Position numbers and translations under genes: made by a program
Assembly: GCF_000971235.1 (NCBI RefSeq)
Contig: NZ_BBMB01000011.1
Span: 128,547-192,546 of the forward strand
Source of the DNA: Demequina subtropica
Lineage (GTDB): Bacteria > Actinomycetota > Actinomycetes > Actinomycetales > Demequinaceae
Direction of reading: 5' to 3'
Length of the DNA stretch: 64,000 nucleotides
Notes under the pieces: model-generated
Seen by the model: the letters and a program-made list of their open reading frames with translations, nothing else
Database searches by the model: none
What the model was told of the DNA's origin: nothing
Shown: positions 1 to 64,000 of the stretch, one piece after another
Position numbering within the stretch: position 1 is the first letter of the stretch
Layout: the number at the start of each line of letters is the position of its first letter

Positions 1-189
1 GAGCCCTCGGAGACGAGCACGCCCAAGCCGAGCAAGACGAGTACGCCCAAGCCGAGCAAGACGAGCACGCCCAAGCCGTCGAGCACCACGCCGGAGCCGG
101 TGGTCACGCCGTCCGAGACGACCGATCCCGATCCGGTGGTCACCCCGACCGCCGACGCCGGCGGCGGGGCGGCGGACGGCGGCACGTGA
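1..189 (+). CDS. C-terminal tail of a Pro/Thr/Lys-rich protein, probably a penicillin-binding protein (5' end outside window)
   Basis: An open frame enters from the left edge and stops with TGA at 187-189, giving 62 residues. The sequence starts with three copies of the octapeptide TSTPKPSK/S encoded by near-identical 24-base repeats, followed by Thr/Pro/Val-rich sequence and a Gly/Ala/Asp end. This is a disordered extracellular tail, not a folded domain. Class A penicillin-binding proteins of Micrococcales often end this way and often lie upstream of rpsF, and the two genes that follow look like cell-wall bridge enzymes, so a PBP is my inference. Nothing catalytic is visible, so another secreted or wall protein is equally possible from sequence alone. 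Confidence 0.6.
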   Translation, partial: EPSETSTPKPSKTSTPKPSKTSTPKPSSTTPEPVVTPSETTDPDPVVTPTADAGGGAADGGT

Positions 190-207
190 GCCGGTCCGCC
201 GTGGGGC

Positions 208-1251
208 TCAGCGGGCGACGGCCCGCTTGAGCCTCAGGGCGGCCACCAGCGCGCGGTAGCGGAGGGGCTTGAGCGGCACGTCCCAAGCGCCGTCGCACTC
301 GACGATCTCGCCGAGCTGCTGCTTGAACTCGCGCACGCCCATGAGCTGCGGTGCGCGCGCGGAGCCCACGCCGAAGAGGTCGTACTCGCGCACGCCCTCC
401 GCCTTGAGCGTCATGAGGATCTCCCACTTGATGCGCAGGGCCGCGTTGGTGTCGCGCGCCTCGAGGTTGTTGGCGGCGTAGTAGTCGGTGCCGCCGTCCT
501 CGTGCACCACCGCGAGCACCCAGGCCACCGCGCGACCCGGCGCGAGCGTGCCGTCCTCGCCCGCATCGTGCCGCCGCGCGACCCAGATCCGGGTGTGCGG
601 CGCGAGCGCGTCGAGCATCGTGAGGTACATGTCCGCCGGGAAGATGCCGAAGCCGGCGCCCTCCGCCGTCTCGCGGTAGATCGCGTAGAGCTCCTCGAAC
701 TGCTCGGCGCTCAGGCCGGTCTCCTCGGTCACCGTCATGGCCTCGTCCTTAAGGGTGCGGCGGATCTTGTAGCGGCCGCGCTTGGAGAACGTGGACATGA
801 TCGTGTCGCTGTCAGGGGTGAGGTCGATGATGACGGTGTGGTCGAACGTCACCGTCTGGAGCAGCTCCCGAAGGTCGGGGGCGGCGTGGCGCGCGTGCAT
901 GCGCAGGAACGTCGCCCACGGGTAGCGCACCTTGAGGTCGGCGACCAGCGCGTCGCGGATGGCCTTCTCGTTGCCCGGGGTCCGCTCGACGAGCGGGATG
1001 GGGCCGTGCTTGGCCCACACGTACGGGAAGCCGCGGACCTCGTACCGCGACACGGAGACCACCGCGACGGGCGCATCGTCCGCCGCCAGGACCGCGAGGC
1101 GGTCCAGGTGCTCGCGCCCGGGCACCGCGGCGTCGTAGGCGTCCCACGCCGGGGCCTGCTCGATCGGGACGGGGTGGTCGGCGCGACGCGCGAGCTCCAG
1201 GAAGCGCTCGTCGGACACGACCTCGACGCGCAGCGGCGTGGGAAGGCTCAT
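208..1251 (-). CDS. FemX/FemAB-type peptidoglycan bridge aminoacyltransferase
   Basis: This 347-residue protein has the features of the FemAB family, which transfers amino acids from aminoacyl-tRNA to lipid II in the cytoplasm. Visible hallmarks are the basic segment FSKRGRYKIRRTLK near residue 155, the YAAN motif of the second GNAT-like half, and the C-terminal YDLFGVGSARAPQLMGVREFK, which corresponds to the conserved FemX end (aromatic-D-x-x-G ... FK). The start ATG is preceded by TAGGCT exactly 6 nt upstream and there is no Shine-Dalgarno, so a leaderless mRNA is likely. The gene lies 18 bp downstream of an ATP-grasp ligase on the same strand, and the pair fits synthesis of an interpeptide bridge. 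The amino acid transferred cannot be read from the sequence. Confidence 0.8.
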   Translation of the reverse strand: MSLPTPLRVEVVSDERFLELARRADHPVPIEQAPAWDAYDAAVPGREHLDRLAVLAADDAPVAVVSVSRYEVRGFPYVWAKHGPIPLVERTPGNEKAIRDALVADLKVRYPWATFLRMHARHAAPDLRELLQTVTFDHTVIIDLTPDSDTIMSTFSKRGRYKIRRTLKDEAMTVTEETGLSAEQFEELYAIYRETAEGAGFGIFPADMYLTMLDALAPHTRIWVARRHDAGEDGTLAPGRAVAWVLAVVHEDGGTDYYAANNLEARDTNAALRIKWEILMTLKAEGVREYDLFGVGSARAPQLMGVREFKQQLGEIVECDGAWDVPLKPLRYRALVAALRLKRAVAR

Positions 1252-1269
1252 GGGCCGAGCCTAACGGCG

Positions 1270-2553
1270 CTAGAAGCCCGAATCCGTGGGCCGCGGGTAG
1301 TGCTCGAGGTACTTCTGCACCAGCCGCAGGTCGAGCGCGCGGACCCACAGGCGGCGCTTGAGGGAGCCGTCGCCGCGGTAGCGCAGCGGGTGCGCGACGC
1401 CGTGGCGGCGCTTCGCGGCCTTGACCTTCGCGCGCAGCGCGGGGTCCGCGACGTAGCGCAGCAGGAACCGGTACGGCACCACGGAGTAGAGCACCTGGTC
1501 CTGAGGGACCTGCGGCGCCACGGGGGCCTCGCCGGTCACGGTCTCGGGCAGCAGGTCGCGCGCGACCACCTCGGCCACGTTGACGCCGGCGGCGGTGACG
1601 TAGAAGTTGTTGCGGCCGATGCGCGGGTTCACCTCGAAGAAGATGCTCTCGCCGGTGCGCGACGAGACCTTGTAGTCGAAGTTGGCGAAGCCCTGGTAGC
1701 CGGCGTGGTCGAGGAGGCGCGCGGCGGCGTCGAAGGCCTCCTGGTCGACGTGGGTGAGGATCGCGGCGGGGATCCCGAGCGTGCCGGGGGTGTGCTCCTC
1801 GAGCAGGACCTGGCCGCCGCCCACGAGCGTGACCGCGCCCGTGCGGTCGCGGTAGGCCGTGAGCGAGCGCATGCACGTCTCGTCGCCCGGGACGAACTCC
1901 TGGAGCAGGAACTCGCTGGGGTACGCCGCCGCCTCGAGGTGGCCGAGCACCGCGGCGATCTCCTCCGCGGACGTGAAGTGGTGGATCTTCTGCTTGCCCG
2001 GGAACTCGACCTCGAACCAGTCGGAGCTGTCCGCGGGCTTGCCGATCACCGGCCAGTCGAGCCCCGCCGACTCGAGCCGCGCGAGGGCGTCGGCGGTGGT
2101 CACCGCGCCGGTGGCGAGGGCCTCCGGCGTGAAGCCGACCGGGATCGTCACGGGGGTGCGGATGCCCACCTGGTCGCACGCGGCGGCGAACGCGACCTTC
2201 GAGGACACGGCGTCGAACATCGCGAGGTCGGGCAGCGGCAGGACCCATCGGGGGTCCAGGCGGTCACGATGCTCCGCGAGCAGGCGGACATGGAAGTCGA
2301 GGTTGGTGAAGAGCATGAGCACGTGCTCGGGGTGGTCCGTGGCGATCTCGTCGAGGCGGCGCAGCAGAGTCTCGGGCTCGAAGACGTCGGGCTCGATGAT
2401 CCAGCGCGCGAGCGTCGAGTGCTTGCCGAACGTGGTGACGCGCGGGCCCAGGACCAGCGACTCCCAGCCGAGGCGCTCATGCGCGGCCCGCTGGAACGCA
2501 TACGTCCCGATGTCGCCGCCGAGGCCCACGACCAGTACCTGCTTCACCTGCAC
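1270..2553 (-). CDS. ATP-grasp carboxylate-amine ligase (D-aspartate-ligase-like)
   Basis: The 427-residue protein carries an ATP-grasp fold. The N-terminal pre-ATP-grasp segment is VLVVGLGGDIGTYAFQRA. The ATP-binding lysine lies in VIGKPADSSDWFEVEF, the adenine-loop region in LLQEFVPGDET, and the metal-binding E-x-N in FFEVNPRIGRNNF. Family members join a carboxylate to an amine through an acyl-phosphate, and D-aspartate ligases that build the D-Asp bridge in some Gram-positive walls belong here. The neighbouring FemX-type gene and the likely PBP support a role in cross-bridge assembly, which is inference. I took the first GTG (2553); a second GTG 6 bases downstream is also possible. It could equally be another small-molecule ligase. 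Confidence 0.72.
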   Translation of the reverse strand: MQVKQVLVVGLGGDIGTYAFQRAAHERLGWESLVLGPRVTTFGKHSTLARWIIEPDVFEPETLLRRLDEIATDHPEHVLMLFTNLDFHVRLLAEHRDRLDPRWVLPLPDLAMFDAVSSKVAFAAACDQVGIRTPVTIPVGFTPEALATGAVTTADALARLESAGLDWPVIGKPADSSDWFEVEFPGKQKIHHFTSAEEIAAVLGHLEAAAYPSEFLLQEFVPGDETCMRSLTAYRDRTGAVTLVGGGQVLLEEHTPGTLGIPAAILTHVDQEAFDAAARLLDHAGYQGFANFDYKVSSRTGESIFFEVNPRIGRNNFYVTAAGVNVAEVVARDLLPETVTGEAPVAPQVPQDQVLYSVVPYRFLLRYVADPALRAKVKAAKRRHGVAHPLRYRGDGSLKRRLWVRALDLRLVQKYLEHYPRPTDSGF

Positions 2554-2623
2554 CCCAATCCGTTGCGCGAGCCAGTCTACGGGCGCGTCCGCCCGGCGCC
2601 TCGAGGAACCAGGACGAACGCGC

Positions 2624-2653
2624 TGGACCGTTGTCGGGCGCAGACGGTATCCT
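2624..2653 (+). promoter_or_regulatory. candidate promoter of the rpsF operon
   Basis: A TATCCT hexamer at 2648-2653 lies 18 bp after TGGACC (2624-2629). It is the best -10-like sequence in the 205-bp gap between the divergent ATP-grasp gene and rpsF. The -35 is a weak match. A start here would give an mRNA leader of about 100 nt, which holds the hairpin described separately. Confidence 0.35.
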
Positions 2654-2702
2654 TGACCGTCGCGTTCGACCCGGCCACCCGGCAGGCGAGGCGCGCAGCA
2701 TC

Positions 2703-2758
2703 AACCCTCCTGCCACGGAACGTCCGTGGCCGCATGAGTCCAGAGGAGGTGGGTATCG
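2703..2758 (+). promoter_or_regulatory. structured 5' leader of rpsF, possible S6:S18 autoregulatory element
   Basis: A perfect 8-bp hairpin (GCCACGGA 2712-2719, loop ACG, TCCGTGGC 2723-2730) lies just upstream of the strong ribosome binding site AGAGGAGG (around 2742-2749). Upstream CCCTCC (about 2705-2710) can pair with that GGAGG, so an outer stem would hide the ribosome binding site. Ribosomal protein leaders that bind S6:S18 are known in front of rpsF in many bacteria. I see the pairing directly, but agreement with that motif is not shown. Confidence 0.35.
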
Positions 2759-3049
2759 ATGCGTCAGTACGAGATGATGATCATCCTCGACCCTGAGATC
2801 GACGAGCGCACGGTTCAGCCGTCGCTCGACAAGTACCTTCAGGTCATCACCGGTGACAGCGGCACCGTCGACAAGCTCGACATCTGGGGCCGCCGCCGTC
2901 TGGCCTACCCGATCAAGAAGAAGAACGACGGCATCTACGCCGTCGTGAACTTCACCTCGGAGTCCGCCACCGCGAAGGAGCTGGAGCGCCAGCTGGGTCT
3001 CAACGAGACCATCCTCCGCACCAAGCTGCTCCGTCCGGACGCCCGCTAA
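2759..3049 (+). CDS. rpsF: 30S ribosomal protein S6
   Basis: The 96-residue protein begins [19 protein letters not shown] and contains [23 protein letters not shown], the typical S6 core that contacts S18 in the platform of the small subunit. Length is normal. The start is fixed by AGAGGAGG about 9 bases upstream. It is the first gene of rpsF-ssb-rpsR-rplI, all on one strand and closed by the terminator after rplI. The leader upstream may provide feedback control. Confidence 0.97.
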
Positions 3050-3105
3050 GGGCTGCTCTCTCCCGACTCTCACCAGCACTCACGCGAAACCAAGGGGAAC
3101 ACAAC

Positions 3106-3615
3106 ATGGCAGGCGACACTCAGATCACCGTGGTCGGCAACATCACCGGAGACCCGGAGCTTCGCTTCATCTCCTCCGGTGCGGCCGTCGTCAACTTCAC
3201 GGTGGCGTCCACCCCCCGCACGTTCGACCGTCAGTCGAACGAGTGGAAGGACGGTGACACCCTGTTCATGCGGTGCTCCCTGTGGCGTGAGGCCGCAGAG
3301 AACGTCGCAGAGTCCCTCACCAAGGGCATGCGCGTGATCGTCACCGGGCGCCTCGTGGCGCGCTCGTGGGAGCAGAACGGCGAGAAGCGCACCGTCATGG
3401 AGATGCAGGTCGACGAGGTCGGTCCGTCCCTCCGCTACGCCACCGCCAAGGTCACGCGCACGCAGCGCGGCGGCCAGGGCGGCGGCTTCGGCGGCGGGGG
3501 CGGCGGCGGCTTCGGCGGCGGCAACCAGGGCGGTGGCTACAGCAGCTCGCCGGCCGGCGGCTCCTCGAACGACCCGTGGGCGACCGCCCCGGCGTCGGAC
3601 GAGCCGCCGTTCTGA
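3106..3615 (+). CDS. ssb: single-stranded DNA-binding protein
   Basis: The 169-residue protein has an N-terminal OB fold ([27 protein letters not shown], then [25 protein letters not shown]), a Gly-rich flexible linker (about residues 122-150) and the acidic tip DEPPF. That tip is the docking site for replication and repair partners. It coats single-stranded DNA during replication and repair. It lies 56 bp after rpsF with an AAGGGGAA ribosome binding site, in the usual rpsF-ssb-rpsR order. It could be named ssbA; a second paralogue elsewhere cannot be excluded. Confidence 0.97.
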
Positions 3616-3644
3616 TCAGGTACTTTTCTTCAGGAGTCTTCAAC

Positions 3645-3881
3645 ATGGCTAAGCACGACATCCGCAAGCCGCGCAAGAAGGTCAACCCGCTCAAGGCCGC
3701 CAAGGTCGACAAGGTTGACTACAAGGACACCGCGCTGCTTCGCAAGTTCATCTCCGACCGCGGCAAGATCCGTTCGCGCCGCGTCACCGGTGTCACCGTC
3801 CAGGAGCAGCGCGAGATCGCGCGCGCGATCAAGGTCGCGCGCGAGATGGCGCTCCTTCCCTACTCCGGCTCCGGCCGCTGA
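3645..3881 (+). CDS. rpsR: 30S ribosomal protein S18
   Basis: This 78-residue protein ([20 protein letters not shown] ... [25 protein letters not shown]) shows the conserved S18 core that pairs with S6 and 16S rRNA. The ATG at 3645 follows CAGGAG by 8 bases and starts 29 bp after ssb. The protein lacks the N-terminal CxxC zinc-binding cysteines found in some S18 proteins, so it is the zinc-independent type. A second, zinc-type copy may exist elsewhere in the genome. Confidence 0.96.
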
Positions 3882-3895
3882 TCGGGGGATCTCAC

Positions 3896-4342
3896 ATGGC
3901 TAAGGTCATCCTGACCCACGAGGTCTCCGGCCTCGGCATCGCCGGCGACGTCATCGACGTCAAGGACGGTTACGCCCGCAACTACCTGGTTCCGCGCAAG
4001 CTCGCCACCCCGTGGTCGGCCGGCGCCGAGAAGCAGATCGAGGCCCTCCGCAAGGCGCGTCGCGCCAAGGAGATCGCCACCATCGAGGGTGCTCAGGCTG
4101 CGCGCGACGCGCTGCAGTCCGCTCCCGTCACCGTGTCGGCCAAGGCCGGCGAGGCCGGTCGCCTCTTCGGCGCCGTGTCGCCCGCCGACATCGCGGACGC
4201 CATCGGCGACCGTGCGACCGTCGACAAGCGTCGCATCCACATCGCGCAGCCCATCAAGGCGCTGGGCGAGTACCAGGTGAAGATCTCCCTTCACTCGGAC
4301 GTGGCCGCGAACGTCACCGTCAACGTGGTGGCCGCCAAGTAG
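3896..4342 (+). CDS. rplI: 50S ribosomal protein L9
   Basis: The 148-residue protein starts MAKVILTHEVSGLGIAGDVIDVKDGYARNYLVPRKLA, the conserved L9 N-terminal domain, followed by the long connecting helix and the C-terminal domain. Length is typical. It starts 14 bp after rpsR with GGGGGA as ribosome binding site. It is the last gene of the operon and is followed after about 20 bp by a strong hairpin terminator. Confidence 0.96.
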   Translation: MAKVILTHEVSGLGIAGDVIDVKDGYARNYLVPRKLATPWSAGAEKQIEALRKARRAKEIATIEGAQAARDALQSAPVTVSAKAGEAGRLFGAVSPADIADAIGDRATVDKRRIHIAQPIKALGEYQVKISLHSDVAANVTVNVVAAK

Positions 4343-4363
4343 TTCCTGGTTCGCCAGGTCGCG

Positions 4364-4396
4364 AGGCCCGGGTCCTCCTTCGGGAGGCCCGGGCCT
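4364..4396 (+). terminator. rho-independent terminator of the rpsF-rplI operon
   Basis: A 14-bp GC-rich stem (AGGCCCGGG, one bulged T, CCTCC / GGAGG then CCCGGGCCT) closes on the stable tetraloop TTCG at 4379-4382 and is followed by TTTCGC. It starts about 20 bases after the rplI stop codon. The short T-run is usual for terminators in GC-rich actinobacteria. Confidence 0.85.
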
Positions 4397-5025
4397 TTCG
4401 CATGCCCGGGGCTTCCCCTGCCCGAACCACGCTGCCCCGGCGGCGCCGCCCGCAAACTGGTAGCCCTTGGTCGCTTCCGAACGATCGTCGCGCGGCAGTG
4501 GTCGATGGGTGTCGCCGCCCCGGGGCCGGCGACCATGGGCCACCACGGTGAGGGCGAGAGCGGCGAGAACCGACCCAGGGCTACCACGTCGGGATGGTGG
4601 CGCCGGGGCCGGCTCCGGGCATTCCGGCGGCGCGAGCCCGGCCGCGTCAGGCCGTCGCCGGCCGCCGCGTGGAGAACGTTTGCGCGGAGATGTCCGAATT
4701 CGGGCACCCTGAGACGCGACACGCCGGGAGGCGACACGCCGGGGACTTGGGTCCACCGACTTATCCACAGCATCATCGCGACCGACCATGCAGGTATTGC
4801 GTCAGATTCTCCGTTCTCGACTGAGTCATCCACACCGTTGTCCACATGCCGTCACGCCTGTTGTCCACGGGCCCTCCCCAGGCGCGGCGGAGTTGTCCAC
4901 GGGGTTGTCCACGGGAGCGTTCACGTTCGATTTGTGGGGCCGCGGATCGGGACCTACATTCGCGTGTCTGAGCCGGCTGTCACACCCCGGCGGGACACTG
5001 GATGTGGACCGGAGAGAGGAGCGGG
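4397..5025. other. long gene-free interval between rplI and dnaB
   Basis: No convincing gene is seen here; open frames on both strands lack family features. The first 300 bp is plain GC-rich sequence. A 15-base unit containing GCGACACGCCGGG occurs twice in tandem at 4716-4728 and 4731-4743. From 4761 to 4913 lies a cluster of DnaA-box-like sites, listed separately. The dnaB promoter should lie in the right part. Confidence 0.6.
4761..4913 (+). promoter_or_regulatory. cluster of six DnaA-box-like sites upstream of dnaB
   Basis: Six 9-mers on the same strand match the DnaA box: TTATCCACA (4761-4769, perfect consensus), TCATCCACA (4826-4834), TTGTCCACA (4838-4846), and TTGTCCACG at 4861-4869, 4893-4901 and 4905-4913. 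TTGTCCACA is the preferred actinobacterial form. Two pairs repeat with 12-bp centre spacing. dnaA and dnaN are not nearby and no AT-rich unwinding stretch is visible, so control of dnaB or DnaA titration is more likely than a full oriC. Confidence 0.65.
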
Positions 5026-6402
5026 ATGTCCGTCGACGAGCTGGAGGCCGCATACGGGCAGGACCCGGGATCGCGCAACTCGTTCGACCGCCTGCCCCCG
5101 CAGAACCTCGAGGCCGAGCAGAGCGTGATCGGCGCGATGCTGCTGTCCAAGGACGCGATGGCGGACGTCATCGAGGAGATCCGCGGAGACGACTTCTACA
5201 AGCCGGCTCACGAGACGATCTTCCACATCGCGGTGAAGCTCTACAACGCCGGCGACCCGGTCGACGCCCTCACCGTCAGCGCGGAGCTCCAGCGCCAGGG
5301 CGAGCTGTCGAAGATCGGCGGCGCCGAGTACCTCCACACGGTCATCGCGTCCGTTCCCTCCGCGGCATCCGCGGGCTACTACGCACGCATCGTCCGCGAG
5401 CAGGCGATCCTGCGCAAGCTCGTCGAGGCGGGCACGCGCATCGCCAACCTCGGCTACGACGGCGAGGGCGCGGAGGTCGACCAGATCGTCGACGCCGCCT
5501 CGTCCGAGATCTTCGCGGTGACCGAGCGCCGCAACTCCGAGGACTACCTCCCGATCGGCGAGATCATGGAGCGCACGCTCGAGGAGGTCGACGCGGCATC
5601 GTCGCGCGACGGCTCGCTGCGCGGCGTCCCGACCGGCTTCCGCGCGCTCGACGATCTCACCGGTGGCCTGCAGCCGGGCCAGATGGTCGTCCTCGCCGCG
5701 CGTCCGGCGGTCGGCAAGTCCACGCTGGGTCTGGACATCGCGCGATCCTGCGCGATCCACCACAACCAGACCGCCGTCATCTTCTCGCTCGAGATGAGCC
5801 GCGAGGAGATCACCAAGCGCATGCTCTCCGCGGAGGCGAGCGTCAAGCTCTCGAACCTCACCAAGGGTCCGATGGGGCCGAACGACTGGGAGCGCCTCGC
5901 GCAGACGGCCGCGACCGTCGCGAAGGCACCGCTGTTCATCGACGACAGCCCCAACATGTCGCTCATGGAGATCCGCGCGAAGTGCCGTCGCCTCAAGCAG
6001 CAGCACGATCTCAAGCTGATCGTGGTCGACTACCTCCAGCTCATGACGTCCGGCCGCAAGGTGGAGTCCCGCCAGCAGGAGGTCTCCGAGTTCTCTCGTG
6101 CGCTCAAGCTCCTGGCGAAGGAGGTCGAGGCGCCGGTCATCGCGATCTCGCAGCTCAACCGTGGGTCCGAGCAGCGCGGCGACAAGAAGCCGATGCTGTC
6201 CGACATGCGTGAGTCCGGAGCGATCGAGCAGGACGCGGACATCGTCATCCTGCTGCACCGCGAGGACGTGTACGACCGTGACAACCGTCCGGGCGAGGCC
6301 GACTTCATCGTCGCCAAGCACCGTGCGGGACCCACCGACACGATCGAGGTGGCGTTCCGCAAGGACTACGCGCACTTCACCGACATGGCGCGGGACCTCT
6401 AG
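5026..6402 (+). CDS. dnaB: replicative DNA helicase DnaB
   Basis: The 458-residue protein has the DnaB N-terminal helical domain (PPQNLEAEQSVIGAMLLSKDAMADVIEEI) and the C-terminal RecA-like motor. Walker A is ARPAVGKST, Walker B is LKLIVVDYLQLM, and the conserved LSDMRESGAIEQDAD and GPTDTIEVAF segments are present. The hexamer unwinds DNA at the replication fork. I start at ATG 5026, which has GGAGAGAGGAG 6 bases upstream, rather than an ATG 24 bases earlier with no such site. No intein is present, although dnaB is a frequent intein site in actinobacteria. The DnaA-box cluster just upstream may link its expression to initiation. Confidence 0.97.
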   Translation: MSVDELEAAYGQDPGSRNSFDRLPPQNLEAEQSVIGAMLLSKDAMADVIEEIRGDDFYKPAHETIFHIAVKLYNAGDPVDALTVSAELQRQGELSKIGGAEYLHTVIASVPSAASAGYYARIVREQAILRKLVEAGTRIANLGYDGEGAEVDQIVDAASSEIFAVTERRNSEDYLPIGEIMERTLEEVDAASSRDGSLRGVPTGFRALDDLTGGLQPGQMVVLAARPAVGKSTLGLDIARSCAIHHNQTAVIFSLEMSREEITKRMLSAEASVKLSNLTKGPMGPNDWERLAQTAATVAKAPLFIDDSPNMSLMEIRAKCRRLKQQHDLKLIVVDYLQLMTSGRKVESRQQEVSEFSRALKLLAKEVEAPVIAISQLNRGSEQRGDKKPMLSDMRESGAIEQDADIVILLHREDVYDRDNRPGEADFIVAKHRAGPTDTIEVAFRKDYAHFTDMARDL

Positions 6403-6470
6403 GACCCATCCACCTCGGTCCTCGCTCCGAACGCCTGGCGCGACACCACCGCGACGAGGAGGATGAGCCC

Positions 6471-7109
6471 ATGCGACGAGCGACGATGCTGGCGGCAGCC
6501 GGGATGCTAGGGGTCGTGGGAGCCCTCGCGGGCTGCGCGACGGACGCCGAGGACGATGCTGCGGGAGCCGGCACCATGCAGGCGGAGGCCGGTGCCTCAT
6601 CGGACGCGGCCGGGCCTTCCGACGAAGGAGGGTCAACCCCCGAGGCCTCGGGCGAGGAGATGGTCGACGACGAGTCGGCGTCCGCGTCGTCCGACCCGGA
6701 CAACGCCTTCGCCTTCACCGCGACGACGACCACCGGCGAGGAGTTCGACGGCCTCAGCATCGACGACCGCGACGTCATCCTGTGGTTCTGGGCGCCGTGG
6801 TGCCCCACGTGCTTCGCGGAGGCGGGGGAGATCTCCGCCGCGCTGCCGCAGCTGCCGGATGGCATCGAGGTGATCGGGATGGCGGGGATGTCGGACGACC
6901 TCGACTACATGAAGCAGTTCGTCGACGACGCCGACGTGGGCGGCATGACGCACGTGGTCGACCTCGACGGCGCGCTGTGGCGCCGGTTCGACGTGGTGAG
7001 CCAGGCGACGATCCTGGTGATCGACGACTCGGGCGACGCGTACACGCTCGGCGGCGGAGTCACGGCGGACGACCTGGTGGACTACGCGGAGAAGATCGCC
7101 GCCACCTGA
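6471..7109 (+). CDS. thioredoxin-like (TlpA/redoxin-type) lipoprotein
   Basis: The 212-residue precursor has a lipoprotein signal ending LAGC (Cys22), a long acidic Ala/Asp/Ser-rich linker (about residues 23-78), and a thioredoxin fold with WFWAPWCPTCF (Cys111, Cys114) followed by a cis-Pro-like region. It is likely an extracytoplasmic thiol-disulfide protein anchored to the membrane. AGGAGG fixes the ATG start. A CcdA-type membrane reductant carrier lies 1 kb downstream on the other strand and could keep the CxxC reduced, which is inference. The specific substrate is unknown. Confidence 0.85.
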   Translation: MRRATMLAAAGMLGVVGALAGCATDAEDDAAGAGTMQAEAGASSDAAGPSDEGGSTPEASGEEMVDDESASASSDPDNAFAFTATTTTGEEFDGLSIDDRDVILWFWAPWCPTCFAEAGEISAALPQLPDGIEVIGMAGMSDDLDYMKQFVDDADVGGMTHVVDLDGALWRRFDVVSQATILVIDDSGDAYTLGGGVTADDLVDYAEKIAAT

Positions 7110-7159
7110 GGGGTCTGCTCGGGTGCGCGGTCCCGGTCGGGACGCAATAGCCTCGGGAC

Positions 7160-8062
7160 ATGAACTTCATCTCCGGTGACCAGATCACCCTGACCTCGGG
7201 CGACCAGGTCGCCACCATCGCGACCCTCGGGGCCGCGCTCCGCGAGTACACGGTCGGTGGCCGCGAGGTCGTCATCCCGTTCCCGGCCGACGAGCTCCCC
7301 GCGGCGTTCCACGGCATGGTGCTCGCGCCGTGGCCGAACCGCCTGCGCGACGGCCAGTACGAGTTCGGCGGACGCGAGCTGCAGGTGCCGGTGTCCGAGC
7401 CCGGCCGCGGCACCGCGCTGCACGGCATGGTGAGCTTCGCGCACTGGACCGTCGAGTCGCGGACCGACACCGACGTCACCCTCGCCTACGTCCTCGCCGC
7501 GAGCCCCGGCTACCCGTTCCAGCTCTCGCTCGCGACCACCTACGCGCTCGGCGAGGACGGTCTCACCATCACCACGGTCGCGCGCAACGTCGGCGCCGAG
7601 CCGCTGCCGTACGGCCTGGGCTTCCACCCGTGGTTCGCCCCGGGCGGCACGCCGCTCGACGAGTGCACCCTCCAGCTCGACGCGGCGTCCCGCGTCACCG
7701 TCGACGACCGCCTGCTCCCCACGGGCAAGGTCCCGGTGGAGGGCGACTTCGACCTCCGGGCCGCGTGGCCGCTCAAGGACGTGGCGTTCGACGATGCGTG
7801 GCTGGACGTCATCCCGGACGCCGAGGGCCGCTCGTGGGCGCGCCTGGGCTGGGCCGATGGCCGCACCGTGGAGATCTGGGCCGACGCCGAGGCCAAGGCC
7901 TGGCAGATCTGCACGGGCGACGAGGTCGCGGGCGTGCGCCGCGCCGGCGTCGCCATCGAGCCCATGACGTGCATCGCGGACGCGTTCCGTACGGGTGACG
8001 ATCTCATCACGCTGGAGCCGGGCGCCGAGCACGCGCTGTCCTGGGGCATCCGCCTGGTCTGA
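7160..8062 (+). CDS. aldose 1-epimerase family protein (GalM-like)
   Basis: The 300-residue protein has the galactose mutarotase fold: APWPNRLRDG (Asn60/Arg61, sugar binding), LHG with His88, GFHPWF with the likely catalytic His156, and VAIEPMTC with the likely catalytic Glu267. It interconverts alpha and beta anomers of hexoses. Transcription may be leaderless: TAGCCT (7148-7153) lies 6 nt before the ATG and no Shine-Dalgarno is present. The gene ends in TGATCA, in which its own stop and the stop of the opposing ccdA-like gene abut with no intervening base, so no dedicated terminator separates the two. Confidence 0.85.
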   Translation: MNFISGDQITLTSGDQVATIATLGAALREYTVGGREVVIPFPADELPAAFHGMVLAPWPNRLRDGQYEFGGRELQVPVSEPGRGTALHGMVSFAHWTVESRTDTDVTLAYVLAASPGYPFQLSLATTYALGEDGLTITTVARNVGAEPLPYGLGFHPWFAPGGTPLDECTLQLDAASRVTVDDRLLPTGKVPVEGDFDLRAAWPLKDVAFDDAWLDVIPDAEGRSWARLGWADGRTVEIWADAEAKAWQICTGDEVAGVRRAGVAIEPMTCIADAFRTGDDLITLEPGAEHALSWGIRLV

Positions 8063-8989
8063 TCACCGCCGGGGGCGGGGCGCGCCTGAGACGCGTGCGT
8101 GTTCCGCCCCGCGCTCCGCCCGTCGCGCGGCGACCAGGACCGCCGCCGCGGCGAGCGCGGCGAGCGCGACCAGCGCGACCAGCACCGGCGTGCCCCAGGA
8201 ACGGATCGCCAGCGTCACCGCCGACTGCCACCGGGACGTCGCGAGCAGCACGCCGTCGAGGGTGTGCACGCCGTGGCGCGGCAGGATCTCGGCGAGCGCG
8301 AACACGGCGACGTAGACGCCTGCGAGCATCATGAGCACGCCGCCGATGCGCATCAGGGCCGGGGTGCGCCGTCGCACGGCGGCCGCGAGTCCCGTCCCCG
8401 CGATCGCGGCCGTGAGCGACACGAGCACGACCGACGCGCCCATGCCGAGGCCGTACGCGAGGAACGGCGTCACCGTCGCCACAGGTCCGGCGGCGGCCAG
8501 CGCCTGCGTCACGACCACGAGGAACAGCCCGATGGTGCAGCTGAGCGACGCCAGCGCGAAGGTCGCACCGTAGCCCGCCTGCGACCAGAGGGTGCGCCCC
8601 GGCGCCCGGCCGGCACGCGCGAGCGCGCCCAGTCCGGGACCGCGGAGCTCCCCGTGGCGCGTCATGACGATGCCCAGCACGATCACCAGCAGGCCGAGCA
8701 CGAGCGTCACCCACGACATGGACGGCAGCACCGTGGCCTGCAGGCCCAGGCTCACCCCGGCGAACAGCAGACCGAAGCCGGTGAACACGGCGACGAAGCC
8801 GAGCGTCATCGCGGCCGCGAAGCCCAGGGCGCGGCGGAGCGCGATCGCGCGCGGCACGGCCGCCTCGTGCGCCCCCGCGCTGCCGGTGATCAGGACCGTG
8901 AGGTAGGCCGGCAGCAGCGCGAAGCCGCACGGGTTGAACGCGGCGACCGCGCCGAGGAGCAGCGCATACGCCGCGTCCGATGCCTCCAT
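8063..8989 (-). CDS. CcdA/DsbD-type membrane protein (thiol electron carrier)
   Basis: The 308-residue protein has about seven or eight hydrophobic segments. The first carries AFNPCGFALLPAYL (Cys21) and the fourth LSCTIG, which are the two redox cysteines of the CcdA/DsbD central domain. Such proteins pass electrons from cytoplasmic thioredoxin to proteins outside the membrane. The thioredoxin-like lipoprotein about 1 kb away is a plausible client. The ATG at 8989 follows GGAGGTCGCTC. The gene is divergent from the AztD-like gene, and the Zur-like box lies between them. The C-terminus (about residues 270-308) is Arg/Ala-rich and cytoplasmic-looking. Confidence 0.82.
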   Translation of the reverse strand: MEASDAAYALLLGAVAAFNPCGFALLPAYLTVLITGSAGAHEAAVPRAIALRRALGFAAAMTLGFVAVFTGFGLLFAGVSLGLQATVLPSMSWVTLVLGLLVIVLGIVMTRHGELRGPGLGALARAGRAPGRTLWSQAGYGATFALASLSCTIGLFLVVVTQALAAAGPVATVTPFLAYGLGMGASVVLVSLTAAIAGTGLAAAVRRRTPALMRIGGVLMMLAGVYVAVFALAEILPRHGVHTLDGVLLATSRWQSAVTLAIRSWGTPVLVALVALAALAAAAVLVAARRAERGAEHARVSGAPRPRR

Positions 8990-9069
8990 GAGCGACCTCC
9001 TTGGCCCACGTTCGGAGCGTAGCCGCGCCCGGACGGGTCGGGCGGGATCAGTCGTCCTCTTTCATGATG

Positions 9070-9099
9070 TTGATAATCATTCCCGTTATCGTCTAAGGT
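9070..9099 (+). promoter_or_regulatory. Zur-like operator overlapping the promoter of the AztD-like gene
   Basis: GATAA (9072-9076) and TTATC (9086-9090) form an inverted repeat around a 9-base spacer. The reverse strand reads ATGATTATCA, which resembles the core of actinobacterial Zur sites. The element sits inside a plausible promoter, TTGATA (9070-9075), 18 bp, TAAGGT (9094-9099). This AT-rich patch stands out from its surroundings. The target downstream is a likely zinc chaperone, which supports zinc control. Confidence 0.5.
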
Positions 9100-9152
9100 G
9101 ACGGCATGCGCCCGGCTGGGCGCGTCCACAGCAGCTAGGAAGCCTCACTCTC

Positions 9153-10472
9153 ATGACCCTTACCCCGCTCGGGAAGCGCGCCGCCACCATGGCGGGCGCC
9201 TCGGCCCTCGTCCTCGCACTCGTCGCATGCTCGCCCGAGGAGGTGGAGGTCGCGGCCTCCTCCGACGCGGTCGAGCACGAGGCCCACGACGACCACGACC
9301 ACGAGGCGGAGGGGGCGACCGCGGCCTCGACCGAGATGGCCGCCCAGACGCCGCGCATCGTGGTCACGTACGACGGCGGCATCCTGGTCCTCGACGCCAA
9401 CACGCTCGAGACCGAGGCCGACATCGCGCTCGCGGGCTTCAACCGGCTCAACGTCGCGGGCGACGGCCGCCACGTGGGCGTCTCGACCACCGGCGGCTTT
9501 CAGATCCTCGACGCCGGCACCTGGAGCCAGGCGCACGGCGACCACGCGCACTACTTCACGTCCGAGCCCGTCCTCACCGATCTCATGATCGAGGCCGAGG
9601 TCCCCGGCCACCTGGTGGTCCACGACGGCCTCGCCGCGTTCTTCGACGACGGCACCGGACAGGTCACCGTGGTCGAGGCCGACGAGTGGGAGCACATGGT
9701 GGAGGAGGGGCACCTCGACGTGGTCCGCTCGTATGTCACCGCTGCCGCCCACCACGGCGTGGCGGTCGCGAGCGACGGCGGCGAGCTCCTGGTCACCCTC
9801 GGCGACGAGGACGGCCGCACCGGCGCGATGCTCCTGGGTGAGGACGATGCGGCGCTCGCCTCGAGCGAGCGTTGCCCGGGCGTCCACGGCGAGACCGCCT
9901 TCACCACCTCCGACGGCGACGAGCTCTTCATGGTCGGCTGCGAGGACGGCGCGCTCGTGTTCCACGGCGACCACGTGCACAAGCTCGACGCAGGCCTCGA
10001 CTACGCGCGTACCGGCAACCTCTTCTCGGTGGACGGCCACAACATCGTCCTGGGGGACCGCAAGACCGACCCCGAGGGCGGCATCAACCTCACGGAGATC
10101 GTGCTGATCGACCCCGAGGCGGAGACCATCGACGTCGTCGATCCGTTCGAGGGGGCGGACGCCGAGTACACGTGGCGCGGCCTGGTGCGCGGTACGGGCG
10201 GCGAGTCCCTGGTGCTCGGCACGGACGGTGCGCTGCGCGTCATCGACTCGGCGAGCGGCGAGGTGATCCGCAGCATCGACGTCATCGACGCGTGGGAGGC
10301 GCCCGAGGAGTGGCAGACCGCGCACCCGGCCCTTACCGTCCTCGCTGGCATGGCCTACGTGACCGAGCCCGCGACCGGCACCATCCACATCGTCGACTAC
10401 GTCGGCGGCGAGATCTGGAAGTCGGTCGAGGTCGGCGTCGCGACCAACGAGATCGTGGGCGTCACCGGCTGA
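9153..10472 (+). CDS. AztD-like zinc metallochaperone lipoprotein
   Basis: The 439-residue precursor has a lipoprotein signal ending LVAC (Cys26), then a short His/Asp cluster (His42, 45, 48, 50 in HEAHDDHDH). A repetitive all-beta region with YVTN/WD-like blades follows (for example GILVLDANTLETEADIAL, GALRVIDSASGEVIRSIDV, TIHIVDYVGGEIWKSVEV). This is the architecture of AztD, a beta-propeller chaperone that hands zinc to a solute-binding protein. The Zur-like box upstream agrees. No aztABC transporter lies beside it, so it would serve a transporter encoded elsewhere. A different propeller lipoprotein cannot be fully excluded. Confidence 0.72.
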   Translation: MTLTPLGKRAATMAGASALVLALVACSPEEVEVAASSDAVEHEAHDDHDHEAEGATAASTEMAAQTPRIVVTYDGGILVLDANTLETEADIALAGFNRLNVAGDGRHVGVSTTGGFQILDAGTWSQAHGDHAHYFTSEPVLTDLMIEAEVPGHLVVHDGLAAFFDDGTGQVTVVEADEWEHMVEEGHLDVVRSYVTAAAHHGVAVASDGGELLVTLGDEDGRTGAMLLGEDDAALASSERCPGVHGETAFTTSDGDELFMVGCEDGALVFHGDHVHKLDAGLDYARTGNLFSVDGHNIVLGDRKTDPEGGINLTEIVLIDPEAETIDVVDPFEGADAEYTWRGLVRGTGGESLVLGTDGALRVIDSASGEVIRSIDVIDAWEAPEEWQTAHPALTVLAGMAYVTEPATGTIHIVDYVGGEIWKSVEVGVATNEIVGVTG

Positions 10473-10491
10473 CCTTGCTCGCCCGAGCAGG

Positions 10492-10528
10492 GGCCCGGAT
10501 CGTGGTGGGACGCGCCGCGATCCGGGCC
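10492..10528. terminator. bidirectional terminator between convergent lipoprotein genes
   Basis: Perfect 11-bp arms GGCCCGGATCG (10492-10502) and CGATCCGGGCC (10518-10528) flank a 15-base loop, followed by TT. It sits between the converging stop codons at 10472 and 10545. Confidence 0.75.
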
Positions 10529-10544
10529 TTCGGCTTGCTGCGGG

Positions 10545-11072
10545 TCAGGCCGACGGCACGAAGGCGTGCGACCAGATCTCCGAGCCGTCGGGGTTGAGGT
10601 AGGTGTAGACCACGGTCGGGTCCTCGGTGACGTCGTAGAGCGCCATCTCGTCGAACACCACGCTGTCGCACAGCTCCTGGAGCGTCGAGACCATCGCGTC
10701 GAGGCCTTCGGCGCCGAGGGCCGGGTCGACCTCGTCGGCGAACGTGTACGTGTAGATCACGGTCCCGGGCGCCTCGCCGGTCACCTCGAGAGAGTCGTAC
10801 ACCCCTCCGAACGACTCGAGGATGCTCGGGACGGTGTCCTCGACCAGGCTGATGTAGGTCCCGAGCGACTCTGCGGCGGAGGTGCCAGTGTCGGCGACGT
10901 CCTCGACGGCGGGCTCGGTGGTCTCCTCTGCGGCGGGCTCGGCGGTCTCCTCCGGGACGGTGTCGACGGCCGGCGCGTCCTCCTCGGGCTCCGGGCCGCA
11001 GGCGGAGAGTGCGAACGTGAGCGCGGTGGTGGCGAGCAGCGCCGCGGCGGCGCGTCCGAACGTCATGGTCAT
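10545..11072 (-). CDS. lipoprotein of unknown function
   Basis: I do not recognise this 175-residue protein. It has a lipoprotein signal ending LSAC (Cys25), an acidic Pro/Glu/Thr linker (about residues 26-65), and a compact domain containing SLGTYISLVEDTVPSILESF, GTVIYTYTFADEVDPALG and PTVVYTYLNPDGSEIW. The repeated YTY strands suggest a small alpha/beta domain. The start at 11072 follows GGGGGGA. It points toward the zinc chaperone gene and is separated from it by a terminator, so no shared transcript is expected. Confidence 0.7.
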   Translation of the reverse strand: MTMTFGRAAAALLATTALTFALSACGPEPEEDAPAVDTVPEETAEPAAEETTEPAVEDVADTGTSAAESLGTYISLVEDTVPSILESFGGVYDSLEVTGEAPGTVIYTYTFADEVDPALGAEGLDAMVSTLQELCDSVVFDEMALYDVTEDPTVVYTYLNPDGSEIWSHAFVPSA

Positions 11073-11136
11073 GGTGATATCCCCCCAGGTCTGGTGGCCA
11101 CACCCTAGCGGCAAGGCTTCCCGCGACATGGATGCG

Positions 11137-11466
11137 TCACGCGTCGTCGTCGAGCCTCGCGAGCAGGTCGACGGCCGCCTGGGCGTAGGCCCCGATCCAC
11201 CGGTCGTGGATCCGCTTGATCGGGAGGGGCGACAGGGTCAGGTGGCGCTCCCGCCCGACCCGGCGCCCGGAGACGAGCGCCGCGGCCTCCAGGACCTTGA
11301 GGTGCTGGAGCACCGTGGTCCGGTCGAGCTCGGGGAGCGCGGCGCACAGCTCGCCCGTCGTCCGCGGCGCGTCGCGCAGTGCGTCGAGCATGCGTCGCCT
11401 GAGGGGGTTGGCGAGCGCCTTGAACACGCGATCGTCGTCGGAGGCCTTGTCGTCCCGGTCCGTCAT
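11137..11466 (-). CDS. ArsR-family transcriptional regulator
   Basis: The 109-residue protein is a winged helix of the ArsR type: VFKALANPLRRRMLDAL, TTGELCAALPELDRTTVLQHLKVLEAAALVSGRRVGRERHLTL. No metal-binding CxC in the recognition helix is seen, so it is probably not a metal sensor. It is divergent from an SRPBCC-domain gene, a very common pairing. Its start codon is part of the palindrome shared by both genes, so it should repress both. TAGTTT lies 6 nt before the ATG on this strand, which suggests a leaderless mRNA. Confidence 0.9.
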   Translation of the reverse strand: MTDRDDKASDDDRVFKALANPLRRRMLDALRDAPRTTGELCAALPELDRTTVLQHLKVLEAAALVSGRRVGRERHLTLSPLPIKRIHDRWIGAYAQAAVDLLARLDDDA

Positions 11467-11485
11467 GTTGTAAAACTACAACATG
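11464..11485. promoter_or_regulatory. palindromic operator spanning both start codons of the ArsR/SRPBCC pair
   Basis: Perfect 9-bp arms, CATGTTGTA (11464-11472) and TACAACATG (11477-11485), flank AAAC. The outer three bases of each arm are the start codons of the two divergent genes, which are only 16 bp apart. An ArsR dimer bound here would cover both translation starts and any leaderless -10 elements. Confidence 0.8.
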
Positions 11486-11947
11486 AACGATATGCCTGAG
11501 AAGCTCTCGTTCACCGTGTCCGGCAGGATCGCGCGTCCCGCCGCCGCCGTGTACGAGGCCATCGCCGATCCTGCACAGCTCTCCCAGTACTTCGCCACCG
11601 GCGGCGCGCGCGGCCGGCTCGAGCCCGGCGGCGAGGTCACCTGGGACTTCGCCGACCATCCCGGCCGCTTCCCGGTGACCGCGGTGGAGGCCGACCCTCC
11701 CCGACGCCTGGTCATCGCATGGGACGCGATCGCGGGCGTCGCAGACCAGACCACCGTGGTCTTCGAGCTCGAGCCGGTCGACGCGGGTGCCCGCACGCTC
11801 GTCACCATCACCGAGTCGGCATGGCGCAACACCCCCGACGGCTCGCAGGCCGCCTTCCGCAACTGCATGGGGTGGACCCAGATGCTCGACTCGCTCAAGG
11901 CGTGGATCGAGCACGGCATCGTCCTGCGCGACGGCTACTACTCCTGA
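11483..11947 (+). CDS. SRPBCC (AHSA1/START-like) domain protein
   Basis: The 154-residue protein has the helix-grip fold of the AHSA1-like group: SFTVSGRIARPAAAVYEAIADPAQLSQYFATG, EPGGEVTWDF, PPRRLVIAWDAI and the C-terminal helix GWTQMLDSLKAWIEHG. The fold binds hydrophobic ligands or a partner protein. No specific function can be assigned. Partnership with a divergent ArsR gene is typical of this family, and the shared palindrome suggests repression by that regulator. ATG 11483 lies within the operator; ATG 11492 is an alternative start. Confidence 0.82.
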   Translation: MNDMPEKLSFTVSGRIARPAAAVYEAIADPAQLSQYFATGGARGRLEPGGEVTWDFADHPGRFPVTAVEADPPRRLVIAWDAIAGVADQTTVVFELEPVDAGARTLVTITESAWRNTPDGSQAAFRNCMGWTQMLDSLKAWIEHGIVLRDGYYS

Positions 11948-12007
11948 CCCCCGCCCGGACTGCGCATCCCTCCACCCATGCGCGACGATGGGGGGAGGAG
12001 GGCGACG

Positions 12008-13726
12008 ATGCGTGCCACGGCGGTCGAACGCGCGATGCCGGGTCTGCGCATCGCCCGCGAGTACCGCCGCGCATGGCTGTGGCCCGACGTGCGCTCGGGC
12101 GTGGTGGTGACCGCGCTGCTCATCCCGGCGGGCATGGGCTACGCGCAGGTCGCGGGGCTGCCGCCCGTCACGGGGCTGTACGCGACCATCGTGCCGCTGC
12201 TGGTCTACGCGGCGTTCGGGCCGTCCCGCATCCTGGTGCTGGGCCCGGACTCGGCGCTCGCGCCCATCATCGCGGCGGCCATCCTGCCGCTCGCGGGCGG
12301 CGACGCCGACCGTGCGGTGGCGCTCGCGGGGCTCCTCGCGATCCTGGTCGGGGCGTTCATGCTCGTCGGCGCGCTCCTGCGGCTGGGGCTCGTGACCGAT
12401 CTGCTGTCGAAGCCCGTGCGGGTGGGCTATCTCAACGCGATCGCCGTCATCGTGATCCTCACGCAGCTCCCGGCGCTGCTGGGCTTCACGATCGAGCGGA
12501 AGGGCCCGTGGGGCAACGCGGTCGCGATCGCGGACGCGGTCGGTGCCGGGGACGTGGCGCCGCTCGCCGCGGCCGTCGGGGTCGCGTCGCTCGCGACCAT
12601 CCTGGTGCTGCGGCGCGTGCGCTCGCCGCTGCCCGGCGTCCTCGTGGCGGTGGTGCTCGGCATGGTCGCGGTCGCGGCGTGGGGCCTGGAGGACCGCCTC
12701 GCGGTGGTCGGTCCGCTTCCCCAGGGCCTTCCCGCCCCGGCGCTCGGGGGCCTCCGCTGGGACGATGCGCTGGCGCTGCTCGCGCCTGCCGCGGGCATCG
12801 CGCTGGTCGCCTTCACGGACAGCGCCGTGCTGTCGCGCACGCTCGCCGCCCGCCGCGGCGAGTCCGTGAGCGGGAACGCGGAGCTCGCCGGGATCGGCCT
12901 CGCGAACATCGGCGGCGGCCTGCTGGGCGGGTTCCCGGTGAGCGCATCGTCGTCCCGCACCCCGGTCGCTGACGCCGCCGGGTCGCGCACCCAGCTGACG
13001 GGCGTGGTGGGCGCGGCGCTCATCGTCGTCTTCATGCTCGCGGCGCCGGGCCTCACCCGGTACCTGCCCGAGCCCACGCTCGCCGCGGTGGTCATCGCCG
13101 CGGTCCTCACCCTGATCGACGCGCCGGCCGTCGTGGCGCTGTGGCGGATGAAGCGCGTCGACGCCGCACTGTCGCTGCTCGCGACGGTGGGAGTGCTGGT
13201 AGTGGGCGTGCTCGAGGGGATCCTGGTCGCGGTGGTGCTGTCCCTGCTGACCTTCGTCGACCGGTCCTGGCGGCCGTACCGCGCGCGGCTGGGTCGCATC
13301 CCGGGCAGGCGCGGCTATCACGACCTCTCACGCCACCCGGGGGAGGCCGTGCCGATCCCCGGCGCCCTGGTGCTCCGCTTCGACGCGCCGCTGTTCTTCG
13401 CCAACGGCGGCGTGTTCGCGGACTGGGTGCGCGCCGAGGTCGCCGAGGCCGGGCCCGAGGTGCGCACCGTCATCCTCGCCGCCGAGCCCATCACGGACGT
13501 CGACACCACCGCGATCGATGCGCTGCTCGAGCTCGACGACTCGCTCGCGGCGCAGGGGATCCGGCTCGTCCTCGCGGAGGTCAAGGGCCCGGTCAAGGAT
13601 GTTCTGCGCCGCTATCGGGCCCTGGGGCGCTTCGAGCCGGACAGGCTCGCCCCCACGGTGGGCGCCGCGGTGGACGAGGTCACGGGAACGCTCCGGGGCG
13701 ACCTCGGCGGGGCGCCCGGCGCCTAA
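12008..13726 (+). CDS. SulP-family anion transporter with STAS domain
   Basis: The 572-residue protein has about 11-12 hydrophobic segments (for example VVVTALLIPAGMGYAQVAGLPPVTGLYATI, the SulP signature region) followed by a cytoplasmic STAS domain (about residues 445-555) with ITDVDTTAIDALLEL. SulP proteins move sulfate, bicarbonate or other anions. The substrate here is unknown; sulfate would fit the sulfation genes 40 kb away, but that is only suggestive. The start at 12008 is chosen for the GGGGGGAGGAGG just upstream; an ATG at 11978 lacks such a site. Confidence 0.88.
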   Translation: MRATAVERAMPGLRIAREYRRAWLWPDVRSGVVVTALLIPAGMGYAQVAGLPPVTGLYATIVPLLVYAAFGPSRILVLGPDSALAPIIAAAILPLAGGDADRAVALAGLLAILVGAFMLVGALLRLGLVTDLLSKPVRVGYLNAIAVIVILTQLPALLGFTIERKGPWGNAVAIADAVGAGDVAPLAAAVGVASLATILVLRRVRSPLPGVLVAVVLGMVAVAAWGLEDRLAVVGPLPQGLPAPALGGLRWDDALALLAPAAGIALVAFTDSAVLSRTLAARRGESVSGNAELAGIGLANIGGGLLGGFPVSASSSRTPVADAAGSRTQLTGVVGAALIVVFMLAAPGLTRYLPEPTLAAVVIAAVLTLIDAPAVVALWRMKRVDAALSLLATVGVLVVGVLEGILVAVVLSLLTFVDRSWRPYRARLGRIPGRRGYHDLSRHPGEAVPIPGALVLRFDAPLFFANGGVFADWVRAEVAEAGPEVRTVILAAEPITDVDTTAIDALLELDDSLAAQGIRLVLAEVKGPVKDVLRRYRALGRFEPDRLAPTVGAAVDEVTGTLRGDLGGAPGA

Positions 13727-13766
13727 TCGGCGTTCTGTGCAGGGGTCGCCCGGTTCCCGCCGAGCG

Positions 13767-13782
13767 AGGAGCGGCCGCTCCT
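13767..13782. repeat. 16-bp perfect palindrome in the intergenic gap before the ABC importer operon
   Basis: AGGAGCGGCCGCTCCT is a perfect palindrome about 40 bp after the SulP stop codon and 52 bp before the substrate-binding protein. A second small inverted repeat (GCTCAC 13794-13799, GTGAGC 13806-13811) follows. They may be a terminator, an operator for the importer operon, or both. Confidence 0.4.
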
Positions 13783-13834
13783 AATCTGAAGCCGCTCACG
13801 ACGAGGTGAGCACCACTGATTGGACGGTCCCCCC

Positions 13835-15193
13835 ATGACGTACTCTGCACCCCGCATGTCCCGGGCGAGCGGAAGGCGGCGCGCGGCCGTCTTCGCGGCG
13901 GCGATCACCGGGCTCGCGCTCGCGGCCTGCACCCCCGCCGGCACCGAGGAGGCCGGTCCCTCGGACTCCGCCACGGGCTCCGGCGGCGACGCCGGCGAGA
14001 TGGAGACGATCACGATCGGCTACATCGCGCCCGCGACCGGAGCGCTCACCGGATTCACCGACGGCGACCCGTACATGCTCAGCGTGGTCCGCGAGCAGTT
14101 CGCGGACGGCATCACCATCGACGGCACCACCTACGCGGTCGAGATCATCGACCGCGACTCGGGCTCGGACGCGGCGAAGGCCGGCGAGCTCGCGCAGGAG
14201 CTCATCACGGAGGAGAAGGTCGACCTCCTCATGGCGACCTCGACGCCGGAGACGGTCAACCCCGTGGTCGCGCAGTGCGAGGCGCACGGCACGCCCTGCC
14301 TCACCGCGAACGCGCCGTGGCAGGCCGTCGTGTTCGGCGGCGGCTTCGGGCCCGACAAGCCGCTCGAGTGGACGCACCACTTCTTCTTCGGCATCGAGGG
14401 CTTCGGAGACGTCGACCCGCTCGCGTGGGACCAGGTCGAGACCAACAAGAAGGTCGGCGTGCTGTGGCCCAACGACTCGGACGGCGGCGCCTTCCGCGAC
14501 CCCGACACCGGCTACACGCCGCTCGTCGAGGCTCACGGCTACACGGTGGTCGACCCGGGCGCGTACGAGAACGGCACGCAGGACTTCACGTCGATCATCC
14601 AGACCTTCAAGGATGAGGACGTCGAGATCATCGCGGGCATCCCGATCCCGCCGGACTTCGTGACGTTCTGGACCCAGGCCGCGCAGCAGGGCTTCGAGCC
14701 CAAGGTCGCCACCGTGGGCAAGGCGCTGTTCTTCCCGACGACGGTGCCGTCGATCCCCGACGACCTGGGCCAGGGGCTCGCGTTCGCGACCTGGTGGGGT
14801 CCCACCTTCCCGTACGAGTCCAGCTTCGACGGCACCACGCCCGAGGAGTGGATCGCGGACTTCGAGGCGAGCCCCGAGGGCGAGGGCCTGGTGTGGAACC
14901 AGGCCACGCCGCTCAACGGCTCGCTCTTCGAGGTCGCGAAGGTGGCGCTCGAGGCGTCCGGCGACCCGTTCGACAAGGAGGCGCTCGTCGCGGCCTTCGA
15001 CGACATCAACATGATGACGCTGGGCGGCCAGATCGACTTCACCAGCGGGCCGTTCCCCGGCATCGCGACGATCCCGACCGCGATCGGCCAGTGGGAGAAG
15101 ACCGACGACGGCGGCTGGGACTGGGTGGTGGTCGACGCGGGCACCGTCCCGGATCTCCCGGTCGACCGTCCGCTCGAGCTGCTCGAGTGGTGA
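13835..15193 (+). CDS. branched-chain-type ABC importer, substrate-binding lipoprotein
   Basis: The 452-residue precursor has a lipoprotein signal ending LAAC (Cys32) and a type I periplasmic-binding fold of the LivJ/AmiC kind: TITIGYIAPATGALTGF, QELITEEKVDLLMATSTPETVNPVV, ENGTQDFTSIIQTFKDEDVEIIAG. It should capture the substrate outside the membrane and hand it to the two permeases encoded downstream. The stop overlaps the next start by one base (TGATG), so the operon is translationally coupled. The ATG start is chosen by the signal peptide; a TTG 15 bases upstream is possible. Amino acids, amides or aromatic acids are all possible ligands. Confidence 0.87.
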   Translation: MTYSAPRMSRASGRRRAAVFAAAITGLALAACTPAGTEEAGPSDSATGSGGDAGEMETITIGYIAPATGALTGFTDGDPYMLSVVREQFADGITIDGTTYAVEIIDRDSGSDAAKAGELAQELITEEKVDLLMATSTPETVNPVVAQCEAHGTPCLTANAPWQAVVFGGGFGPDKPLEWTHHFFFGIEGFGDVDPLAWDQVETNKKVGVLWPNDSDGGAFRDPDTGYTPLVEAHGYTVVDPGAYENGTQDFTSIIQTFKDEDVEIIAGIPIPPDFVTFWTQAAQQGFEPKVATVGKALFFPTTVPSIPDDLGQGLAFATWWGPTFPYESSFDGTTPEEWIADFEASPEGEGLVWNQATPLNGSLFEVAKVALEASGDPFDKEALVAAFDDINMMTLGGQIDFTSGPFPGIATIPTAIGQWEKTDDGGWDWVVVDAGTVPDLPVDRPLELLEW

Positions 15194-15936
15194 TGCCGGG
15201 CACGGTGGGGACCGGCGAGGTCCTCCTCGAGGTCGACTCGGTCGCGAAGTCGTACGGCGCGCTCGACGTGCTCACGGCGGTCGACCTGTCGGTCCCCACC
15301 GGGCAGGCGTTGGGCATCGTCGGCCCCAACGGGGCCGGCAAGTCCACCCTGCTGAGCGTCATCAACGGCACCGAGCGCGCCTCGGCGGGCACGGTCCGGT
15401 TCGCGGGCCGCGACGTCACCGGCCTCAGGGCCGATGCACGGGCCAGGGCCGGCATGGGCCGGACCTTCCAGATCCCGCGGCCCTTCACCCACCTCACGGT
15501 GTTCGAGAACGCCCTCGCGGGCGCGACCGCCGGCGCGGGCCTCCACGGGCGCGCGGCCGACGATCGCGCGCTCGAGGCGCTGGTGATGGCGGACATGCTC
15601 GACGTGGCGAACACGCCGGCGGGGGCGCTGCCGCTCCTCGGCCGCAAGCGCCTCGAGCTCGCCCGTGCGCTCGCGACCGATCCGCGGCTGCTCCTGCTCG
15701 ACGAGATCGCGGGTGGCCTCACCGAGGCCGAGTGCGACAGCCTGGTGGAGACCATCCGCTCCCTCCATGCCGGTGGCGTCACCATCATCTGGATCGAGCA
15801 CGTGGTCCGCGCGCTGCTCGCGGTGGTCGAGAGGCTCGTGTGCCTCGCATCGGGCGTGATCGTGGCCGACGGGGAGCCCGACGCGGTGATGCGCAGCGAC
15901 GAGGTGCGCGCGGTCTACCTGGGAGGTGGCCTGTGA
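15193..15936 (+). CDS. LivG-type ABC transporter ATPase
   Basis: The 247-residue ATPase has Walker A (GPNGAGKST), the LivG-specific GMGRTFQIPRPFTHLTVFEN segment, Walker B (LLLLDEIAGGL) and the switch His region (TIIWIEHV). The signature loop is unusual: where LSYGEQR is expected it reads LPLLGRKR before LELARAL, so the canonical serine is missing. This may reflect asymmetry between the two ATPases of this importer. It starts within the stop of the preceding gene and overlaps the next gene at GTGA. Confidence 0.9.
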   Translation: MPGTVGTGEVLLEVDSVAKSYGALDVLTAVDLSVPTGQALGIVGPNGAGKSTLLSVINGTERASAGTVRFAGRDVTGLRADARARAGMGRTFQIPRPFTHLTVFENALAGATAGAGLHGRAADDRALEALVMADMLDVANTPAGALPLLGRKRLELARALATDPRLLLLDEIAGGLTEAECDSLVETIRSLHAGGVTIIWIEHVVRALLAVVERLVCLASGVIVADGEPDAVMRSDEVRAVYLGGGL

Positions 15937-16649
15937 CCGCCCTGCTGGCCGCCGAGTCGATCACGGCCGGATACGGCGACTCGCGCGCGGTGTCGGAGGT
16001 GTCGCTCGCGGTCGAGCGCGGCGAGGTGCTCGCGCTCGTCGGCGCCAACGGCGCGGGGAAGTCGACGCTCCTCCGCGTGCTCGCCGGCGCGCATCGTCCC
16101 ACCGCGGGACGCGTGCACCTGCGTGGCGAGGACGTCACGGACGTGCGCGACTTCGAGCGCAGCCGCCGCGGCGTGTGCCTGGTGCCCGAGGGGCGCCGCC
16201 TGTTCGCGAGCCTCACGGTGCGCGAGAACCTCGAGGTGGGCGCGGGCTCGCGGCGCGCGGGGCGGTGGAGCGTCGACACGGTGGTCGAGGCGCTGCCGAT
16301 CCTCGGACCGCTGCTGGACCGCAACGCGTCGCAGCTGTCCGGCGGGCAGCAGCAGGCCGTCGCGATCGGCCGCGGCCTCATGACCAACCCGGACGTGCTC
16401 CTGCTCGACGAGGTCTCGCTCGGCCTCGCGCCCATCGTGATCGACGAGCTCTACGCGTCGCTCGCCGGGGTCTGGGGAGGCGGGCTCGGCATCGTCCTGG
16501 TCGAGCAGGACCTCGAGCGCACCCTCGCCGTGGCCGACCGCATCGTGTGCATGCTCGAGGGACACGCGGTCCTCGAGGGCACCCCCACGTCGCTCACGCG
16601 CGAGCAGATCACCGACGCCTACTTCGGCCACGAGGTGGCGTCATGGTGA
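15933..16649 (+). CDS. LivF-type ABC transporter ATPase
   Basis: The 238-residue ATPase has Walker A (GANGAGKST), an intact signature (LSGGQQQAVAIGRGL), Walker B (LLLDEVSLGLAP) and the LivF-type CLVPEGRRLFASLTVRENL segment. It would form the heterodimeric motor with the LivG-type protein. The GTG start overlaps the preceding stop (GTGA), and the gene overlaps the next one by 7 bases. An ATG inside the preceding gene is less likely because the core fold begins right at this GTG. Confidence 0.92.
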   Translation: MTALLAAESITAGYGDSRAVSEVSLAVERGEVLALVGANGAGKSTLLRVLAGAHRPTAGRVHLRGEDVTDVRDFERSRRGVCLVPEGRRLFASLTVRENLEVGAGSRRAGRWSVDTVVEALPILGPLLDRNASQLSGGQQQAVAIGRGLMTNPDVLLLDEVSLGLAPIVIDELYASLAGVWGGGLGIVLVEQDLERTLAVADRIVCMLEGHAVLEGTPTSLTREQITDAYFGHEVASW

Positions 16650-17515
16650 TCGTCAACGCGCTCCTCCAGGGAGTGCTGCTGGGCGGCCTCTTCGCGATGG
16701 CGGCGCTCGGGCTGTCCATCGCCTTCGGGATCCTCCGCGTGGTCAACCTCGCGCACGGCGAGATCATGACCATCGGCGCCTACCTCGCGGCCGTCGGGCT
16801 GTCGAGCCTGGGCGTGAGCGTCTGGGTGAGCCTTCTCGCGGTGGTGCCGCTCATGGGGGTGGTCGGCTACTGGGTCCAGCGGCTGCTGCTCCAACGCGCG
16901 CTGACCCTGGGCGAGCTCGCGCCGCTGCTGGTGACGTTCGGCATCGCGATCATCATCCCCAACGCGCTCATCGAGCTGTTCACCACCAACAAGCAGGCCA
17001 TCTCCACCGGCGACCTCGCGGTGCGCAGCATCAAGCTGGCGGACGGGCTCTACGTCGGAGTGCTCCCGCTGCTCACCATGGCGGTCGCGATCGCGCTCAT
17101 CGCCGGCACCCAGCTGCTGCTCGCGCGCACCCGCATCGGGCGCCACATGCGTGCGGCCGCCGACGACTCGGAGACGCTGCGCCTTCTGGGCGTCGACCAC
17201 CGCAAGGTGTACGCGGCCGCGATGGGCCTCGCCTTCGCGATCGCGGCGCTCGCGGGCGTCTTCTTCGGCATGCGTCAGGGAGGCGTGACGCCGTTCGACG
17301 GCCAGCTCATGGTGCTGTTCGCGTTCGAGGCGGTGATCATCGGCGGGCTCGGCTCGCTGTGGGGCACGCTCGCGGGCGGCATCGTCCTCGGCGTCGCGCA
17401 GACCCTTGCGGGCGTGGTGAGCCCCGAGCTGCCGCTGCTCGTCGGCAACCTCGTCTTCCTCGCGGTGCTGGTGCTCCGCCCGACCGGCATCGTCCGATCC
17501 AAGGTGGTGGTCTAG
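16643..17515 (+). CDS. LivH-type ABC transporter permease
   Basis: The 290-residue integral membrane protein has about eight hydrophobic segments and the family-typical N-terminus LQGVLLGGLFAMAALGLSIAFGILRVVNLAHGEIMTIGAYLA. It also has the conserved cytoplasmic loop TRIGRHMRAAADDSETLRLLGVDHRKVY and the FEAVIIGGLGSLWGTLAGGI region. It forms half of the transmembrane pore of the branched-chain-type importer. The ATG overlaps the end of the livF-like gene. Confidence 0.92.
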   Translation: MVIVNALLQGVLLGGLFAMAALGLSIAFGILRVVNLAHGEIMTIGAYLAAVGLSSLGVSVWVSLLAVVPLMGVVGYWVQRLLLQRALTLGELAPLLVTFGIAIIIPNALIELFTTNKQAISTGDLAVRSIKLADGLYVGVLPLLTMAVAIALIAGTQLLLARTRIGRHMRAAADDSETLRLLGVDHRKVYAAAMGLAFAIAALAGVFFGMRQGGVTPFDGQLMVLFAFEAVIIGGLGSLWGTLAGGIVLGVAQTLAGVVSPELPLLVGNLVFLAVLVLRPTGIVRSKVVV

Positions 17516-18613
17516 ATGGCGGACCTGGTCCCCGGCGCGGTGCGCGTCGACCGGCTGCGCCGGCGCATGATCACGGTGCAGATCATCGGCGCGGGCGTGA
17601 TCCTGCTGCTCGCGATGGCGCCGTACGTGTTCGAGCCGTCGGTGACGAGCCAGTGGATCAAGCTCTTCTACCTCATCACCCTCGCGACCTCGTGGAACCT
17701 GCTCGCGGGCTTCGCGGGGATGGTGTCGGTGGGGCAGCAGGCCTACATCGGCCTCGGGGCGTACGGGGTGTTCGTCTTCAACGACCTGGGCCTCGACCCG
17801 TACACGAGCGCGCTGGTCGCCTCGGTCGTGATCGGCGCGGTCGCCTTCGGGCTGTCCTTCATCGCGTTCCGCCTGCGCGGCGGCTACTTCGCGATCGGCA
17901 CGTGGGTCATCGCGGAGGCGGTCCGGCAGATCGTCATCCGTTTCGACTCGCTCGGTGCCGGTCGCGGGCGGGGCATCGAGGACTACACGGCGGATCCCGT
18001 GCTGCGGAACCTCTTCACGTACTGGCTCGCGCTCGGGATCCTGGTGGCCACGCTCATCGGGAGCCTGTTCCTGCTGCGCAGCCGCATGGGGGTGGCCCTC
18101 CAGAGCATCCGCGACAACGAGGTCGCCGCACGCGCGGTCGGCGTCGACGTCACCCGGGCCAAGCGCATCGTCTTCGTGCTCGCCGCCGTCATGGCCGCGC
18201 TCGCGGGCTCGGTCATCTGCCTCCAGCAGATCGGCGTGCAGTCGCCCTCGCAGATCTTCTCGGTGAGCTTCTCCGCGTTCATGGTCTTCATGGTCCTGAT
18301 CGGCGGCATCGGCACGCTCGAGGGCCCGATCATCGGCGCGGTCGTCTACTACGTGATGGACCTCTACTTCAGCCAGATGGGGCTCTGGTACCTCGTGGTG
18401 CTCGGCTGTCTCGCGATCGTCGTGACGCTCTTCCTGCCCCGGGGCCTCTGGGGCGAGCTGCGCGCTCGCTTCGACATCACGCTCTTCCCCGTGGGCCACC
18501 GCGTCGTCGCGCTGCCGCGCCCCGCGGAGCCGGACGCCTCGGCGTCGGCGCCGGCACCACGGACCTCTCCTCGTACGGACGCAACGGCCACCACGGCCTC
18601 GACGGAAGGATGA
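17516..18613 (+). CDS. LivM-type ABC transporter permease
   Basis: The 365-residue membrane protein starts directly after the stop of the LivH-type gene. It contains the LivM signatures LFYLITLATSWNLLAGFAGMVSVGQQAYIGLGAY, SRMGVALQSIRDNEVAARAVGVDVTRAKRIVF and LIGGIGTLEGPIIGAVVYY. It is the second half of the importer pore. The C-terminal 45 residues are an Ala/Pro/Ser-rich cytoplasmic tail. The stop overlaps an ATG of the next gene, so the dehydrogenase downstream is part of the same operon. Confidence 0.92.
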   Translation: MADLVPGAVRVDRLRRRMITVQIIGAGVILLLAMAPYVFEPSVTSQWIKLFYLITLATSWNLLAGFAGMVSVGQQAYIGLGAYGVFVFNDLGLDPYTSALVASVVIGAVAFGLSFIAFRLRGGYFAIGTWVIAEAVRQIVIRFDSLGAGRGRGIEDYTADPVLRNLFTYWLALGILVATLIGSLFLLRSRMGVALQSIRDNEVAARAVGVDVTRAKRIVFVLAAVMAALAGSVICLQQIGVQSPSQIFSVSFSAFMVFMVLIGGIGTLEGPIIGAVVYYVMDLYFSQMGLWYLVVLGCLAIVVTLFLPRGLWGELRARFDITLFPVGHRVVALPRPAEPDASASAPAPRTSPRTDATATTASTEG

Positions 18614-18615
18614 CC

Positions 18616-20070
18616 ATGGGCTTCTTCGCACAGCATGACTGGGAGGGCCGCACCTACCTGGGCGGCTGGATCGAGCTCGGCGCCACGGCCGATGCGGTGT
18701 CGCCGTCGACGGGCGAGAGCCTCGCCTCGTTCGCGGTCGCGTCGCCCGCGGACGTCGAGACGGCTACCGACCTCGCCGTGAGCGCGCAGCGGACGTGGGC
18801 GTCGACGTCGCCTGAGGAGCGCTCGGCGGTGCTGCGCCGCGCCGCGGCGATCCTCGAGGACCAGCGCGGCGTGCTCGAGCGGTGGCTCCAGGACGAGGCC
18901 GGCTCCGCACCCGGGAAGGCGGCCTTCGAGGTCGGGCTGGTCGCATCGGAGCTCCATCTCGCCTCGGCCACCGCGATGGTGCCGTACGGCCAGGTGCTGC
19001 GCAGCGGCCGTCCGCGCCTGAGCCTCTCGCGGCGAGTGCCGGTCGGCGTGGTCGGCGTCATCTCGCCGTTCAACTTCCCCGCGATCCTGGCCATGCGCTC
19101 CATCGCGCCCGCGCTCGCGCTCGGCAACGCCGTGGTGCTCAAGCCCGACCCGCGCACCACCATCGCGGGCGGTCTCCTGCTCGCGGCGGTGCTCGAGGAG
19201 GCGGGGCTTCCCGTGGGCGTGCTGAACGTGGTGCCGGGCGGCACCGAGGTGGGCGCGGCGCTCGTCGACGAGCCCCGCGTCCCCGTGATCTCCTTCACCG
19301 GGTCGACGCCGGCGGGGCGCGCGATCGCGGAGCGCGGCGGGCGGCTGCTCAAGCGGGTGCATCTCGAGCTGGGCGGCAACAACGCGCTCGTGGTCCTCGA
19401 GGACGCGGACGTCGAGGCAGCCGCCTCGGCCGGCGCGTGGGGCTCCTTCCTCCACCAGGGCCAGATCTGCATGACCACGGGGCGCCACCTGGTCCACGAG
19501 AGCCTCTACGACCGCTACGTCGCGCTGCTCTCGGAGAAGGCCGCGCGCATCCCCGCGGGGCCGCCCGCCTCCGGGGCGCCGCTCGGCCCGATCATCGACG
19601 CGGGTCAGCGCGACAAGGTGCACTCCGTGGTGACGCGCAGCGTCGACGCGGGGGCGCGGCTGACGGCGGGAGGCACCTACGAGGCGCTGTTCTACGCGCC
19701 GTCCGTGCTCGCCGACGTCGCGCCGGGTCACGCGGCCTTCGAGGAGGAGATCTTCGGGCCTGTCGCGTCCATCACGCCCTTCTCCACCACGGATCAGCTG
19801 GTGCAGCTGGTGAACTCCTCCCCGTACGGGCTGTCGATCGGGATCCTCACCGGCGACGCGTACGCCGCGTTCGAGCTTGCCGAGCGGCTGTCGAGCGGCA
19901 TCGTCCACATCAACGACCAGACGGTGGACGACGAGGCTCAGGCGCCGTTCGGAGGGGTCGGCGCGTCCGGCACGGGCGTGCGGTTCGGCGGTCACGAGGC
20001 GAACATCGAGGCGTTCACGGAGACCCAGTGGGTGACCATGCAGGCGCGCATCGCCGAGTACCCGTTCTGA
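18616..20070 (+). CDS. aldehyde dehydrogenase, benzaldehyde-dehydrogenase-like
   Basis: The 484-residue enzyme has the full NAD(P)-aldehyde dehydrogenase fold: ISPFNFPAILAMRSIAPALALGNAVVLKP (cofactor site), SFTGSTPAGRAI, catalytic Glu251 in LELGGNNALVVL and catalytic Cys285 in HQGQICMTTGRH. The HQGQICMTTGR context is typical of benzaldehyde and vanillin dehydrogenases. Its translational linkage to the ABC importer and the AraC gene downstream suggest oxidation of an imported aromatic aldehyde or a breakdown product, which is inference. GGAAGGA lies 5 bases before ATG 18616; ATG 18610 is also in frame. Confidence 0.88.
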   Translation: MGFFAQHDWEGRTYLGGWIELGATADAVSPSTGESLASFAVASPADVETATDLAVSAQRTWASTSPEERSAVLRRAAAILEDQRGVLERWLQDEAGSAPGKAAFEVGLVASELHLASATAMVPYGQVLRSGRPRLSLSRRVPVGVVGVISPFNFPAILAMRSIAPALALGNAVVLKPDPRTTIAGGLLLAAVLEEAGLPVGVLNVVPGGTEVGAALVDEPRVPVISFTGSTPAGRAIAERGGRLLKRVHLELGGNNALVVLEDADVEAAASAGAWGSFLHQGQICMTTGRHLVHESLYDRYVALLSEKAARIPAGPPASGAPLGPIIDAGQRDKVHSVVTRSVDAGARLTAGGTYEALFYAPSVLADVAPGHAAFEEEIFGPVASITPFSTTDQLVQLVNSSPYGLSIGILTGDAYAAFELAERLSSGIVHINDQTVDDEAQAPFGGVGASGTGVRFGGHEANIEAFTETQWVTMQARIAEYPF

Positions 20071-20092
20071 GCGGGTCTCGCTTCCGTCACAA

Positions 20093-20113
20093 TGTTGCCA
20101 AGATTGTTGACAA
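20093..20113. promoter_or_regulatory. candidate AraC-type operator (direct repeat)
   Basis: TGTTGCCAA (20093-20101) and TGTTGACAA (20105-20113) are direct repeats with one mismatch and 12-bp spacing, in an AT-richer patch between the dehydrogenase and the AraC gene. AraC proteins usually bind such direct half-sites. No copy was found in the gap upstream of the importer operon, so the visible role would be autoregulation. Confidence 0.45.
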
Positions 20114-20162
20114 TGATGAGGGGCCGCCCTAGTTTGCGTGGAATCAGCGCAAGGAGGCGGTG

Positions 20163-21107
20163 ATGGTCGTTCACTCCGTGGGCTCCGCGGACGAGTGGCA
20201 GGACGTGGTCCGGCGGTGCTTCGTGCCGATCAACTGCGGCGCGTTCGAGCCCGGCTTCCAGGGCCGGATGGACCAGCTCGAGCTCGACGACAGCATCTCG
20301 ATCGCATGCGTCGCGACCGACGGCCACACGGTCGACAGGTCGGAGCGCCTGGCCGCGCGGGCGGAGGGCGACGCGCTCCACCTCTCCCTTCAGCTCGCCT
20401 CGCGGGGGACGGTGCGGCAGGGCCGTCGGATGGTCTCGGTGCGGCCCGGTCGCGCCTTCATGTACGCCACGGACGTGCCCTACTACCTCGACTACTCGGA
20501 GCCGGGTCAGCGCCAGCTCATCATCCAGGTGTCGCGCGCCGCGCTCGACGCTCCCCGCGCCGACATGGCCGACGGCCTCGGACGGCTCGCGATGCCCGCG
20601 ACGGACGCGACGCGCGTGCTGTTCACGTATGCGCTCGATCTGCACCGGCACGGGGGGACGGTCGCCGACGGCGGGACCTCGGAGTCGGCGGAGGTGCTCA
20701 AGGACCTCGCCTCGACGATGATCCGCGCGGCTGCCGAGGGAACGCGCGTGCTGCCTCGCACCCGCGGGGGCCTCCTGCGCGCGATCGAGGACTTCGTGAC
20801 GGTGAACCTGCCGCGCGTGCGGGTCGAGGACATCGCGGCGGAGTTCTTCATCTCACGGCGCACGGTCTATCACGTGTTCGAGGAGGTGGGGACGACCCCG
20901 AGCGACTACCTGCGCCGGCAACGGCTCGAGCTCGCCGCGCGGCATCTCGCGGATCCCGAGCACGCCGCGCAGTCGATCGCGGAGGTCGCGAGCGGGGCCG
21001 GCTTCGACGACGCGACCACCTTCACGCGCGCCTTCCGCCGCCAGCACGGCGTGACGCCGCGCGAGTGGCGGGCCGCCGGGGGATCCGGGGTGACCGTCGC
21101 GTCCTGA
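20163..21107 (+). CDS. AraC-family transcriptional regulator (FeaR/NitR-like)
   Basis: The 314-residue protein has an N-terminal AraC-binding-like sensor domain (residues about 15-190, with RPGRAFMYATDVPYYLDY) and two C-terminal helix-turn-helix units (VEDIAAEFFISRRTVYHVFEEVG and IAEVASGAGFDDATTFTRAFRRQHG). This domain pair is found in FeaR, which activates an aromatic aldehyde dehydrogenase, and in NitR. The neighbouring benzaldehyde-dehydrogenase-like gene therefore makes control of that operon plausible. AAGGAGG precedes the ATG. The direct repeat just upstream may be its own site. Confidence 0.88.
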   Translation: MVVHSVGSADEWQDVVRRCFVPINCGAFEPGFQGRMDQLELDDSISIACVATDGHTVDRSERLAARAEGDALHLSLQLASRGTVRQGRRMVSVRPGRAFMYATDVPYYLDYSEPGQRQLIIQVSRAALDAPRADMADGLGRLAMPATDATRVLFTYALDLHRHGGTVADGGTSESAEVLKDLASTMIRAAAEGTRVLPRTRGGLLRAIEDFVTVNLPRVRVEDIAAEFFISRRTVYHVFEEVGTTPSDYLRRQRLELAARHLADPEHAAQSIAEVASGAGFDDATTFTRAFRRQHGVTPREWRAAGGSGVTVAS

Positions 21108-21139
21108 CGCGGGGCGCATCGTGCCCATATGTTGGACTC

Positions 21140-22387
21140 GTGACGGTTCCTGGTGACCCTGCCTTCCTCGCGGCGCAGCGCGCGGGCCTGCTGCGCTTCA
21201 TGACGGGGGCCGCGCGACCCGACGGGTTCGGGTGGCTCGACGAGGACGGCCGCGTGGACGTCTCGCGGCCCGTCGAGCTGTGGATCACGTGCCGCATGAC
21301 CCATGTCGCGGCGCTCGGGTCGCTCGCGGGGGAGGCGCCGGCGGCGGACGGCCCAGCGGTGTCCGCGCTGCGTGGGCTCGCCGCGCACGGCGTGGCGGCT
21401 CTCGCGTCCGGGGCGCTCCACGACGACGCGCACGGGGGATGGTTCGCGGCCGCCGTCGACGGCGTGCCCACGGTGACCACCAAGCAGGCGTACGGCCACG
21501 CGTTCGTGGTGCTGGCCGCATCGTCCGCCGTGGCGGCGGGGATCGAAGGCGGCGAGGAGCTGCTGGTCGAGGCGCTGCAGGTCTCCCAGGACCGCTTCTG
21601 GGACGAGGCCGCGGGCCTGTCCGTGGAGGAGTGGGAGCGCTCGTGGACGGCGCTCGACGAGTACCGGGGCGTCAACGCGAACATGCACACGGTGGAGGCG
21701 TACCTGGCCGCCGGCGACATCACGGGCGACCGCAGATGGCACGAGCGCGCGGGGCGCATCGCGGACCGCGTGGCGGGCTGGGCCCGCGCGAACGCGTGGC
21801 GCATCCCCGAGCACTTCGACGCCGCCTGGGAGCCGATGCTCGAGCACCACCGCGACGAGCCCGCGCATCCGTTCCGTCCCTACGGCGCGACCGTGGGGCA
21901 CGGGCTCGAGTGGGCGCGGCTGATGCTGGCGGTGGACGCGTCGCTCGGGCGGTCCTCGCTGCGTGACGCTGCGGTGGCCCTGTACAACCGTGCGGTCGAC
22001 GACGGCTGGGACGCGGACGGCGCGGTGGGGTTCGTCTACACGACGGACTGGGCGGGCACGCCCGTGGTGCGCGAGCGCATGCACTGGGTGCTCGCGGAGG
22101 CGGTCAACGCGGCGGAGGCTCTACGGCAGGCGACGGGCGAGGCGCGCTACGCGGCGGACGCCGCCGCCTGGTGGGCGTACGCCGCGGAGTACCTCATCGA
22201 CCACCACCGCGGCTCGTGGCATCACGAGCTCGACCCGCACAACCGTCCCGCCGGCACCGTGTGGCCGGGCAAGCCCGACGTCTACCACGCGTACCAGGCG
22301 GCGCTGCTGCCCGCGCTGCCGCTGGTGCCGTCCTTCGCGGTGGCGCTGCGCGACCGCGGCGGGCTGGGCGACAACCTGGGCGGATAG
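21140..22387 (+). CDS. AGE-family (N-acylglucosamine 2-epimerase-like) sugar epimerase/isomerase
   Basis: The 415-residue protein is an (alpha/alpha)6-barrel of the AGE family. Visible motifs are WITCRMTHVAAL (Arg and His of the active site), VNANMHTVEAYL, PYGATVGHGLEWARL and KPDVYHAYQAALL. The family includes GlcNAc 2-epimerase, mannose isomerase and the aldose-ketose isomerase YihS. The spacing of these motifs looks closer to the mannose/YihS type, but I cannot decide. GTG 21140 is preceded by TATGTT (21128-21133) exactly 6 nt upstream, so the mRNA is probably leaderless. A GlcNAc-epimerase role could feed the nonulosonate genes, but the 17-kb distance gives no support. Confidence 0.8.
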   Translation: MTVPGDPAFLAAQRAGLLRFMTGAARPDGFGWLDEDGRVDVSRPVELWITCRMTHVAALGSLAGEAPAADGPAVSALRGLAAHGVAALASGALHDDAHGGWFAAAVDGVPTVTTKQAYGHAFVVLAASSAVAAGIEGGEELLVEALQVSQDRFWDEAAGLSVEEWERSWTALDEYRGVNANMHTVEAYLAAGDITGDRRWHERAGRIADRVAGWARANAWRIPEHFDAAWEPMLEHHRDEPAHPFRPYGATVGHGLEWARLMLAVDASLGRSSLRDAAVALYNRAVDDGWDADGAVGFVYTTDWAGTPVVRERMHWVLAEAVNAAEALRQATGEARYAADAAAWWAYAAEYLIDHHRGSWHHELDPHNRPAGTVWPGKPDVYHAYQAALLPALPLVPSFAVALRDRGGLGDNLGG

Positions 22388-22639
22388 CGGCGCTGCCCTC
22401 GCCCCGATCCTCGCAACATGTGCGGATCGTGTCGTCTCCCGACCCCGTCGCAGCTCAACGCGTGCGGATCGTGCGGCCGGGGCGACGCGTCGAGGAGTGC
22501 GCGCTGGCGGGACATGAGGGTCGGATTCACGGAGAATCCAGCCCTCATGTCCCGCTGCGGCGCATGCCCCGGTGCGGTGCCGCGATGTCCGACCTATCCT
22601 CGAAGCGTCGCCGCAACGCTCGCGCACCAAGGAGACCCC
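22388..22639. other. 252-bp gap with repeats before the reductase gene
   Basis: No gene is visible. TGCGGATCGTG occurs twice (about 22420 and 22461). The long hairpin at 22507-22555 dominates the centre, and the ribosome binding site AAGGAGA of the next gene is at the right end. Confidence 0.5.
22507..22555. repeat. 22-bp-arm inverted repeat (long hairpin)
   Basis: Arms 22507-22528 and 22534-22555 are complementary over 22 bp with two mismatches around the 5-base loop ACGGA. Each arm contains GCGGGACATGAGGG or its complement. The stem is far longer than needed for termination, and no T-run follows. It may be a terminator for the AGE gene or an intergenic repeat element. Confidence 0.75.
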
Positions 22640-23260
22640 ATGGGCCGGATCAGCATCGACCTGTTCACCACGCTCGACGGAGTCGCGCAGGCCCCGGGCG
22701 CCCCCGACGAGGACCCCTCGGGCGGGTTCGCCTTCGGCGGATGGCAGGCGCCGCTCCCTGATCCGATGGTCGGGGAGAGCGTGATCGAGGGCATCCGCGG
22801 GCTGGACGCGCTGCTGCTCGGCCGGCGGACCTACGACATCTTCGCCGGGTACTGGCCGCATCACCAGGACGGTCCCGCCGGCGAGATCGGACGGAAGTTC
22901 TCAGCGGTGCCCAAGTACGTCGCCAGCCGCGGCGCTCCCGACCTCTCCTGGGAGGGATCCACGCGCATCGGCGCCGACCTGGTCCGCGAGGTGCGGGAGA
23001 TCCGGGACCGGCACCAGGACGTGCACGTCATCGGCAGCATCGACCTGGTGCAGACGCTGCTCGCTCACGACCTCTACGACGTCCTCACGCTGTGGGTCTA
23101 TCCCGTGGTCCTCGGGCAGGGACGCAAGGTGTTCCCGGACGGGGCGGCGCCGGCGACGATGCGGCTGCTCGAGCCGGCCGCGACAGGGGAGGGCGGCGCG
23201 GTGCAGCTGCGCTACGGGCCCACGGGTGCGCCGCCGGCGACCGGGGTGATGGGCGACTAG
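22640..23260 (+). CDS. dihydrofolate-reductase-fold protein (RibD C-terminal type)
   Basis: The 206-residue protein belongs to the YwjB/YyaP-like group of RibD C-terminal/DHFR-fold proteins: MGRISIDLFTTLDGVAQAPG, DALLLGRRTYDIFAGYWP, YVASRG, VHVIGSIDLVQTLLAHDLYDVLTLWVYPVVLGQGRKVF. The fold binds NADPH and a pterin or related substrate, but most of these proteins lack a known reaction. AAGGAGA lies 6 bases before the ATG. It stands alone, with the flippase-like gene converging on it. Confidence 0.85.
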   Translation: MGRISIDLFTTLDGVAQAPGAPDEDPSGGFAFGGWQAPLPDPMVGESVIEGIRGLDALLLGRRTYDIFAGYWPHHQDGPAGEIGRKFSAVPKYVASRGAPDLSWEGSTRIGADLVREVREIRDRHQDVHVIGSIDLVQTLLAHDLYDVLTLWVYPVVLGQGRKVFPDGAAPATMRLLEPAATGEGGAVQLRYGPTGAPPATGVMGD

Positions 23261-23282
23261 GCGTAGCGCTCGTCCGACACCC

Positions 23283-25748
23283 CTACAGCTCCCCGGTGCG
23301 CTCCAGGTACTTCATGGCCACGTACCCGAGCGGGATCCGCAGCCAGTAGGTGAGCAGGCGGTAGACCAGCGTCGCGGACACCGCGATCGGGTAGGGCACG
23401 CCCGCACCGGTGAGGCCCGTGGTGAGCGCGATCTCGACCGCGCCCAGACCACCGGGCGTCGGCACCGCGGCGCCCACGGCGTTCGAGACGAAGAACAGCA
23501 CCGCGGAGTCGATGATCGCCATCTCGTAGCCGAAGGCGAGCAGCGAGGACTGGAAGGCGCCGACGAAGCCGATGGTGAGCAGCAGGTTGCCCGCGAGCCC
23601 CAGCGCGAGCCGCCACGGCTGGCCCAGCACCTGGGTGAGGCGCGGCCAGGTCTGGCGCAGCATGGGCATCACGCGCTGCAGGGCCCACGTGCGGACCCAT
23701 GGCACCAGCAGGGCCGCGCCGATCACCAGGACCACTGCGGCGAGCGCGACCACGACGGCCGTCGACGGCAGCGCCGAGAGCGCGCCCTTCGACCCCGAGG
23801 CGAGCGTGAGCGCGAGCAGTCCCAGCACCGTCACCACCACGGCGCTCACCTGGACCAGCGCGACGGTCGCGACCGCGAGAGGTGTCGCGACCTTGCGCTT
23901 GGTCAACAGGCGCAGGTTCAGCGCCGCCGGTCCCACGCCGGCGGGCACCGCGACCGACACATACGCCGCCGCGACCTGCGTGAGGAGGACGCGGCTGAAC
24001 GGCAGGTGCACCGGGCTGAACGCGGCGAGGGCGAGCGCCGCGCCCACGAAGGTGAGGAGCGCCCAGCCGAAGCCCGCGACCATCCACCCGGGGTTGGCCT
24101 GCTGCACGGCCTCGATGAACTTCTCGGTCTGGAAGCCCGCGAGGATGACCACGGCGGCGATGAGGCCGAGCGCGATGGTCATGATGGCGCGCCATCCGAA
24201 GCGCGTGATGTTCACCGAGGCGACCTCGGCATCGGGCGAGCGCTCGAGGATCTCCTCGCGCACCGCCTCGAGCACCTTGTCGTACGGGCTCGCCTTGACG
24301 GCGGCGCGCGTGATGGGCGGCAGCACCACCGTCTGGAGGACGGGCGCGGCCTGCTCGACGTGCTCGGCGCCGAGCGACCGGAACGCCGAGTCGACGGCCC
24401 GGTCCGGCCCCACCAGCGCCGCGGACATCGCGAGCACCTGCGCGACGTCGATGCGCTGGGCGATCACGCTCGTCGCGGCCTCCCCGAGCTCCCATGACGT
24501 CAGCCAGACGGTCGGCTCGTCCTCGGACGCATCGGTCCCCACGAGCACGGTGTCCGCGTCGAGATGACGATGCGAGATGCCGGCGCCGTGCGCGCGTCCC
24601 ACCTCGGTCCAGATCGCGTCGAGGAGCGTGTCCGAGATCTCCGCGGGGTCCAGCGCGGAGAGCGGCATCGTGGCCGGTGGGCGCTGGTAGACCAGCAGCA
24701 TCGTGTCGCGGATCTGCCCCATGCCCAGGACGCGGCCGGTGCGCACCCCGGCGACGCGTGCCGCATGCGACACGAGCGCGGTCGCCTCGGCGGTCTGGCG
24801 CAGCGAGACGTCGGCGCGGGTGTCGATGCCGCGCAGGCGCAGCGACGACCACAGCTTGGAGACGAAGCCCGCCGCCTGCTGGTCGCCGTCCATCGCGACC
24901 ACGAGCAGCCGGTGGTGCTCGACCGTGGTGAGCGCGTACACGCGTCCTTGTCGCGTGCGGGCGAGTGCATCGGTCGCGGCGTCGAGCTCGGGGTACTCGT
25001 CCTCGTCGTGCTCGACGTCTGCCCTGATCAGGGACAACGGCTGGAAGCCCGCACGCCGCAGGCCCTCGACCAGCGTGTCGCCGTACGCGCGATCCGCGGT
25101 CGAGCCCAGCCAGTACCGCAGCGCGAGCCCTCCGAGGCGCCCGAGGAGCACGGTGAGCAGAACGGCGGGGATGGTCACGACGCCGAAGATCACGGCGATC
25201 GCGAGGCCCAGCCACATGATGTTCCACGACATCCCGAGGGAGCGCCGTGCCGAGCGGCGGCCCGCGGCGGTGAGCAGGCCCGAGATCGCGGCGACGTACG
25301 CCGGCAGCTGGATCTGGTCGAAGCCGCGGGGCGTGAGGCTCGCGGTGAGCTCCTCGGTCGCGAGGTTGAGGAGCGCGAGCGCCGCGACCAGCGTGAGGAT
25401 CACGCCGATCACGCCGGCGGCGAGCGACTCGACGAGTCGGCGCGGCTCTCGGCGGACCAGCAGGTCGATGATCATGATCCCGGGGATCACGATCGCGAGG
25501 ATCGCGGTGAAGAGGTTGACCGGCGCGACCAGGAGCTGCTGGAGGAACGGCGAGATCGACGAGATGTCCTGCGTCAGGCCCTCGGTGGTGCCGATGAGGA
25601 ACTCGCCCACCAGCAGCACGGCCGCGATGCCGACCACGGTCGCGAGCATGCCGATGACATCGGTGAACCGACGGACGCGGGTCTCCGGCTCGTCGACGAT
25701 GCGGACGGGCAGCGCGTGCTCGCGCGTCTCGTCCACCTCGGCAGCCAT
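23283..25748 (-). CDS. flippase-like membrane protein with internal pseudokinase-like segment
   Basis: The 821-residue protein has four to six N-terminal membrane segments (residues about 30-215), a soluble middle (about 216-510), and a C-terminal LPG-synthase-transmembrane/flippase-like domain (about 520-815) containing VSNAVGAAVPTPGGLGAVEIALT. The soluble part resembles a degenerate protein kinase: GISHRHLDADTVLVG stands where the catalytic loop HRD..N would be, and WLTSWELGEA where DFG would be, so catalytic residues are missing. Family members flip or modify lipids in the membrane. The substrate is unknown. TAGACT lies exactly 6 nt before the ATG, suggesting a leaderless mRNA. Confidence 0.8.
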   Translation of the reverse strand: MAAEVDETREHALPVRIVDEPETRVRRFTDVIGMLATVVGIAAVLLVGEFLIGTTEGLTQDISSISPFLQQLLVAPVNLFTAILAIVIPGIMIIDLLVRREPRRLVESLAAGVIGVILTLVAALALLNLATEELTASLTPRGFDQIQLPAYVAAISGLLTAAGRRSARRSLGMSWNIMWLGLAIAVIFGVVTIPAVLLTVLLGRLGGLALRYWLGSTADRAYGDTLVEGLRRAGFQPLSLIRADVEHDEDEYPELDAATDALARTRQGRVYALTTVEHHRLLVVAMDGDQQAAGFVSKLWSSLRLRGIDTRADVSLRQTAEATALVSHAARVAGVRTGRVLGMGQIRDTMLLVYQRPPATMPLSALDPAEISDTLLDAIWTEVGRAHGAGISHRHLDADTVLVGTDASEDEPTVWLTSWELGEAATSVIAQRIDVAQVLAMSAALVGPDRAVDSAFRSLGAEHVEQAAPVLQTVVLPPITRAAVKASPYDKVLEAVREEILERSPDAEVASVNITRFGWRAIMTIALGLIAAVVILAGFQTEKFIEAVQQANPGWMVAGFGWALLTFVGAALALAAFSPVHLPFSRVLLTQVAAAYVSVAVPAGVGPAALNLRLLTKRKVATPLAVATVALVQVSAVVVTVLGLLALTLASGSKGALSALPSTAVVVALAAVVLVIGAALLVPWVRTWALQRVMPMLRQTWPRLTQVLGQPWRLALGLAGNLLLTIGFVGAFQSSLLAFGYEMAIIDSAVLFFVSNAVGAAVPTPGGLGAVEIALTTGLTGAGVPYPIAVSATLVYRLLTYWLRIPLGYVAMKYLERTGEL

Positions 25749-25786
25749 GCGGCGAGTCTACGGGCGCGCGCGGACCGGAACCGGGA

Positions 25787-26629
25787 CTACGCGACGCCGA
25801 GCGACACGAGCCATTCGTGCGGCACCACCTCGGGGCCGATGAAGGCGACGGCGTCGAGCGTCCAGTGGGCGAGGACCAGGGGCGCGAGACGGCCCCGACG
25901 CACGTACACGTAGCCGAAGACCAGGCCCATCACCATGTTGCCCAGGGCCATGGGCCAGCCTTGGTAGAGGTGGTAGGCGCCGCGCAGGAGGGCCGCGAGC
26001 ACGATGGCCGTCCACGGCGAGCGCCCCAGGTCCCGCAGACGCGTGAGCACGAAGCCCACCACCACGAACTCCTCGAGCACGCCGGCGGCGGCGGCGGACA
26101 GCAGCAGGATGGTCGCGGACCACCACATGTCCGGGAGCCCCGACGTGTCGACCGTGACGGTCTGGCCGAGCGCGCGCGAGATCGCGTACAGCGCGAGGCC
26201 AGGCAGGCCGATGCTCGCGGCGAGGATCGCGCCCCACCCGAGATCCCGCCACCACGCGCGCGCGGGCCCGACGAGGCCCAGCCGGGCGCGCCACGAGGCG
26301 CCGTGCTGGCTCAGCAGGTAGAGCGCCAGCGCCACCGGCACCAGCGCGAAGCCGATGCTCAGCACCTGCCGGATGAGGTCGATCACGTCGATGCTCGAGC
26401 GGCTCGGGTTGAGCGTCGTGGTCTGCGAGGAGATCGGCGTGGTGTCCAGGTACCGCTCGACGAGCCGCACCGCGGCGTAGACGGCGGTCTGCCCGAGCGA
26501 CAGCCCGAGCACGATCCACACCTCGGCGCGCATGCGGCCCTTGCCGGGCAGGATCAGCCCGGGCTCGCGGGCGGGCGGCTCCGACGGGGGAGCGGCGGCT
26601 TCGGTGCGGGGCGCGGTGTCCATCGTCAC
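25787..26629 (-). CDS. CPBP-family intramembrane metalloprotease
   Basis: The 280-residue membrane protein has about eight hydrophobic segments and the three CPBP (Rce1-like) motifs: EEFVVVGFVLTRL (Glu-Glu metal/active site), HLYQGWPMALGNMVMGLVFGYVY (His) and VLAHWTLDAVAF (His). Such proteases are used for protein maturation, bacteriocin self-immunity or envelope functions; the substrate is unknown. It lies 38 bp upstream of the flippase-like gene on the same strand, so the two may be cotranscribed, although the flippase gene has its own -10-like hexamer. TAGAGT lies 9 nt before the ATG. Confidence 0.85.
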   Translation of the reverse strand: MTMDTAPRTEAAAPPSEPPAREPGLILPGKGRMRAEVWIVLGLSLGQTAVYAAVRLVERYLDTTPISSQTTTLNPSRSSIDVIDLIRQVLSIGFALVPVALALYLLSQHGASWRARLGLVGPARAWWRDLGWGAILAASIGLPGLALYAISRALGQTVTVDTSGLPDMWWSATILLLSAAAAGVLEEFVVVGFVLTRLRDLGRSPWTAIVLAALLRGAYHLYQGWPMALGNMVMGLVFGYVYVRRGRLAPLVLAHWTLDAVAFIGPEVVPHEWLVSLGVA

Positions 26630-26670
26630 GACACTCTAACGAGCGGGGGTTCCCGTCCTACGCTGGCGGC

Positions 26671-27357
26671 ATGCGCATCGTCTCGCTGCACCGCTTCCCC
26701 GTGAAGGCCCTGGGCGGGGAGTCGCCGTCCTCCGTCGAGGTCGACGCACGCGGCCTGGTGGGTGACCGTGCGCTCGCGGTCGTCGACGCGGACGGGCTGT
26801 ACGCCGCCGGCAAGCGCGGCAGCAGGTGGCGGCCCATCGAGCCCGTTCTCGCCTACGCCGCGGCGATGACGGACGATGCGGTGGTGGTGTCGCATGGCGA
26901 GCGGACCTGGGTGGCCGGCGGGGCGGCGTTGGATGCCGAGCTGAGCGGGGCGGCCGGAGAGCCCCTGCGCATCGTGCCCGAGACCCCGGGCGAGCGCCCG
27001 CACTTCGACTCGTCGCCCGTGTCCCTGGTGGGCACCGCGACCCTGGACTGGTGCCGTTCCGAGCTGGGCGCGGATGCCGACCCCCGGCGTCTGCGCGTCA
27101 ACATCGTGGTGGAGACGGACGAACCGTTCGTCGAGGAGACCTGGCTGGGCTCGCGGCTCAGCCTGGGCGGCGTGGTGCTCGAGCTCACCAAGCGCAACGA
27201 GCGCTGCCGCGTGATCGACCTCGCGCAGAACGGCGTCGAGCAGACCACGCGCTGGCTCAAGCCGCTCGGTGAGCGGCGCGATGCCTGCGTGGCGGTCTAC
27301 GCGCGGGTGGTCGAGCCGGGCCGCGTCAGCGTCGGCGACAGGGTCGCGCTTCCCTGA
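26671..27357 (+). CDS. MOSC-domain protein
   Basis: The 228-residue protein has an N-terminal MOSC beta-barrel (MRIVSLHRFPVKALGGESPSSVEV) and a MOSC domain (RLRVNIVVETDEPFVEETWLG, LTKRNERCRVIDLAQ) with the conserved cysteine in NERCRVI. The domain is found in molybdenum-cofactor sulfurases and in mARC/YcbX-type reductases, which carry the molybdenum cofactor; the length fits a YiiM/YcbX-like stand-alone protein. The specific substrate is unknown. TACGCT lies exactly 6 nt before the ATG, again suggesting a leaderless start. Confidence 0.85.
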   Translation: MRIVSLHRFPVKALGGESPSSVEVDARGLVGDRALAVVDADGLYAAGKRGSRWRPIEPVLAYAAAMTDDAVVVSHGERTWVAGGAALDAELSGAAGEPLRIVPETPGERPHFDSSPVSLVGTATLDWCRSELGADADPRRLRVNIVVETDEPFVEETWLGSRLSLGGVVLELTKRNERCRVIDLAQNGVEQTTRWLKPLGERRDACVAVYARVVEPGRVSVGDRVALP

Positions 27358-27361
27358 CCGT

Positions 27362-27481
27362 TGCGGCTCCGCCACACCGATACGCGGCTCCGCCACACAC
27401 TGCTCGGCGTGTCGTCGGTGTGTCGCGGCCGCGGAGGCCTCGCGGCCGATCGCCGCGGCCCCGCTGTGTGGCGGAGCCGCA
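27362..27481. repeat. nested inverted repeat between convergent genes
   Basis: TGCGGCTCCGCCACAC (27362-27377) is repeated directly without its first base at 27384-27398, and its exact inverse GTGTGGCGGAGCCGCA lies at 27466-27481. An inner hairpin (GGCCGCG 27427-27433, CGCGGCC 27441-27447) sits inside. CGGCGTGTCG at 27405-27414 recurs in other gaps of the window. It probably terminates both the MOSC gene and purB, but it is far more elaborate than a simple terminator. Confidence 0.75.
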
Positions 27482-27492
27482 GCCGCAGAAGG

Positions 27493-28902
27493 TCAGGCCA
27501 GGTACTCGTCGACCAGCTTCTCCGCGAGGCCCACATAGGTGCCGGGGGTGAGCTCCGACAGGCGCGAGGCGGTCTCCGCCGGCAGCCCCAGGCCGCCCAC
27601 GAAGTCCCGGATCGCGCCGGCGTCGATCTGCTGACCACGCGTGAGCTCCTTGAGGCGCTCGTACGGGTCCTCCATGCCGGCCACGCCCGCGACGGCGGCC
27701 GCGCGCATCGCCGACTGGATCGGCTCCGCGAGCACCTCCCACGAGGCGTCGAGGTCCGCGGCGAGCGCGGCCTCGTTCACGGAGAGCGTCCCGAGCCCGC
27801 GGCGCACGTTGTCGATCGCGAGCATCGAGTGGCCGAAGGCGACGCCGATGTTGCGCTGCGAGCTCGAGTCCGTGAGGTCGCGCTGGAGGCGCGACGTCAC
27901 GAGCGTCGCGCCGAGCGTGTCGAACAGCGCCGCCGAGATCTCGAGGTTCGCCTCGGCGTTCTCGAAGCGGATGGGGTTGATCTTGTGCGGCATGGCCGAC
28001 GAGCCGATCGAGCCCTTGGTGGTCGCCTGCGCGAAGTAGCCGAGCGAGACGTACGTCCAGACATCGGTCGCGAGGTTGTGCAGGATGCGGCCGAAGCGCG
28101 CGACGTCCGCGTAGAGCTCGGCCTGCCAGTCGTGCGACTCGATCTGCGTGGTGAGCGGGTTCCAGGTGAGCCCCAGCCCCTCGACGAACGTCCGCGAGAC
28201 CTCGACCCAGTCGGTGCCGGGCACCGCGGCGGTGTGCGCGCCGAACGTGCCGGTCGCGCCGTTGATCTTGCCCAGGTACTCCTGCGCCTCGACGCGGCGC
28301 AGCTGTCGCCCGAGGCGGTGCGCGAGCACCGCGAACTCCTTGCCCAGCGTGGTGGGCGTCGCGGTCTGGCCGTGCGTGCGCGACAGCATCGGGACGGCCT
28401 TGGCGGCGCGCGCCAGGTCGGCGACCTGAGAGACCAGCGACGATGCGGCGGGCAGCCACACGTCGCGCACGGCGCCCTGCACCATGAGCGCGTAGGAGAG
28501 GTTGTTGATGTCCTCGGACGTGCACGCGAAGTGCACCAGCTCGCGCAGCGGGTCCAGGGACGTGCCCTCGATGCGGCGCTTGATGTAGTACTCGACGGCC
28601 TTGACGTCGTGGACCGTGACCTTCTCGATCTCGGCGTGCTCGGCGATGCCGGCGGCGTCGAAGCCCGCGGGGATCGAGCGCAGCAGCGCGACCTCGTCCT
28701 CGGTGAGCGGGCGGGCGCCGGGCACGGCGTCGCGCGCGCACAGGTGGATGAACCACTCGACCTCGACGTGGAGGCGCATGCGGTTGAGCGCGGGCTCGGA
28801 GAGGTGGTCGACGAGCCCCGCGACGGCGCCGCGGTACCGGCCGTCCAGGGGTCCGAGGGCGATGGCGGGCTCGAGGGCGGCGAGGGAGGTCCAGTCGTTC
28901 AC
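27493..28902 (-). CDS. purB: adenylosuccinate lyase
   Basis: The 469-residue enzyme shows the fumarase/ASL superfamily signature SSAMPHKINPIRFENAEANLE, the TSEDINNLSYAL segment with catalytic residues, and MLSRTHGQTATPTTLGKEFAV. It releases fumarate from adenylosuccinate and SAICAR in purine synthesis. Length is typical of the long bacterial PurB. I favour GTG 28902, which lies 9 bases after GGAAGA; ATG 28911 is possible. It stands alone, divergent from the WXG-like gene. Confidence 0.95.
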   Translation of the reverse strand: MNDWTSLAALEPAIALGPLDGRYRGAVAGLVDHLSEPALNRMRLHVEVEWFIHLCARDAVPGARPLTEDEVALLRSIPAGFDAAGIAEHAEIEKVTVHDVKAVEYYIKRRIEGTSLDPLRELVHFACTSEDINNLSYALMVQGAVRDVWLPAASSLVSQVADLARAAKAVPMLSRTHGQTATPTTLGKEFAVLAHRLGRQLRRVEAQEYLGKINGATGTFGAHTAAVPGTDWVEVSRTFVEGLGLTWNPLTTQIESHDWQAELYADVARFGRILHNLATDVWTYVSLGYFAQATTKGSIGSSAMPHKINPIRFENAEANLEISAALFDTLGATLVTSRLQRDLTDSSSQRNIGVAFGHSMLAIDNVRRGLGTLSVNEAALAADLDASWEVLAEPIQSAMRAAAVAGVAGMEDPYERLKELTRGQQIDAGAIRDFVGGLGLPAETASRLSELTPGTYVGLAEKLVDEYLA

Positions 28903-29036
28903 GCCGCACATTCTTCCACGCACGGGTGACGGCGGCTCCGGCGGCGGTGTCCACGGCCTCAGGGACGATGCGCGACCTCCCCAGCCCGCGCATCGTCCCC
29001 CGGCGCCGCACCGGGCGTCGCGCCTAGCGTCGCGGC

Positions 29037-29240
29037 ATGGATGACGTCCCGACGCTCGTCGCGCAGGCCCGGCTCGCGATCGAGATCGCGCATGCGCGGC
29101 TCATCGCCGCGCGGCGCGCTCCTTGGCAGGGGATCCACGGCGAGGCCTACCGGGACGAGCTGTCCGCGGCCGCTGCGCGCGTGACCGCGGTGAGCGAGAC
29201 GGTGCGGATCGCGGCGCTCGCGGGAGACGGCCTCCCGTGA
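29037..29240 (+). CDS. small WXG-like helical protein
   Basis: This 67-residue protein is predicted to be two helices joined by APWQGIHGEAYRDEL, which contains a W-x-G (Trp30-Gly32) and a following Tyr38, reminiscent of the WXG100 hairpin but shorter than the usual 100 residues. WXG100 proteins are secretion partners of type VII systems. The assignment is tentative. TAGCGT lies exactly 6 nt before the ATG. The stop overlaps the start of the next gene (GTGA), so the two proteins are probably made together. Confidence 0.6.
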   Translation: MDDVPTLVAQARLAIEIAHARLIAARRAPWQGIHGEAYRDELSAAAARVTAVSETVRIAALAGDGLP

Positions 29241-30526
29241 GCGAGCCCGCGTGGACCCGGGGCGGACGCGGCGGGACCGCCGCGGTGCTGGGCGACCTCG
29301 AGGTGGCGGTCGGCGCGCTGCGCGAGGCGGCCGACTGGCTGGGCGAGGCCGCGCTCGCGCTCGCGACGGCCGCGCTGGTCGCCCCGCAGCGCGCGCCCTG
29401 GCTCCAGGACCCCGCGATGGCGTGCTCGCGCGAGGCCGAGGGGCTACGGGACCTCTCCCGGAGGCTCCGCGGTGCGGTCGATGCGTACCGTGCGGCGGAG
29501 TCCGGCGCGCACCACGGCGTGAGCGCGGAGACCTACGCGCTCGACGTCCTCGGCGACCAGCTGGGGCGCATGTGGCTGGGGGTGCGGGAGACGGTGCTCC
29601 ACGGGCCCGCGGGGCTGATCGGCGCGATCCCGCGCATGCCGACCACGGGCACGGTCAACGAGGCGACCGCGAACGTCGGCCTGGGCCTCACCGGGGACGC
29701 GTACGGCACGGTGGTCGCGCATGTGCGCGCCGCGGTGCGCGCGGCGGAGCGCTCGCTCGAGCCCGCGCTGGCCGGGGTGGAGGTCGACGGCCCGGGCTTC
29801 TCCGCCGGCGCGCCGCGCACGGTCGAGGAGCTCATGGGCCGCCTCGACTGGCTCGGCGTCCAGGGAGGCGGCAGGATCGCGATCGAGACGGTGACCGATG
29901 CGGCCGGCACGCATCACCTGGTCTACATCCCCGGCACGCAGGATCCGACCCTGTGGGATGCGAGCCCCGCGGACCTCGAGGCGGATCTCGCGGCGGTCAC
30001 GGGCGAGTGGTGCGACGCGGCCCAGGCGGTGGTCGAGGCGATGCGTGCCCACGGCATCGGCGCCGAGGAGCCGGCCATGCTCGTGGGACACAGCCAGGGC
30101 GGGATGATCGCCGCGGTGGTGAGCGCGACGCTCGCGAGCACCTACCGGATCACCCAGATCGTCACCGCGGGGTCGCCCACGGGGAGGATCGCGCTGCCGG
30201 CGACCGTCGATGCCCTCCAGCTCGAGAACCTGCGCGACGTGGTGCCGGGCCTGGACGGTCGCCCCAACCCGGCGACCCCGACGCGCACCACGGTCACGCA
30301 CGACCGCCGCCACTCCGCGCAGGACGATGCGCCGGACGCGTCCCACACGGTGCTGCAGGCGCACGGGCTCCCGGGCTACGCCCAGACGGCGCGGCTGGTG
30401 GACGGGGGCCTCGACCCGTCGACGCGGGCCTGGGTCGAGGGCGCGGCGCCGATGCTCGCGGGCGGGAGCTCGCAGATGCGGCTCTACGCCCCGGTCACCG
30501 AGGCGGCCTCGGGTGCGTCGCGGTGA
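29237..30526 (+). CDS. alpha/beta-hydrolase with N-terminal helical domain
   Basis: The 429-residue protein has a helical N-terminal part (residues 1-170) with a second tryptophan-containing hinge (APWLQDP), and a C-terminal alpha/beta-hydrolase domain with the nucleophile elbow GHSQGG (Ser286), preceded by LVYIPGTQDPTLWD and followed by HTVLQAHGLPGYAQ, whose His is a candidate third catalytic residue. Helical plus hydrolase architecture, together with the WXG-like protein it overlaps, resembles exported lipase or esterase effectors of actinobacteria. No signal peptide is seen, so export, if any, would need a type VII-like route. The substrate is unknown. Confidence 0.75.
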   Translation: MSEPAWTRGGRGGTAAVLGDLEVAVGALREAADWLGEAALALATAALVAPQRAPWLQDPAMACSREAEGLRDLSRRLRGAVDAYRAAESGAHHGVSAETYALDVLGDQLGRMWLGVRETVLHGPAGLIGAIPRMPTTGTVNEATANVGLGLTGDAYGTVVAHVRAAVRAAERSLEPALAGVEVDGPGFSAGAPRTVEELMGRLDWLGVQGGGRIAIETVTDAAGTHHLVYIPGTQDPTLWDASPADLEADLAAVTGEWCDAAQAVVEAMRAHGIGAEEPAMLVGHSQGGMIAAVVSATLASTYRITQIVTAGSPTGRIALPATVDALQLENLRDVVPGLDGRPNPATPTRTTVTHDRRHSAQDDAPDASHTVLQAHGLPGYAQTARLVDGGLDPSTRAWVEGAAPMLAGGSSQMRLYAPVTEAASGASR

Positions 30527-30535
30527 GGGTGGGGT

Positions 30536-30931
30536 TCAGCGGCGCGCGCCGGGGATCACCGCGGACAGCACCGACGAGATGATGCTGATGAGCAGGGCAG
30601 CGCCCAGGGTCTCCCAGAATGCGCCGATGGTGAGCTCGGCCCACGGCACGAGCGTGGTGAGCCAGGCGGTCACCCACAGCATGAACCAGCTCACCACCAG
30701 GGCGAAGAGTCCGAGCGTGAGGATCTTGAACGGCAGCGCGAGCGCGTCGACGATGGGCCGGATGAAGGCGTTCGCGGCGGCCATCACGGCACCGATGAGC
30801 AGGAAGACGCCCACACGCGCCCACGGGCCGGCGTCGCCGCCCGAGACCTCGACGTCGAGGGGGAGGAAGGTGACCAGCCAAACGGCGACGGCGGAGATCG
30901 TGGACGTGAGGACGAAGCGCATGGCCGTCAT
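30536..30931 (-). CDS. phage-holin-family (superfamily IV) 4-TM membrane protein
   Basis: The 131-residue protein has four hydrophobic segments: MRFVLTSTISAVAVWLVTFLP, VGVFLLIGAVMAAANAFIRPI, the segment around FKILTLGLFALVVSWFMLWVTAWL, and LGAALLISIISSVLSAVI. The pattern NAFIRPI ... LPFKILTLGLF is characteristic of the mycobacterial 4-TMS holin-like family, which is chromosomal and common in actinobacteria. No phage genes are nearby, so the family name should not be taken as evidence for a prophage. Its role is unknown. Confidence 0.8.
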   Translation of the reverse strand: MTAMRFVLTSTISAVAVWLVTFLPLDVEVSGGDAGPWARVGVFLLIGAVMAAANAFIRPIVDALALPFKILTLGLFALVVSWFMLWVTAWLTTLVPWAELTIGAFWETLGAALLISIISSVLSAVIPGARR

Positions 30932-30960
30932 TGTTCCACGGGGGTGCCATCCTGGTTCCC

Positions 30961-32058
30961 ATGCTCGATGCGCACCTTCCCGACCTGCCTGCAGCCCGCC
31001 CCGCGATCGCCGCCCTCCCCGCCTACGTGCCGGGCGCGCGCGGAGCCGCCGACGCCGCCCCGCCGGTGAAGCTGTCCTCCAACGAGAGCCCCGACGCGCC
31101 CCTGCCCTCGGTGGTCGAGGTGCTCGAGGGCGCGGCGCGCGGGATCAACCGCTACCCGGACATGGGCGCGACGGACCTCACCGCCCGGATCGCGCGCGAG
31201 GTCGGCCGCGAGGCGTCCGAGGTGGTCGTGGGTGCCGGCTCGGTCGCGGTGCTCGCGCACATCCTCCAGGCCTACACCGGGCCGGGCGACGAGGTCATGT
31301 TCGCGTGGCGCTCGTTCGAGGCCTACCCGATCCTGGCGCGCATCGCCGGTGCCGAGCCCGTCATGGTGCCGCTCACGGCGGAGGCCCGCCACGACCTCGG
31401 CGCGATGGCCGCCGCGGTGACCTCGCACACGCGCGTCATCATGCTGTGCTCGCCGAACAACCCGACCGGCCCGACGCTCAGCCAGGCCGAGCTCGACGCG
31501 TTCATGGCGTCGGTGCCGTCGCGCGTGCTCGTGGTCCTCGACGAGGCCTACCTCGAGTACGTGCGCGCCGAGGACGTCGCGGACGGCCCCGCCTCGCTCG
31601 ACCGGTACCCGAACCTGGTGCTGCTGCGCACGTTCTCGAAGGCCTACGGCCTCGCGGGCCTGCGCGTCGGCTACGCCGTGGGCCCCGCCGCGCTCATCGC
31701 GCCGGTGCGCGCCTGCGTCACCCCGTTCTCCGTGTCCGGCCCGGCGCAGATCGCGGCGATCGCCTCGCTCGACGCGCGCGACGAGCTCGAGGAGCGCGCC
31801 GCGCGCGTGGTCGCCGAGCGCACCCGCGTGGTCGAGGCGCTGCGCGCCGACGGCCGGGACGTCCCCGACGCCCAGGGCAACTTCGTGTGGCTCGCGGTGG
31901 GCGACGCCACGGCGGACCTCGCGGGACACCTCGGCAGCGCCGACCCGGCCGTGCTGGTGCGCCCGTTCGTGGGCGAGGGCGTGCGCGTCACCATCGGCGC
32001 CCCTGCCGAGAACGACGCGTTCCTCGCGCGCCTCGCCACGTGGGAGCGCCCGGCGTGA
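30961..32058 (+). CDS. HisC/Pat-type aminotransferase
   Basis: The 365-residue PLP enzyme has KLSSNESPDAPLPSV, CSPNNPTGPTL, VLDEAYLEYV and the PLP-lysine motif TFSKAYGLAGLRVGYAVG. These are typical of histidinol-phosphate transaminases and their aromatic-amino-acid paralogues (Pat). No other his genes are near, so Pat-like transamination of aromatic amino acids is at least as likely. The next glycosyltransferase starts inside its stop codon (GTGA), so it belongs to the same transcript as the surface-glycan genes. That could be accidental or could mean a sugar-precursor role, though its sequence is of the histidinol-phosphate class. Confidence 0.88.
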   Translation: MLDAHLPDLPAARPAIAALPAYVPGARGAADAAPPVKLSSNESPDAPLPSVVEVLEGAARGINRYPDMGATDLTARIAREVGREASEVVVGAGSVAVLAHILQAYTGPGDEVMFAWRSFEAYPILARIAGAEPVMVPLTAEARHDLGAMAAAVTSHTRVIMLCSPNNPTGPTLSQAELDAFMASVPSRVLVVLDEAYLEYVRAEDVADGPASLDRYPNLVLLRTFSKAYGLAGLRVGYAVGPAALIAPVRACVTPFSVSGPAQIAAIASLDARDELEERAARVVAERTRVVEALRADGRDVPDAQGNFVWLAVGDATADLAGHLGSADPAVLVRPFVGEGVRVTIGAPAENDAFLARLATWERPA

Positions 32059-33092
32059 CCCCCGCATCGTCCGTGGCGCCGCTGCGCGCCTCGTTCGTCA
32101 TGCCCGTGCTGAACGAGGAGGACTACGTCGCGACCGCCGTCGCGAGCGTGCTCGCGCAGGACGGCCTGGACGAGCGCGAGCTGCTGCTGGTGCTCGGCGC
32201 GTCGACGGACCGGACGGACGAGGTGGTCGCGGGGCTCGCCGCCGCGCACCCCGAGATCCGCGTGCTGCACAACCCCCGCAACGCGATCTCGATGTCGATG
32301 AACATCGGCATCACGGAGGCGCGCTTCCCCGTGGTGGTCCGCGTCGACGCGCACTCGGTGCTGCCGCCCGGCTACGCGGTCACCGCGCTGCGCTCGCTGC
32401 GCACGTCGGGCGCGGTCAACCTGGGCGGACGCATGCACGCCGAGGGGCTGACGCGCTACGAGCAGGCGGTGGCCTGGGGCTACAACTCGCCCGGCGGGCT
32501 GGGCGGCGCCGTCTATCACACGGGGGGCGAGGCGGGCCCCGCGGAGTCCGCCTACCTGGGCGTCTTCGACCGCGCGGCCGTGCTCGCGATCGGCGGCTTC
32601 GACGAGTCCCTCTCGCGCGGCGAGGACTGGGACCTCAACCGCCGCCTCATCGCGCGCGGCGGGCTCGTGTGGTTCGAGCCGGCGCTCGACGTCATCTACC
32701 GCCCGCGCTCGTCGGTCCGCGCGCTCGCCAAGCAGTTCCACGCGTCCGGACGCTGGCGCGGGGAGATCATCCGCCGCCTCAAGGGACGCGTCCCCGTGCG
32801 GTACTACGTGCCGCCGGTGCTGGTCGCGGGGCTCGCCTTCGGTGCCGCGCTGGTGCTGGCCGGCGCGATCACCGGAGGCGCCGCCGGCATCGTCCTGGCC
32901 GGGATCGGCCTGCTCCCAGCGCTCGTGTACGGCGCCTGGGTGGCCCTCACCGCGCTGCGCGCGGACGTCCCCGGACCCGTGCGCCTGCGGCTGCTCGGCG
33001 TGCTTCCCACGATGCACCTGTCTTGGGGTGTCGGATGCCTCTTGGGTATCCTCATGCCGAGCAGGGGGCACAACGCCTTCGCAGGACGTTGA
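32055..33092 (+). CDS. family 2 glycosyltransferase with C-terminal membrane segments
   Basis: The 345-residue protein has a GT-A domain (residues 10-255): FVMPVLNEEDYVATAVASVLAQ, RVDAHSVLPPGYA (DxD-like site) and GEDWDLNRRLIARGG. Two or three hydrophobic segments follow (about 265-325). This resembles ExoA-type enzymes that extend lipid-linked sugars at the inner membrane face. The GTG start overlaps the hisC-like stop, and the ABC exporter permease follows 22 bp downstream, so it likely adds a sugar to the exported glycan. Donor and acceptor are unknown. Confidence 0.88.
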   Translation: MTPASSVAPLRASFVMPVLNEEDYVATAVASVLAQDGLDERELLLVLGASTDRTDEVVAGLAAAHPEIRVLHNPRNAISMSMNIGITEARFPVVVRVDAHSVLPPGYAVTALRSLRTSGAVNLGGRMHAEGLTRYEQAVAWGYNSPGGLGGAVYHTGGEAGPAESAYLGVFDRAAVLAIGGFDESLSRGEDWDLNRRLIARGGLVWFEPALDVIYRPRSSVRALAKQFHASGRWRGEIIRRLKGRVPVRYYVPPVLVAGLAFGAALVLAGAITGGAAGIVLAGIGLLPALVYGAWVALTALRADVPGPVRLRLLGVLPTMHLSWGVGCLLGILMPSRGHNAFAGR

Positions 33093-33114
33093 GGCATCCA
33101 CCCCGAGGAGACGT

Positions 33115-33972
33115 GTGACCGACATCGACTACCCCGCGCTGGCGCGGGAGGCGGGACTCAAGCGCGTCGGTGAGCGTCCGCCGCTGGGCGCCTACGTCGC
33201 CGAGGCCTGGCGCCGCCGCGACTTCGCGTACACGATTGCGAAGTACCGTATCCAGGCGAAGCTGGGCCAGCACTACCTGGGACTCGCCTGGGTGGTGCTG
33301 CAGCCGATCCTCACCGCGGCGATGTACGGCCTGGTGTTCGGCATCATCATGCCGAGCGACTCGCGTCCGGACAACTTCGTCCCGTTCCTGGTCGCGGGAA
33401 TCTTCATCTTCCAGTACTTCTCGCACAACTTCCTGGCCGGCGCCCGGACCGTGCGCGGCGATGCGGGGCTGGTGCAGAGCCTGAGCTTCCCGCGCATCCT
33501 GCTGCCGCTATCGCTCGTCATCGAGAACACGCTGCTGCTCATCCCGCAGATGGCCGTGATGCTCATCATCCTCGTCGCGTTCGGCGAACCGATCACGTGG
33601 GCCTGGCTGCTGCTGCCCGTGCCGCTCGCGATCATGTCCCTGTTCTGCCTCGGGGTCGCGCAGATCAGCGCGCGTGCCGCGTTCAAGATCCCGGACCTCC
33701 TGAACGTCTTCCAGACGTTCAACCGCCTCGTCTTCTACGGCTCGGGCATCTTCTACTCGCTCGACCTCGTGCTCGCTGACCAGCCGAAGCTGCTGTTCCT
33801 CGTGCAGTTCAATCCGGTGCACGACTACATCTCGATCGTCCGCGGGCTAGTCGTCTCGGGCAATCCGATGTTCACCATCCAGTGGGTGATCGCGATCGCG
33901 GCGGCCGTCGTGACGCTCGTCGGAGGCACCATCTACTTCTGGCTCGCGGAGGAGGACTACGGAAATGTCTGA
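33115..33972 (+). CDS. Wzm-type polysaccharide ABC exporter, permease
   Basis: The 285-residue protein has the ABC-2 fold with six membrane segments and the typical N-terminal amphipathic region RDFAYTIAKYRIQAKLGQHYLGLAWVVLQPI, as in Wzm, TagG and KpsM. It forms the channel for export of a lipid-linked polysaccharide. The GTG start follows CGAGGAG. It overlaps the ATPase gene by 8 bases. Its position among nonulosonate and glycosyltransferase genes marks the locus as a surface-glycan cluster. Confidence 0.9.
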   Translation: MTDIDYPALAREAGLKRVGERPPLGAYVAEAWRRRDFAYTIAKYRIQAKLGQHYLGLAWVVLQPILTAAMYGLVFGIIMPSDSRPDNFVPFLVAGIFIFQYFSHNFLAGARTVRGDAGLVQSLSFPRILLPLSLVIENTLLLIPQMAVMLIILVAFGEPITWAWLLLPVPLAIMSLFCLGVAQISARAAFKIPDLLNVFQTFNRLVFYGSGIFYSLDLVLADQPKLLFLVQFNPVHDYISIVRGLVVSGNPMFTIQWVIAIAAAVVTLVGGTIYFWLAEEDYGNV

Positions 33973-34720
33973 AGCCTCCCCGTCGAGGCCGCTCGGTCCG
34001 CCCACCGTCGTGGTCGACAACCTCCACATCAAGTACCGCACGTTCGCATCGGGCAAGGCGCAGAGCTCGCGCACCTCGTTCGCGACGCGCTCGCGCGGCG
34101 GCACGCGCTGGGTGCACGCGCTCAAGGGCGTCTCGTTCGTCGCCTATGAGGGCGAGTCGATCGGCGTGATCGGCTCGAACGGCTCGGGCAAGTCCTCGCT
34201 CATGCGGGCGATCGCGGGTCTCAACCCGCCGGCGGAGGGCGCGGTCTACGCCGCCTCGCAGCCCGCGATGCTGGGCGTCGGCTCGGCACTCATGCCCGGG
34301 CTCGCGGGCTCGAAGAACGTTATGCTCGGCGCGCTCGCGCTCGGCCTCTCGCCGCGCGACGTGCGCGAGAAATACGACGGGATCGTCGAATACGCGGAGA
34401 TCGGCGACGCGATCGACCGCCCGATGAAGACCTACTCGTCGGGCATGAAGTCGCGCCTGCGCTTCTCGATCGCGATGGCCCGCGAGCACCAGATCCTGCT
34501 GGTCGACGAGGCTCTCGCAGTGGGCGACAAGGGCTTCCGTAAGAAGAGCGAGCAGAGCATCCGCGACCTCCGTGACACCGCGGGCACGGTGTTCTTGGTG
34601 AGCCACTCGATGAAGTCCATCCGCGACACCTCGACGCGCGTGATCTGGATCGAGAAGGGTCACCTCGTCATGGACGGCGACCCCGAAGAGGTGTGCTCGG
34701 CCTACGAGGCGTCGGAGTAG
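33965..34720 (+). CDS. Wzt/TagH-type polysaccharide ABC exporter, ATPase
   Basis: The 251-residue ATPase has Walker A (GSNGSGKSS), the exporter-type signature YSSGMKSRLRFSIAMA, Walker B (ILLVDEALAVGD) and the switch His in VSHSMKS. It lacks the extra C-terminal carbohydrate-binding domain seen in O-antigen Wzt proteins that recognise a chain terminus, so it resembles TagH/KpsT types that export without such a cap signal. It drives the permease encoded just upstream. The next gene starts 5 bases after its stop. Confidence 0.92.
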   Translation: MSEASPSRPLGPPTVVVDNLHIKYRTFASGKAQSSRTSFATRSRGGTRWVHALKGVSFVAYEGESIGVIGSNGSGKSSLMRAIAGLNPPAEGAVYAASQPAMLGVGSALMPGLAGSKNVMLGALALGLSPRDVREKYDGIVEYAEIGDAIDRPMKTYSSGMKSRLRFSIAMAREHQILLVDEALAVGDKGFRKKSEQSIRDLRDTAGTVFLVSHSMKSIRDTSTRVIWIEKGHLVMDGDPEEVCSAYEASE

Positions 34721-34725
34721 CGCGC

Positions 34726-35682
34726 GTGGCATCGTCCGGGGATGCGCGCGTCGCCTGGGTCGAGTCGCCGCTCCAGCTCCTCAACGCGATCGAGTGGGCG
34801 GCTGCGACCGGCGAGCCGCTCGACATCATGGCGCGCGCGGGACTGGTGCAGCTCGATCGCACGGTAGCCGCGCTCGTCGGGCATCTGCCGGCCGGCGTGA
34901 CCATCGACTTGAGCGCGGGCTCGGCGGTCAACCCACGCATGCGGGGTGCGCACTCCTGGCTCCTGGGTGACGTCTACTCGGGACAGGTGAAGGCGATGCT
35001 CGCCGCGACCGGCGTGCGCGACACCGTGATCGTGGACGACGGCTCCGCCGCGACCTCGATGGCCGATGCGCTGGCGGCGCGTGCAGCGCTCAGCCGTCCG
35101 GGCGTCGCGGAGGGGCTCGGGCATCGTGCCCTGGGGTTGGCCGGCTCGGCGCGCCTGGCCGCGGCGGCCCGCCGCGGGCGGGTGGGCTTCTTCACCGCGT
35201 ACCCCGACGCGCCAGGGTTCGTCGCGCTCGCCGCGGCCGGGGCTGACGTGCGCCGCAACGCCTACGCATGGACCCGCGCCACCCGACCCGTCGATGCGGT
35301 CTACGCGGAGCACGTTGTCGTGGGCACCGCCCTCATCGCGGACGGACATGTGAGCCGCGACGCCTATCGGGAATGGCTCACCGGACACGCGGACCCGTCC
35401 ACGGTGTACATTCCGCACCGACGTGAGGATGCGGAGCTCGCGCTCATCGCGGACCTGGGCCTGACGGTCCTGCCGGTGGACGTGCCGATCGAGATCGCGC
35501 TCGCCGGCTCGCCCACCGTCCGCCGGGTGTCGACGCTGCCGTCGAGCGTGGTCGCGACGTTGAGGGTGATCCTGGACCCGGAGGTCGAACTCGACGTGGA
35601 GGTCATCCCGTCACGCTGGTGGGAGCCGGGCGTCGATCCGCGCTTGCGGGCGATGCTCGAGGCGCTCGCCGAGGACCGCTGA
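34726..35682 (+). CDS. candidate sialyltransferase (GT52/polysialyltransferase-like)
   Basis: The 318-residue protein begins with WVESPLQLLNAIEWA, close to the N-terminus of GT52-type sialyltransferases. It carries the three short motifs described for bacterial sialyltransferases in the right order: D/E-D/E-G as VIVDDGS (Asp104-Asp105-Gly106), an HP-like motif as YIPHRRED (His231, with Arg instead of Pro), and a Ser/Thr motif as STLPSSV (Ser269, Ser273, Ser274). The location between the exporter and the nonulosonate synthesis genes fits transfer of a CMP-activated nonulosonate. The donor and linkage are unknown, and the Arg at the HP position is unusual. Confidence 0.6.
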   Translation: MASSGDARVAWVESPLQLLNAIEWAAATGEPLDIMARAGLVQLDRTVAALVGHLPAGVTIDLSAGSAVNPRMRGAHSWLLGDVYSGQVKAMLAATGVRDTVIVDDGSAATSMADALAARAALSRPGVAEGLGHRALGLAGSARLAAAARRGRVGFFTAYPDAPGFVALAAAGADVRRNAYAWTRATRPVDAVYAEHVVVGTALIADGHVSRDAYREWLTGHADPSTVYIPHRREDAELALIADLGLTVLPVDVPIEIALAGSPTVRRVSTLPSSVVATLRVILDPEVELDVEVIPSRWWEPGVDPRLRAMLEALAEDR

Positions 35683-35721
35683 GCGGCGCGTCCCTGACTG
35701 CCATGAGATTCTGAGGAGACG

Positions 35722-37683
35722 ATGACCGACCGACCGACCGCCGTCCCGCCGGGGACGCGCATCCTGCACGTGGGGATGCACAAGACGGCCACGACGGTGA
35801 TCCAGAACGCCGCACGCGCCCATCGGGACGATATGTGGCGCCACGGCGCCTGGTATCCGGGCCACGGCAAGGACCACATCGACGAGACGCGCGCGCTGTG
35901 GCAGGACTCGGCGAGCGCCGAGGTCGAGGAGGCCAACGAGGATCGCTGGCAGGACTTCGCCGCAGAGCTGTCCCGCAATCCCGACCGCCGCACCCTCGTG
36001 AGCGCCGAGCACCTCGCGGGCCTGTCCGAGGCGAACCGCCGCCGCCTGGTGGCCGCCGCCGGCGGGGAGCCCCACATCGTCATCACCGCACGCCCGCTCG
36101 CCGCGATGCTCCCGTCGATCTGGCAGCAGATCGTCAAGGAGCGCCGCGAGGTGAGCTTCGAGACCTGGCTCGAGAAGATCTTCGCCGAGCCGCGCAAGCG
36201 CCACTTCGTGCGGGCGTTCTGGCAGCGGCACGACCTGGGCGCGCTCGCGGAGGGCTGGGCGCGGGTCACGTCGCCCGACCGGGTCACGATCGTCATGCTC
36301 GACAAGCGCCGACCGCAGCTGCTCTACGACGCCTTCGAGGGCTTCCTCGGGATGCCTGAGGGCTCGCTCGTGACCGAGGGGCTCGACGCCTACCGGTCGA
36401 ACCGCGGCCTGTCTGTCGAGGAGGTCGACCTGCTCCGCCGCGTCAACCGTCAGCTCGACGGCGCCGCGAACGCGGGCGGCCACTACTACCGGCTGGTCCG
36501 CAACGGCATGGTCGGCGGGATGCAGCTCTGCCGTCGGCCGGGGCCGGAGGAGGGCGTGCTTGCCGTTCCCGAGCGCTTCATGGACCTCGCGACCGACGCC
36601 GCGCGCGACGCGATCGCCCAGATTCGAGCGACCGGCGTCCGCGTGATCGGGGACCTCGACACGTACGCCGAGCCGTCGAGGCCCGCGACGGTCGAGACGT
36701 TCGAGCCGCGCGACATCGGCACCGACGTGCTCGTCGAGGCGCTCGCCGGCATCGTCGCGTCGTCGACGCGCAGCGGCGTGGGCTTCGAGCGGGCGCCGAT
36801 GCGGGAGGGCGCCGAGCGTTTCGTCGGGGCGAAGGCCCAGGCGGTGCCGATCGAGCCGCATGACGGCACGGTGACGCTCACCTTCGGAGGCGCCCCGGAT
36901 GCGGTCGCGACCGCCGCTGATGCCGTGGCGGCCGTCGGCGACGCCGCGGCGGTCGCAATCGCGCTGCCGCATCTGTCCGACGAGGTCTTCGGCGCGTGGG
37001 AGCACGCGCTTGCACGCGGCGAGGAGCGACCCTTCGATGCGTGGCTCGCGTGGGCGGCGTCGCGTGAGGCGTGGGGCGCTCGCGGAGCGCTCGCGGACCC
37101 CGGGGCGCTCGCGTCCGTGGTCGCGGCGCTGCGCGACGCACGGCCGGACGCGGACGTCAGCGTGGGGCTCGTGCCCGAGGACGGTGGCTGCCTCCCCGGC
37201 CCGGTCGCGTCCGTGCTCGGCCGCGTGGGTGCGCGCTCGGCCCGTCGCGGCATCGCGGTCGACGAGTATGAGGAGCTGATCGCGGGCGCGCTCGCGTCGC
37301 TCAAGGCCGGCGATGGCGGTCGCAGCCCGCTGACCGAGCCGCTGACCGGAGGGTTGCTCGAGGACTACCGCGCCGCCCGTGGCGCGGCCCTCGCGCAGCT
37401 GCCCGACGGGCTCATGCCCGAGGAGGGTCAGGCCTGGGCGAAGCAGCAGGCGGTCATGCCGACCGAGGTCCCTACTGAGCGGATCCGCACGGTCGCGGCG
37501 GCGAGCCTGTGCGTCGGCGCGATCCTCGCGTCGCGTGACGCCTACGAGGCCGCGCATCGTCATCCCGACGATGCGCTCGCCGCCAGCGCCGCCCCCGGTG
37601 CCGCGCGACCGCGGTCCGTGCCGCAGCCGTCGCGGCTGCCGAGCCCGATCCGGCGCCTGCTGCGCGCGACCAGAGGACGATGA
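35722..37683 (+). CDS. large sulfotransferase-like protein
   Basis: The 653-residue protein has a sulfotransferase-like N-terminal half. ILHVGMHKTATTVIQNA (residues 14-30) matches the PAPS 5'-phosphosulfate loop of sulfotransferases (hydrophobic-H-x-G-x-x-K-T-A-T-T). VITARPLAAMLPSIWQQ (Arg and Ser) would be the 3'-phosphate site. The gene at 47435-48709 shares both motifs and the WQQ context. The C-terminal half (about residues 340-620) is Ala-rich, has no second PAPS loop, and I do not recognise it. GAGGAG precedes the ATG. It lies directly upstream of the cytidylyltransferase, so a nonulosonate-containing glycan is a plausible acceptor. Confidence 0.6.
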   Translation: MTDRPTAVPPGTRILHVGMHKTATTVIQNAARAHRDDMWRHGAWYPGHGKDHIDETRALWQDSASAEVEEANEDRWQDFAAELSRNPDRRTLVSAEHLAGLSEANRRRLVAAAGGEPHIVITARPLAAMLPSIWQQIVKERREVSFETWLEKIFAEPRKRHFVRAFWQRHDLGALAEGWARVTSPDRVTIVMLDKRRPQLLYDAFEGFLGMPEGSLVTEGLDAYRSNRGLSVEEVDLLRRVNRQLDGAANAGGHYYRLVRNGMVGGMQLCRRPGPEEGVLAVPERFMDLATDAARDAIAQIRATGVRVIGDLDTYAEPSRPATVETFEPRDIGTDVLVEALAGIVASSTRSGVGFERAPMREGAERFVGAKAQAVPIEPHDGTVTLTFGGAPDAVATAADAVAAVGDAAAVAIALPHLSDEVFGAWEHALARGEERPFDAWLAWAASREAWGARGALADPGALASVVAALRDARPDADVSVGLVPEDGGCLPGPVASVLGRVGARSARRGIAVDEYEELIAGALASLKAGDGGRSPLTEPLTGGLLEDYRAARGAALAQLPDGLMPEEGQAWAKQQAVMPTEVPTERIRTVAAASLCVGAILASRDAYEAAHRHPDDALAASAAPGAARPRSVPQPSRLPSPIRRLLRATRGR

Positions 37684-37717
37684 GCCACGGCGCGCACGCG
37701 CCCGCGAGAGGAGAACG

Positions 37718-38899
37718 ATGAGCGAGACGAAGCCCCAGGTGGTCGCGGTGATTCCTGCGCGCGGCGGGTCGAAGGGCGTGCCCGGCAAGAACGTCGCGCC
37801 GGTGGGCGGTGTGCCGCTGATCGGCCGCGCGATCCGTGCCGCGCTCGCGGCCGGCAACGTCGACCGCGTCTACGTCAGCACGGACGATGCGGCGATCGCC
37901 GCCGTCGCCGCCGCCCACGGGGCCGCCGTGGTCGAGCGTCCCGCGGAGATCGCGGGCGACACCGCGAGCTCGGAGGACGCGCTGCTGCATGCGCTCGACG
38001 CGATCACCGACGGCGGGCAGGACCCCCGGATCCTGGTCTTCATGCAGGCGACGTCCCCGTTCATCGACCCGACGGCGATCCGCGACGCCGTCGATCGCGT
38101 GCGCGAGGGCGAGGAGGACGTGGTCTTCTCCGCGTTCGAGACGTATGCGTTCCTGTGGCGCCGCGGCGAGGCCGGTGCCGAAGGTGTCAACCACGACCAC
38201 TCGTTCCGACCGCGTCGCCAGGACCGCGAGCCGCACTACCAGGAGACGGGCGCGTTCTACGTGCTCGACGTCGCGGGCTTCCGCGCCTCGCGCTTCCGCT
38301 TCTTCGGGCGCGTCGGCATCGCCCAGGTGGACGCGGCGACGGCCGTCGAGATCGATGAGCCTCGCGAGCTCGAGCTGTCGCGCGCGCTCGCGCCGTTCCT
38401 CGACGCCCCCGAGCCGATCGCGGCGAAGGCCCTGGTGATGGACTTCGACGGGGTCCACACCGAGGACCTCGTGACCGTCGACCAGGACGGGAAGGAGGCC
38501 GTGACCGTGAGCCGTTCCGACGGCATGGGCATCGGCCTGCTCCGCGCCGCGGGGGTGCCCATGCTGATCCTGTCCAAGGAGCGCAACCCGGTGGTGACCG
38601 CACGTGGCGCGAAGCTGCGTGTCGAGGTCCGCCAGGGCATCGACGACAAGGTCGCGGTGCTGCACGCATGGTGCGAGGAGCAGGGCCTCGACCCGGCGGA
38701 TGTCGCCTATGTGGGCAACGACGTGAACGATGCGGGCCCGCTCGCCGCCGTCGGGTGGCCGGTCGTGGTGCCGGATGCGCACCCCGCGGTCGCCGGCCTG
38801 GCGAGGATCCGGCTCACCACGCCTGGCGGGCGCGGAGCGTTGCGCGAGCTCGCGGATCGCATCCTCGCGGCGGACCCAGCGGGATCTCCCGCGCGCTGA
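37718..38899 (+). CDS. neuA: acylneuraminate cytidylyltransferase fused to a KdsC-like HAD phosphatase
   Basis: Residues 1-230 are a nonulosonate CMP-transferase: VVAVIPARGGSKGVPGKNV (CTP site), VYVSTDDAAIAAVA, VFMQATSPFI and EPHYQETGAFYV. Residues 235-390 are a HAD domain of the KdsC/CMAS type, with MDFDGVHTED (Asp242, Asp244), SKERNPVV and VGNDVND as catalytic motifs. All are intact, so the phosphatase may be active. A NeuA-HAD fusion implies that a 9-phosphate intermediate may be removed before or after activation. AGAGGAG precedes the ATG. It lies just upstream of neuB. The sugar could be Neu5Ac, KDN or another nonulosonate. Confidence 0.85.
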   Translation: MSETKPQVVAVIPARGGSKGVPGKNVAPVGGVPLIGRAIRAALAAGNVDRVYVSTDDAAIAAVAAAHGAAVVERPAEIAGDTASSEDALLHALDAITDGGQDPRILVFMQATSPFIDPTAIRDAVDRVREGEEDVVFSAFETYAFLWRRGEAGAEGVNHDHSFRPRRQDREPHYQETGAFYVLDVAGFRASRFRFFGRVGIAQVDAATAVEIDEPRELELSRALAPFLDAPEPIAAKALVMDFDGVHTEDLVTVDQDGKEAVTVSRSDGMGIGLLRAAGVPMLILSKERNPVVTARGAKLRVEVRQGIDDKVAVLHAWCEEQGLDPADVAYVGNDVNDAGPLAAVGWPVVVPDAHPAVAGLARIRLTTPGGRGALRELADRILAADPAGSPAR

Positions 38900-38937
38900 G
38901 ACCCCGCTACCGCACGTAGGCTTGCCTCCGAGGGGCC

Positions 38938-38943
38938 TACAAT
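38938..38943 (+). promoter_or_regulatory. candidate -10 element of a neuB promoter
   Basis: TACAAT lies in the 136-bp gap between the cytidylyltransferase and the synthase. A transcript starting near 38950 would have an 85-base leader. No good -35 hexamer is seen 17 bp upstream, so the call rests on the -10 alone. Confidence 0.3.
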
Positions 38944-39035
38944 CGAGTGCTTGCGCCGATGGCAGGAGCCGTCGCGAGAGGCGTGGCCGCGGCCCATGTG
39001 CGCGGCCGAATCCATGTGAGGAGAAGGTGGAGAAC

Positions 39036-39911
39036 ATGACCGATGCTGTGAAGATCGGTGAGGACTATGTCGGTGATGGTCACCCGGTCTATGTCATCGC
39101 TGAGATCGGCCTGAACCACAACGGTTCCGTCGAGAACGCCAAGAAGCTCATCGACGTCGCTGTCGAGGCCGGCGCCCAGGCCGTGAAGTTCCAGAAGCGC
39201 ACGCCGGACATCGCGACGCCCGAGCACATGAAGGCGACCCCGCGCGAGACTCCCTGGGGCACGATGACGTACCTCGAGTACCGCTACAAGGTCGAGTTCG
39301 AGCAGGCCGAGTACGCCGAGATCGACGCTTACTGCAAGGAGAAGGGCGTCGTCTGGTTCGCCTCCCCGTGGGACGAGCCGAGCGTGGACTTCCTCGAGTC
39401 GATGGACGCGGTCGCGTACAAGATCGCCTCGGCCTCGGTCACCGACCTGGGCATGCTGCGCAAGATCAAGGCGACGGGCAAGCCCGTCATCCTGTCGACC
39501 GGCATGTCGACGATCGAGCAGATCGACACCGCGGTGGAGACGCTGGGCAAGGAGAACCTCATCATCCTCCACGCCACGTCGACCTACCCGCTGCCTCCTG
39601 AGGAGGCGAACCTGAACATGATCACGACGCTCAAGGAGCGCTACGGCGTTCCGGTGGGCTACTCGGGTCACGAGCCGGGTCTGCAGATCTCCATCGCCGC
39701 GGTCGCGCTGGGCGCGGTCGCCGTCGAGCGTCACATCACGCTCGACCGCACGATGTGGGGCTCGGACCACGCCGCGTCGCTCGAGCCCAAGGGCTTCATC
39801 TCGCTGTGCCGCGACATCCGCATCATCGAGAAGGCCATGGGCGACGGCGTCAAGAAGGTGTTCCCGGGCGAGCTCGCACCGCTGAGCAAGCTGCGCCGCG
39901 TCGACGGCTAG
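39036..39911 (+). CDS. neuB: N-acetylneuraminate synthase family protein lacking the SAF domain
   Basis: The 291-residue protein is the NeuB TIM barrel: VIAEIGLNHNGSVENAKKLID, AVKFQKR, PVILSTGMST, ILHATSTYPLPPEEANL, VGYSGHEPG and VERHITLDRTMWGSDHAASLEP. It condenses a hexosamine (ManNAc or similar) with phosphoenolpyruvate. Most NeuB proteins are about 345 residues and end in a SAF (antifreeze-like) domain that helps bind the substrate across the dimer. Here the protein stops at LSKLRRVDG and no SAF domain follows, and the next gene starts 29 bp later. The gene may have its own promoter. Different substrate specificity, such as a 6-phosphosugar, is possible. Confidence 0.86.
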   Translation: MTDAVKIGEDYVGDGHPVYVIAEIGLNHNGSVENAKKLIDVAVEAGAQAVKFQKRTPDIATPEHMKATPRETPWGTMTYLEYRYKVEFEQAEYAEIDAYCKEKGVVWFASPWDEPSVDFLESMDAVAYKIASASVTDLGMLRKIKATGKPVILSTGMSTIEQIDTAVETLGKENLIILHATSTYPLPPEEANLNMITTLKERYGVPVGYSGHEPGLQISIAAVALGAVAVERHITLDRTMWGSDHAASLEPKGFISLCRDIRIIEKAMGDGVKKVFPGELAPLSKLRRVDG

Positions 39912-39940
39912 GAGCCGCCATCAACGCAGGAGTCGAGGGC

Positions 39941-41215
39941 GTGCGTGAGCGCGCTCAGAAGTCGGCGTCGGTGACCGTGATCGCGGTCGCCGACGCCGAC
40001 TCCTACCTGAAGTGGGTCGCGCACACGGTCGCCCAGCTCCCGCAGGACTGGAGCACCACGGTGCGCGTCGTCGAGGGCGCCGCGACGCCGTCCGTCGCGC
40101 AGATGCAGGCTCAGCTGCTCGGCTCGGGCGTGGAGGCCGAGGCATGCGAGATGCGCACGCTCGACGCCCTCGCCGACGAGATCCGGGCGCTCGAGCCCGA
40201 CGTGGTGCTGCTGGGCACCCGCGGACCGACCGCCTGGCTCGTCATGGAGCGCGCCATCGCGACGATGGAGCGTCGCCCCGTCGTGGTGACGGGGCTGCCG
40301 GGCATCTCGATCCCGGCCAAGCGTCTTGGTGTCACGTTCCGCTCCGGTGCCGACCTCTTCCTCCTGCACAGCCGCCGCGAGATCCGCGCCTACGAGGAGA
40401 TCGCGGCTGACGGAGCGCTCGCCGGCACGTTCGCGCTCGCGACGCTGCCCTTCGTGGCCGATGTCGCCGAGGTCGCGGACGGCGCCGCTCCGCGAGGCAG
40501 CGAGGTCATCTTCGCCGCCCAGGCGCTCGTGCCGCGTCTCGCGTCCGAGCGCATGCGGATCCTCGAGTCGCTCATCCGGCTCGCCCAGGAGCGCCCCGAC
40601 CTCACCGTGGTGGTGAAGGTGCGCGCGGCGCCGGGCGAGGCTCAGACGCATGCAGAGAAGGACGCGTACCCCGACCTGCTGGACCAGATGCGGGCCGAGG
40701 GCGTCGAGGTCCCGTCGAACCTCGTGGTGTCCGCCGAGTCCATGGGCGCGCACCTCGAGAGGGCCTGCGGACTGGTGACGGTCAGCTCGACCGCCGCCGT
40801 CGAGGCCGTCGCGAGCGGCGTCCCCACCCTGGTGCTCAGCGACTTCGGCATCCGGGACGCCGTCATCAACCCGGTCTTCTACCGGTCCGACCTGCTGGGC
40901 AACCTCGGTGACCTCGAGGAGGCACGGTTCTTCTCGGTGCGCCGCGACTGGTTGCAGGACAACTACTTCCATGACCGCGCCGACAATGACTGGGAGCCGC
41001 GCCTCGAGGCGCTCGTCGCGCGCAGGCGCGAGTCCGGGCTTCCGCCCGTGTCGGTGGTGGCGCGCGACGAGCTCACCGTGATGCAGCGCAAGCACGCCGA
41101 GGTGAGCGCGCTCGGCGCGACCGGCGGCCTCGGCTCTCGCACGGTCGCCCGCACGCTTCCGGTCGTCCGCGCCGTGGCATGGCGGCTGCGCGGGGTGCGA
41201 AAGCTCCTCTGGTAG
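39941..41215 (+). CDS. DUF6716-type putative glycosyltransferase
   Basis: The 424-residue protein looks like a GT-B glycosyltransferase. The N-terminal half has VTVIAVADADSYLKWVAHTVAQLP and PDVVLLGTRGPTAWLVM. The C-terminal half has VVVKVRAAPGEAQTHAEKDAYPDLL, with a basic/His segment at the expected HP-motif position, and GLVTVSSTAAVEAVASGVPTLVLSDFG, where SST matches the Ser/Thr motif of poly- and sialyltransferases. I recall this family as DUF6716. It sits directly after neuB and probably acts on the nonulosonate glycan. The chosen GTG follows GCAGGAG; donor and acceptor are unknown. Confidence 0.7.
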   Translation: MRERAQKSASVTVIAVADADSYLKWVAHTVAQLPQDWSTTVRVVEGAATPSVAQMQAQLLGSGVEAEACEMRTLDALADEIRALEPDVVLLGTRGPTAWLVMERAIATMERRPVVVTGLPGISIPAKRLGVTFRSGADLFLLHSRREIRAYEEIAADGALAGTFALATLPFVADVAEVADGAAPRGSEVIFAAQALVPRLASERMRILESLIRLAQERPDLTVVVKVRAAPGEAQTHAEKDAYPDLLDQMRAEGVEVPSNLVVSAESMGAHLERACGLVTVSSTAAVEAVASGVPTLVLSDFGIRDAVINPVFYRSDLLGNLGDLEEARFFSVRRDWLQDNYFHDRADNDWEPRLEALVARRRESGLPPVSVVARDELTVMQRKHAEVSALGATGGLGSRTVARTLPVVRAVAWRLRGVRKLLW

Positions 41216-41243
41216 CCGTCCGGTCGGGCTCGCACCCGGTCCG

Positions 41244-42311
41244 TCAGCCGGGAAGCCTGCGACGGAGGCCGCGCGCGATGCGCCGCAGCCCCCGGGGCCG
41301 AGGCACCGACGGGGTGGGCGGGGCCGTGCGCGCCGCGACGCGCTGCCGGTGCATGGGGAGCATGGCTGCGGCCGCCTCGTCGTCGATGTCGCGCATCATC
41401 ACCGCATCGGTGTCGGCATCACGTACCGCGGCTGCGGCCCGCGCGCCAAGCATGGCGGTCGCCAGCAGCGCCGTCGAGCCCGCGCCGAGTGTGCGGACGC
41501 CAGGACGTGCCGCGGCTGCGAGGGCGCGGGGGCCCCAGCCGATCACGTCGACGTCGGTGCCCTGCGCGGCGAGCGCGAGCCTGACATCGGTGTGGCGCGA
41601 GTCGTGCCCCGGGTGTGCGAGAGCGACCGCGACCGAGGCGCATCCCGCGGCCGCTAGCAGGGCGGCCGCCGCCGCGGTCCGCTCGAGGGCGTCGGGCAGG
41701 AACGGATCCGTGTCGGCGATGACGAGGCCGTCGGGGTGGATGGACGCGTCATCCGGCACCGTCGCGGCAACGGCCGAGGCAGGGATCTCCTCCGGATCGA
41801 ATTCGAGACCGAGCCGGGGCATCCTCGCGCCGGGCACGAGCGGGACCGCGAGGTGGCCGGTCACCCTGAATGCGACGGAGGCGGGCGCCGGCGGCAGGTC
41901 CCGTGTCCACGCCGCGACATCGCACGAGAAGAGCGTCACGGGCGAGGTGGTGAAGAGGTCGAGCAGCGTCGAGGCAGGGCGCGCAGTGAGGCTCGGCACC
42001 ACGAGCCGCGTGACATCGTGCGCACCGAACGCCGCGACGATCGCGTCGACGAGGTCGTGCTTGTTGCGAGACGGCGGCGCATAGTGGGCCGGGTGGTACG
42101 GCTCCATGGCGGCGTTGAGGTCGAGCACCGCGCGGAAGCGTCCGTCGAGGAACGCGGGAGGCTCATCCGTCCACCAGTGCGCGACCTCGGGCACCTCGGC
42201 GCACGAGGCAACCAGCAGCACCCGGTCCGTGTCGACGTCCACCAGCCCCGCGTCGATCGCGGCGACCATGACGGCCGCCGTCCACGGTCCGTCGGCGAGC
42301 CACAGCTCCAT
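41244..42311 (-). CDS. hypothetical protein with sialyltransferase-like HP and Ser/Thr motifs
   Basis: I do not recognise this 355-residue protein with certainty. It has GT-B-like features: MELWLADGPWTAAVMVAAID at the N-terminus, VALAHPGHDSR (His233-Pro234), which fits the HP motif, and LGAGSTALLATAML (Ser279-Thr280), which fits the Ser/Thr motif of polysialyltransferases. A clear D/E-D/E-G motif is not obvious. The C-terminal 45 residues are basic, and the protein ends in Arg-rich sequence that may bind the membrane. It starts 2 bases after the stop of a family 2 glycosyltransferase, so the two form an operon on the minus strand. Confidence 0.45.
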   Translation of the reverse strand: MELWLADGPWTAAVMVAAIDAGLVDVDTDRVLLVASCAEVPEVAHWWTDEPPAFLDGRFRAVLDLNAAMEPYHPAHYAPPSRNKHDLVDAIVAAFGAHDVTRLVVPSLTARPASTLLDLFTTSPVTLFSCDVAAWTRDLPPAPASVAFRVTGHLAVPLVPGARMPRLGLEFDPEEIPASAVAATVPDDASIHPDGLVIADTDPFLPDALERTAAAAALLAAAGCASVAVALAHPGHDSRHTDVRLALAAQGTDVDVIGWGPRALAAAARPGVRTLGAGSTALLATAMLGARAAAAVRDADTDAVMMRDIDDEAAAAMLPMHRQRVAARTAPPTPSVPRPRGLRRIARGLRRRLPG

Positions 42312-42313
42312 GG

Positions 42314-43282
42314 CTACCCCCTGCCCGTCTCGATGAGCGCGCCCAGCAGGTCGCGCGCATGCGGGTCGAAGACGCGCAGTGCCCGGTCGACAGAGTCCTG
42401 CGGTGCGGCGGCGAGCATCGCGGCGGACCGCGCCCGCAGATGCTCCTGCAACTCGGGTGTGAGGCGCTCCTCGCGCTCGAGGTGGAAGTCGACGAGGAAC
42501 ATCGCGCTGTGGACGGCGCGATCGATCGCCCGCGGGTCCCCGCTCGCGAGGGCGAGCGAGGTGATCGACTCGCTCGCGCCGATGAAGTCGAGCGTGCTGA
42601 CGTTCCCGGCCTGCGTGAGCGCCGTCGCGTTGGTGGTCTTGCGGTAGAAGTACGTGTTGAGGGGCACCACCGCGGTCGACTCGGCCTCGAGGTAGACCTG
42701 CCACATCCACGGACGGTCGCTCGCCGTCCGCAGGCGGGCGTCGAAGTCGAGCCCCGTCAGGTCGATGCGCTCGAGGTCGTAGATGCCGGCCCAGATGTAG
42801 AGATAGTTGAGCGCGCAGCGCTTACCCAGGAAGCCGAACGCGCTCGAGGTCGCGTGGGGGATCCGGCGCCTCATCTCGGGCACGCGCGAGAGGCGCCGCT
42901 CGTGGCCGTCGACCACCACGTGGTCGGTTCGGACGAAGTCGACCTGGAGGTCCTTGATCGAGGACACGAGGTGCTCGAGGTGGCCCGGCCCGTACCAGTC
43001 GTCTGCGTCGAGGTACGTGAGATAGCGGGCGTCGACGGCACGATGCGCACGGTTGCGTGACGCCGCGACTCCCTGATTGACCTCATTGGTGAGGACCGTG
43101 AGGTGCGGCACGGTCGCGGACGCGCGCTCGAGCTGCGCGGCAGTCGAGTCGGTCGAGGCATCGTCGACCACGATCCACTGGATGCCGTCGCGGCTCTCCC
43201 TCGCCATCGAGGCGAGGCTGGTGCGGAGGAACTCTCCCGCGTTGTGGGCAGCGATGACCACGGCGAGTTCGTGTGCTGGCAC
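42314..43282 (-). CDS. family 2 glycosyltransferase
   Basis: The 322-residue protein is a GT-A enzyme: LAVVIAAHNAGEFLRTSLASMA, IVVDDASTDSTAAQLE, NQGVAASRNRAHRAVDARYLTYLDADDWYG (DAD metal site) and SDRPWMWQVYLEAES at the acceptor region. It should add one sugar to the surface glycan. I place the start at GTG 43282, which follows AGAGAGAA; a longer N-terminus would add only a Pro/Arg-rich stretch. It is divergent from the GT92-like gene, with 142 bp between, which must hold both promoters. Confidence 0.85.
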   Translation of the reverse strand: MPAHELAVVIAAHNAGEFLRTSLASMARESRDGIQWIVVDDASTDSTAAQLERASATVPHLTVLTNEVNQGVAASRNRAHRAVDARYLTYLDADDWYGPGHLEHLVSSIKDLQVDFVRTDHVVVDGHERRLSRVPEMRRRIPHATSSAFGFLGKRCALNYLYIWAGIYDLERIDLTGLDFDARLRTASDRPWMWQVYLEAESTAVVPLNTYFYRKTTNATALTQAGNVSTLDFIGASESITSLALASGDPRAIDRAVHSAMFLVDFHLEREERLTPELQEHLRARSAAMLAAAPQDSVDRALRVFDPHARDLLGALIETGRG

Positions 43283-43424
43283 GTGCGGGTTCTCTCTTTT
43301 CGGCGGGCGTGGCGCTGCGCACCATGATGCCACGCCGCCGCCGGGACGCGGGTCCACGGCCCCGTGGGCGCCTCTCGCCTGTGGGAGAATCGACGTGATT
43401 CGCCTGATGAGGGAGGTGCTCGGC

Positions 43425-44633
43425 GTGACGCGTGACCGGGGAAGAGTGGAGATCCACGACCATCCGCAGCACTGGACCCTGGCCGAGGACGCACCGATCT
43501 TTCGGAACCCGCCGCGACCGCCCGAGAAGCGCGAGCCCGGCTACATGGAGCGCTACGACTCGCACACCGTCATCTACGACGCCGTGCTCGGCGAGCAGGA
43601 GATCCGCGTCATCGGACCGGGCATGCGGAACCTCGGACCGCTGGTCCGGGAGTCGCGATGGTCCCTCGACGGCGTCGAGGTCGAGCCGAGCATCACCGCG
43701 CGGCCCAAGAGCCTCCGCGTGGACGTGCGGCTGCCCGAGGGTTTCGAGCCTCGCGCCGAGGGTCACCGGCTGGAGATCGACGGTCCGCTGGGACCCGTGT
43801 CGCTCGGCTTGAGCCCGCGTTCGACCGGCATCTTCAAGGGGCGCCGCGTGCTGCTCACGCTCCAGAAGGACAACGACCTCCAGTGGATCCGTGACTGGCT
43901 GCGCTTCTACGCGCGCGAGCACGGGGTCGACGCGGTGCTCGTCTATGACAACGGCAGCACCGCCTACACGCCCGAGGAGCTGCGAGAGGCGATCGAGTCG
44001 GTCGACCAGATCGAGGCCGGCGTGGTCGCGGTCTGGCCGTTCAAGTTCGGGCCCGCGAGCTGGGCGGGCGTCCCTCACGACTCGAAGTACCTCCAGCTGG
44101 CCGTCATGGTGCACTCGCGATACACGTACCTGGCCGAGGCGGTCGGCGTCATCAATGCGGACATCGACGAGCTCGCGATCGTCGAGGGCCGGCGGACGCT
44201 GTTCGACCTCATGGAGGAGTCTCCCGACCGCGCGCTCCTGTACCAGGGGCGATGGATCGAGAACGCGAGCGTTGCGCCCGTCAGCGATCCCGCGCGCTTC
44301 ACCGACTTCGCCTACTACGACCCGCAGGGCGAGCCCACGCGCAAGAAATGGGTGTCCGACCCGACCTCACGCGGCCCGGGCCGCTGGTACATCCACGGGA
44401 TCAACGCGCTGAAGGTCAAGGACCCCGACCCGCGGGTGACGCTCTGTCACTTCCGCGGCATCAGCACCGGATGGAAGTACGACCGCAGCCAGGTGCCGCT
44501 CGAGGGGCTGGTGAGGGACGACGTCCTGGTCGAGGTCCTGCGCGAGCACTTCGGGCACCACTCGGCTGATGCGGCCGACGTTGCCCCGGCGGACCCCGCG
44601 CCGAGGCGCCGATGGTGGCGACCGGGCCGCTGA
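43425..44633 (+). CDS. GT92-like glycosyltransferase
   Basis: The 402-residue protein has an N-terminal beta-rich part (about residues 1-135) and a glycosyltransferase domain starting LLTLQKDNDLQWIRDWLRFYAREHGVDAVLVYDNGSTAYTP, typical of GT92/Glyco_tranf_2_4 proteins. VINADIDELAIVEG is the likely metal site, and TLCHFRGISTGWKYDRS follows. It probably acts on the surface glycan. GGGAGG 9 bases upstream favours GTG 43425; GTG 43395 and ATG 43407 are alternatives. It converges on the LGFP-repeat gene across a perfect terminator. Confidence 0.72.
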   Translation: MTRDRGRVEIHDHPQHWTLAEDAPIFRNPPRPPEKREPGYMERYDSHTVIYDAVLGEQEIRVIGPGMRNLGPLVRESRWSLDGVEVEPSITARPKSLRVDVRLPEGFEPRAEGHRLEIDGPLGPVSLGLSPRSTGIFKGRRVLLTLQKDNDLQWIRDWLRFYAREHGVDAVLVYDNGSTAYTPEELREAIESVDQIEAGVVAVWPFKFGPASWAGVPHDSKYLQLAVMVHSRYTYLAEAVGVINADIDELAIVEGRRTLFDLMEESPDRALLYQGRWIENASVAPVSDPARFTDFAYYDPQGEPTRKKWVSDPTSRGPGRWYIHGINALKVKDPDPRVTLCHFRGISTGWKYDRSQVPLEGLVRDDVLVEVLREHFGHHSADAADVAPADPAPRRRWWRPGR

Positions 44634-44660
44634 CCGCGAGCGGCGATCGCGGGGAGACCG

Positions 44661-44687
44661 CCTCGCTGACGCGGAACGTCAGCGAGG
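44661..44687. terminator. bidirectional terminator overlapping the LGFP gene stop codon
   Basis: A perfect 11-bp stem (CCTCGCTGACG 44661-44671 / CGTCAGCGAGG 44677-44687) with loop CGGAA lies between convergent genes. It includes the TGA stop of the minus-strand gene at 44679-44681. Confidence 0.85.
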
Positions 44688-46766
44688 CGTGACCGTCAGG
44701 GCGCCCGAGCTGATCGACGCCGTGACGTGCTGGAACACGCCCGTGCGCGTCGCGCCGCTCCGCACGCTGTCGCCCAACGGCCATCCCCACGGTCCGGTGG
44801 GACCGCCGCTCGCGAGGTACTCCTTGGTGAGGATCCATGATGCCGTGTAGTAGGAGACCTTGCCGGAGGAGGTGCGGAAGAGGTAGCCGTTCGTGAGCTG
44901 CTGGTAGGTGCCGCCTCCGGGCGTGATCGCGGCGGCGACCGCGCCGGTGGTGAGGTCGTAGTCGAACCAGGTCTGCTCGAGGGCCGAGGCGATGGGCACG
45001 GTCGAGGTCCGCACCTCGCCGGCGTAGGCGTAGGCCGTGAGCTTGGAGAACGGGATGCGGTAGATGCCGTTGGCCTTGGACGAGGGTCCGGTGGGCCAGC
45101 CCCAGGTGCCTGCGGGTCCGCCGGAGGCGAGGTAGGCCTGGACGATCACGCCGTTGGTGCCGAGCTCGATCTCGGTGCCGCTGGGGTTCATGAACAGGAC
45201 CGAGCTGACGAAGGTCTGGTACTCGCCGGTGCCGACGGTGGTGGCGTTCGCGGTCGGGTAGCCGGGTCCGCTGATGCCGCCTGCGGCGGTCCACTGGTCG
45301 AGCATGTCGCCGACCACGGCGTGGAGGGTGCCGTTGCGTCCGAAGGCCATGGCGTCGTCGAACTCGTAGGTGTAGACGCCGTCGATGACCTGCTGGTCGC
45401 CGTGGGGCCATCCCCAGTCGCCTGCGGGTCCGCCCGCGGCGAGGTACGCCTGGGACAGGCGCCAGTCGGACGGGAAGTAGGCGCTCTCACCCGAGGCCGT
45501 GAGGTAGAGGTAGCCGGAGCGCAGACGCTGATAGGTGCCCTTCGCGGAGACCACGGGCTTGGCGATCGCCCCGCTCGCGTCGTCGTAGCCGTACCAGGCG
45601 GCCTCGAGCTCGTCCGCGAGCGGAACCCTCGCGGCCCGCACGTCGCCGTTGCGGTTGTAGGCGGTGATCTTGGTGAACGGCACGCGCCAGATGCCGTTGG
45701 CCTTGGTCGAGGTCGCGGTGGGCCATCCCCACGAGCTCGACGGGCCGCCCTCGGCCAGGTACACCTTGGTGAGGATGCCTGCGGAGGTGAGCTCGACCTT
45801 GACGCCCGACGGGCTGATGAACAGCACCGAGTTCTCGAACTCCTGGTAGACGCCGCCGTCGACCGACCTCATCGCCGAGGTCGGATAGCCCGGGCCGTCG
45901 TCCCCGCCGAGGCTCGACCAGTAGGACTTGATCGCGGTGCCGACCGTGAACACGGGCGAGCCGAACCAGTCGGAGTAGTAGGCGAAGAAGTTCCGGTTGC
46001 CGTAGGACGAGCACGAGTTCCCGGTGCCGTACCCGGCGTTCAGCGCGGCCTGGTTGGGCGTGTACGGCGTGTAGATGTAGAGCCCTGCGGTGGCCTGGTT
46101 GCGGATGTCGACGGACTTGCGGCCGCAGCTGCTCTTGGGGTGGTACAGGATCCGGTTCGTGTATCCCGCGACGTAGCCATAGCTGTTCGGATAGGCCTGG
46201 TAGATCTTGTACTGGCGGGCCGCGGAGTACAGCTGGTTGAAGAAGCCGTAGTACTGCGTGTCGCACGGCGCGGTGTCGGGGCACGCGAAGCCGGTGGCGC
46301 GGTCGTAACGCCACTCGCTCGGGTAGGTGTGCGTCACGAGGCCGGTCTCCTTCTGGAGGAGCACCAGGAGGACCTTCTGGCTCACGCCGCAGCTGCGCGC
46401 GACGCCGTTGATGATCTGCGCGGCTGTCTGGGTCTTGGCCGTGTAGCCGTCACAGAACGCATCCGCCGCCTTGTAGGTGGTGGTCTGCGAGTAGTTCTTG
46501 AGGCACACGATCGGGTCGTTGGCGCCGGCGGACCACTCCTCGTGGCACGTGGGGACCTTCCCATTCAGGAAGGACTGGACCTGCGCCGCGGTCATCGCGT
46601 CCGAGTCGTAGAAGTTCGCATCGGAGATGATGTAGCCGGGGTCGAAGTCCGACAGGTCCGCGGCGGCGGCCTCCGTGGGCGTCGCGACGATCGCGGCGAG
46701 CGCACCCACGGTGCCGGCGAGCACCGCACCCGCGAGTCCGAGGATCCGAAGGCTCGTGCGGCTCAT
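44679..46766 (-). CDS. secreted LGFP-repeat protein with an N-terminal transglycosylase-like domain
   Basis: The 695-residue precursor has a signal peptide (residues 1-36, ending TPTEAAAA). Its N-terminal domain (about 40-280) contains VLLVLLQKETGLVTHTYPSEWRYD with Glu140, resembling the catalytic-Glu region of SLT-type lysozyme-like enzymes, and YGFFNQLYSAARQY. Residues 285-695 hold eight LGFP-type repeats (WGWP or GPGYP, then DGxY, F/L and a Gly turn). These form two copies of a four-repeat block beginning near residues 293 and 502. LGFP repeats bind the actinobacterial cell wall. The start overlaps the upstream lipoprotein gene by 4 bases. Catalysis is inferred. Confidence 0.78.
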   Translation of the reverse strand: MSRTSLRILGLAGAVLAGTVGALAAIVATPTEAAAADLSDFDPGYIISDANFYDSDAMTAAQVQSFLNGKVPTCHEEWSAGANDPIVCLKNYSQTTTYKAADAFCDGYTAKTQTAAQIINGVARSCGVSQKVLLVLLQKETGLVTHTYPSEWRYDRATGFACPDTAPCDTQYYGFFNQLYSAARQYKIYQAYPNSYGYVAGYTNRILYHPKSSCGRKSVDIRNQATAGLYIYTPYTPNQAALNAGYGTGNSCSSYGNRNFFAYYSDWFGSPVFTVGTAIKSYWSSLGGDDGPGYPTSAMRSVDGGVYQEFENSVLFISPSGVKVELTSAGILTKVYLAEGGPSSSWGWPTATSTKANGIWRVPFTKITAYNRNGDVRAARVPLADELEAAWYGYDDASGAIAKPVVSAKGTYQRLRSGYLYLTASGESAYFPSDWRLSQAYLAAGGPAGDWGWPHGDQQVIDGVYTYEFDDAMAFGRNGTLHAVVGDMLDQWTAAGGISGPGYPTANATTVGTGEYQTFVSSVLFMNPSGTEIELGTNGVIVQAYLASGGPAGTWGWPTGPSSKANGIYRIPFSKLTAYAYAGEVRTSTVPIASALEQTWFDYDLTTGAVAAAITPGGGTYQQLTNGYLFRTSSGKVSYYTASWILTKEYLASGGPTGPWGWPLGDSVRSGATRTGVFQHVTASISSGALTVTPR

Positions 46767-47323
46767 CGGGCCACCTCCACCGGCTCGGAGCTGCCCTTGT
46801 AGGCGTCGGAGTCGTAGGCGAGGACGACGGTCAGCGTGCCCGAGAGCGCCGCGACGTCCACGTCGAGGCCCGAGCCGCACGCCATCGTCCCTGCGGACCG
46901 CGTCGCGGGCCCGCTCGCGGAGGCCGTGGCGGATCCCGTGCTCACCGTGAGGGTGCAGGTCCCGTCCTCTTCGACCACGTCATAGACCACGCCGCCGCCC
47001 GAGAGGGTATCGCCGGTGATCGCGTACCGCGTGAGTTCCACCTCGACGTCCGCCTGGGAGCCTCCCGTCGGCGCCGGCGTCGTGGACGGCTCACGCGTGG
47101 GGATGCCGGCGGCCTGGCTCGAGTCCGGGGTCGAGGACGCTGCGGGAGAGGTCGTGGACGACTCCTCAGGGGTGGCCGCGGTGCTGGCGGCGGCCGTGGC
47201 GGTCGGGTCCGGCGTCGGCGTGCCGGCCGCCGCGAGGTCGCCGTCGTCGCCTGTGCAGCCAGTCGCGAGCACAGCGATCAGGACGGCGCCGACGGTGCCG
47301 ACAAGGTGACGCGCAACCTTCAC
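46763..47323 (-). CDS. secreted lipoprotein of unknown function
   Basis: The 186-residue precursor has a lipoprotein signal (VKVARHLVGTVGAVLIAVLATGC). A long Thr/Ser/Pro/Ala linker follows (about residues 25-90), then a small beta-rich domain (VEVELTRYAITGDTLSGGGVVYDVVEEDGTCTLTVS, ending in a Tyr-rich strand) with two cysteines that could form a disulfide. I do not recognise the domain. GTG 47323 follows GGGGAA; a start at 47368 would place 15 residues before the signal. The stop overlaps the ATG of the LGFP gene, so the two are coupled and may act together in the wall. Confidence 0.7.
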   Translation of the reverse strand: MKVARHLVGTVGAVLIAVLATGCTGDDGDLAAAGTPTPDPTATAAASTAATPEESSTTSPAASSTPDSSQAAGIPTREPSTTPAPTGGSQADVEVELTRYAITGDTLSGGGVVYDVVEEDGTCTLTVSTGSATASASGPATRSAGTMACGSGLDVDVAALSGTLTVVLAYDSDAYKGSSEPVEVAR

Positions 47324-47434
47324 AGGATTCCCCGCAATCTCCGCAGATAGTTTCGAACTCCGCGACATTCTCGCATGCGGGTAGGGGCGATCCCCGTTCC
47401 TGCGCGCGTGGCGAGGAAGCTCTGGGAGGGTGCG

Positions 47435-48709
47435 TCAGCGGCCCACGAGCGCCCGCGCGCGGCGGCGCGCCCGCCGCAGGAGCTCGCGCACGAGCGTCCC
47501 GCCCGAGGCCTGCCGCACCGTGGGGGCGGACGGCGCCGCAGGCGCTACGGCAGCCGGTCGCGCCGCCGTGGAGGCCTTCGCGGGCTTGCCGGCCGCAGGG
47601 GCGAGCGCCTTGCGCTTGGGCCCGTTCGCGGCCGCGAACATGCCCGTGAGGGCCTCCACGGCGATCGCGGTGTCCACGGTGGGCGCGGCGTCCAGCGCAT
47701 CGTTCGGCATCGTGCGCGAGCCCTCGACCAGGCCGTCCAGGTCGCCTACCACACGAGCGCCGGAGGCGACGATGTCCTCGATGAGCAGGCGCCCTGCGTC
47801 CTGGCAGGCCGGCAGCGCCCACTCGGGCAGTGCGAGCCTTGGTTCGTCCTGCTGCGGCTCACGCCGTGCGAGGACCCGGTCGTATGAGCCCATCCACAGG
47901 AGCTGGCGCAGGTCGAGTCGCTCGGCCCCCTCGCCCTCGAGGTACCGGTTCACCTGGAGCGCGAACGCGGCCTCAGGGACGGTCATGCCGCGGTTCGTGT
48001 CATGGCCGTCCACCGGTGCCGAGGCGAGCAGCCCGTCGGGAAGCCCGAGCAAGGACTCGAAGGCTCCGAAGAGCGGGCTGGGCCCCGACGGCGGGAGCAC
48101 GATCACCGTGACCTGGTCGGCGCCGAACACCTCGGTCCAACGGCTCACGAGCCCTCGACCGTCGGTGCGGTGGAACGCGTCGGAGCCGCCGATGCGCACC
48201 ACGGGCTGCTCCCGGAGCGCATGGTGCAGGAAGTCGTCGAGCGATCCCGCGTAGCCGGTCTTGAGCCACTGCTGCCACATCGACGGGAGCAGGGAGGCGA
48301 AGCTGCGCACCACGATTACGATGTGGACGTCGCCATCCATCTCGGCCCGCACCTTGCGCACCGCATCGATGTCGGCCTCGCAGATGACCTCGAAGCTCAC
48401 GAGCGTGCGGCGGTCCGGGTGCGCCCCGATCGCGGCTTTGAGGTCGAGCCACCACTCCTCCTTGGCGTGCGCCCCGCCCCACGCCTCGGCGGTGCGGCCG
48501 ATGAGGTAGCTGGTGCCGCGCTGGTGGTTCAAGCCCTTGAGCGGGTAAGTGACGCCGGCGTCGGCGAGCTGCGGGCGCAGCTTCGAGGCGGCGCTCTGGA
48601 GCGCGGTGCTGCCGGTCTTGGGGGCGCCGATGTGGAGAAGGGTCGCGCCCTCGGGGATCAGCAGCTCGGAGGGGTCGGGCGCGGCCATCCCAGCAGTATA
48701 GGTAGTCAC
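47435..48709 (-). CDS. sulfotransferase-like protein
   Basis: The 424-residue protein has the PAPS 5'-phosphosulfate loop TLLHIGAPKTGSTALQS (Lys31-Thr35) and a 3'-phosphate motif, IVIVVRSFASLLPSMWQQWLK (Arg and Ser). These match the gene at 35722-37683 in order and context, so the two are probably paralogues. Residues about 60-125 contain LKGLNHQRGTSYLIGR, and the C-terminal 70 residues are a basic, Ala/Pro-rich tail. The GTG start overlaps the stop of the bifunctional glycosyltransferase (GTGA), so the enzymes are coupled and a sugar acceptor is likely. ATG 48688 is an alternative start. Confidence 0.68.
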   Translation of the reverse strand: MTTYTAGMAAPDPSELLIPEGATLLHIGAPKTGSTALQSAASKLRPQLADAGVTYPLKGLNHQRGTSYLIGRTAEAWGGAHAKEEWWLDLKAAIGAHPDRRTLVSFEVICEADIDAVRKVRAEMDGDVHIVIVVRSFASLLPSMWQQWLKTGYAGSLDDFLHHALREQPVVRIGGSDAFHRTDGRGLVSRWTEVFGADQVTVIVLPPSGPSPLFGAFESLLGLPDGLLASAPVDGHDTNRGMTVPEAAFALQVNRYLEGEGAERLDLRQLLWMGSYDRVLARREPQQDEPRLALPEWALPACQDAGRLLIEDIVASGARVVGDLDGLVEGSRTMPNDALDAAPTVDTAIAVEALTGMFAAANGPKRKALAPAAGKPAKASTAARPAAVAPAAPSAPTVRQASGGTLVRELLRRARRRARALVGR

Positions 48710-51537
48710 CGCGCGGCGTCCTCGATGGGATCCGGGAGGCCACGCTCGAGGCCGAGCAGCGCCGTGAAGCGGCCGCTGACGGTCAGCGGCCGATGGTCCT
48801 CGAGGAACGCGTCGAAGTCGGCGTCGGTGATCGCGTCGCGATCGAGATCGCCGAGGACGCGCGCGAGCGACGCCGCCCCCTCCGCACGGTCGAAGAACCG
48901 CACCCAGGCCTGATCGCCGAACTCGTCCACGAGGTGAGGGATGTCGGGCAGCACCACGGGCACGCGGTACGTCGCGGCGAGGTGGAGGCTGCCGCTGTTG
49001 AGTACGGCCTCGTACGGCAGCACCGCGACGTCCGCGGCGGAGTACCACGTGCCCAGATCCTCGTCCGAGATGCGCTCGAGCTGCGCGACCGTGCCGGGGA
49101 CCGAGTCGACCAGCCGTCCGAGCTCGTCCAGATACTCCTCGTTGACCCCGCCGCCGAGCAGCAGCGTGCAGCCGCGTCCGGCCTGCACGGCACCCACGGC
49201 CTCCGCGAGCGTCCAGAGGCCCTTGTACGGGCGCAGGTGGCCGGCGTGGAGGACGGTGAGGCCCGTCGCCGGTGCGCCGAGCATCGTGCGCGCCTGCGCA
49301 CGATCGAGCCGGGGAGCGTAGAGACCCTCATAGCTCGGGTGTGCGATGCGCGTGGTCTTCGCCGGGTCGATCGCGTAGAACTCGCCGACGACCTCGGCGG
49401 TGTGCGGCGACATGATGTGCACCGCATCGGCCTTGTCCGCGAGCATCCGGTGGACCGCGACCTCGGCGTCGAAGTAGTTCGTGTCATGCGACAGCGCGTT
49501 GTGCACGGTCCACAGCACCCGCACGCCGCGGGCCCGCGCCTCATCGAGGAGCGTCGCGACGGTGTCGATGTTCGCCCACGCCTCCTCCTCGGACTCGGCC
49601 GCGTCCACGATGGGTCGCGGCCAGTGGAGGTGCAGCACGTCACCGCTCGTGAGCTGGGGGACGCGGCGCACCAGGTCCCCCATGGTGAGCGCGGACTGGA
49701 TATCCGCGCCGCCGAGCGTCGCGTCGAGGTAGACGATGTTGAGGAACGGGTTCGAGCGCCAGTACGGGAACACGAGCACGCGCGGGGCGGGCGCGTGCTC
49801 GATCGACCGCGGCACGGACTCGGACTCGACCGGCACGATGCCGAGCGTGTCCCCGCCCTCGAGGCGCAGCGTCGCGCGCATCTCGAAGGCCTGGACGGTG
49901 ACCTCGGAGGCCGGCTCCACGCCCGCGACGGGCACATTGAAGCCACCGAGCTCGGGGTGCTCGATGCGGAGCTTGATGCCGGAGACGGCGGTTCCGGGAC
50001 GGGCCGAGAGGCGCGCTCGCCACCGCCACTCGCCGTCGACCTGCCAGGCGGCGGCGGGGCTGCGGACCTCGGGGCCGTCGGCAGGACGGTGCGCGACGTG
50101 GATCGAGGCGCCGACCGCGAGCGCGACGCCGAGGTCGAGAGTGGAGGTGCCCGCGAGAGCGAGCTCGAGCCCCATCCCGGAGACGCGGACCGCCTGCGCG
50201 CGGTCGCCGGCCGCGCGGGCGGCCGCGACGAAGGCGCGCAGATCGGCCGCATCGTCCGTCCAGCCGCGCCAGTGCCACGCTCCGTAAGAGTTCAGGTCGC
50301 GCGGTCCCCAACCGCCGTCGGCGAGCGCCGCGAGCGCGTCGCGCGCCGCCTCACCGAGCTCGTCGGGGGCGAGGCTCGCGGAGTTGAGCACCCGCGAGTT
50401 GATGATGCCCGCTCCCATGCGTCGCAGCTCGGGGTCCTGCCGGTCGAGCGCGAGGACTCCCCGTGCGGCGTCCGCGATGGCGGACGCGGTCGCGAGGTCG
50501 GGCGCGAGCGGGCATGAGTCGAGGCCCAGCGAGTCCCATGCGGCGGGCAGCGTGCCGTCGAGCAGGCGGCGCGCCGCGGTGAGCTTGCCGGACTGCACGG
50601 GCACCTGCAGGTCGACGATCTGGGTCACCGCATCGTCGAGGAGCGCCTCGAAACGGGCCCGCTCCGCCGCGTCGTCGAACTCGGTGAAGCGCTGCAGGCG
50701 CGTCCACAGCTCGACGTTGAACAGCCGCCCGAGGTAGGTGGTGAGCACCTCAGGGTCACCGATCGAGCGCACGAAGCCGAGAGTGTCCTCGGTCTGCGTG
50801 AGCCAGTCGCCCATGATGCGGCCGCTGATCACCTGCTCCGTGATTGCGCCCGACCGGCGGCGGTGATGGTAGATCGGCGCCGGCACGACGTCGACGGACC
50901 GTGCGAGCGCGTAGGCGCGGGTCGTGTGCGCGACGTCCTCGCACAACGTGTCGACCGGGTAGTCGAGCCCGTTGTCCACGAGCAGCGCGCGGCGGAACAC
51001 CTTGTTCCACGCCGTGTGGTCGAGGATCAGTCGCGGCTCCGAGGCCAGCGTGACGCCCAGGCGCGGCTCGTCGAACAGCGTGGTCGTGTGCGCCCAGTAG
51101 CGCCTCTCGCGGCCGTCCTCGAAGAAATCCGTCGCCGGCGCGGTCACGATGTCGGCAGCGGACTCGTCCGCCGCCGCCATGAGCAGGGCGAAGCAGTCGG
51201 GGGCGAGGACGTCGTCGGAGTCAGGGAAGATCACGTACTCCCCGGTCGCGAGCCGCAGCCCGCGGTTGCGGGCCCTGCCCAGCCCGCCGTTGTCGAACAC
51301 GTGCACCACGATGCGCGGGTCGCGCGCGGCGTGCTCCCTCGCGATCGCCTCGCAGCCGTCGGGGCTGCCGTCGATGACCAGCACGGCGTCCCAGTCCTCG
51401 AAGCTCTGTGCGACGAGGCTGTCGAGGAACTCCGGGAGCCACCGCTCGACGCCGTAGATGGGGACCACGACCGAGAGTCGCGCGGCCCGGGGGGCAGGCT
51501 CGGAGGCCGAGGAGAGAGGGGTGATGTCCGATATCAT
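48706..51537 (-). CDS. apparent bifunctional glycosyltransferase (GT2 plus GT4-like)
   Basis: The 943-residue protein has an N-terminal GT-A domain (residues about 20-250): LSVVVPIYGVERWLPEFLDSL, VLVIDGSPDGCEAIAREHA and GEYVIFPDSDDVLAPD (DSD site). A long linker follows, and the C-terminal part (about 580-935) is a GT-B/GT4-like domain: VLWTVHNALSH, LTVLHAGHLRPYKGLWTLAEAV and DLGTWYSAADVAVLPYEAVLNSGSLHLA. The PYKG and E-x7-E-like region (PYEAVLNSGSLHLA) are GT4 hallmarks. Two transferases in one chain imply successive additions of sugars. It is divergent from another GT2 gene with only 9 bp between the start codons. Confidence 0.85.
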   Translation of the reverse strand: MISDITPLSSASEPAPRAARLSVVVPIYGVERWLPEFLDSLVAQSFEDWDAVLVIDGSPDGCEAIAREHAARDPRIVVHVFDNGGLGRARNRGLRLATGEYVIFPDSDDVLAPDCFALLMAAADESAADIVTAPATDFFEDGRERRYWAHTTTLFDEPRLGVTLASEPRLILDHTAWNKVFRRALLVDNGLDYPVDTLCEDVAHTTRAYALARSVDVVPAPIYHHRRRSGAITEQVISGRIMGDWLTQTEDTLGFVRSIGDPEVLTTYLGRLFNVELWTRLQRFTEFDDAAERARFEALLDDAVTQIVDLQVPVQSGKLTAARRLLDGTLPAAWDSLGLDSCPLAPDLATASAIADAARGVLALDRQDPELRRMGAGIINSRVLNSASLAPDELGEAARDALAALADGGWGPRDLNSYGAWHWRGWTDDAADLRAFVAAARAAGDRAQAVRVSGMGLELALAGTSTLDLGVALAVGASIHVAHRPADGPEVRSPAAAWQVDGEWRWRARLSARPGTAVSGIKLRIEHPELGGFNVPVAGVEPASEVTVQAFEMRATLRLEGGDTLGIVPVESESVPRSIEHAPAPRVLVFPYWRSNPFLNIVYLDATLGGADIQSALTMGDLVRRVPQLTSGDVLHLHWPRPIVDAAESEEEAWANIDTVATLLDEARARGVRVLWTVHNALSHDTNYFDAEVAVHRMLADKADAVHIMSPHTAEVVGEFYAIDPAKTTRIAHPSYEGLYAPRLDRAQARTMLGAPATGLTVLHAGHLRPYKGLWTLAEAVGAVQAGRGCTLLLGGGVNEEYLDELGRLVDSVPGTVAQLERISDEDLGTWYSAADVAVLPYEAVLNSGSLHLAATYRVPVVLPDIPHLVDEFGDQAWVRFFDRAEGAASLARVLGDLDRDAITDADFDAFLEDHRPLTVSGRFTALLGLERGLPDPIEDAAR

Positions 51538-51552
51538 CAGGGCACCATGATA
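51532..51552. promoter_or_regulatory. symmetric divergent leaderless promoter/operator
   Basis: TATCAT (51532-51537) and ATGATA (51547-51552) are an inverted repeat around 9 bases. Each arm contains the start codon of one gene and, on the other strand, a -10-like TATCAT 9 nt before the other start codon. The start codons are 9 bp apart, so both mRNAs would begin at or near the start codon or inside the opposing gene. No -35 hexamer is clear. Confidence 0.5.
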
Positions 51553-53274
51553 GGCATCTCGACTCAGCGCTCGGCCCGTCCCGGAGCCGGCGGAGGGCCT
51601 GTCGAGGAACCCCTCATCTCGGTCATCGTCCCGACCTACAACGTGGCCGGGTGGATCGACGACCTGATGCGCAGCGTGCTGCGGCAGACGCACGGCCACC
51701 TCGAGGTGATCGCGATCGACGATCACTCGACGGATGGGACGTTCGAGACGCTCGAGCACTACGCCGCCGAGGACCCTCGGGTCCGCGTGATGCGCAACCC
51801 TGGTCGTGGAGGGGGTGCCGCGCGCAATGCCGGGGTGGCCGAGGCGAGCGGCGCGTATCTCGCGTTCGCGGACGGCGACGACATCGTCCCCCATGACGCG
51901 TACGCGACGATGCTGGACAGGCTCGAGGGCTCGGGCAGCGACATGGCCGTGGGCAACTTCGCGGTGTTCGGCCCGTCGCACCTCCGCACGCGCAGCAGGT
52001 CGGTGCCCACCTACGACGCGCCGCTGTCGCACGCCACGGTGGGCGAGGTCCCGTCGCTCCTGCGCGACCGCGTGTGCTGGAACAAGCTCTACCGGGCCGA
52101 TTGGTGGCGCTGGAACGGCATCGAGTTCTCGACGTCGCGCCGCTCGAACGACATCTACGCCGGGACCCTCGCGTACGCGTGTGCGCAGGTCGAGATCCTC
52201 ACCGAGGCGGTCTACGTGTACCGCCAGCGTGTCGGGGGCTCCTCGATGACATCGTCCAAGACGAGCGCGCCGTCGATGCTCGACCACTTCCGTGAGGAGC
52301 GCAAGTGCGCCGCCGCGGTGGCCACCATGAGCGCGCCGGCCGTGGCGTACTACTACGAGAACGTTCTGCGATTCGACTCGTGGGCGCACCTTCAGGGCCT
52401 GTGGGCGGCGCCGGAGGGTGAACCCGCCCCTGAGGTCTCCGAGATCCTCGAGATCATCCGCGGGCTGGTCGACGCGGCCCCTGAGGAGACGTTCGCGGGG
52501 CTGAAGAAGGCGCAACGGTGGGTGTATCGGCTGATTTCCGGCGGGGCGGTCGAGCTGCTGCGCTTCGGCCAGGCGGCGTCGGTGAGCGAGTTCTACCTGC
52601 TCACCATGACGGATCCCGACGGCTGGGACGCGGTGGACCAGGCGCTCGGGGACGACGCCGCGGAGTTCTTTGCGTACGTGATCCAGGACGAGCTCCCCGA
52701 GCTCATGCTGGAGACCGCCCAGTCGGGTGACGGGATCGAGGCGCTGATCGAGGCGATCGCGGCCGCGGATTGCCGCTACGGGCTCGCGCGACGCAGCGGA
52801 CCACTCGGTGGGGAGATCATCCGTTCCGCGCACGCCTGCCACGTCGAGGACTCGCTCGCGCTGGCCGCCGTGCAGCGCCGACGCGCGAGCATCGTGGTGA
52901 CCCGCGCCTCCGCCACGCACGTCGAGCTCGACGTGCTTCCCGTCGACGCGACCTTCGTGCTGCGCCACGAGGGCGGCGCGACCGTGGCCCCCATCGCGGG
53001 CGCGGCGGGCCGGCTCGAGATCGATGTCGAGCGGCTGGAGCCGGGCACGTGGAGGCTGCTCGCGACCGTCGCGCTGTCAGACCGCGTGGTCGAGTACCGT
53101 CCCCGTCTCAAGTCGCGTGACACGCCCAAGGTCGCGGGCGACCGCTTCCGCGTGATCGAGGGACGCCACGGCGCGATCGATGTCGAGGTCCCGCGTGAGC
53201 CCGGCACGCTCGAGGTCCTCGGACGTCGTGCCCGCAGGGCCGCCGGCGACCTGCGCCGCCGCCTTCGCGGCTAG
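51547..53274 (+). CDS. family 2 glycosyltransferase with C-terminal extension
   Basis: The 575-residue protein has a GT-A domain (residues 22-250): ISVIVPTYNVAGWIDDLMRSVL, VIAIDDHSTDGTFETLEHYA and GAYLAFADGDDIVPHDAY (DGDD metal site). A mixed helical part (about 250-420) and a beta-rich C-terminal region (about 430-560, with ASIVVTRASATHVELDVLPVD) follow; I do not recognise the latter. The last residues are Arg-rich (GDLRRRLRG). No other start codon lies between ATG 51547 and the domain, so the short divergent gap is real. It probably extends the surface glycan. Confidence 0.85.
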   Translation: MIGISTQRSARPGAGGGPVEEPLISVIVPTYNVAGWIDDLMRSVLRQTHGHLEVIAIDDHSTDGTFETLEHYAAEDPRVRVMRNPGRGGGAARNAGVAEASGAYLAFADGDDIVPHDAYATMLDRLEGSGSDMAVGNFAVFGPSHLRTRSRSVPTYDAPLSHATVGEVPSLLRDRVCWNKLYRADWWRWNGIEFSTSRRSNDIYAGTLAYACAQVEILTEAVYVYRQRVGGSSMTSSKTSAPSMLDHFREERKCAAAVATMSAPAVAYYYENVLRFDSWAHLQGLWAAPEGEPAPEVSEILEIIRGLVDAAPEETFAGLKKAQRWVYRLISGGAVELLRFGQAASVSEFYLLTMTDPDGWDAVDQALGDDAAEFFAYVIQDELPELMLETAQSGDGIEALIEAIAAADCRYGLARRSGPLGGEIIRSAHACHVEDSLALAAVQRRRASIVVTRASATHVELDVLPVDATFVLRHEGGATVAPIAGAAGRLEIDVERLEPGTWRLLATVALSDRVVEYRPRLKSRDTPKVAGDRFRVIEGRHGAIDVEVPREPGTLEVLGRRARRAAGDLRRRLRG

Positions 53275-53313
53275 CGGCGCCCGGGCCGGGCCCTCGCCCC
53301 CTCGACCGGGCCG

Positions 53314-53958
53314 TCAGAGGTGGAACGGCGGCTCGTAGCCGAGGACGCGGTAGTCCTCGCGGTAGAAGTTGGACACCAGCTGCTTCACGCGGTCGGAGAT
53401 CTCGATGTCGGCGCTGCGCACGTTCGCGATCTTGCTGCTCTCGAGCGAGTGCTTGATGTCGGTGGGGACGTCGAAGCCGGTCGCCGCGCGGAGTCGCTCC
53501 ATCGCCGTGCCCAGGCCGTCCTCGAACTTGTGGACGTGCGCGAGCGGGTGCAGGTACTCGACCTGCGGACGCATGTGGTTGTCGAGCACCCACGGGTTCG
53601 CGATCGCGCGACGGAGCGTCTTCTCGGCCCAGACCTCGAGCGCAGCCGCCGAGGTGTCGACCGTCTTGTCGTTGCGCATCGACCAGATGAAGTCCGACAC
53701 GAACCGGCGCAGCGGGTCGCGCACCACGGTGAAGATGGCGTCGAAGCGTTCGAACATGAGCCAGCTCTCAAGGACCTCGGTGTGGAAGTGCTGCGGACTC
53801 ACGCGGCGCACCCAGTTGGGGTTCGCCTTGCCGGAACGGCCGTCGCGAAGCTCGGTATTCCAGCCCGCCGCCTCGAACGCCCGCTCGATCGACGTGCCAC
53901 CGGTCTTGGGGATGTGCAGGAACAGGACCGACGTGTCGCCGGTGCGGAAGATGGGCAT
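53314..53958 (-). CDS. sulfotransferase (family 2 type)
   Basis: The 214-residue protein starts with TSVLFLHIPKTGGTSIERAF (Lys18-Thr22), the canonical PAPS 5'-phosphosulfate loop of heparan-type sulfotransferases. FTVVRDPLRRFVSDFIWSM (Arg and Ser) is the 3'-phosphate motif. QVEYLHPLAHVHKFEDGL lies at the expected late core position. This is the clearest sulfotransferase of the window, and at this length it is a compact core. It follows cysC by 97 bp on the same strand and is the last gene of the PAPS operon, so it should use PAPS made by its neighbours. The acceptor is probably the surface glycan. Confidence 0.85.
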   Translation of the reverse strand: MPIFRTGDTSVLFLHIPKTGGTSIERAFEAAGWNTELRDGRSGKANPNWVRRVSPQHFHTEVLESWLMFERFDAIFTVVRDPLRRFVSDFIWSMRNDKTVDTSAAALEVWAEKTLRRAIANPWVLDNHMRPQVEYLHPLAHVHKFEDGLGTAMERLRAATGFDVPTDIKHSLESSKIANVRSADIEISDRVKQLVSNFYREDYRVLGYEPPFHL

Positions 53959-54055
53959 CGTTCTCCAGGAGGGGCTGCGCCCGGCGGACCGGGATGGATG
54001 ACATCAGTATGGCGCGCCGCGCGCGAGGCGCCGGCAGCGTCGGGCTGGGTGCCCG

Positions 54056-55165
54056 TCAGATCATGTAGCTGGGCTCGGCATGGAGCACCGCGCGCAGCAC
54101 GGCCTCCGCGGCGTCCTCCACGCTCTCGTCGCGGTCGCCGACCACGACGTCGGCATCGGCGGGCGCCTCGTAGGGGTCGGAGATGCCCGTGAACTCCTTG
54201 ATCTCGCCGGCACGCGCCTTCGCGTAGAGGCCCTTGCGGTCGCGGGCCTCGCACACCTCGAGGGGCGTCGCGACGTGCACGAGCACGAACCGGCCGTGCT
54301 CCTCGGCCATGGCGCGCATCTCGGCGCGCATCGTCTCGTACGGCGCGATGGGCGCGCACACCGCGATGCCGCCGTGGGCCGCGAGCTGGGCCGCGACCCA
54401 GCCGATGCGACGCACGTTGAGCTCGCGGTCCGCGCGCGAGAAGCCGAGCCCGGAGGAGAGCATCGCGCGGACCTCGTCGCCGTCGAGCAGGGTGACGCGC
54501 TGGTGGCTCTCGGCGCGCAGGCGACGCGTGAGCTGACGCGCGATGGTCGACTTGCCCGAGCCCGACAGCCCGGTGAGCAGGATCACCATGCCGGTGCCGC
54601 GCGAGCGGCCTCCGCCGCGGCGCGTGGCGACGGACGAGGCGAAGAGCACCTCCGCGAGGTGCGTGAGCAGCGCGTCCGCATCGTCGCCGACCAGGTGCGC
54701 GGCCGCGGGCCGCGGCAGCACGCGGACCTCGCGCGAGGCGCGCGTCGCGGCACCGACGGCGCGCGACAGGGACTCGGCGTCGCCGGAGTCGACCAGCACC
54801 AGGTCGCCGTCGCGGTCGCTCACGTCGTTGCCGAGCGACAGCGTGACGTGGTCGAGCAGCGGCAGGCCCGCGGAGGGACGATGCTCGGCGAAGGGCGCCG
54901 TCGCAGGCTCGCGCAGCATCGTCACCTCGCCGGCGACCCAGGTCCCCGCCGAGGTGGTGTGCGACTCGCGGACGTCGACCCGGGCGATGGGGGTCGCCTC
55001 GGTGTCGAGCAGCTCGATGCTCGCCGGCACGGCGATGTCGGAGACGCGAAGGGTCGCGACATGGGCGTCGCGCGTGGGGAGCTGGTAGCGGACGTCGGCG
55101 CCGTAGGCGCCCGCGCGCATGAGCTCGAGCTCGTTGAGCTGGGGTCGGGTCAGTCGCAGCTGCAC
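54056..55165 (-). CDS. cysC: adenylylsulfate kinase with N-terminal ATP-sulfurylase-like PUA domain
   Basis: The 369-residue protein has a C-terminal APS kinase (residues about 190-365): LLTGLSGSGKSTIARQL (P-loop about 199-207), LLDGDEVRAMLSSGLGFSRADRELNVRRIG, APYETMRAEMRA and KARAGEIKEFTGISDPYEAP. These are the normal APS-kinase motifs. Residues 1-185 start RLTRPQLNELELMRAGAYGADVRY, similar to the PUA-like N-terminus of ATP sulfurylases, but no HxGH-type catalytic motifs follow. The domain may be regulatory or structural. The enzyme phosphorylates APS to PAPS. It starts 1 bp after tauE. Confidence 0.9.
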   Translation of the reverse strand: MQLRLTRPQLNELELMRAGAYGADVRYQLPTRDAHVATLRVSDIAVPASIELLDTEATPIARVDVRESHTTSAGTWVAGEVTMLREPATAPFAEHRPSAGLPLLDHVTLSLGNDVSDRDGDLVLVDSGDAESLSRAVGAATRASREVRVLPRPAAAHLVGDDADALLTHLAEVLFASSVATRRGGGRSRGTGMVILLTGLSGSGKSTIARQLTRRLRAESHQRVTLLDGDEVRAMLSSGLGFSRADRELNVRRIGWVAAQLAAHGGIAVCAPIAPYETMRAEMRAMAEEHGRFVLVHVATPLEVCEARDRKGLYAKARAGEIKEFTGISDPYEAPADADVVVGDRDESVEDAAEAVLRAVLHAEPSYMI

Positions 55166-55166
55166 G

Positions 55167-56147
55167 TCAGCCTTCCTTGCCGCCGGGTTCCGCCGCCTCC
55201 GCGCGCTTCGCCTGCTCCGCGGCCCTGGCGCGCTTGGCCTGCCAGATGAAGAGCGGGAAGCCCATCTGCCGGCGGATGAGCGCCCAGGCGAGCGTGCCGC
55301 CCACGAGCGCGAGCAGCAGGGCGGCGAGCGTGGCCTGGTTGGACACCCCGAGCATCTTGAGACCCGAGATGAGCAGCACCATGGCGAGGGCGCGGCGCAC
55401 GAGGCCGCCGCCCACGCGCGAGGAGAGCTGCGCGCCCAGGTACGTGCCGGGGATCGACCCGAGGATCACCGGGATGGTGACCTCCCAGTCGACGTCCCCG
55501 AACATGAGGTGCGCGATCGCGGCGGACACCACGAGCGGGACCGCCTGCACCAGGTCGGTGCCGACCAGCTGCGAGGCCTTGAGCGCGGGGTAGAGCGCCA
55601 TGAGCGCGATGATGATGAGCGAGCCCGACCCCACCGAGGTGAGGCCGACCATGACGCCGCCGATGACGCCGACGATGATGGTCGGGATCGGGCGGGGCAC
55701 CACGTCGGGGCGCTCCTTGGGGAGCGGCGCCGCCGAGCCGTCACGGGCCCGCGCACGCTCGCGCAGGCGCATGTAGGCGCGCAGCAGCAGGCCCGCGGAC
55801 GCGACGATGAGCGCGATGCCGAGCGCCTTCTTGGTGAAGGCCTCGACCGCCTCGGGGTTGCCCACCGCGTGCTGCAGCAGCACGCCGAGGAAGGCCGCTG
55901 GCACGGAGCCGTAGACGAGCAGCCGGACCAGCTGCCAGTTGACGGTCTTGTTGCGGATGTGCACCCATGAGCCGAAGGGCTTCATCGCCGCCGCCGCCAC
56001 GATGTCCGAGGACACCGCGACGGGGGCGGGGATGTTGAAGAACAGCACGAGCGTGGGCGTCATCAGCGCCCCGCCGCCCATGCCGGTGAGACCGACCACG
56101 ACGCCGATGGCGGCCGCAGCCGCCATCAGGCCGAAGCTGAAGTCCAT
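55167..56147 (-). CDS. TauE/SafE-family sulfite or sulfonate exporter
   Basis: The 326-residue membrane protein has about eight hydrophobic segments and the family repeat: AIGVVVGLTGMGGGALMTPTLVLFF in the first half and GGVMVGLTSVGSGSLIIIALMALYP in the second. It carries a basic C-terminal tail (about residues 300-326). TauE/SafE proteins move sulfite, sulfoacetate or similar anions, and in sulfate-activation operons may act on sulfate. Its ATG overlaps the cysN stop by one base (TGATG). Its job here may be to supply sulfate or relieve sulfite pressure. Confidence 0.82.
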   Translation of the reverse strand: MDFSFGLMAAAAAIGVVVGLTGMGGGALMTPTLVLFFNIPAPVAVSSDIVAAAAMKPFGSWVHIRNKTVNWQLVRLLVYGSVPAAFLGVLLQHAVGNPEAVEAFTKKALGIALIVASAGLLLRAYMRLRERARARDGSAAPLPKERPDVVPRPIPTIIVGVIGGVMVGLTSVGSGSLIIIALMALYPALKASQLVGTDLVQAVPLVVSAAIAHLMFGDVDWEVTIPVILGSIPGTYLGAQLSSRVGGGLVRRALAMVLLISGLKMLGVSNQATLAALLLALVGGTLAWALIRRQMGFPLFIWQAKRARAAEQAKRAEAAEPGGKEG

Positions 56148-57394
56148 CAGTGCTCGCGCACGAAGCCCGCGCCGACCGTACGGTTGGTCGCCTCGTCGAT
56201 CAGGATGAACGAGCCCGTGGTCCGGTTCTCCGCGTAGTCGTCGACCAGCAGCGGGCTGGTGACCCGGAGCTTGACGCGACCGATGGAGTTGAGACCCAGC
56301 TCGTGCACCTCCGCGTTGCGGTGGAGCGTGTTGACGTCGAGCTCGTACACCACGTCCTTGACCATGGCGCGTGCCATGCGGGTGGTGTGGAGGATGCCGA
56401 GCTTGCGGCCCACCATGAGCGCGTCCTGATCCATCCAGCAGATGGTCGCGTCGATGTCCTGCGTGGGCTCCGGGTGGTTGCCGGCGCGGCAGATGACGTC
56501 GCCGCGCGACACGTCGATCTCGTCCTCGAGGCGCAGCGTGACCGACATCGGCGGCGCGGCCTGCTCGAGCGGGCCGCTCGGGCCGTCGATCGCGGCGATG
56601 CGCGACGTCATGCCCGAGGGCAGCGCCATGACCTCGTCGCCGACCTTGAGGATGCCCGAGGCGACCTGGCCCGCGAAGCCGCGGTAGTCGTGGACCTCGT
56701 TGCGCATCGGCCGGATGACGTACTGGACCGGGAAGCGCGGGTCCTGCAGGTTGCGGTCGGACGCGATGTGCACGTGCTCGAGGTGGTGCATGAGCGACGC
56801 GCCGCCGTACCACGGGGTGTTCACCGAGCGCTCGACCACGTTGTCGCCGAGCAGCGCCGAGAGCGGGATCGCGGTGAGGTCCGCGATGTCGAGCTTCGCG
56901 GAGAACGCCGTGAACTCCTGGTAGATCTCGTTGAAGCGCTCCTCGGACCAGCCGACCAGGTCCATCTTGTTGACCGCGAGCACGATGTGCGGCACGCGCA
57001 GCAGCGAGGCGATGGTCGCGTGGCGACGCGACTGCTCGGTGAGGCCCTTGCGGGCGTCGACCAGGATGATCGCGAGGTCGGCGGTCGAGGCGCCGGTCAC
57101 CATGTTGCGCGTGTACTGCTGGTGGCCGGGCGTGTCCGCGATGATGAACTTGCGCTTGGGCGTCGCGAAGTAGCGGTACGCCACGTCGATGGTGATGCCC
57201 TGCTCACGCTCGGCGCGCAGGCCGTCCGTGAGGAGCGCGAGGTCCGTGTACTCGGTGCCGCGCGCCTTCGAGGCGGCCTCGACCGACTCGAGCTGGTCCT
57301 CGAAGATCGACTTGCTGTCGTAGAGCAGACGGCCGATGAGGGTGGACTTGCCGTCGTCGACCGAGCCAGCGGTCGCGAAACGGAGAAGATCCAT
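56147..57394 (-). CDS. cysN: sulfate adenylyltransferase subunit 1 (CysN)
   Basis: The 415-residue GTPase subunit has P-loop GSVDDGKSTLIGRLLYDSK, G3 ADTPGHQQYTRNM and G4 NKMDL, followed by the EF-Tu-like beta domains. With CysD it makes APS from sulfate and ATP, driven by GTP hydrolysis. It lacks a fused APS kinase, in agreement with a separate cysC. TGATG overlaps connect it to cysD upstream and tauE downstream. Confidence 0.95.
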   Translation of the reverse strand: MDLLRFATAGSVDDGKSTLIGRLLYDSKSIFEDQLESVEAASKARGTEYTDLALLTDGLRAEREQGITIDVAYRYFATPKRKFIIADTPGHQQYTRNMVTGASTADLAIILVDARKGLTEQSRRHATIASLLRVPHIVLAVNKMDLVGWSEERFNEIYQEFTAFSAKLDIADLTAIPLSALLGDNVVERSVNTPWYGGASLMHHLEHVHIASDRNLQDPRFPVQYVIRPMRNEVHDYRGFAGQVASGILKVGDEVMALPSGMTSRIAAIDGPSGPLEQAAPPMSVTLRLEDEIDVSRGDVICRAGNHPEPTQDIDATICWMDQDALMVGRKLGILHTTRMARAMVKDVVYELDVNTLHRNAEVHELGLNSIGRVKLRVTSPLLVDDYAENRTTGSFILIDEATNRTVGAGFVREH

Positions 57395-58296
57395 CAGAAG
57401 TACCCTTCCTTCTTGCGGTCCTCCATCGCGGCCTCCGACACTCGGTCGTCGCCGCGGGTGGCACCGCGCTCGGTCAGCCGCGTCGCGGCGGTCTCGGCGA
57501 TGATCTGGTCGATCGTGGCCGCGTCGGACAGCACCGCAGCGGTCAGCGTCGCGTCGCCGACGGTGCGGTAGCGCACCGTGCGACGCTCGATCATCTCGCC
57601 CTCACGCGGGCTGCAGAACTCGTTCGCGGCCATCCACATGCCGTCGCGGTGGAACACGTCGCGCTCGTGCGCGAGGTAGATCGAGGGCACCTCGATGCCG
57701 CGCGAGTTGATGTAGTCCCAGATGTCCAGCTCGGTCCAGTTGCTGAGCGGGAAGACGCGGATCGACTCGCCCATGTGGACGCGACCGTTGTAGAGGTTCC
57801 ACAGCTCGGGACGCTGGTTGCGCGGGTCCCACTGGCCGAACTCGTCGCGGAAGGAGAACACGCGCTCCTTGGCGCGGGCCTTCTCCTCGTCGCGGCGGGC
57901 GCCGCCCATGCACGCGTCGAACCTGTTCTTCTCGATGGTGTCGAGCAGCACGGGGGTCTGGATGCGGTTGCGCGAGCCGTTGGGCTCCTCACGCACGAAG
58001 CCGCGGTCGATCGCCTCCTGCACGGAGCCGACCACCAGGTTGAGGCCGTACTTCTCGACCACGCGGTCGCGGTACTCGATGACCTCGGGGAAGTTGTGGC
58101 CGGTGTCCACGTGGACGAGCGGCATGGGAAGCCGCGCCGGGGCGAAGGCCTTGAGCGCGATGTGCAGCAGCACGATCGAGTCCTTGCCGCCCGAGAACAG
58201 GAGGGCAGGGCGCTCCATCTGCGCGACGACCTCGCGCACGATGTGAATGGCCTCTGCCTCCAGCGCGTCGAGCTGGCTGAACGAGGTTGCCGTCAT
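57394..58296 (-). CDS. cysD: sulfate adenylyltransferase subunit 2 (CysD)
   Basis: The 300-residue protein has the PP-loop ATP pyrophosphatase motif LLFSGGKDSIVLLH, HVDTGHNFPEVIEYRD, RNQRPELWNLYNGRVHMGESIRVFPLSNWTELDIW and the C-terminal MEDRKKEGYF, all typical of CysD. It adenylates sulfate with CysN. The sequence resembles the sulfation/assimilation type and not a PAPS reductase, although both share the PP-loop. It overlaps cysQ and cysN by one base each. Confidence 0.96.
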   Translation of the reverse strand: MTATSFSQLDALEAEAIHIVREVVAQMERPALLFSGGKDSIVLLHIALKAFAPARLPMPLVHVDTGHNFPEVIEYRDRVVEKYGLNLVVGSVQEAIDRGFVREEPNGSRNRIQTPVLLDTIEKNRFDACMGGARRDEEKARAKERVFSFRDEFGQWDPRNQRPELWNLYNGRVHMGESIRVFPLSNWTELDIWDYINSRGIEVPSIYLAHERDVFHRDGMWMAANEFCSPREGEMIERRTVRYRTVGDATLTAAVLSDAATIDQIIAETAATRLTERGATRGDDRVSEAAMEDRKKEGYF

Positions 58297-59057
58297 CAAG
58301 AGTCTCCGTCGGTGTTCTCGGCGATCGCCGCGAGGATGCGCGGCGCCAGGCCCGGACGGCACGCGACCAGGTCCGGGAGGTACGGGTCCGGGCCATTGTA
58401 GAGGAGCGGCGAGCCGTCGACGCGGGACGTGAACAGGCCCGCGGCCCGGGCGAGCGCGATGGGGGCGGCCGAGTCCCACTGGTACTGGCCGCCGGCGTGG
58501 ACGTAGGCGTCCACCTGTCCGCGGACCACCGCGGCGATCTTGACGCCTGCGGAGCCCATGGGGAGCAGCTCGGCATCGAGCGCGGCGCGGACGGGCTCGG
58601 TGACCGCCGGCGGGCGCGAGCGCGACACCGCGAGGCGCACCGGCGCATCGTCCGCCGCCTCGGGGGCGGGGGCGACGGTCGCGGACGAGAGCACGAGCTC
58701 CTCGCCGGGGATCCCGACGACGCCGAGCGTGAGCTCACCCTTCTCCCACAGCGCGATGTGGACCGCCCAGTCGGCGCGTCCCTCGGAGTACTCCCGCGTG
58801 CCGTCGAGCGGGTCGATGATCCAGACGCGGTCGGCGCTGAGGCGGGCCTCGGAGTCCTTGGCCTCCTCGCTCAGCACCGCGTCGTCCGGCCGGTGCTCGG
58901 TGAGCAGGCCCGCGAGCAGCGCCTGAGCGGCCGCGTCGCCTGCGTTCCCCAGCTCCTTGCCCTCGAGCCCGGACTCCCGGCGGACGCGGAGGAGCTCGTC
59001 CCCCGCGGCGCGCGCGAGCAGCTCGCCAAGAGCCGCATCGGTCAGCGCGTCAGTCAT
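58296..59057 (-). CDS. cysQ: 3'(2'),5'-bisphosphate nucleotidase (CysQ)
   Basis: The 253-residue enzyme is of the inositol monophosphatase fold: SEEAKDSEARL, IIDPLDGTREYSEGRADWAVHIAL and GSAGVKIAAVVRGQVDAYVHAGGQYQWDSAAP. DPLDGT is the metal-binding core. CysQ removes the 3'-phosphate of PAP, the product inhibitor of sulfotransferases, and can also act on PAPS. Being first in the cysQ-D-N-tauE-cysC-sulfotransferase operon fits PAPS use by sulfotransferases. ATG 59057 follows GGAGGACCG. Confidence 0.92.
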   Translation of the reverse strand: MTDALTDAALGELLARAAGDELLRVRRESGLEGKELGNAGDAAAQALLAGLLTEHRPDDAVLSEEAKDSEARLSADRVWIIDPLDGTREYSEGRADWAVHIALWEKGELTLGVVGIPGEELVLSSATVAPAPEAADDAPVRLAVSRSRPPAVTEPVRAALDAELLPMGSAGVKIAAVVRGQVDAYVHAGGQYQWDSAAPIALARAAGLFTSRVDGSPLLYNGPDPYLPDLVACRPGLAPRILAAIAENTDGDS

Positions 59058-59156
59058 CGGTCCTCCAGTCCTCGTGCCCCGTCGAGCGGGCACGCGTGAG
59101 GCCAACGGTACAGGCTCGCCCCGAGGGGGTCACCAGCCCGATACGCTCCGATTGCT

Positions 59157-59191
59157 AACCTACGGTACCGTAGCCTACGCTGGCGTAGGTT
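59157..59191. promoter_or_regulatory. double palindromic operator before the dehydrogenase operon
   Basis: Two overlapping palindromes lie 15 bp apart: CTACGGTACCGTAG (59160-59173, perfect) and CCTACG-CTGG-CGTAGG (59174-59189), enclosed by AACCTACG (59157-59164) and CGTAGGTT (59184-59191). The form AACCTACG...CGTAGGTT resembles TetR-type operators. It lies 47 bp before the E1 alpha start and 100 bp before the divergent cysQ start, so it could control either or both. Confidence 0.6.
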
Positions 59192-59237
59192 ATTCAGGGG
59201 CCCCCTCGCCCCGCTCGCAGGACGGAAGGAGGAGCGC

Positions 59238-60365
59238 GTGAGCACTCACGGTCCGCTCTCGGAGGAAGGCCTGGTAAGGCTGCTCAGCCACACCGGGGAG
59301 CGCCTCGATCATCCCGACTTCGGACGCTACGCCTCCGAGCTCGACGCGGCGCGGTTGCGCCGCATGTGGCACGACATGACGGTGGTCCGCGCGTTCGATC
59401 AGGAGGCGACCAGCCTCCAGCGCCAGGGCGAGCTGGGCCTGTGGGTCCAGGCGGTCGGGCAGGAGGCCGCTCAGATCGGCTCGGGGCACGCGCTGCGATC
59501 CTCGGACTTCGTCTTCCCGTCCTACCGCGAGCACGGCGTCGCCCACACCCGCGGGGTGGACCTGCCGGAGATCCTGCGCATCTTCCGTGGGCTCCAGCAC
59601 GGCGCGTGGGATCCGGCGGCGCACGGCTTCCACCTCTACACGCTGGTCATCGGCGCGCACGCGCTCCACGCGACCGGCTACGCCATGGCGATGGCCCGCG
59701 ACGGGCTCGTCGGCACGGGGCAGGAGACCGACGGCGCGGTGGTCTGCTACTTCGGCGACGGTGCGACCAGCCAGGGAGACGTCAACGAGGCGCTCACGTT
59801 CGCGGCCGTGAACGATGCGCCCATCGTCTTCTTCGTCCAGAACAACCAGTTCGCGATCTCCGAGTCGACCACGCGCCAGAGCCGTGTCCCGCTCGCGCAG
59901 CGCGGCGCGGGCTTCGGGGTGCCGTCCGTGCGAGTGGACGGCAACGACGTGATCGCCTCCTACGCCGTGACGCAGTGGGCGCTCCAGCACGCGCGCTCCG
60001 GAGCGGGGCCGGTGCTCATCGAGGCCTTCACCTACCGCATGGGCGCGCACACCACGTCCGACGACCCGACGCGGTACCGCTCCCACGCGGACGAGGCGTA
60101 CTGGGCCGAGCGCGACCCGATCGCGCGGCTCGAGACCTACCTGCGGGGCATCGGCGAGCTCTCCGACGAGGCCGTCGAGGCGGCGCGCGCCGAGGCCAAG
60201 GAGCTGGGCCGGCGCACGCGCGAGACCGTCAAGGCATGGGGGCGCCCCGAGACCGCGACGATGTTCGACCACGTTTACGCCGAGCCGCACGCCACCGTGG
60301 CCGCCGAGCGCGCATGGTTCTCGCGCTACGAGAGGTCCTTCGCCGATCAGGGGGCGCACGCATGA
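59238..60365 (+). CDS. 2-oxoacid dehydrogenase E1 alpha subunit
   Basis: The 375-residue protein has the E1-alpha TPP motif GDGATSQGDVNEALTFAAVNDAPIVFFVQNNQFA and the phosphorylation-loop-like YRMGAHTTSDDPTRYR. It uses thiamine diphosphate to decarboxylate a 2-oxoacid. The sequence fits the branched-chain/pyruvate heterotetrameric class; substrate identity cannot be fixed. GTG 59238 follows GGAAGGAGG. The stop overlaps the next start (ATGA). Confidence 0.88.
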   Translation: MSTHGPLSEEGLVRLLSHTGERLDHPDFGRYASELDAARLRRMWHDMTVVRAFDQEATSLQRQGELGLWVQAVGQEAAQIGSGHALRSSDFVFPSYREHGVAHTRGVDLPEILRIFRGLQHGAWDPAAHGFHLYTLVIGAHALHATGYAMAMARDGLVGTGQETDGAVVCYFGDGATSQGDVNEALTFAAVNDAPIVFFVQNNQFAISESTTRQSRVPLAQRGAGFGVPSVRVDGNDVIASYAVTQWALQHARSGAGPVLIEAFTYRMGAHTTSDDPTRYRSHADEAYWAERDPIARLETYLRGIGELSDEAVEAARAEAKELGRRTRETVKAWGRPETATMFDHVYAEPHATVAAERAWFSRYERSFADQGAHA

Positions 60366-61375
60366 CCACGATGACGATGGCGGGCGCGATCAACCGCGGC
60401 CTGCGCGCCGCGATGGAGCGCGACCCCAAGGTGCTGCTCATGGGCGAGGACATCGGCCAGCTGGGCGGCGTGTTCCGCGTGACCGACGGCCTGTGGAAGG
60501 ACTTCGGCGGCGACCGCGTCATGGACACCCCGCTCGCGGAGTCCGGGATCGTGGGCACGGCGATCGGCATGGCCATGCGCGGCTACCGTCCCGTGGTCGA
60601 GATCCAGTTCGACGGCTTCATCTTCCCGGCCTACAACCAGATCACCACGCAGCTCGCGAAGATGCACTACCGCTCGCAGGGCATGATCACGCTGCCGGTG
60701 GTCATCCGCGTGCCGTTCGCGGGCGGGATCGGCGCGGTCGAGCACCACTCGGAGAGCCCCGAGGCGCTGTTCGCGCACACCGCCGGGCTGCGCGTCGTCT
60801 CCCCGGCGACGCCGCAGGACGCGTTCGACATGATCCAGCAGGCGATCGCCTCGCCCGACCCGGTCCTGTTCCTCGAGCCCAAGGCCCGCTACTGGGACAA
60901 GGGCGAGGTGGACGAGTCCCGCGTCGCCGCGCAGCTCGAGGGCGAGCACGCGGCCTCCGCCGCGACCGCCGAGATGTCGCGCGGCCGCGTCGCGCGCGAG
61001 GGCTCGGACGTCACGCTCGTGGCGTACGGCCCGACGATGCGCCTGGCCCTGCAGGCGGCCGAGGTCGCCGGCGCGGACGGGACCAGCGTCGAGGTGATCG
61101 ACCTGCGCTCGGTGTCCCCGCTCGACTCCGACACCGTCCTGCGGTCCGCCAAGCGCACCGGGCGCGTGGTCATCGTCCACGAGGCGCCCACCGCCTTCGG
61201 CCCCGGCGCCGAGCTCTCCGCGCGTGTGACCGAGCAGGCCTTCTTCCACCTGCATGCGCCGGTGCTCCGCGTGGGAGGCTTCCACGCGCCCTACCCTGGG
61301 TCGAAGCTCGAGCACGACTACCTGCCCAGCCTGGACCGCGTGCTCGACGCCGTCGACCGCGTGATGACGCACTGA
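60362..61375 (+). CDS. 2-oxoacid dehydrogenase E1 beta subunit
   Basis: The 337-residue protein has the transketolase pyrimidine and C-terminal domains: LLMGEDIGQLGGVFRVTDGL, DTPLAESGIVGTAIGMAMRGYRPVVEIQFDGFIFPAYNQI, VVIRVPFAGGIGAVEHHSESPEALFAHTAGLRVVSPATPQDA. It pairs with E1 alpha to form the active site. Sequence and gene order (E1 alpha, E1 beta, E2) are those of branched-chain 2-oxoacid dehydrogenase operons in actinobacteria. The ATG overlaps the E1 alpha stop. Confidence 0.9.
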   Translation: MTTMTMAGAINRGLRAAMERDPKVLLMGEDIGQLGGVFRVTDGLWKDFGGDRVMDTPLAESGIVGTAIGMAMRGYRPVVEIQFDGFIFPAYNQITTQLAKMHYRSQGMITLPVVIRVPFAGGIGAVEHHSESPEALFAHTAGLRVVSPATPQDAFDMIQQAIASPDPVLFLEPKARYWDKGEVDESRVAAQLEGEHAASAATAEMSRGRVAREGSDVTLVAYGPTMRLALQAAEVAGADGTSVEVIDLRSVSPLDSDTVLRSAKRTGRVVIVHEAPTAFGPGAELSARVTEQAFFHLHAPVLRVGGFHAPYPGSKLEHDYLPSLDRVLDAVDRVMTH

Positions 61376-61385
61376 GAGGGCCCGC

Positions 61386-62780
61386 ATGCCTACCTTCGAG
61401 ACCTTCCACATGCCCGACGCGGGCGAGGGCCTGACCGAGGCCGACGTGGTCACGTGGCGCGTCGCCGTGGGCGACACCGTCGAGGTGAACCAGCCGCTCG
61501 TCGAGATCGAGACCGCGAAGTCGCTCGTCGAGCTTCCATGCCCCGTGGACGGCGTGGTGACCGAGCTGCTGGTCGCCGAGGGCGACACGGTGGATGTCGG
61601 CGCTCCCATCGCGCGCTTCGACGTGGATCCCGGGGGTGAGCCGGAGGTCAGCGTCCCGGGAGAGGTGTCCGGAGCGGATTCGGGAGTGCTGAGCGTCCCC
61701 ACCCCGGAGGCGGAGGCGGAGGCGGCGGCGCCCGCCGCATCGTCCCCCGCTCCGGTGGAGGAGGCCTCCGGCGCGGTGCTGGTCGGCTATGGCGTCTCGG
61801 CCGGGTCCGCGCGGCGACGTCCCCGCAAGGAGGGCGCGCTCGAGCCCGTCGGCGGCGCGGGCGAGGTGTCGGACTACCCGGTCCTCGCGAAGCCGCCCGT
61901 GCGGAGGCTCGCCCGCGAGCTGGGAGTCGAGATCACCACGGTGACGCCGTCCGGACCGGGAGGCCTGGTGACGCGCGAGGACGTCGAGCAGGCGGCCAAG
62001 GCGAAGTCGGCGCGCTCGCTCGCGACCTACGCGGGCGACGAGCAGCCGTGGCTCGAGTCGGGCTACACGGCGGACGGCGGCCGCTCGACCCGCGTGCCCG
62101 TGAAGAGCGTGCGCAAGCGCACCGCCGAGGCGATGGTGAAGTCCGCCTTCACCGCGCCGCACGTCACGGTGTTCCACACCGCCGACGTCACGGCGACGAT
62201 GGACCTGGTCAAGCGCCTCAAGGTGGACCGCGACTTCTCCGACGTGCGCGTGACGCCGCTGCTCATCGTCGCGAAGGCGCTGCTGCTCGCGGTGCGACGC
62301 CACCCGGAGATCAACGCGAGCTGGGACGACGAGGCGCGGGAGATCGTCTACAAGCACTACGTCAACCTCGGCATCGCGGCGTCGACCCCGCGCGGGCTCC
62401 TGGTGCCGAACATCAAGGACGCGCACCGGCTGCCGCTGCACGAGCTCGCGCTCGAGCTCGGCGAGCTGACCGCGCTCGCCCGCGAGAACCGCACGCCTCC
62501 CGCCGCGCTCAGCGGCGGCACCATCTCGATCACCAACGTCGGCCCGCTCGGCATCGACACCGGCACGCCCATCCTCAACCCGGGCGAATCGGCGATCCTG
62601 GCCTTCGGCGCGATCCGCGAGCAGCCGTGGGTCCACGAGGGCGAGATCAAGATCCGCTGGGTCACGCAGCTCGCGCTGAGCTTCGACCACCGTCTGGTGG
62701 ACGGCGAGCTCGGCGCGCGCGTGCTGGCCGATGTGGGACGTGTGATGAGCGACCCGGCGCAGGGCCTCGTCTGGGGGTGA
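61386..62780 (+). CDS. 2-oxoacid dehydrogenase E2 (lipoyl acyltransferase)
   Basis: The 464-residue protein has one lipoyl domain (residues 3-80, lipoyl lysine in VEIETAKSLVELP), an Ala/Pro linker, a peripheral-subunit-binding domain (about 155-200: AKPPVRRLARELGVEITTVTPSGPGGLVTREDVEQAA) and the acyltransferase core with SFDHRLVDGE (catalytic His and Asp). It transfers the acyl group to CoA. It lies 10 bp after E1 beta. No E3 gene follows, so lipoamide dehydrogenase comes from elsewhere. Confidence 0.93.
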   Translation: MPTFETFHMPDAGEGLTEADVVTWRVAVGDTVEVNQPLVEIETAKSLVELPCPVDGVVTELLVAEGDTVDVGAPIARFDVDPGGEPEVSVPGEVSGADSGVLSVPTPEAEAEAAAPAASSPAPVEEASGAVLVGYGVSAGSARRRPRKEGALEPVGGAGEVSDYPVLAKPPVRRLARELGVEITTVTPSGPGGLVTREDVEQAAKAKSARSLATYAGDEQPWLESGYTADGGRSTRVPVKSVRKRTAEAMVKSAFTAPHVTVFHTADVTATMDLVKRLKVDRDFSDVRVTPLLIVAKALLLAVRRHPEINASWDDEAREIVYKHYVNLGIAASTPRGLLVPNIKDAHRLPLHELALELGELTALARENRTPPAALSGGTISITNVGPLGIDTGTPILNPGESAILAFGAIREQPWVHEGEIKIRWVTQLALSFDHRLVDGELGARVLADVGRVMSDPAQGLVWG

Positions 62781-62817
62781 CCCCTCACCCCCGCCGACGC
62801 TGCGCACGGATCTCGGG

Positions 62818-62868
62818 GCGACACGCCGCCGTTCCGGGCGCGCGGCGCGCGTTCCCCCGGCGTGTCGC
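62818..62868. repeat. intergenic inverted repeat between convergent genes
   Basis: Arms GCGACACGCCG (62818-62828) and CGGCGTGTCGC (62858-62868) are complementary over 11 bp around a GC-rich spacer that holds GCGCGCGGCGCGC. It lies between the E2 gene and the minus-strand AlkZ-like gene, so it may terminate both. The 10-mer CGACACGCCG recurs in other gaps. Confidence 0.7.
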
Positions 62869-62870
62869 GC

Positions 62871-64000
62871 TCAACTCCGTGCGCGCTGTCGGGGTGGGGT
62901 GGCCCAGGTGACGGTGACCGGGAGTCCCACGAACGCACCGAACGGCGAGAGCGCCCGCTCGCACCGCTGTCGGTCCCGACGGGACAGGCCGACGATGTCG
63001 TGCGCCTCGACTTCGACGGAGTGCGCCCTCAGGGTGCGCCTCCACGTGCCGACGACGCGGCCGTCGAGCACGAAGGTCGAGCGGAAGACGCCGTTGCCTC
63101 CCGGCACCACGGACGGCTCATGCGCCTTGTCGAGCTGCGCGCTGCGATCGGCGTAGCCCAGCACTAGCTCGTCGAAGCCCGGCAGCGCGAGGTCCTCGAG
63201 GTCGACCGCCGGTTCCTCGAGCGCGGCGGGCGCCACGAGCATCGGCCCCGCCTCAGTCTCGACCGCCTCCACCGAGGCCTCCGCCCCCGCGATCCCCGCG
63301 CGGCAGTCGCGCAGCGGCAGGCCCGTCCAGCGCGCGAAGTCCCTCTCGGTGACCGGCCCGTGCGAGCGCACGAAGCGCGTGGCCAGGGTCGCCAGGCCCT
63401 CGTCGCGCGAGGGGTGCGCGGGATCGGGGGCCCATTCGTCGAGGCGCGCGAAGAGCTGCTCCTTGCCCTCCTCTCCCGCGAGGCACACCGCTCCGGACTG
63501 CGCCGCGTCGACGATCACGTGGTAGCCGCGCTGCCCCGCGGGCGAGACCCCTGCCTCGTCGAGCGCCGCGAGGCAGGCGGCGCGCGTGAGCCGCGTCCCG
63601 GTGAGCGCCTCCCGCAGCGCCTCTGTCCCGCGCGCGACGTCGGCGTCGGTGAGTCCGAGCGCGGCACGGCGTGAGGCGGCCGCTGCACGCGGTCGGCGGC
63701 TCATGAGCGCGGTCATCCACGCGGCGTCGCGGGACGGCACCAGGTGGATCGTGCCGCGCATGGGCCAGGTGCGCAGCACGTAGCCCCGGTCGATCGCGGC
63801 CACGACCTCGGCCTGCGGCGTGCCGGGAAGGCGTACGCCGAGCGACCAGCGGGCCGAGGCGACGTCCTGCGCCTGCATCGCCCCCAGGTGCTCGACCACG
63901 CACGCCACCGCGCTCGCGCCGCCGTCGAGGACCAGCCCGCGCGCGCCGGTGAGCAGCAACGCGCGGAGGCGCAGCGCTCGGACTTGTGCGAGCGTGAGAA
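62871..64000 (-). CDS. AlkZ-like winged-helix DNA-binding protein, 5' end beyond the window
   Basis: The visible 376 codons run off the right edge with no stop; codons upstream of 63959 read LTLAQVRALRLRALLLTG, as in the N-terminus of this family, so the real start lies outside. Motifs include MQAQDVASARWSLGVR (the QxQ/QxD catalytic region of YcaQ/AlkZ-type glycosylases), RTWPMRGTIHLVPS and GYADRSAQLDK. Such proteins remove alkylated or cross-linked bases. Glycosylase activity is inferred from family motifs, and the subgroup (AlkZ versus AlkX) is not settled. It is convergent with the E2 gene. Confidence 0.82.
   Translation of the reverse strand, partial: LTLAQVRALRLRALLLTGARGLVLDGGASAVACVVEHLGAMQAQDVASARWSLGVRLPGTPQAEVVAAIDRGYVLRTWPMRGTIHLVPSRDAAWMTALMSRRPRAAAASRRAALGLTDADVARGTEALREALTGTRLTRAACLAALDEAGVSPAGQRGYHVIVDAAQSGAVCLAGEEGKEQLFARLDEWAPDPAHPSRDEGLATLATRFVRSHGPVTERDFARWTGLPLRDCRAGIAGAEASVEAVETEAGPMLVAPAALEEPAVDLEDLALPGFDELVLGYADRSAQLDKAHEPSVVPGGNGVFRSTFVLDGRVVGTWRRTLRAHSVEVEAHDIVGLSRRDRQRCERALSPFGAFVGLPVTVTWATPPRQRARS

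Follow-up and report, generated by a model that had tools for sequence, protein, structure and literature searches.

A Demequina locus that very probably directs a sulfated, nonulosonate-containing surface glycan

What does an actinobacterium build when genes for a sialic-acid relative lie beside genes for sulfation? The question is raised by positions 32040-59057 of the window, by which we mean the whole 64,000-nucleotide stretch of DNA analysed here, from a Demequina-like genome. This stretch very probably makes a surface sugar chain bearing a sialic-acid relative and sulfate groups. The sequence-only reading had listed a Wzm/Wzt exporter, a NeuB-like synthase, a CMP-transferase joined to a phosphatase, up to three sialyltransferase-like proteins, three sulfotransferase-like proteins and a PAPS operon, here of five genes, and the analysis bears that inventory out, the sialyltransferase-like proteins numbering three; the further glycosyltransferase genes, counted as four, are present as well and number five. 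The features are as follows.

32040..33092, plus strand: GT2 glycosyltransferase (PF00535, E 7.6e-19)
33115..33972, plus: Wzm-like ABC exporter permease (NF050109, E 1.4e-20, under cut-off)
34010..34720, plus: Wzt/TagH-like ABC exporter ATPase (PF00005; TagH model, E 3.5e-48, under cut-off)
34726..35682, plus: GT-B protein, candidate Kdn (sialyl-type) transferase
35722..37683, plus: sulfotransferase with a degenerate second sulfotransferase-like half (family profile)
37718..38899, plus: fusion of CMP-nonulosonate synthetase and nonulosonate-9-phosphate phosphatase (PF02348, PseF, KdsC and Kdn-9-P phosphatase models)
39027..39911, plus: NeuB-type nonulosonate synthase with a short C-terminus (PF03102, E 6.5e-85)
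39971..41215, plus: DUF6716 putative glycosyltransferase, second candidate Kdn transferase (PF20471, E 7.2e-122)
41244..42311, minus: divergent polysialyltransferase-family protein (PF07388 in relatives)
42314..43261, minus: GT2 glycosyltransferase (PF00535, E 1.2e-25)
43446..44633, plus: GT2-like glycosyltransferase, weak (PF13704, E 0.0052)
44679..46724, minus: LGFP-repeat protein (PF08310, E 2.3e-12), probably secreted as read from its sequence
46763..47323, minus: small lipoprotein-like protein (sequence reading only)
47435..48688, minus: sulfotransferase
48706..51468, minus: two-domain glycosyltransferase, GT2 plus group 1 (PF00535, E 2.8e-29; PF13692, E 2.5e-8)
51547..53274, plus: GT2 glycosyltransferase (PF00535, E 7.7e-34)
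53314..53958, minus: sulfotransferase, Sulfotransfer_2 (PF03567, E 1.2e-10, 42.4 bits, above the cut-off of 22)
54056..55165, minus: APS kinase CysC with a ~190-aa N-terminal extension (PF01583, E 1.9e-58)
55167..56147, minus: TauE/SafE-type transporter (PF01925, E 1.3e-46)
56147..57394, minus: CysN, ATP sulfurylase large subunit (TIGR02034, 569.4 bits, cut-off 336.1)
57394..58296, minus: CysD, ATP sulfurylase small subunit (TIGR02039, 439.8 bits, cut-off 396.6)
58296..59057, minus: CysQ-like 3'(2'),5'-bisphosphate nucleotidase (PF00459, E 4e-35; CysQ model, E 5.7e-28, under cut-off)

The exporter pair is assigned at superfamily level only, its scores lying below the curated equivalog cut-offs (73.9 of 380 bits for Wzm, 164.3 of 320 for Wzt). 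The neighbouring hisC (30931-32058) was rejected as a pathway member, as it adjoins loci both with and without sulfotransferases. Relatives of the LGFP-repeat protein are present in sulfotransferase-bearing islands, and those of the lipoprotein-like protein in the islands of three genomes (G021, G024 and G029).

The identity of the nonulosonate has to be read from enzyme families. NeuB matches PF03102 at 284.9 bits (cut-off 22.1), and its nearest solved structure is 6ncs (E 2.9e-46). It stays below the curated equivalog cut-offs for Neu5Ac synthase (281.5 of 399.65 bits) and PseI (227.4 of 340.25 bits), covering these models only to position 270 of 329 and 260 of 327, respectively. The CMP-transferase half of the fusion likewise falls short of the curated cut-offs set for the named enzymes, while the phosphatase half misses that of the Kdn-9-P phosphatase equivalog NF058599 (87.8 bits against 180) and scores about equally with the KdsC model (90.6). 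Neu5Ac and legionaminic acid are usually reached through a UDP-GlcNAc 2-epimerase (Epimerase_2), and pseudaminic acid through PseG; neither model has a match anywhere in the genome. In 14 known genomes used as controls, Epimerase_2 was detected in 11 and PseG in 5, above cut-off in only 2. Because neither enzyme was found, Kdn is the likeliest nonulosonate, and NeuB would make it from mannose-6-phosphate. That the sugar is instead pseudaminic, legionaminic or N-acetylneuraminic acid is distinctly unlikely: it is true that PseF gives the CMP-transferase half its highest score (130.1 bits, cut-off 205.7) and that NeuB_NnaB does so for NeuB (281.5 bits, cut-off 399.65), but the genome has no match to Epimerase_2 or PseG, which speaks against all three acids.

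Candidates for the transfer of Kdn come partly from predicted structures. The 34726-35682 protein has a GT-B sialyltransferase-like fold, and one Pfam-blank protein is closest to bacterial polysialyltransferases; for the sialyltransferase-like proteins, the closest known enzymes are bacterial polysialyltransferase (5wc6/5wcn) and the GT80 sialyltransferases. The curated sialyltransferase family PF07388 is met in just 1 of 28 members of the 34726-type family, at E 0.11. In the 41244-type family it is matched by 17 of 18 aligned members (best E 3.5e-38), the window's own member being unmatched, and H233, P234, S279 and T280 are invariant. A profile link between these two families was considered and discarded (hhalign probability 1.3%). 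The DUF6716 protein is present in all 18 other NeuB-positive islands examined.

On the sulfation side, structure prediction places a sulfotransferase fold in the PAPS-dependent family of 47435-48688 and 35722-37683, neither of which has a Pfam match, and groups one Pfam-blank sulfotransferase with the heparan-sulfate sulfotransferases. The likeness to the N- and 3-O-sulfotransferases of heparan sulfate is one of fold, at 12-14% identity across 222-232 residues. Across 24 sequences, the 47435-type family carries the motif HIGxxKTGTT, which we take to be the 5'-phosphosulfate loop, together with an invariant R128 and with S136 in at least 90%, presumably the 3'-phosphate site of sulfotransferases. 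The 35722-37683 protein has KTATT in place of KTGTT, and its N- and C-terminal halves align with each other (hhalign 96.6%, E 6e-10, 205 columns). Three curated sulfotransferase families each match only 1 of the 24 family members (best E 0.14). Searches of the PDB gave nothing at E <0.001, either with the sequences of the 34726 and 35722 proteins or with profiles of the 34726, sulfotransferase and 41244 families, for which the best hit (0.043) was sulfotransferase 3rnl.

Sulfation also needs PAPS, and it may be asked whether the PAPS operon simply serves ordinary sulfate assimilation, its place beside glycan genes being ancestral or neutral. Its CysD is the only one found by a genome search, so the operon must feed cysteine synthesis too. 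Moreover, two CysC-positive, NeuB-negative relatives (G009 and G004) carry the CysC operon within 4 kb of the PDH genes flanking the island; the operon's nearness in Demequina may therefore reflect an inherited position and is weakened as independent proof. Within the 47-genome set, 8 of 24 CysC-positive genomes have neither NeuB nor this sulfotransferase family. Against this, CysH looks like an APS reductase, with a CC...CxxC pattern, 214.9 bits for the APS-reductase model (cut-off 235.3) and 158.8 bits for the PAPS-reductase equivalog (cut-off 254.2), and an enzyme of that kind would make APS kinase unnecessary for cysteine. Both cysH and sulfite reductase are outside the operon, on contig 20 rather than contig 13. 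CysC is missing from 23 of the 47 genomes, and in 18 of these CysD-size and CysH-size matches lie within 0.9 kb of each other, so that CysC is dispensable for assimilation there. CysC is coupled to the sulfotransferase in 11 of 11 sulfotransferase genera. Assimilation as the whole explanation is very improbable.

This coupling emerges from comparisons at several levels. Among 47 Demequinaceae-level genomes, the sulfotransferase family occurs in 14, all of them positive for NeuB and CysC; it lies within 10 kb of neuB in 13, the exception being G030 at 360 kb. Across 297 genomes of the order, CysC is found in 28/28 sulfotransferase genomes versus 26/269 others (Fisher 1.2e-24), and the CMP-synthetase fusion in 23/28 versus 49/269. 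Outside Demequinaceae (273 genomes) the CysC figures are 19/19 versus 20/254, and counted by genus 11/11 versus 11/83. Sulfotransferase, CysC and nonulosonate genes come within 30 kb of one another in six genomes, which belong to three other families (f6, f9 and f19). Five of the 28 sulfotransferase genomes of the order are without the fusion, and six more have the parts on other contigs or far apart. One weak match was left out of the order set, reducing the sulfotransferase list from 29 to 28 (G047, E 5.6e-4, model positions 290-356), as were CMP-synthetase matches below 180 bits (72 of 123 genomes kept); the family set required more than 150 bits for APS kinase (24/39 genomes) and more than 500 for NeuB (21/23). 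Some per-genome scorings took at most 6, 4 or 11 candidates, and counts there are lower bounds. On a 38-genome tree, sulfotransferase presence changes at least six times and CysC and NeuB never change oppositely; tree-aware sign tests in the genus are underpowered, with too few changes, and not significant (median p 0.5 and 0.125). The sequence-only reading had asked whether the parts occur independently, and independence fails, sulfotransferases of this family being found, in both genome sets, only where CysC is present, and the fusion being enriched in the sulfotransferase genomes.

Does the sulfate go onto the Kdn polymer? The sulfotransferases might have a different acceptor, be it a second glycan, a glycolipid or a secreted protein (the LGFP protein, for instance), leaving the polymer unsulfated, and the five fusion-less genomes as well as the extra glycosyltransferases and LGFP/lipoprotein pair between the two modules are in keeping with this. 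It is nevertheless unlikely, in view of one sulfotransferase gene placed inside the nonulosonate operon, between a candidate Kdn transferase and the CMP synthetase, of the 10-kb proximity to neuB in the genus set, and of a precedent for sulfate and Kdn on a single chain. That precedent, according to the part of a review consulted (PMC6801904), is a Kdn teichulosonic acid from Promicromonospora citrea 665T that bears both pyruvate and sulfate, the latter as Glc 3-sulfate (Dmitrenok 2017), and like the proposed product it unites Kdn and ester sulfate in one actinobacterial polymer; a gene assignment does not appear in that part. P0055, named as a P. citrea protein, shares 77% identity with the sulfotransferase encoded in a Promicromonospora cluster that also holds pyruvyltransferases, as would be needed for the polymer's pyruvate; the scan of the window genes turned up no such enzyme. 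In Promicromonospora other than P. citrea, loci L078 and L081 share with the window neuB, CMP synthetase, wzm/wzt, proteins of the 34726 and DUF6716 types, sulfotransferase, cysC and tauE; unlike that system, the window carries three sulfotransferases, drawn from two families.

Two further clusters, compared by description from sources seen in part, help to place the locus. SCO4873-SCO4882 of Streptomyces coelicolor (Ostash 2014, cited in PMC13011467) is a mapped gene region for a Kdn wall polymer, a teichulosonic acid, with no sulfation mentioned there, while the window has sulfotransferases. The wps-1 polysaccharide cluster of the actinomycete Actinoplanes missouriensis has two predicted sulfotransferases, follows a Wzx/Wzy route unlike the window, and comes with no mention of nonulosonate genes; its sulfate still awaits verification, per its authors (PMC13390465, in part). 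Only 7 of 80 named fusion-bearing loci show this sulfotransferase family and 73 have none within the stretch covered, so that a Kdn-type cluster will as a rule have no such sulfotransferase nearby. The combination, first described as unusual, is thus uncommon among named loci, but the trio recurs in several families and its presumed product class has a known example.

A nonulosonate-containing sulfated surface glycan, as originally proposed, remains the best reading of gene content and co-occurrence, and we put at roughly 0.7 the probability that the locus makes, sulfates and exports an anionic glycan of teichulosonic-acid type that contains Kdn. NeuB would condense mannose-6-phosphate and PEP to Kdn-9-phosphate, as families and missing alternatives suggest, and the fusion would then remove the phosphate with one half and form CMP-Kdn with the other. 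In the cytoplasm, the sialyltransferase-like proteins would add Kdn and the other glycosyltransferases neutral sugars. CysDN and CysC would supply PAPS, with which the three soluble sulfotransferases may sulfate the chain prior to export, CysQ clearing the PAP by-product; the order of steps, the acceptor and the position of sulfate in Demequina are all inferred. Wzm/Wzt would carry the completed chain out of the cell, where a ligase encoded elsewhere presumably attaches it to the wall. That the product is instead a loose capsule or exopolysaccharide is less probable but still deserves consideration: none of the genes in the locus was recognised as a ligase, and Wzm/Wzt exporters serve capsules and exopolysaccharides as well as wall-linked polymers. 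The named actinobacterial Kdn polymers, as far as the sources seen in part describe them, are wall glycopolymers, which favours the wall-linked teichulosonic acid.

Tentatively, and with more doubt than confidence, sulfated Kdn polymers may form a modular class that is widespread across the order searched and is assembled by a single recurring set of genes: NeuB, CMP-synthetase/phosphatase, Kdn transferases of new families, a PAPS kinase operon and heparan-type sulfotransferases that are blank in Pfam, a few of which carry a second, inactive sulfotransferase domain. The Demequina sulfotransferases might then hit different positions, and the LGFP-repeat protein, which travels with many sulfated loci, might recognise or trim the polymer.

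The product class is already known chemically, and the gene assignment seems to be new. A 2026 paper, seen in part, calls bacterial sulfated polysaccharides exclusively cyanobacterial (PMC13390465), to which the sulfated Kdn polymer reported from Promicromonospora is a counter-example (PMC6801904, in part); a sulfated O-polysaccharide of Cobetia (reference list of PMC6801904) and sulfated exopolymers of Pontiella are mentioned at title level. Genes for sulfated teichulosonic acid are not described in titles or abstracts among the best matches listed, a coverage mostly outside subscription journals. The locus points to genes for a type of polymer documented until now chiefly by chemistry and ties the orphan Promicromonospora chemistry to genes; it gives a name to a Pfam-blank sulfotransferase family and supplies a fold-supported candidate family of Kdn transferases. 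Because Demequina has strains that naturally carry or lack the trait, it would become directly testable what sulfation does in the surface polymers of Gram-positive bacteria.

The window's genome (3.08 Mb in 23 contigs) is Demequina-like: the best named matches of its CMP-synthetase/phosphatase fusion are from Demequina species, with identity up to 70%, and its NeuB is 99% identical to that of G014, one of the compared genomes. In the locus at 32040-59057, 22 genes were called, the starts of which, picked by codon score, are approximate.

Layout of the locus from gene calls, with its flanking genes
32040-41215, forward strand: nonulosonate and export operon
41244-53958: mixed middle part
59057-54056, reverse strand: tightly packed cysQ-cysD-cysN-tauE-cysC operon
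Flanking genes: hisC; pyruvate-dehydrogenase-type operon

The sequence-only reading was right about this combination of genes, and its proposal of a nonulosonate-containing, sulfated surface glycan, a product deduced from genes, is well supported by the company kept by the sulfotransferases, a Pfam-blank family represented here by 47435-48688 and 35722-37683. Among 297 genomes drawn across the order, these sulfotransferases were found in 28, CysC (APS kinase) in 54 and the fusion in 72. CysC was present in 28/28 sulfotransferase genomes versus 26/269 others (1.2e-24), and the fusion in 23/28 versus 49/269 (1.2e-11); outside Demequinaceae, the corresponding counts were 19/19 versus 20/254 for CysC (8.2e-19) and 14/19 versus 45/254 for the fusion (6.1e-7). 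Counted by genus, CysC occurs in 11/11 sulfotransferase genera versus 11/83 others (1.0e-8), and the fusion in 6/11 versus 12/83 (0.0056). All three parts lie inside 30 kb in G054, G072, G088 and G116 (family f9), G111 (f19) and G113 (f6), while they are on separate contigs in G107, G146, G159, G211 and G233 and far apart in G172, and only the sulfotransferase is nearby in G220 and G284. The parts are thus neither randomly distributed nor invariably clustered in this set.

Within the family, 47 Demequinaceae-level genomes contain a close NeuB in 21, CysC in 24 and these sulfotransferases in 14. All 14 sulfotransferase genomes have both NeuB and CysC, and in 13 of them neuB and a sulfotransferase gene are less than 10 kb apart; the family occurs in 14/16 genomes having both genes versus 0/31 others (Fisher 3.5e-10), a statistic inflated by kinship among the 47. 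A tree of 38 genomes built from sulfite reductase requires six or more changes of the sulfotransferase trait; among independent pairs, neither CysC nor NeuB ever ran opposite to it (median sign-test p values of 0.5 and 0.125, not significant). Eight genomes have CysC without NeuB or this sulfotransferase family, and Pfam recognized no sulfotransferase among ten proteins encoded close to the CysC operon of three of them (G001, G004 and G032) and of G030. In two neuB-less genomes the CysC operon is within 4 kb of pyruvate-dehydrogenase genes (G009 contig 12:227081-234600; G004 contig 1:2797452-2811000), a neighbourhood that either predates the glycan island or is independent of it, so part of the Demequina gene arrangement may be older than the island. 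An island with CysC and NeuB but without the sulfotransferase family encodes a 215-aa protein (L002:16031-16678), the start of which recalls Sulfotransfer_2 proteins.

The presence of CysC points to sulfation. In 18/23 genomes without CysC, matches of CysD size and of CysH size are at most 0.9 kb apart, so APS kinase is dispensable for cysteine there. The CysH of the window's genome carries CC...CxxC and passes general CysH models; it scores 214.9 bits with the APS-reductase model (cut-off 235.3) versus 158.8 with the PAPS-reductase equivalog (cut-off 254.2), reaching neither cut-off. It is encoded with sulfite reductase on another contig (G000 contig 20:100429-102947), and because the sole CysD found in this genome (57394-58296) lies inside the glycan locus, ATP sulfurylase must supply both cysteine synthesis and sulfation. 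Both CysD arrangements, in the glycan locus and beside CysH, are present in G005. The APS kinase (54056-55165) has an N-terminal extension of ~190 aa without Pfam match, 300 aa in the Promicromonospora locus L078 (L078:18124-19551), which gives the impression of a remnant of an ATP-sulfurylase domain.

As for the sugar, NeuB (39027-39911) is a clear PF03102 member, short at 294 aa, that scores under the curated cut-offs of the Neu5Ac and pseudaminic acid synthase models. The fusion (37718-38899) joins a CMP-transferase half to a HAD half, to which KdsC and Kdn-9-phosphate phosphatase models fit about equally, both under cut-off. The Neu5Ac and legionaminic acid routes require an Epimerase_2-type enzyme and the pseudaminic acid route requires PseG; since genome-wide searches found neither Epimerase_2 (positive in 11/14 control genomes) nor PseG (positive in 5/14, over cut-off in 2), Kdn from mannose-6-phosphate would be the simplest product remaining. 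In D. soli and D. pelophila, the core is preceded by a second Wzm/Wzt-like pair (L002:4672-6253, L012:4768-6362). In a MAG contig labelled Spirochaetia (L022), both the fusion (60%) and a NeuB (80%) occur as they do in actinobacteria; the contig is probably mis-binned, transfer being the other explanation.

Two further proteins deserve mention. The C-terminal half of 35722-37683 repeats the N-terminal sulfotransferase domain in degenerate form (hhalign 96.6%, E 6e-10, 205 columns; 13 long proteins including the window's), making this a predicted sulfotransferase with a pseudo-domain. The LGFP-repeat protein (44679-46724), possibly a polymer reader or trimmer, has relatives by tblastn in 8/12 other sulfotransferase-bearing islands versus 0/6 without, the G015 and G018 stretches stopping at or near contig ends.

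The combination had been called unusual, but it recurs across families and one product is chemically known: Promicromonospora citrea 665T, according to a review, has a Kdn-teichulosonic acid bearing Glc 3-sulfate and 7,9-pyruvylated Kdn (PMC6801904). Rarity holds in that only a minority of Kdn-type clusters share it, as this sulfotransferase was found in 7/80 named loci with the fusion (L003, L004, L005, L078 and L081 by profile; L070 and L079 detected by tblastn alone), and the majority are without it. As in the window, the Promicromonospora loci L078 and L081 bring together a Kdn core, wzm/wzt, CysC, TauE and KTGTT sulfotransferases; no such sulfotransferase was found in the stretches examined of the remaining two loci of this genus, L076 and L074, the latter covering 2.5 kb on the upstream side of the fusion. 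P0055, a database protein named by a source as P. citrea, shares 77% identity with the L078 sulfotransferase along its entire length and retains HVGAHKTGTT. L078 also encodes PF04230 pyruvyltransferases (two clear, one weak) and a GT8/CST-I-like protein. PF04230 was absent from the window's scanned genes; the Demequina island of G010 (L141:10899-14419) encodes two such proteins, one also with GT8, and by analogy with P. citrea may combine sulfation and pyruvylation.

In a 2026 paper, sulfated polysaccharides among bacteria are still termed exclusively cyanobacterial (PMC13390465), so the link between genes and chemistry proposed here would, if confirmed, be new to specialists.
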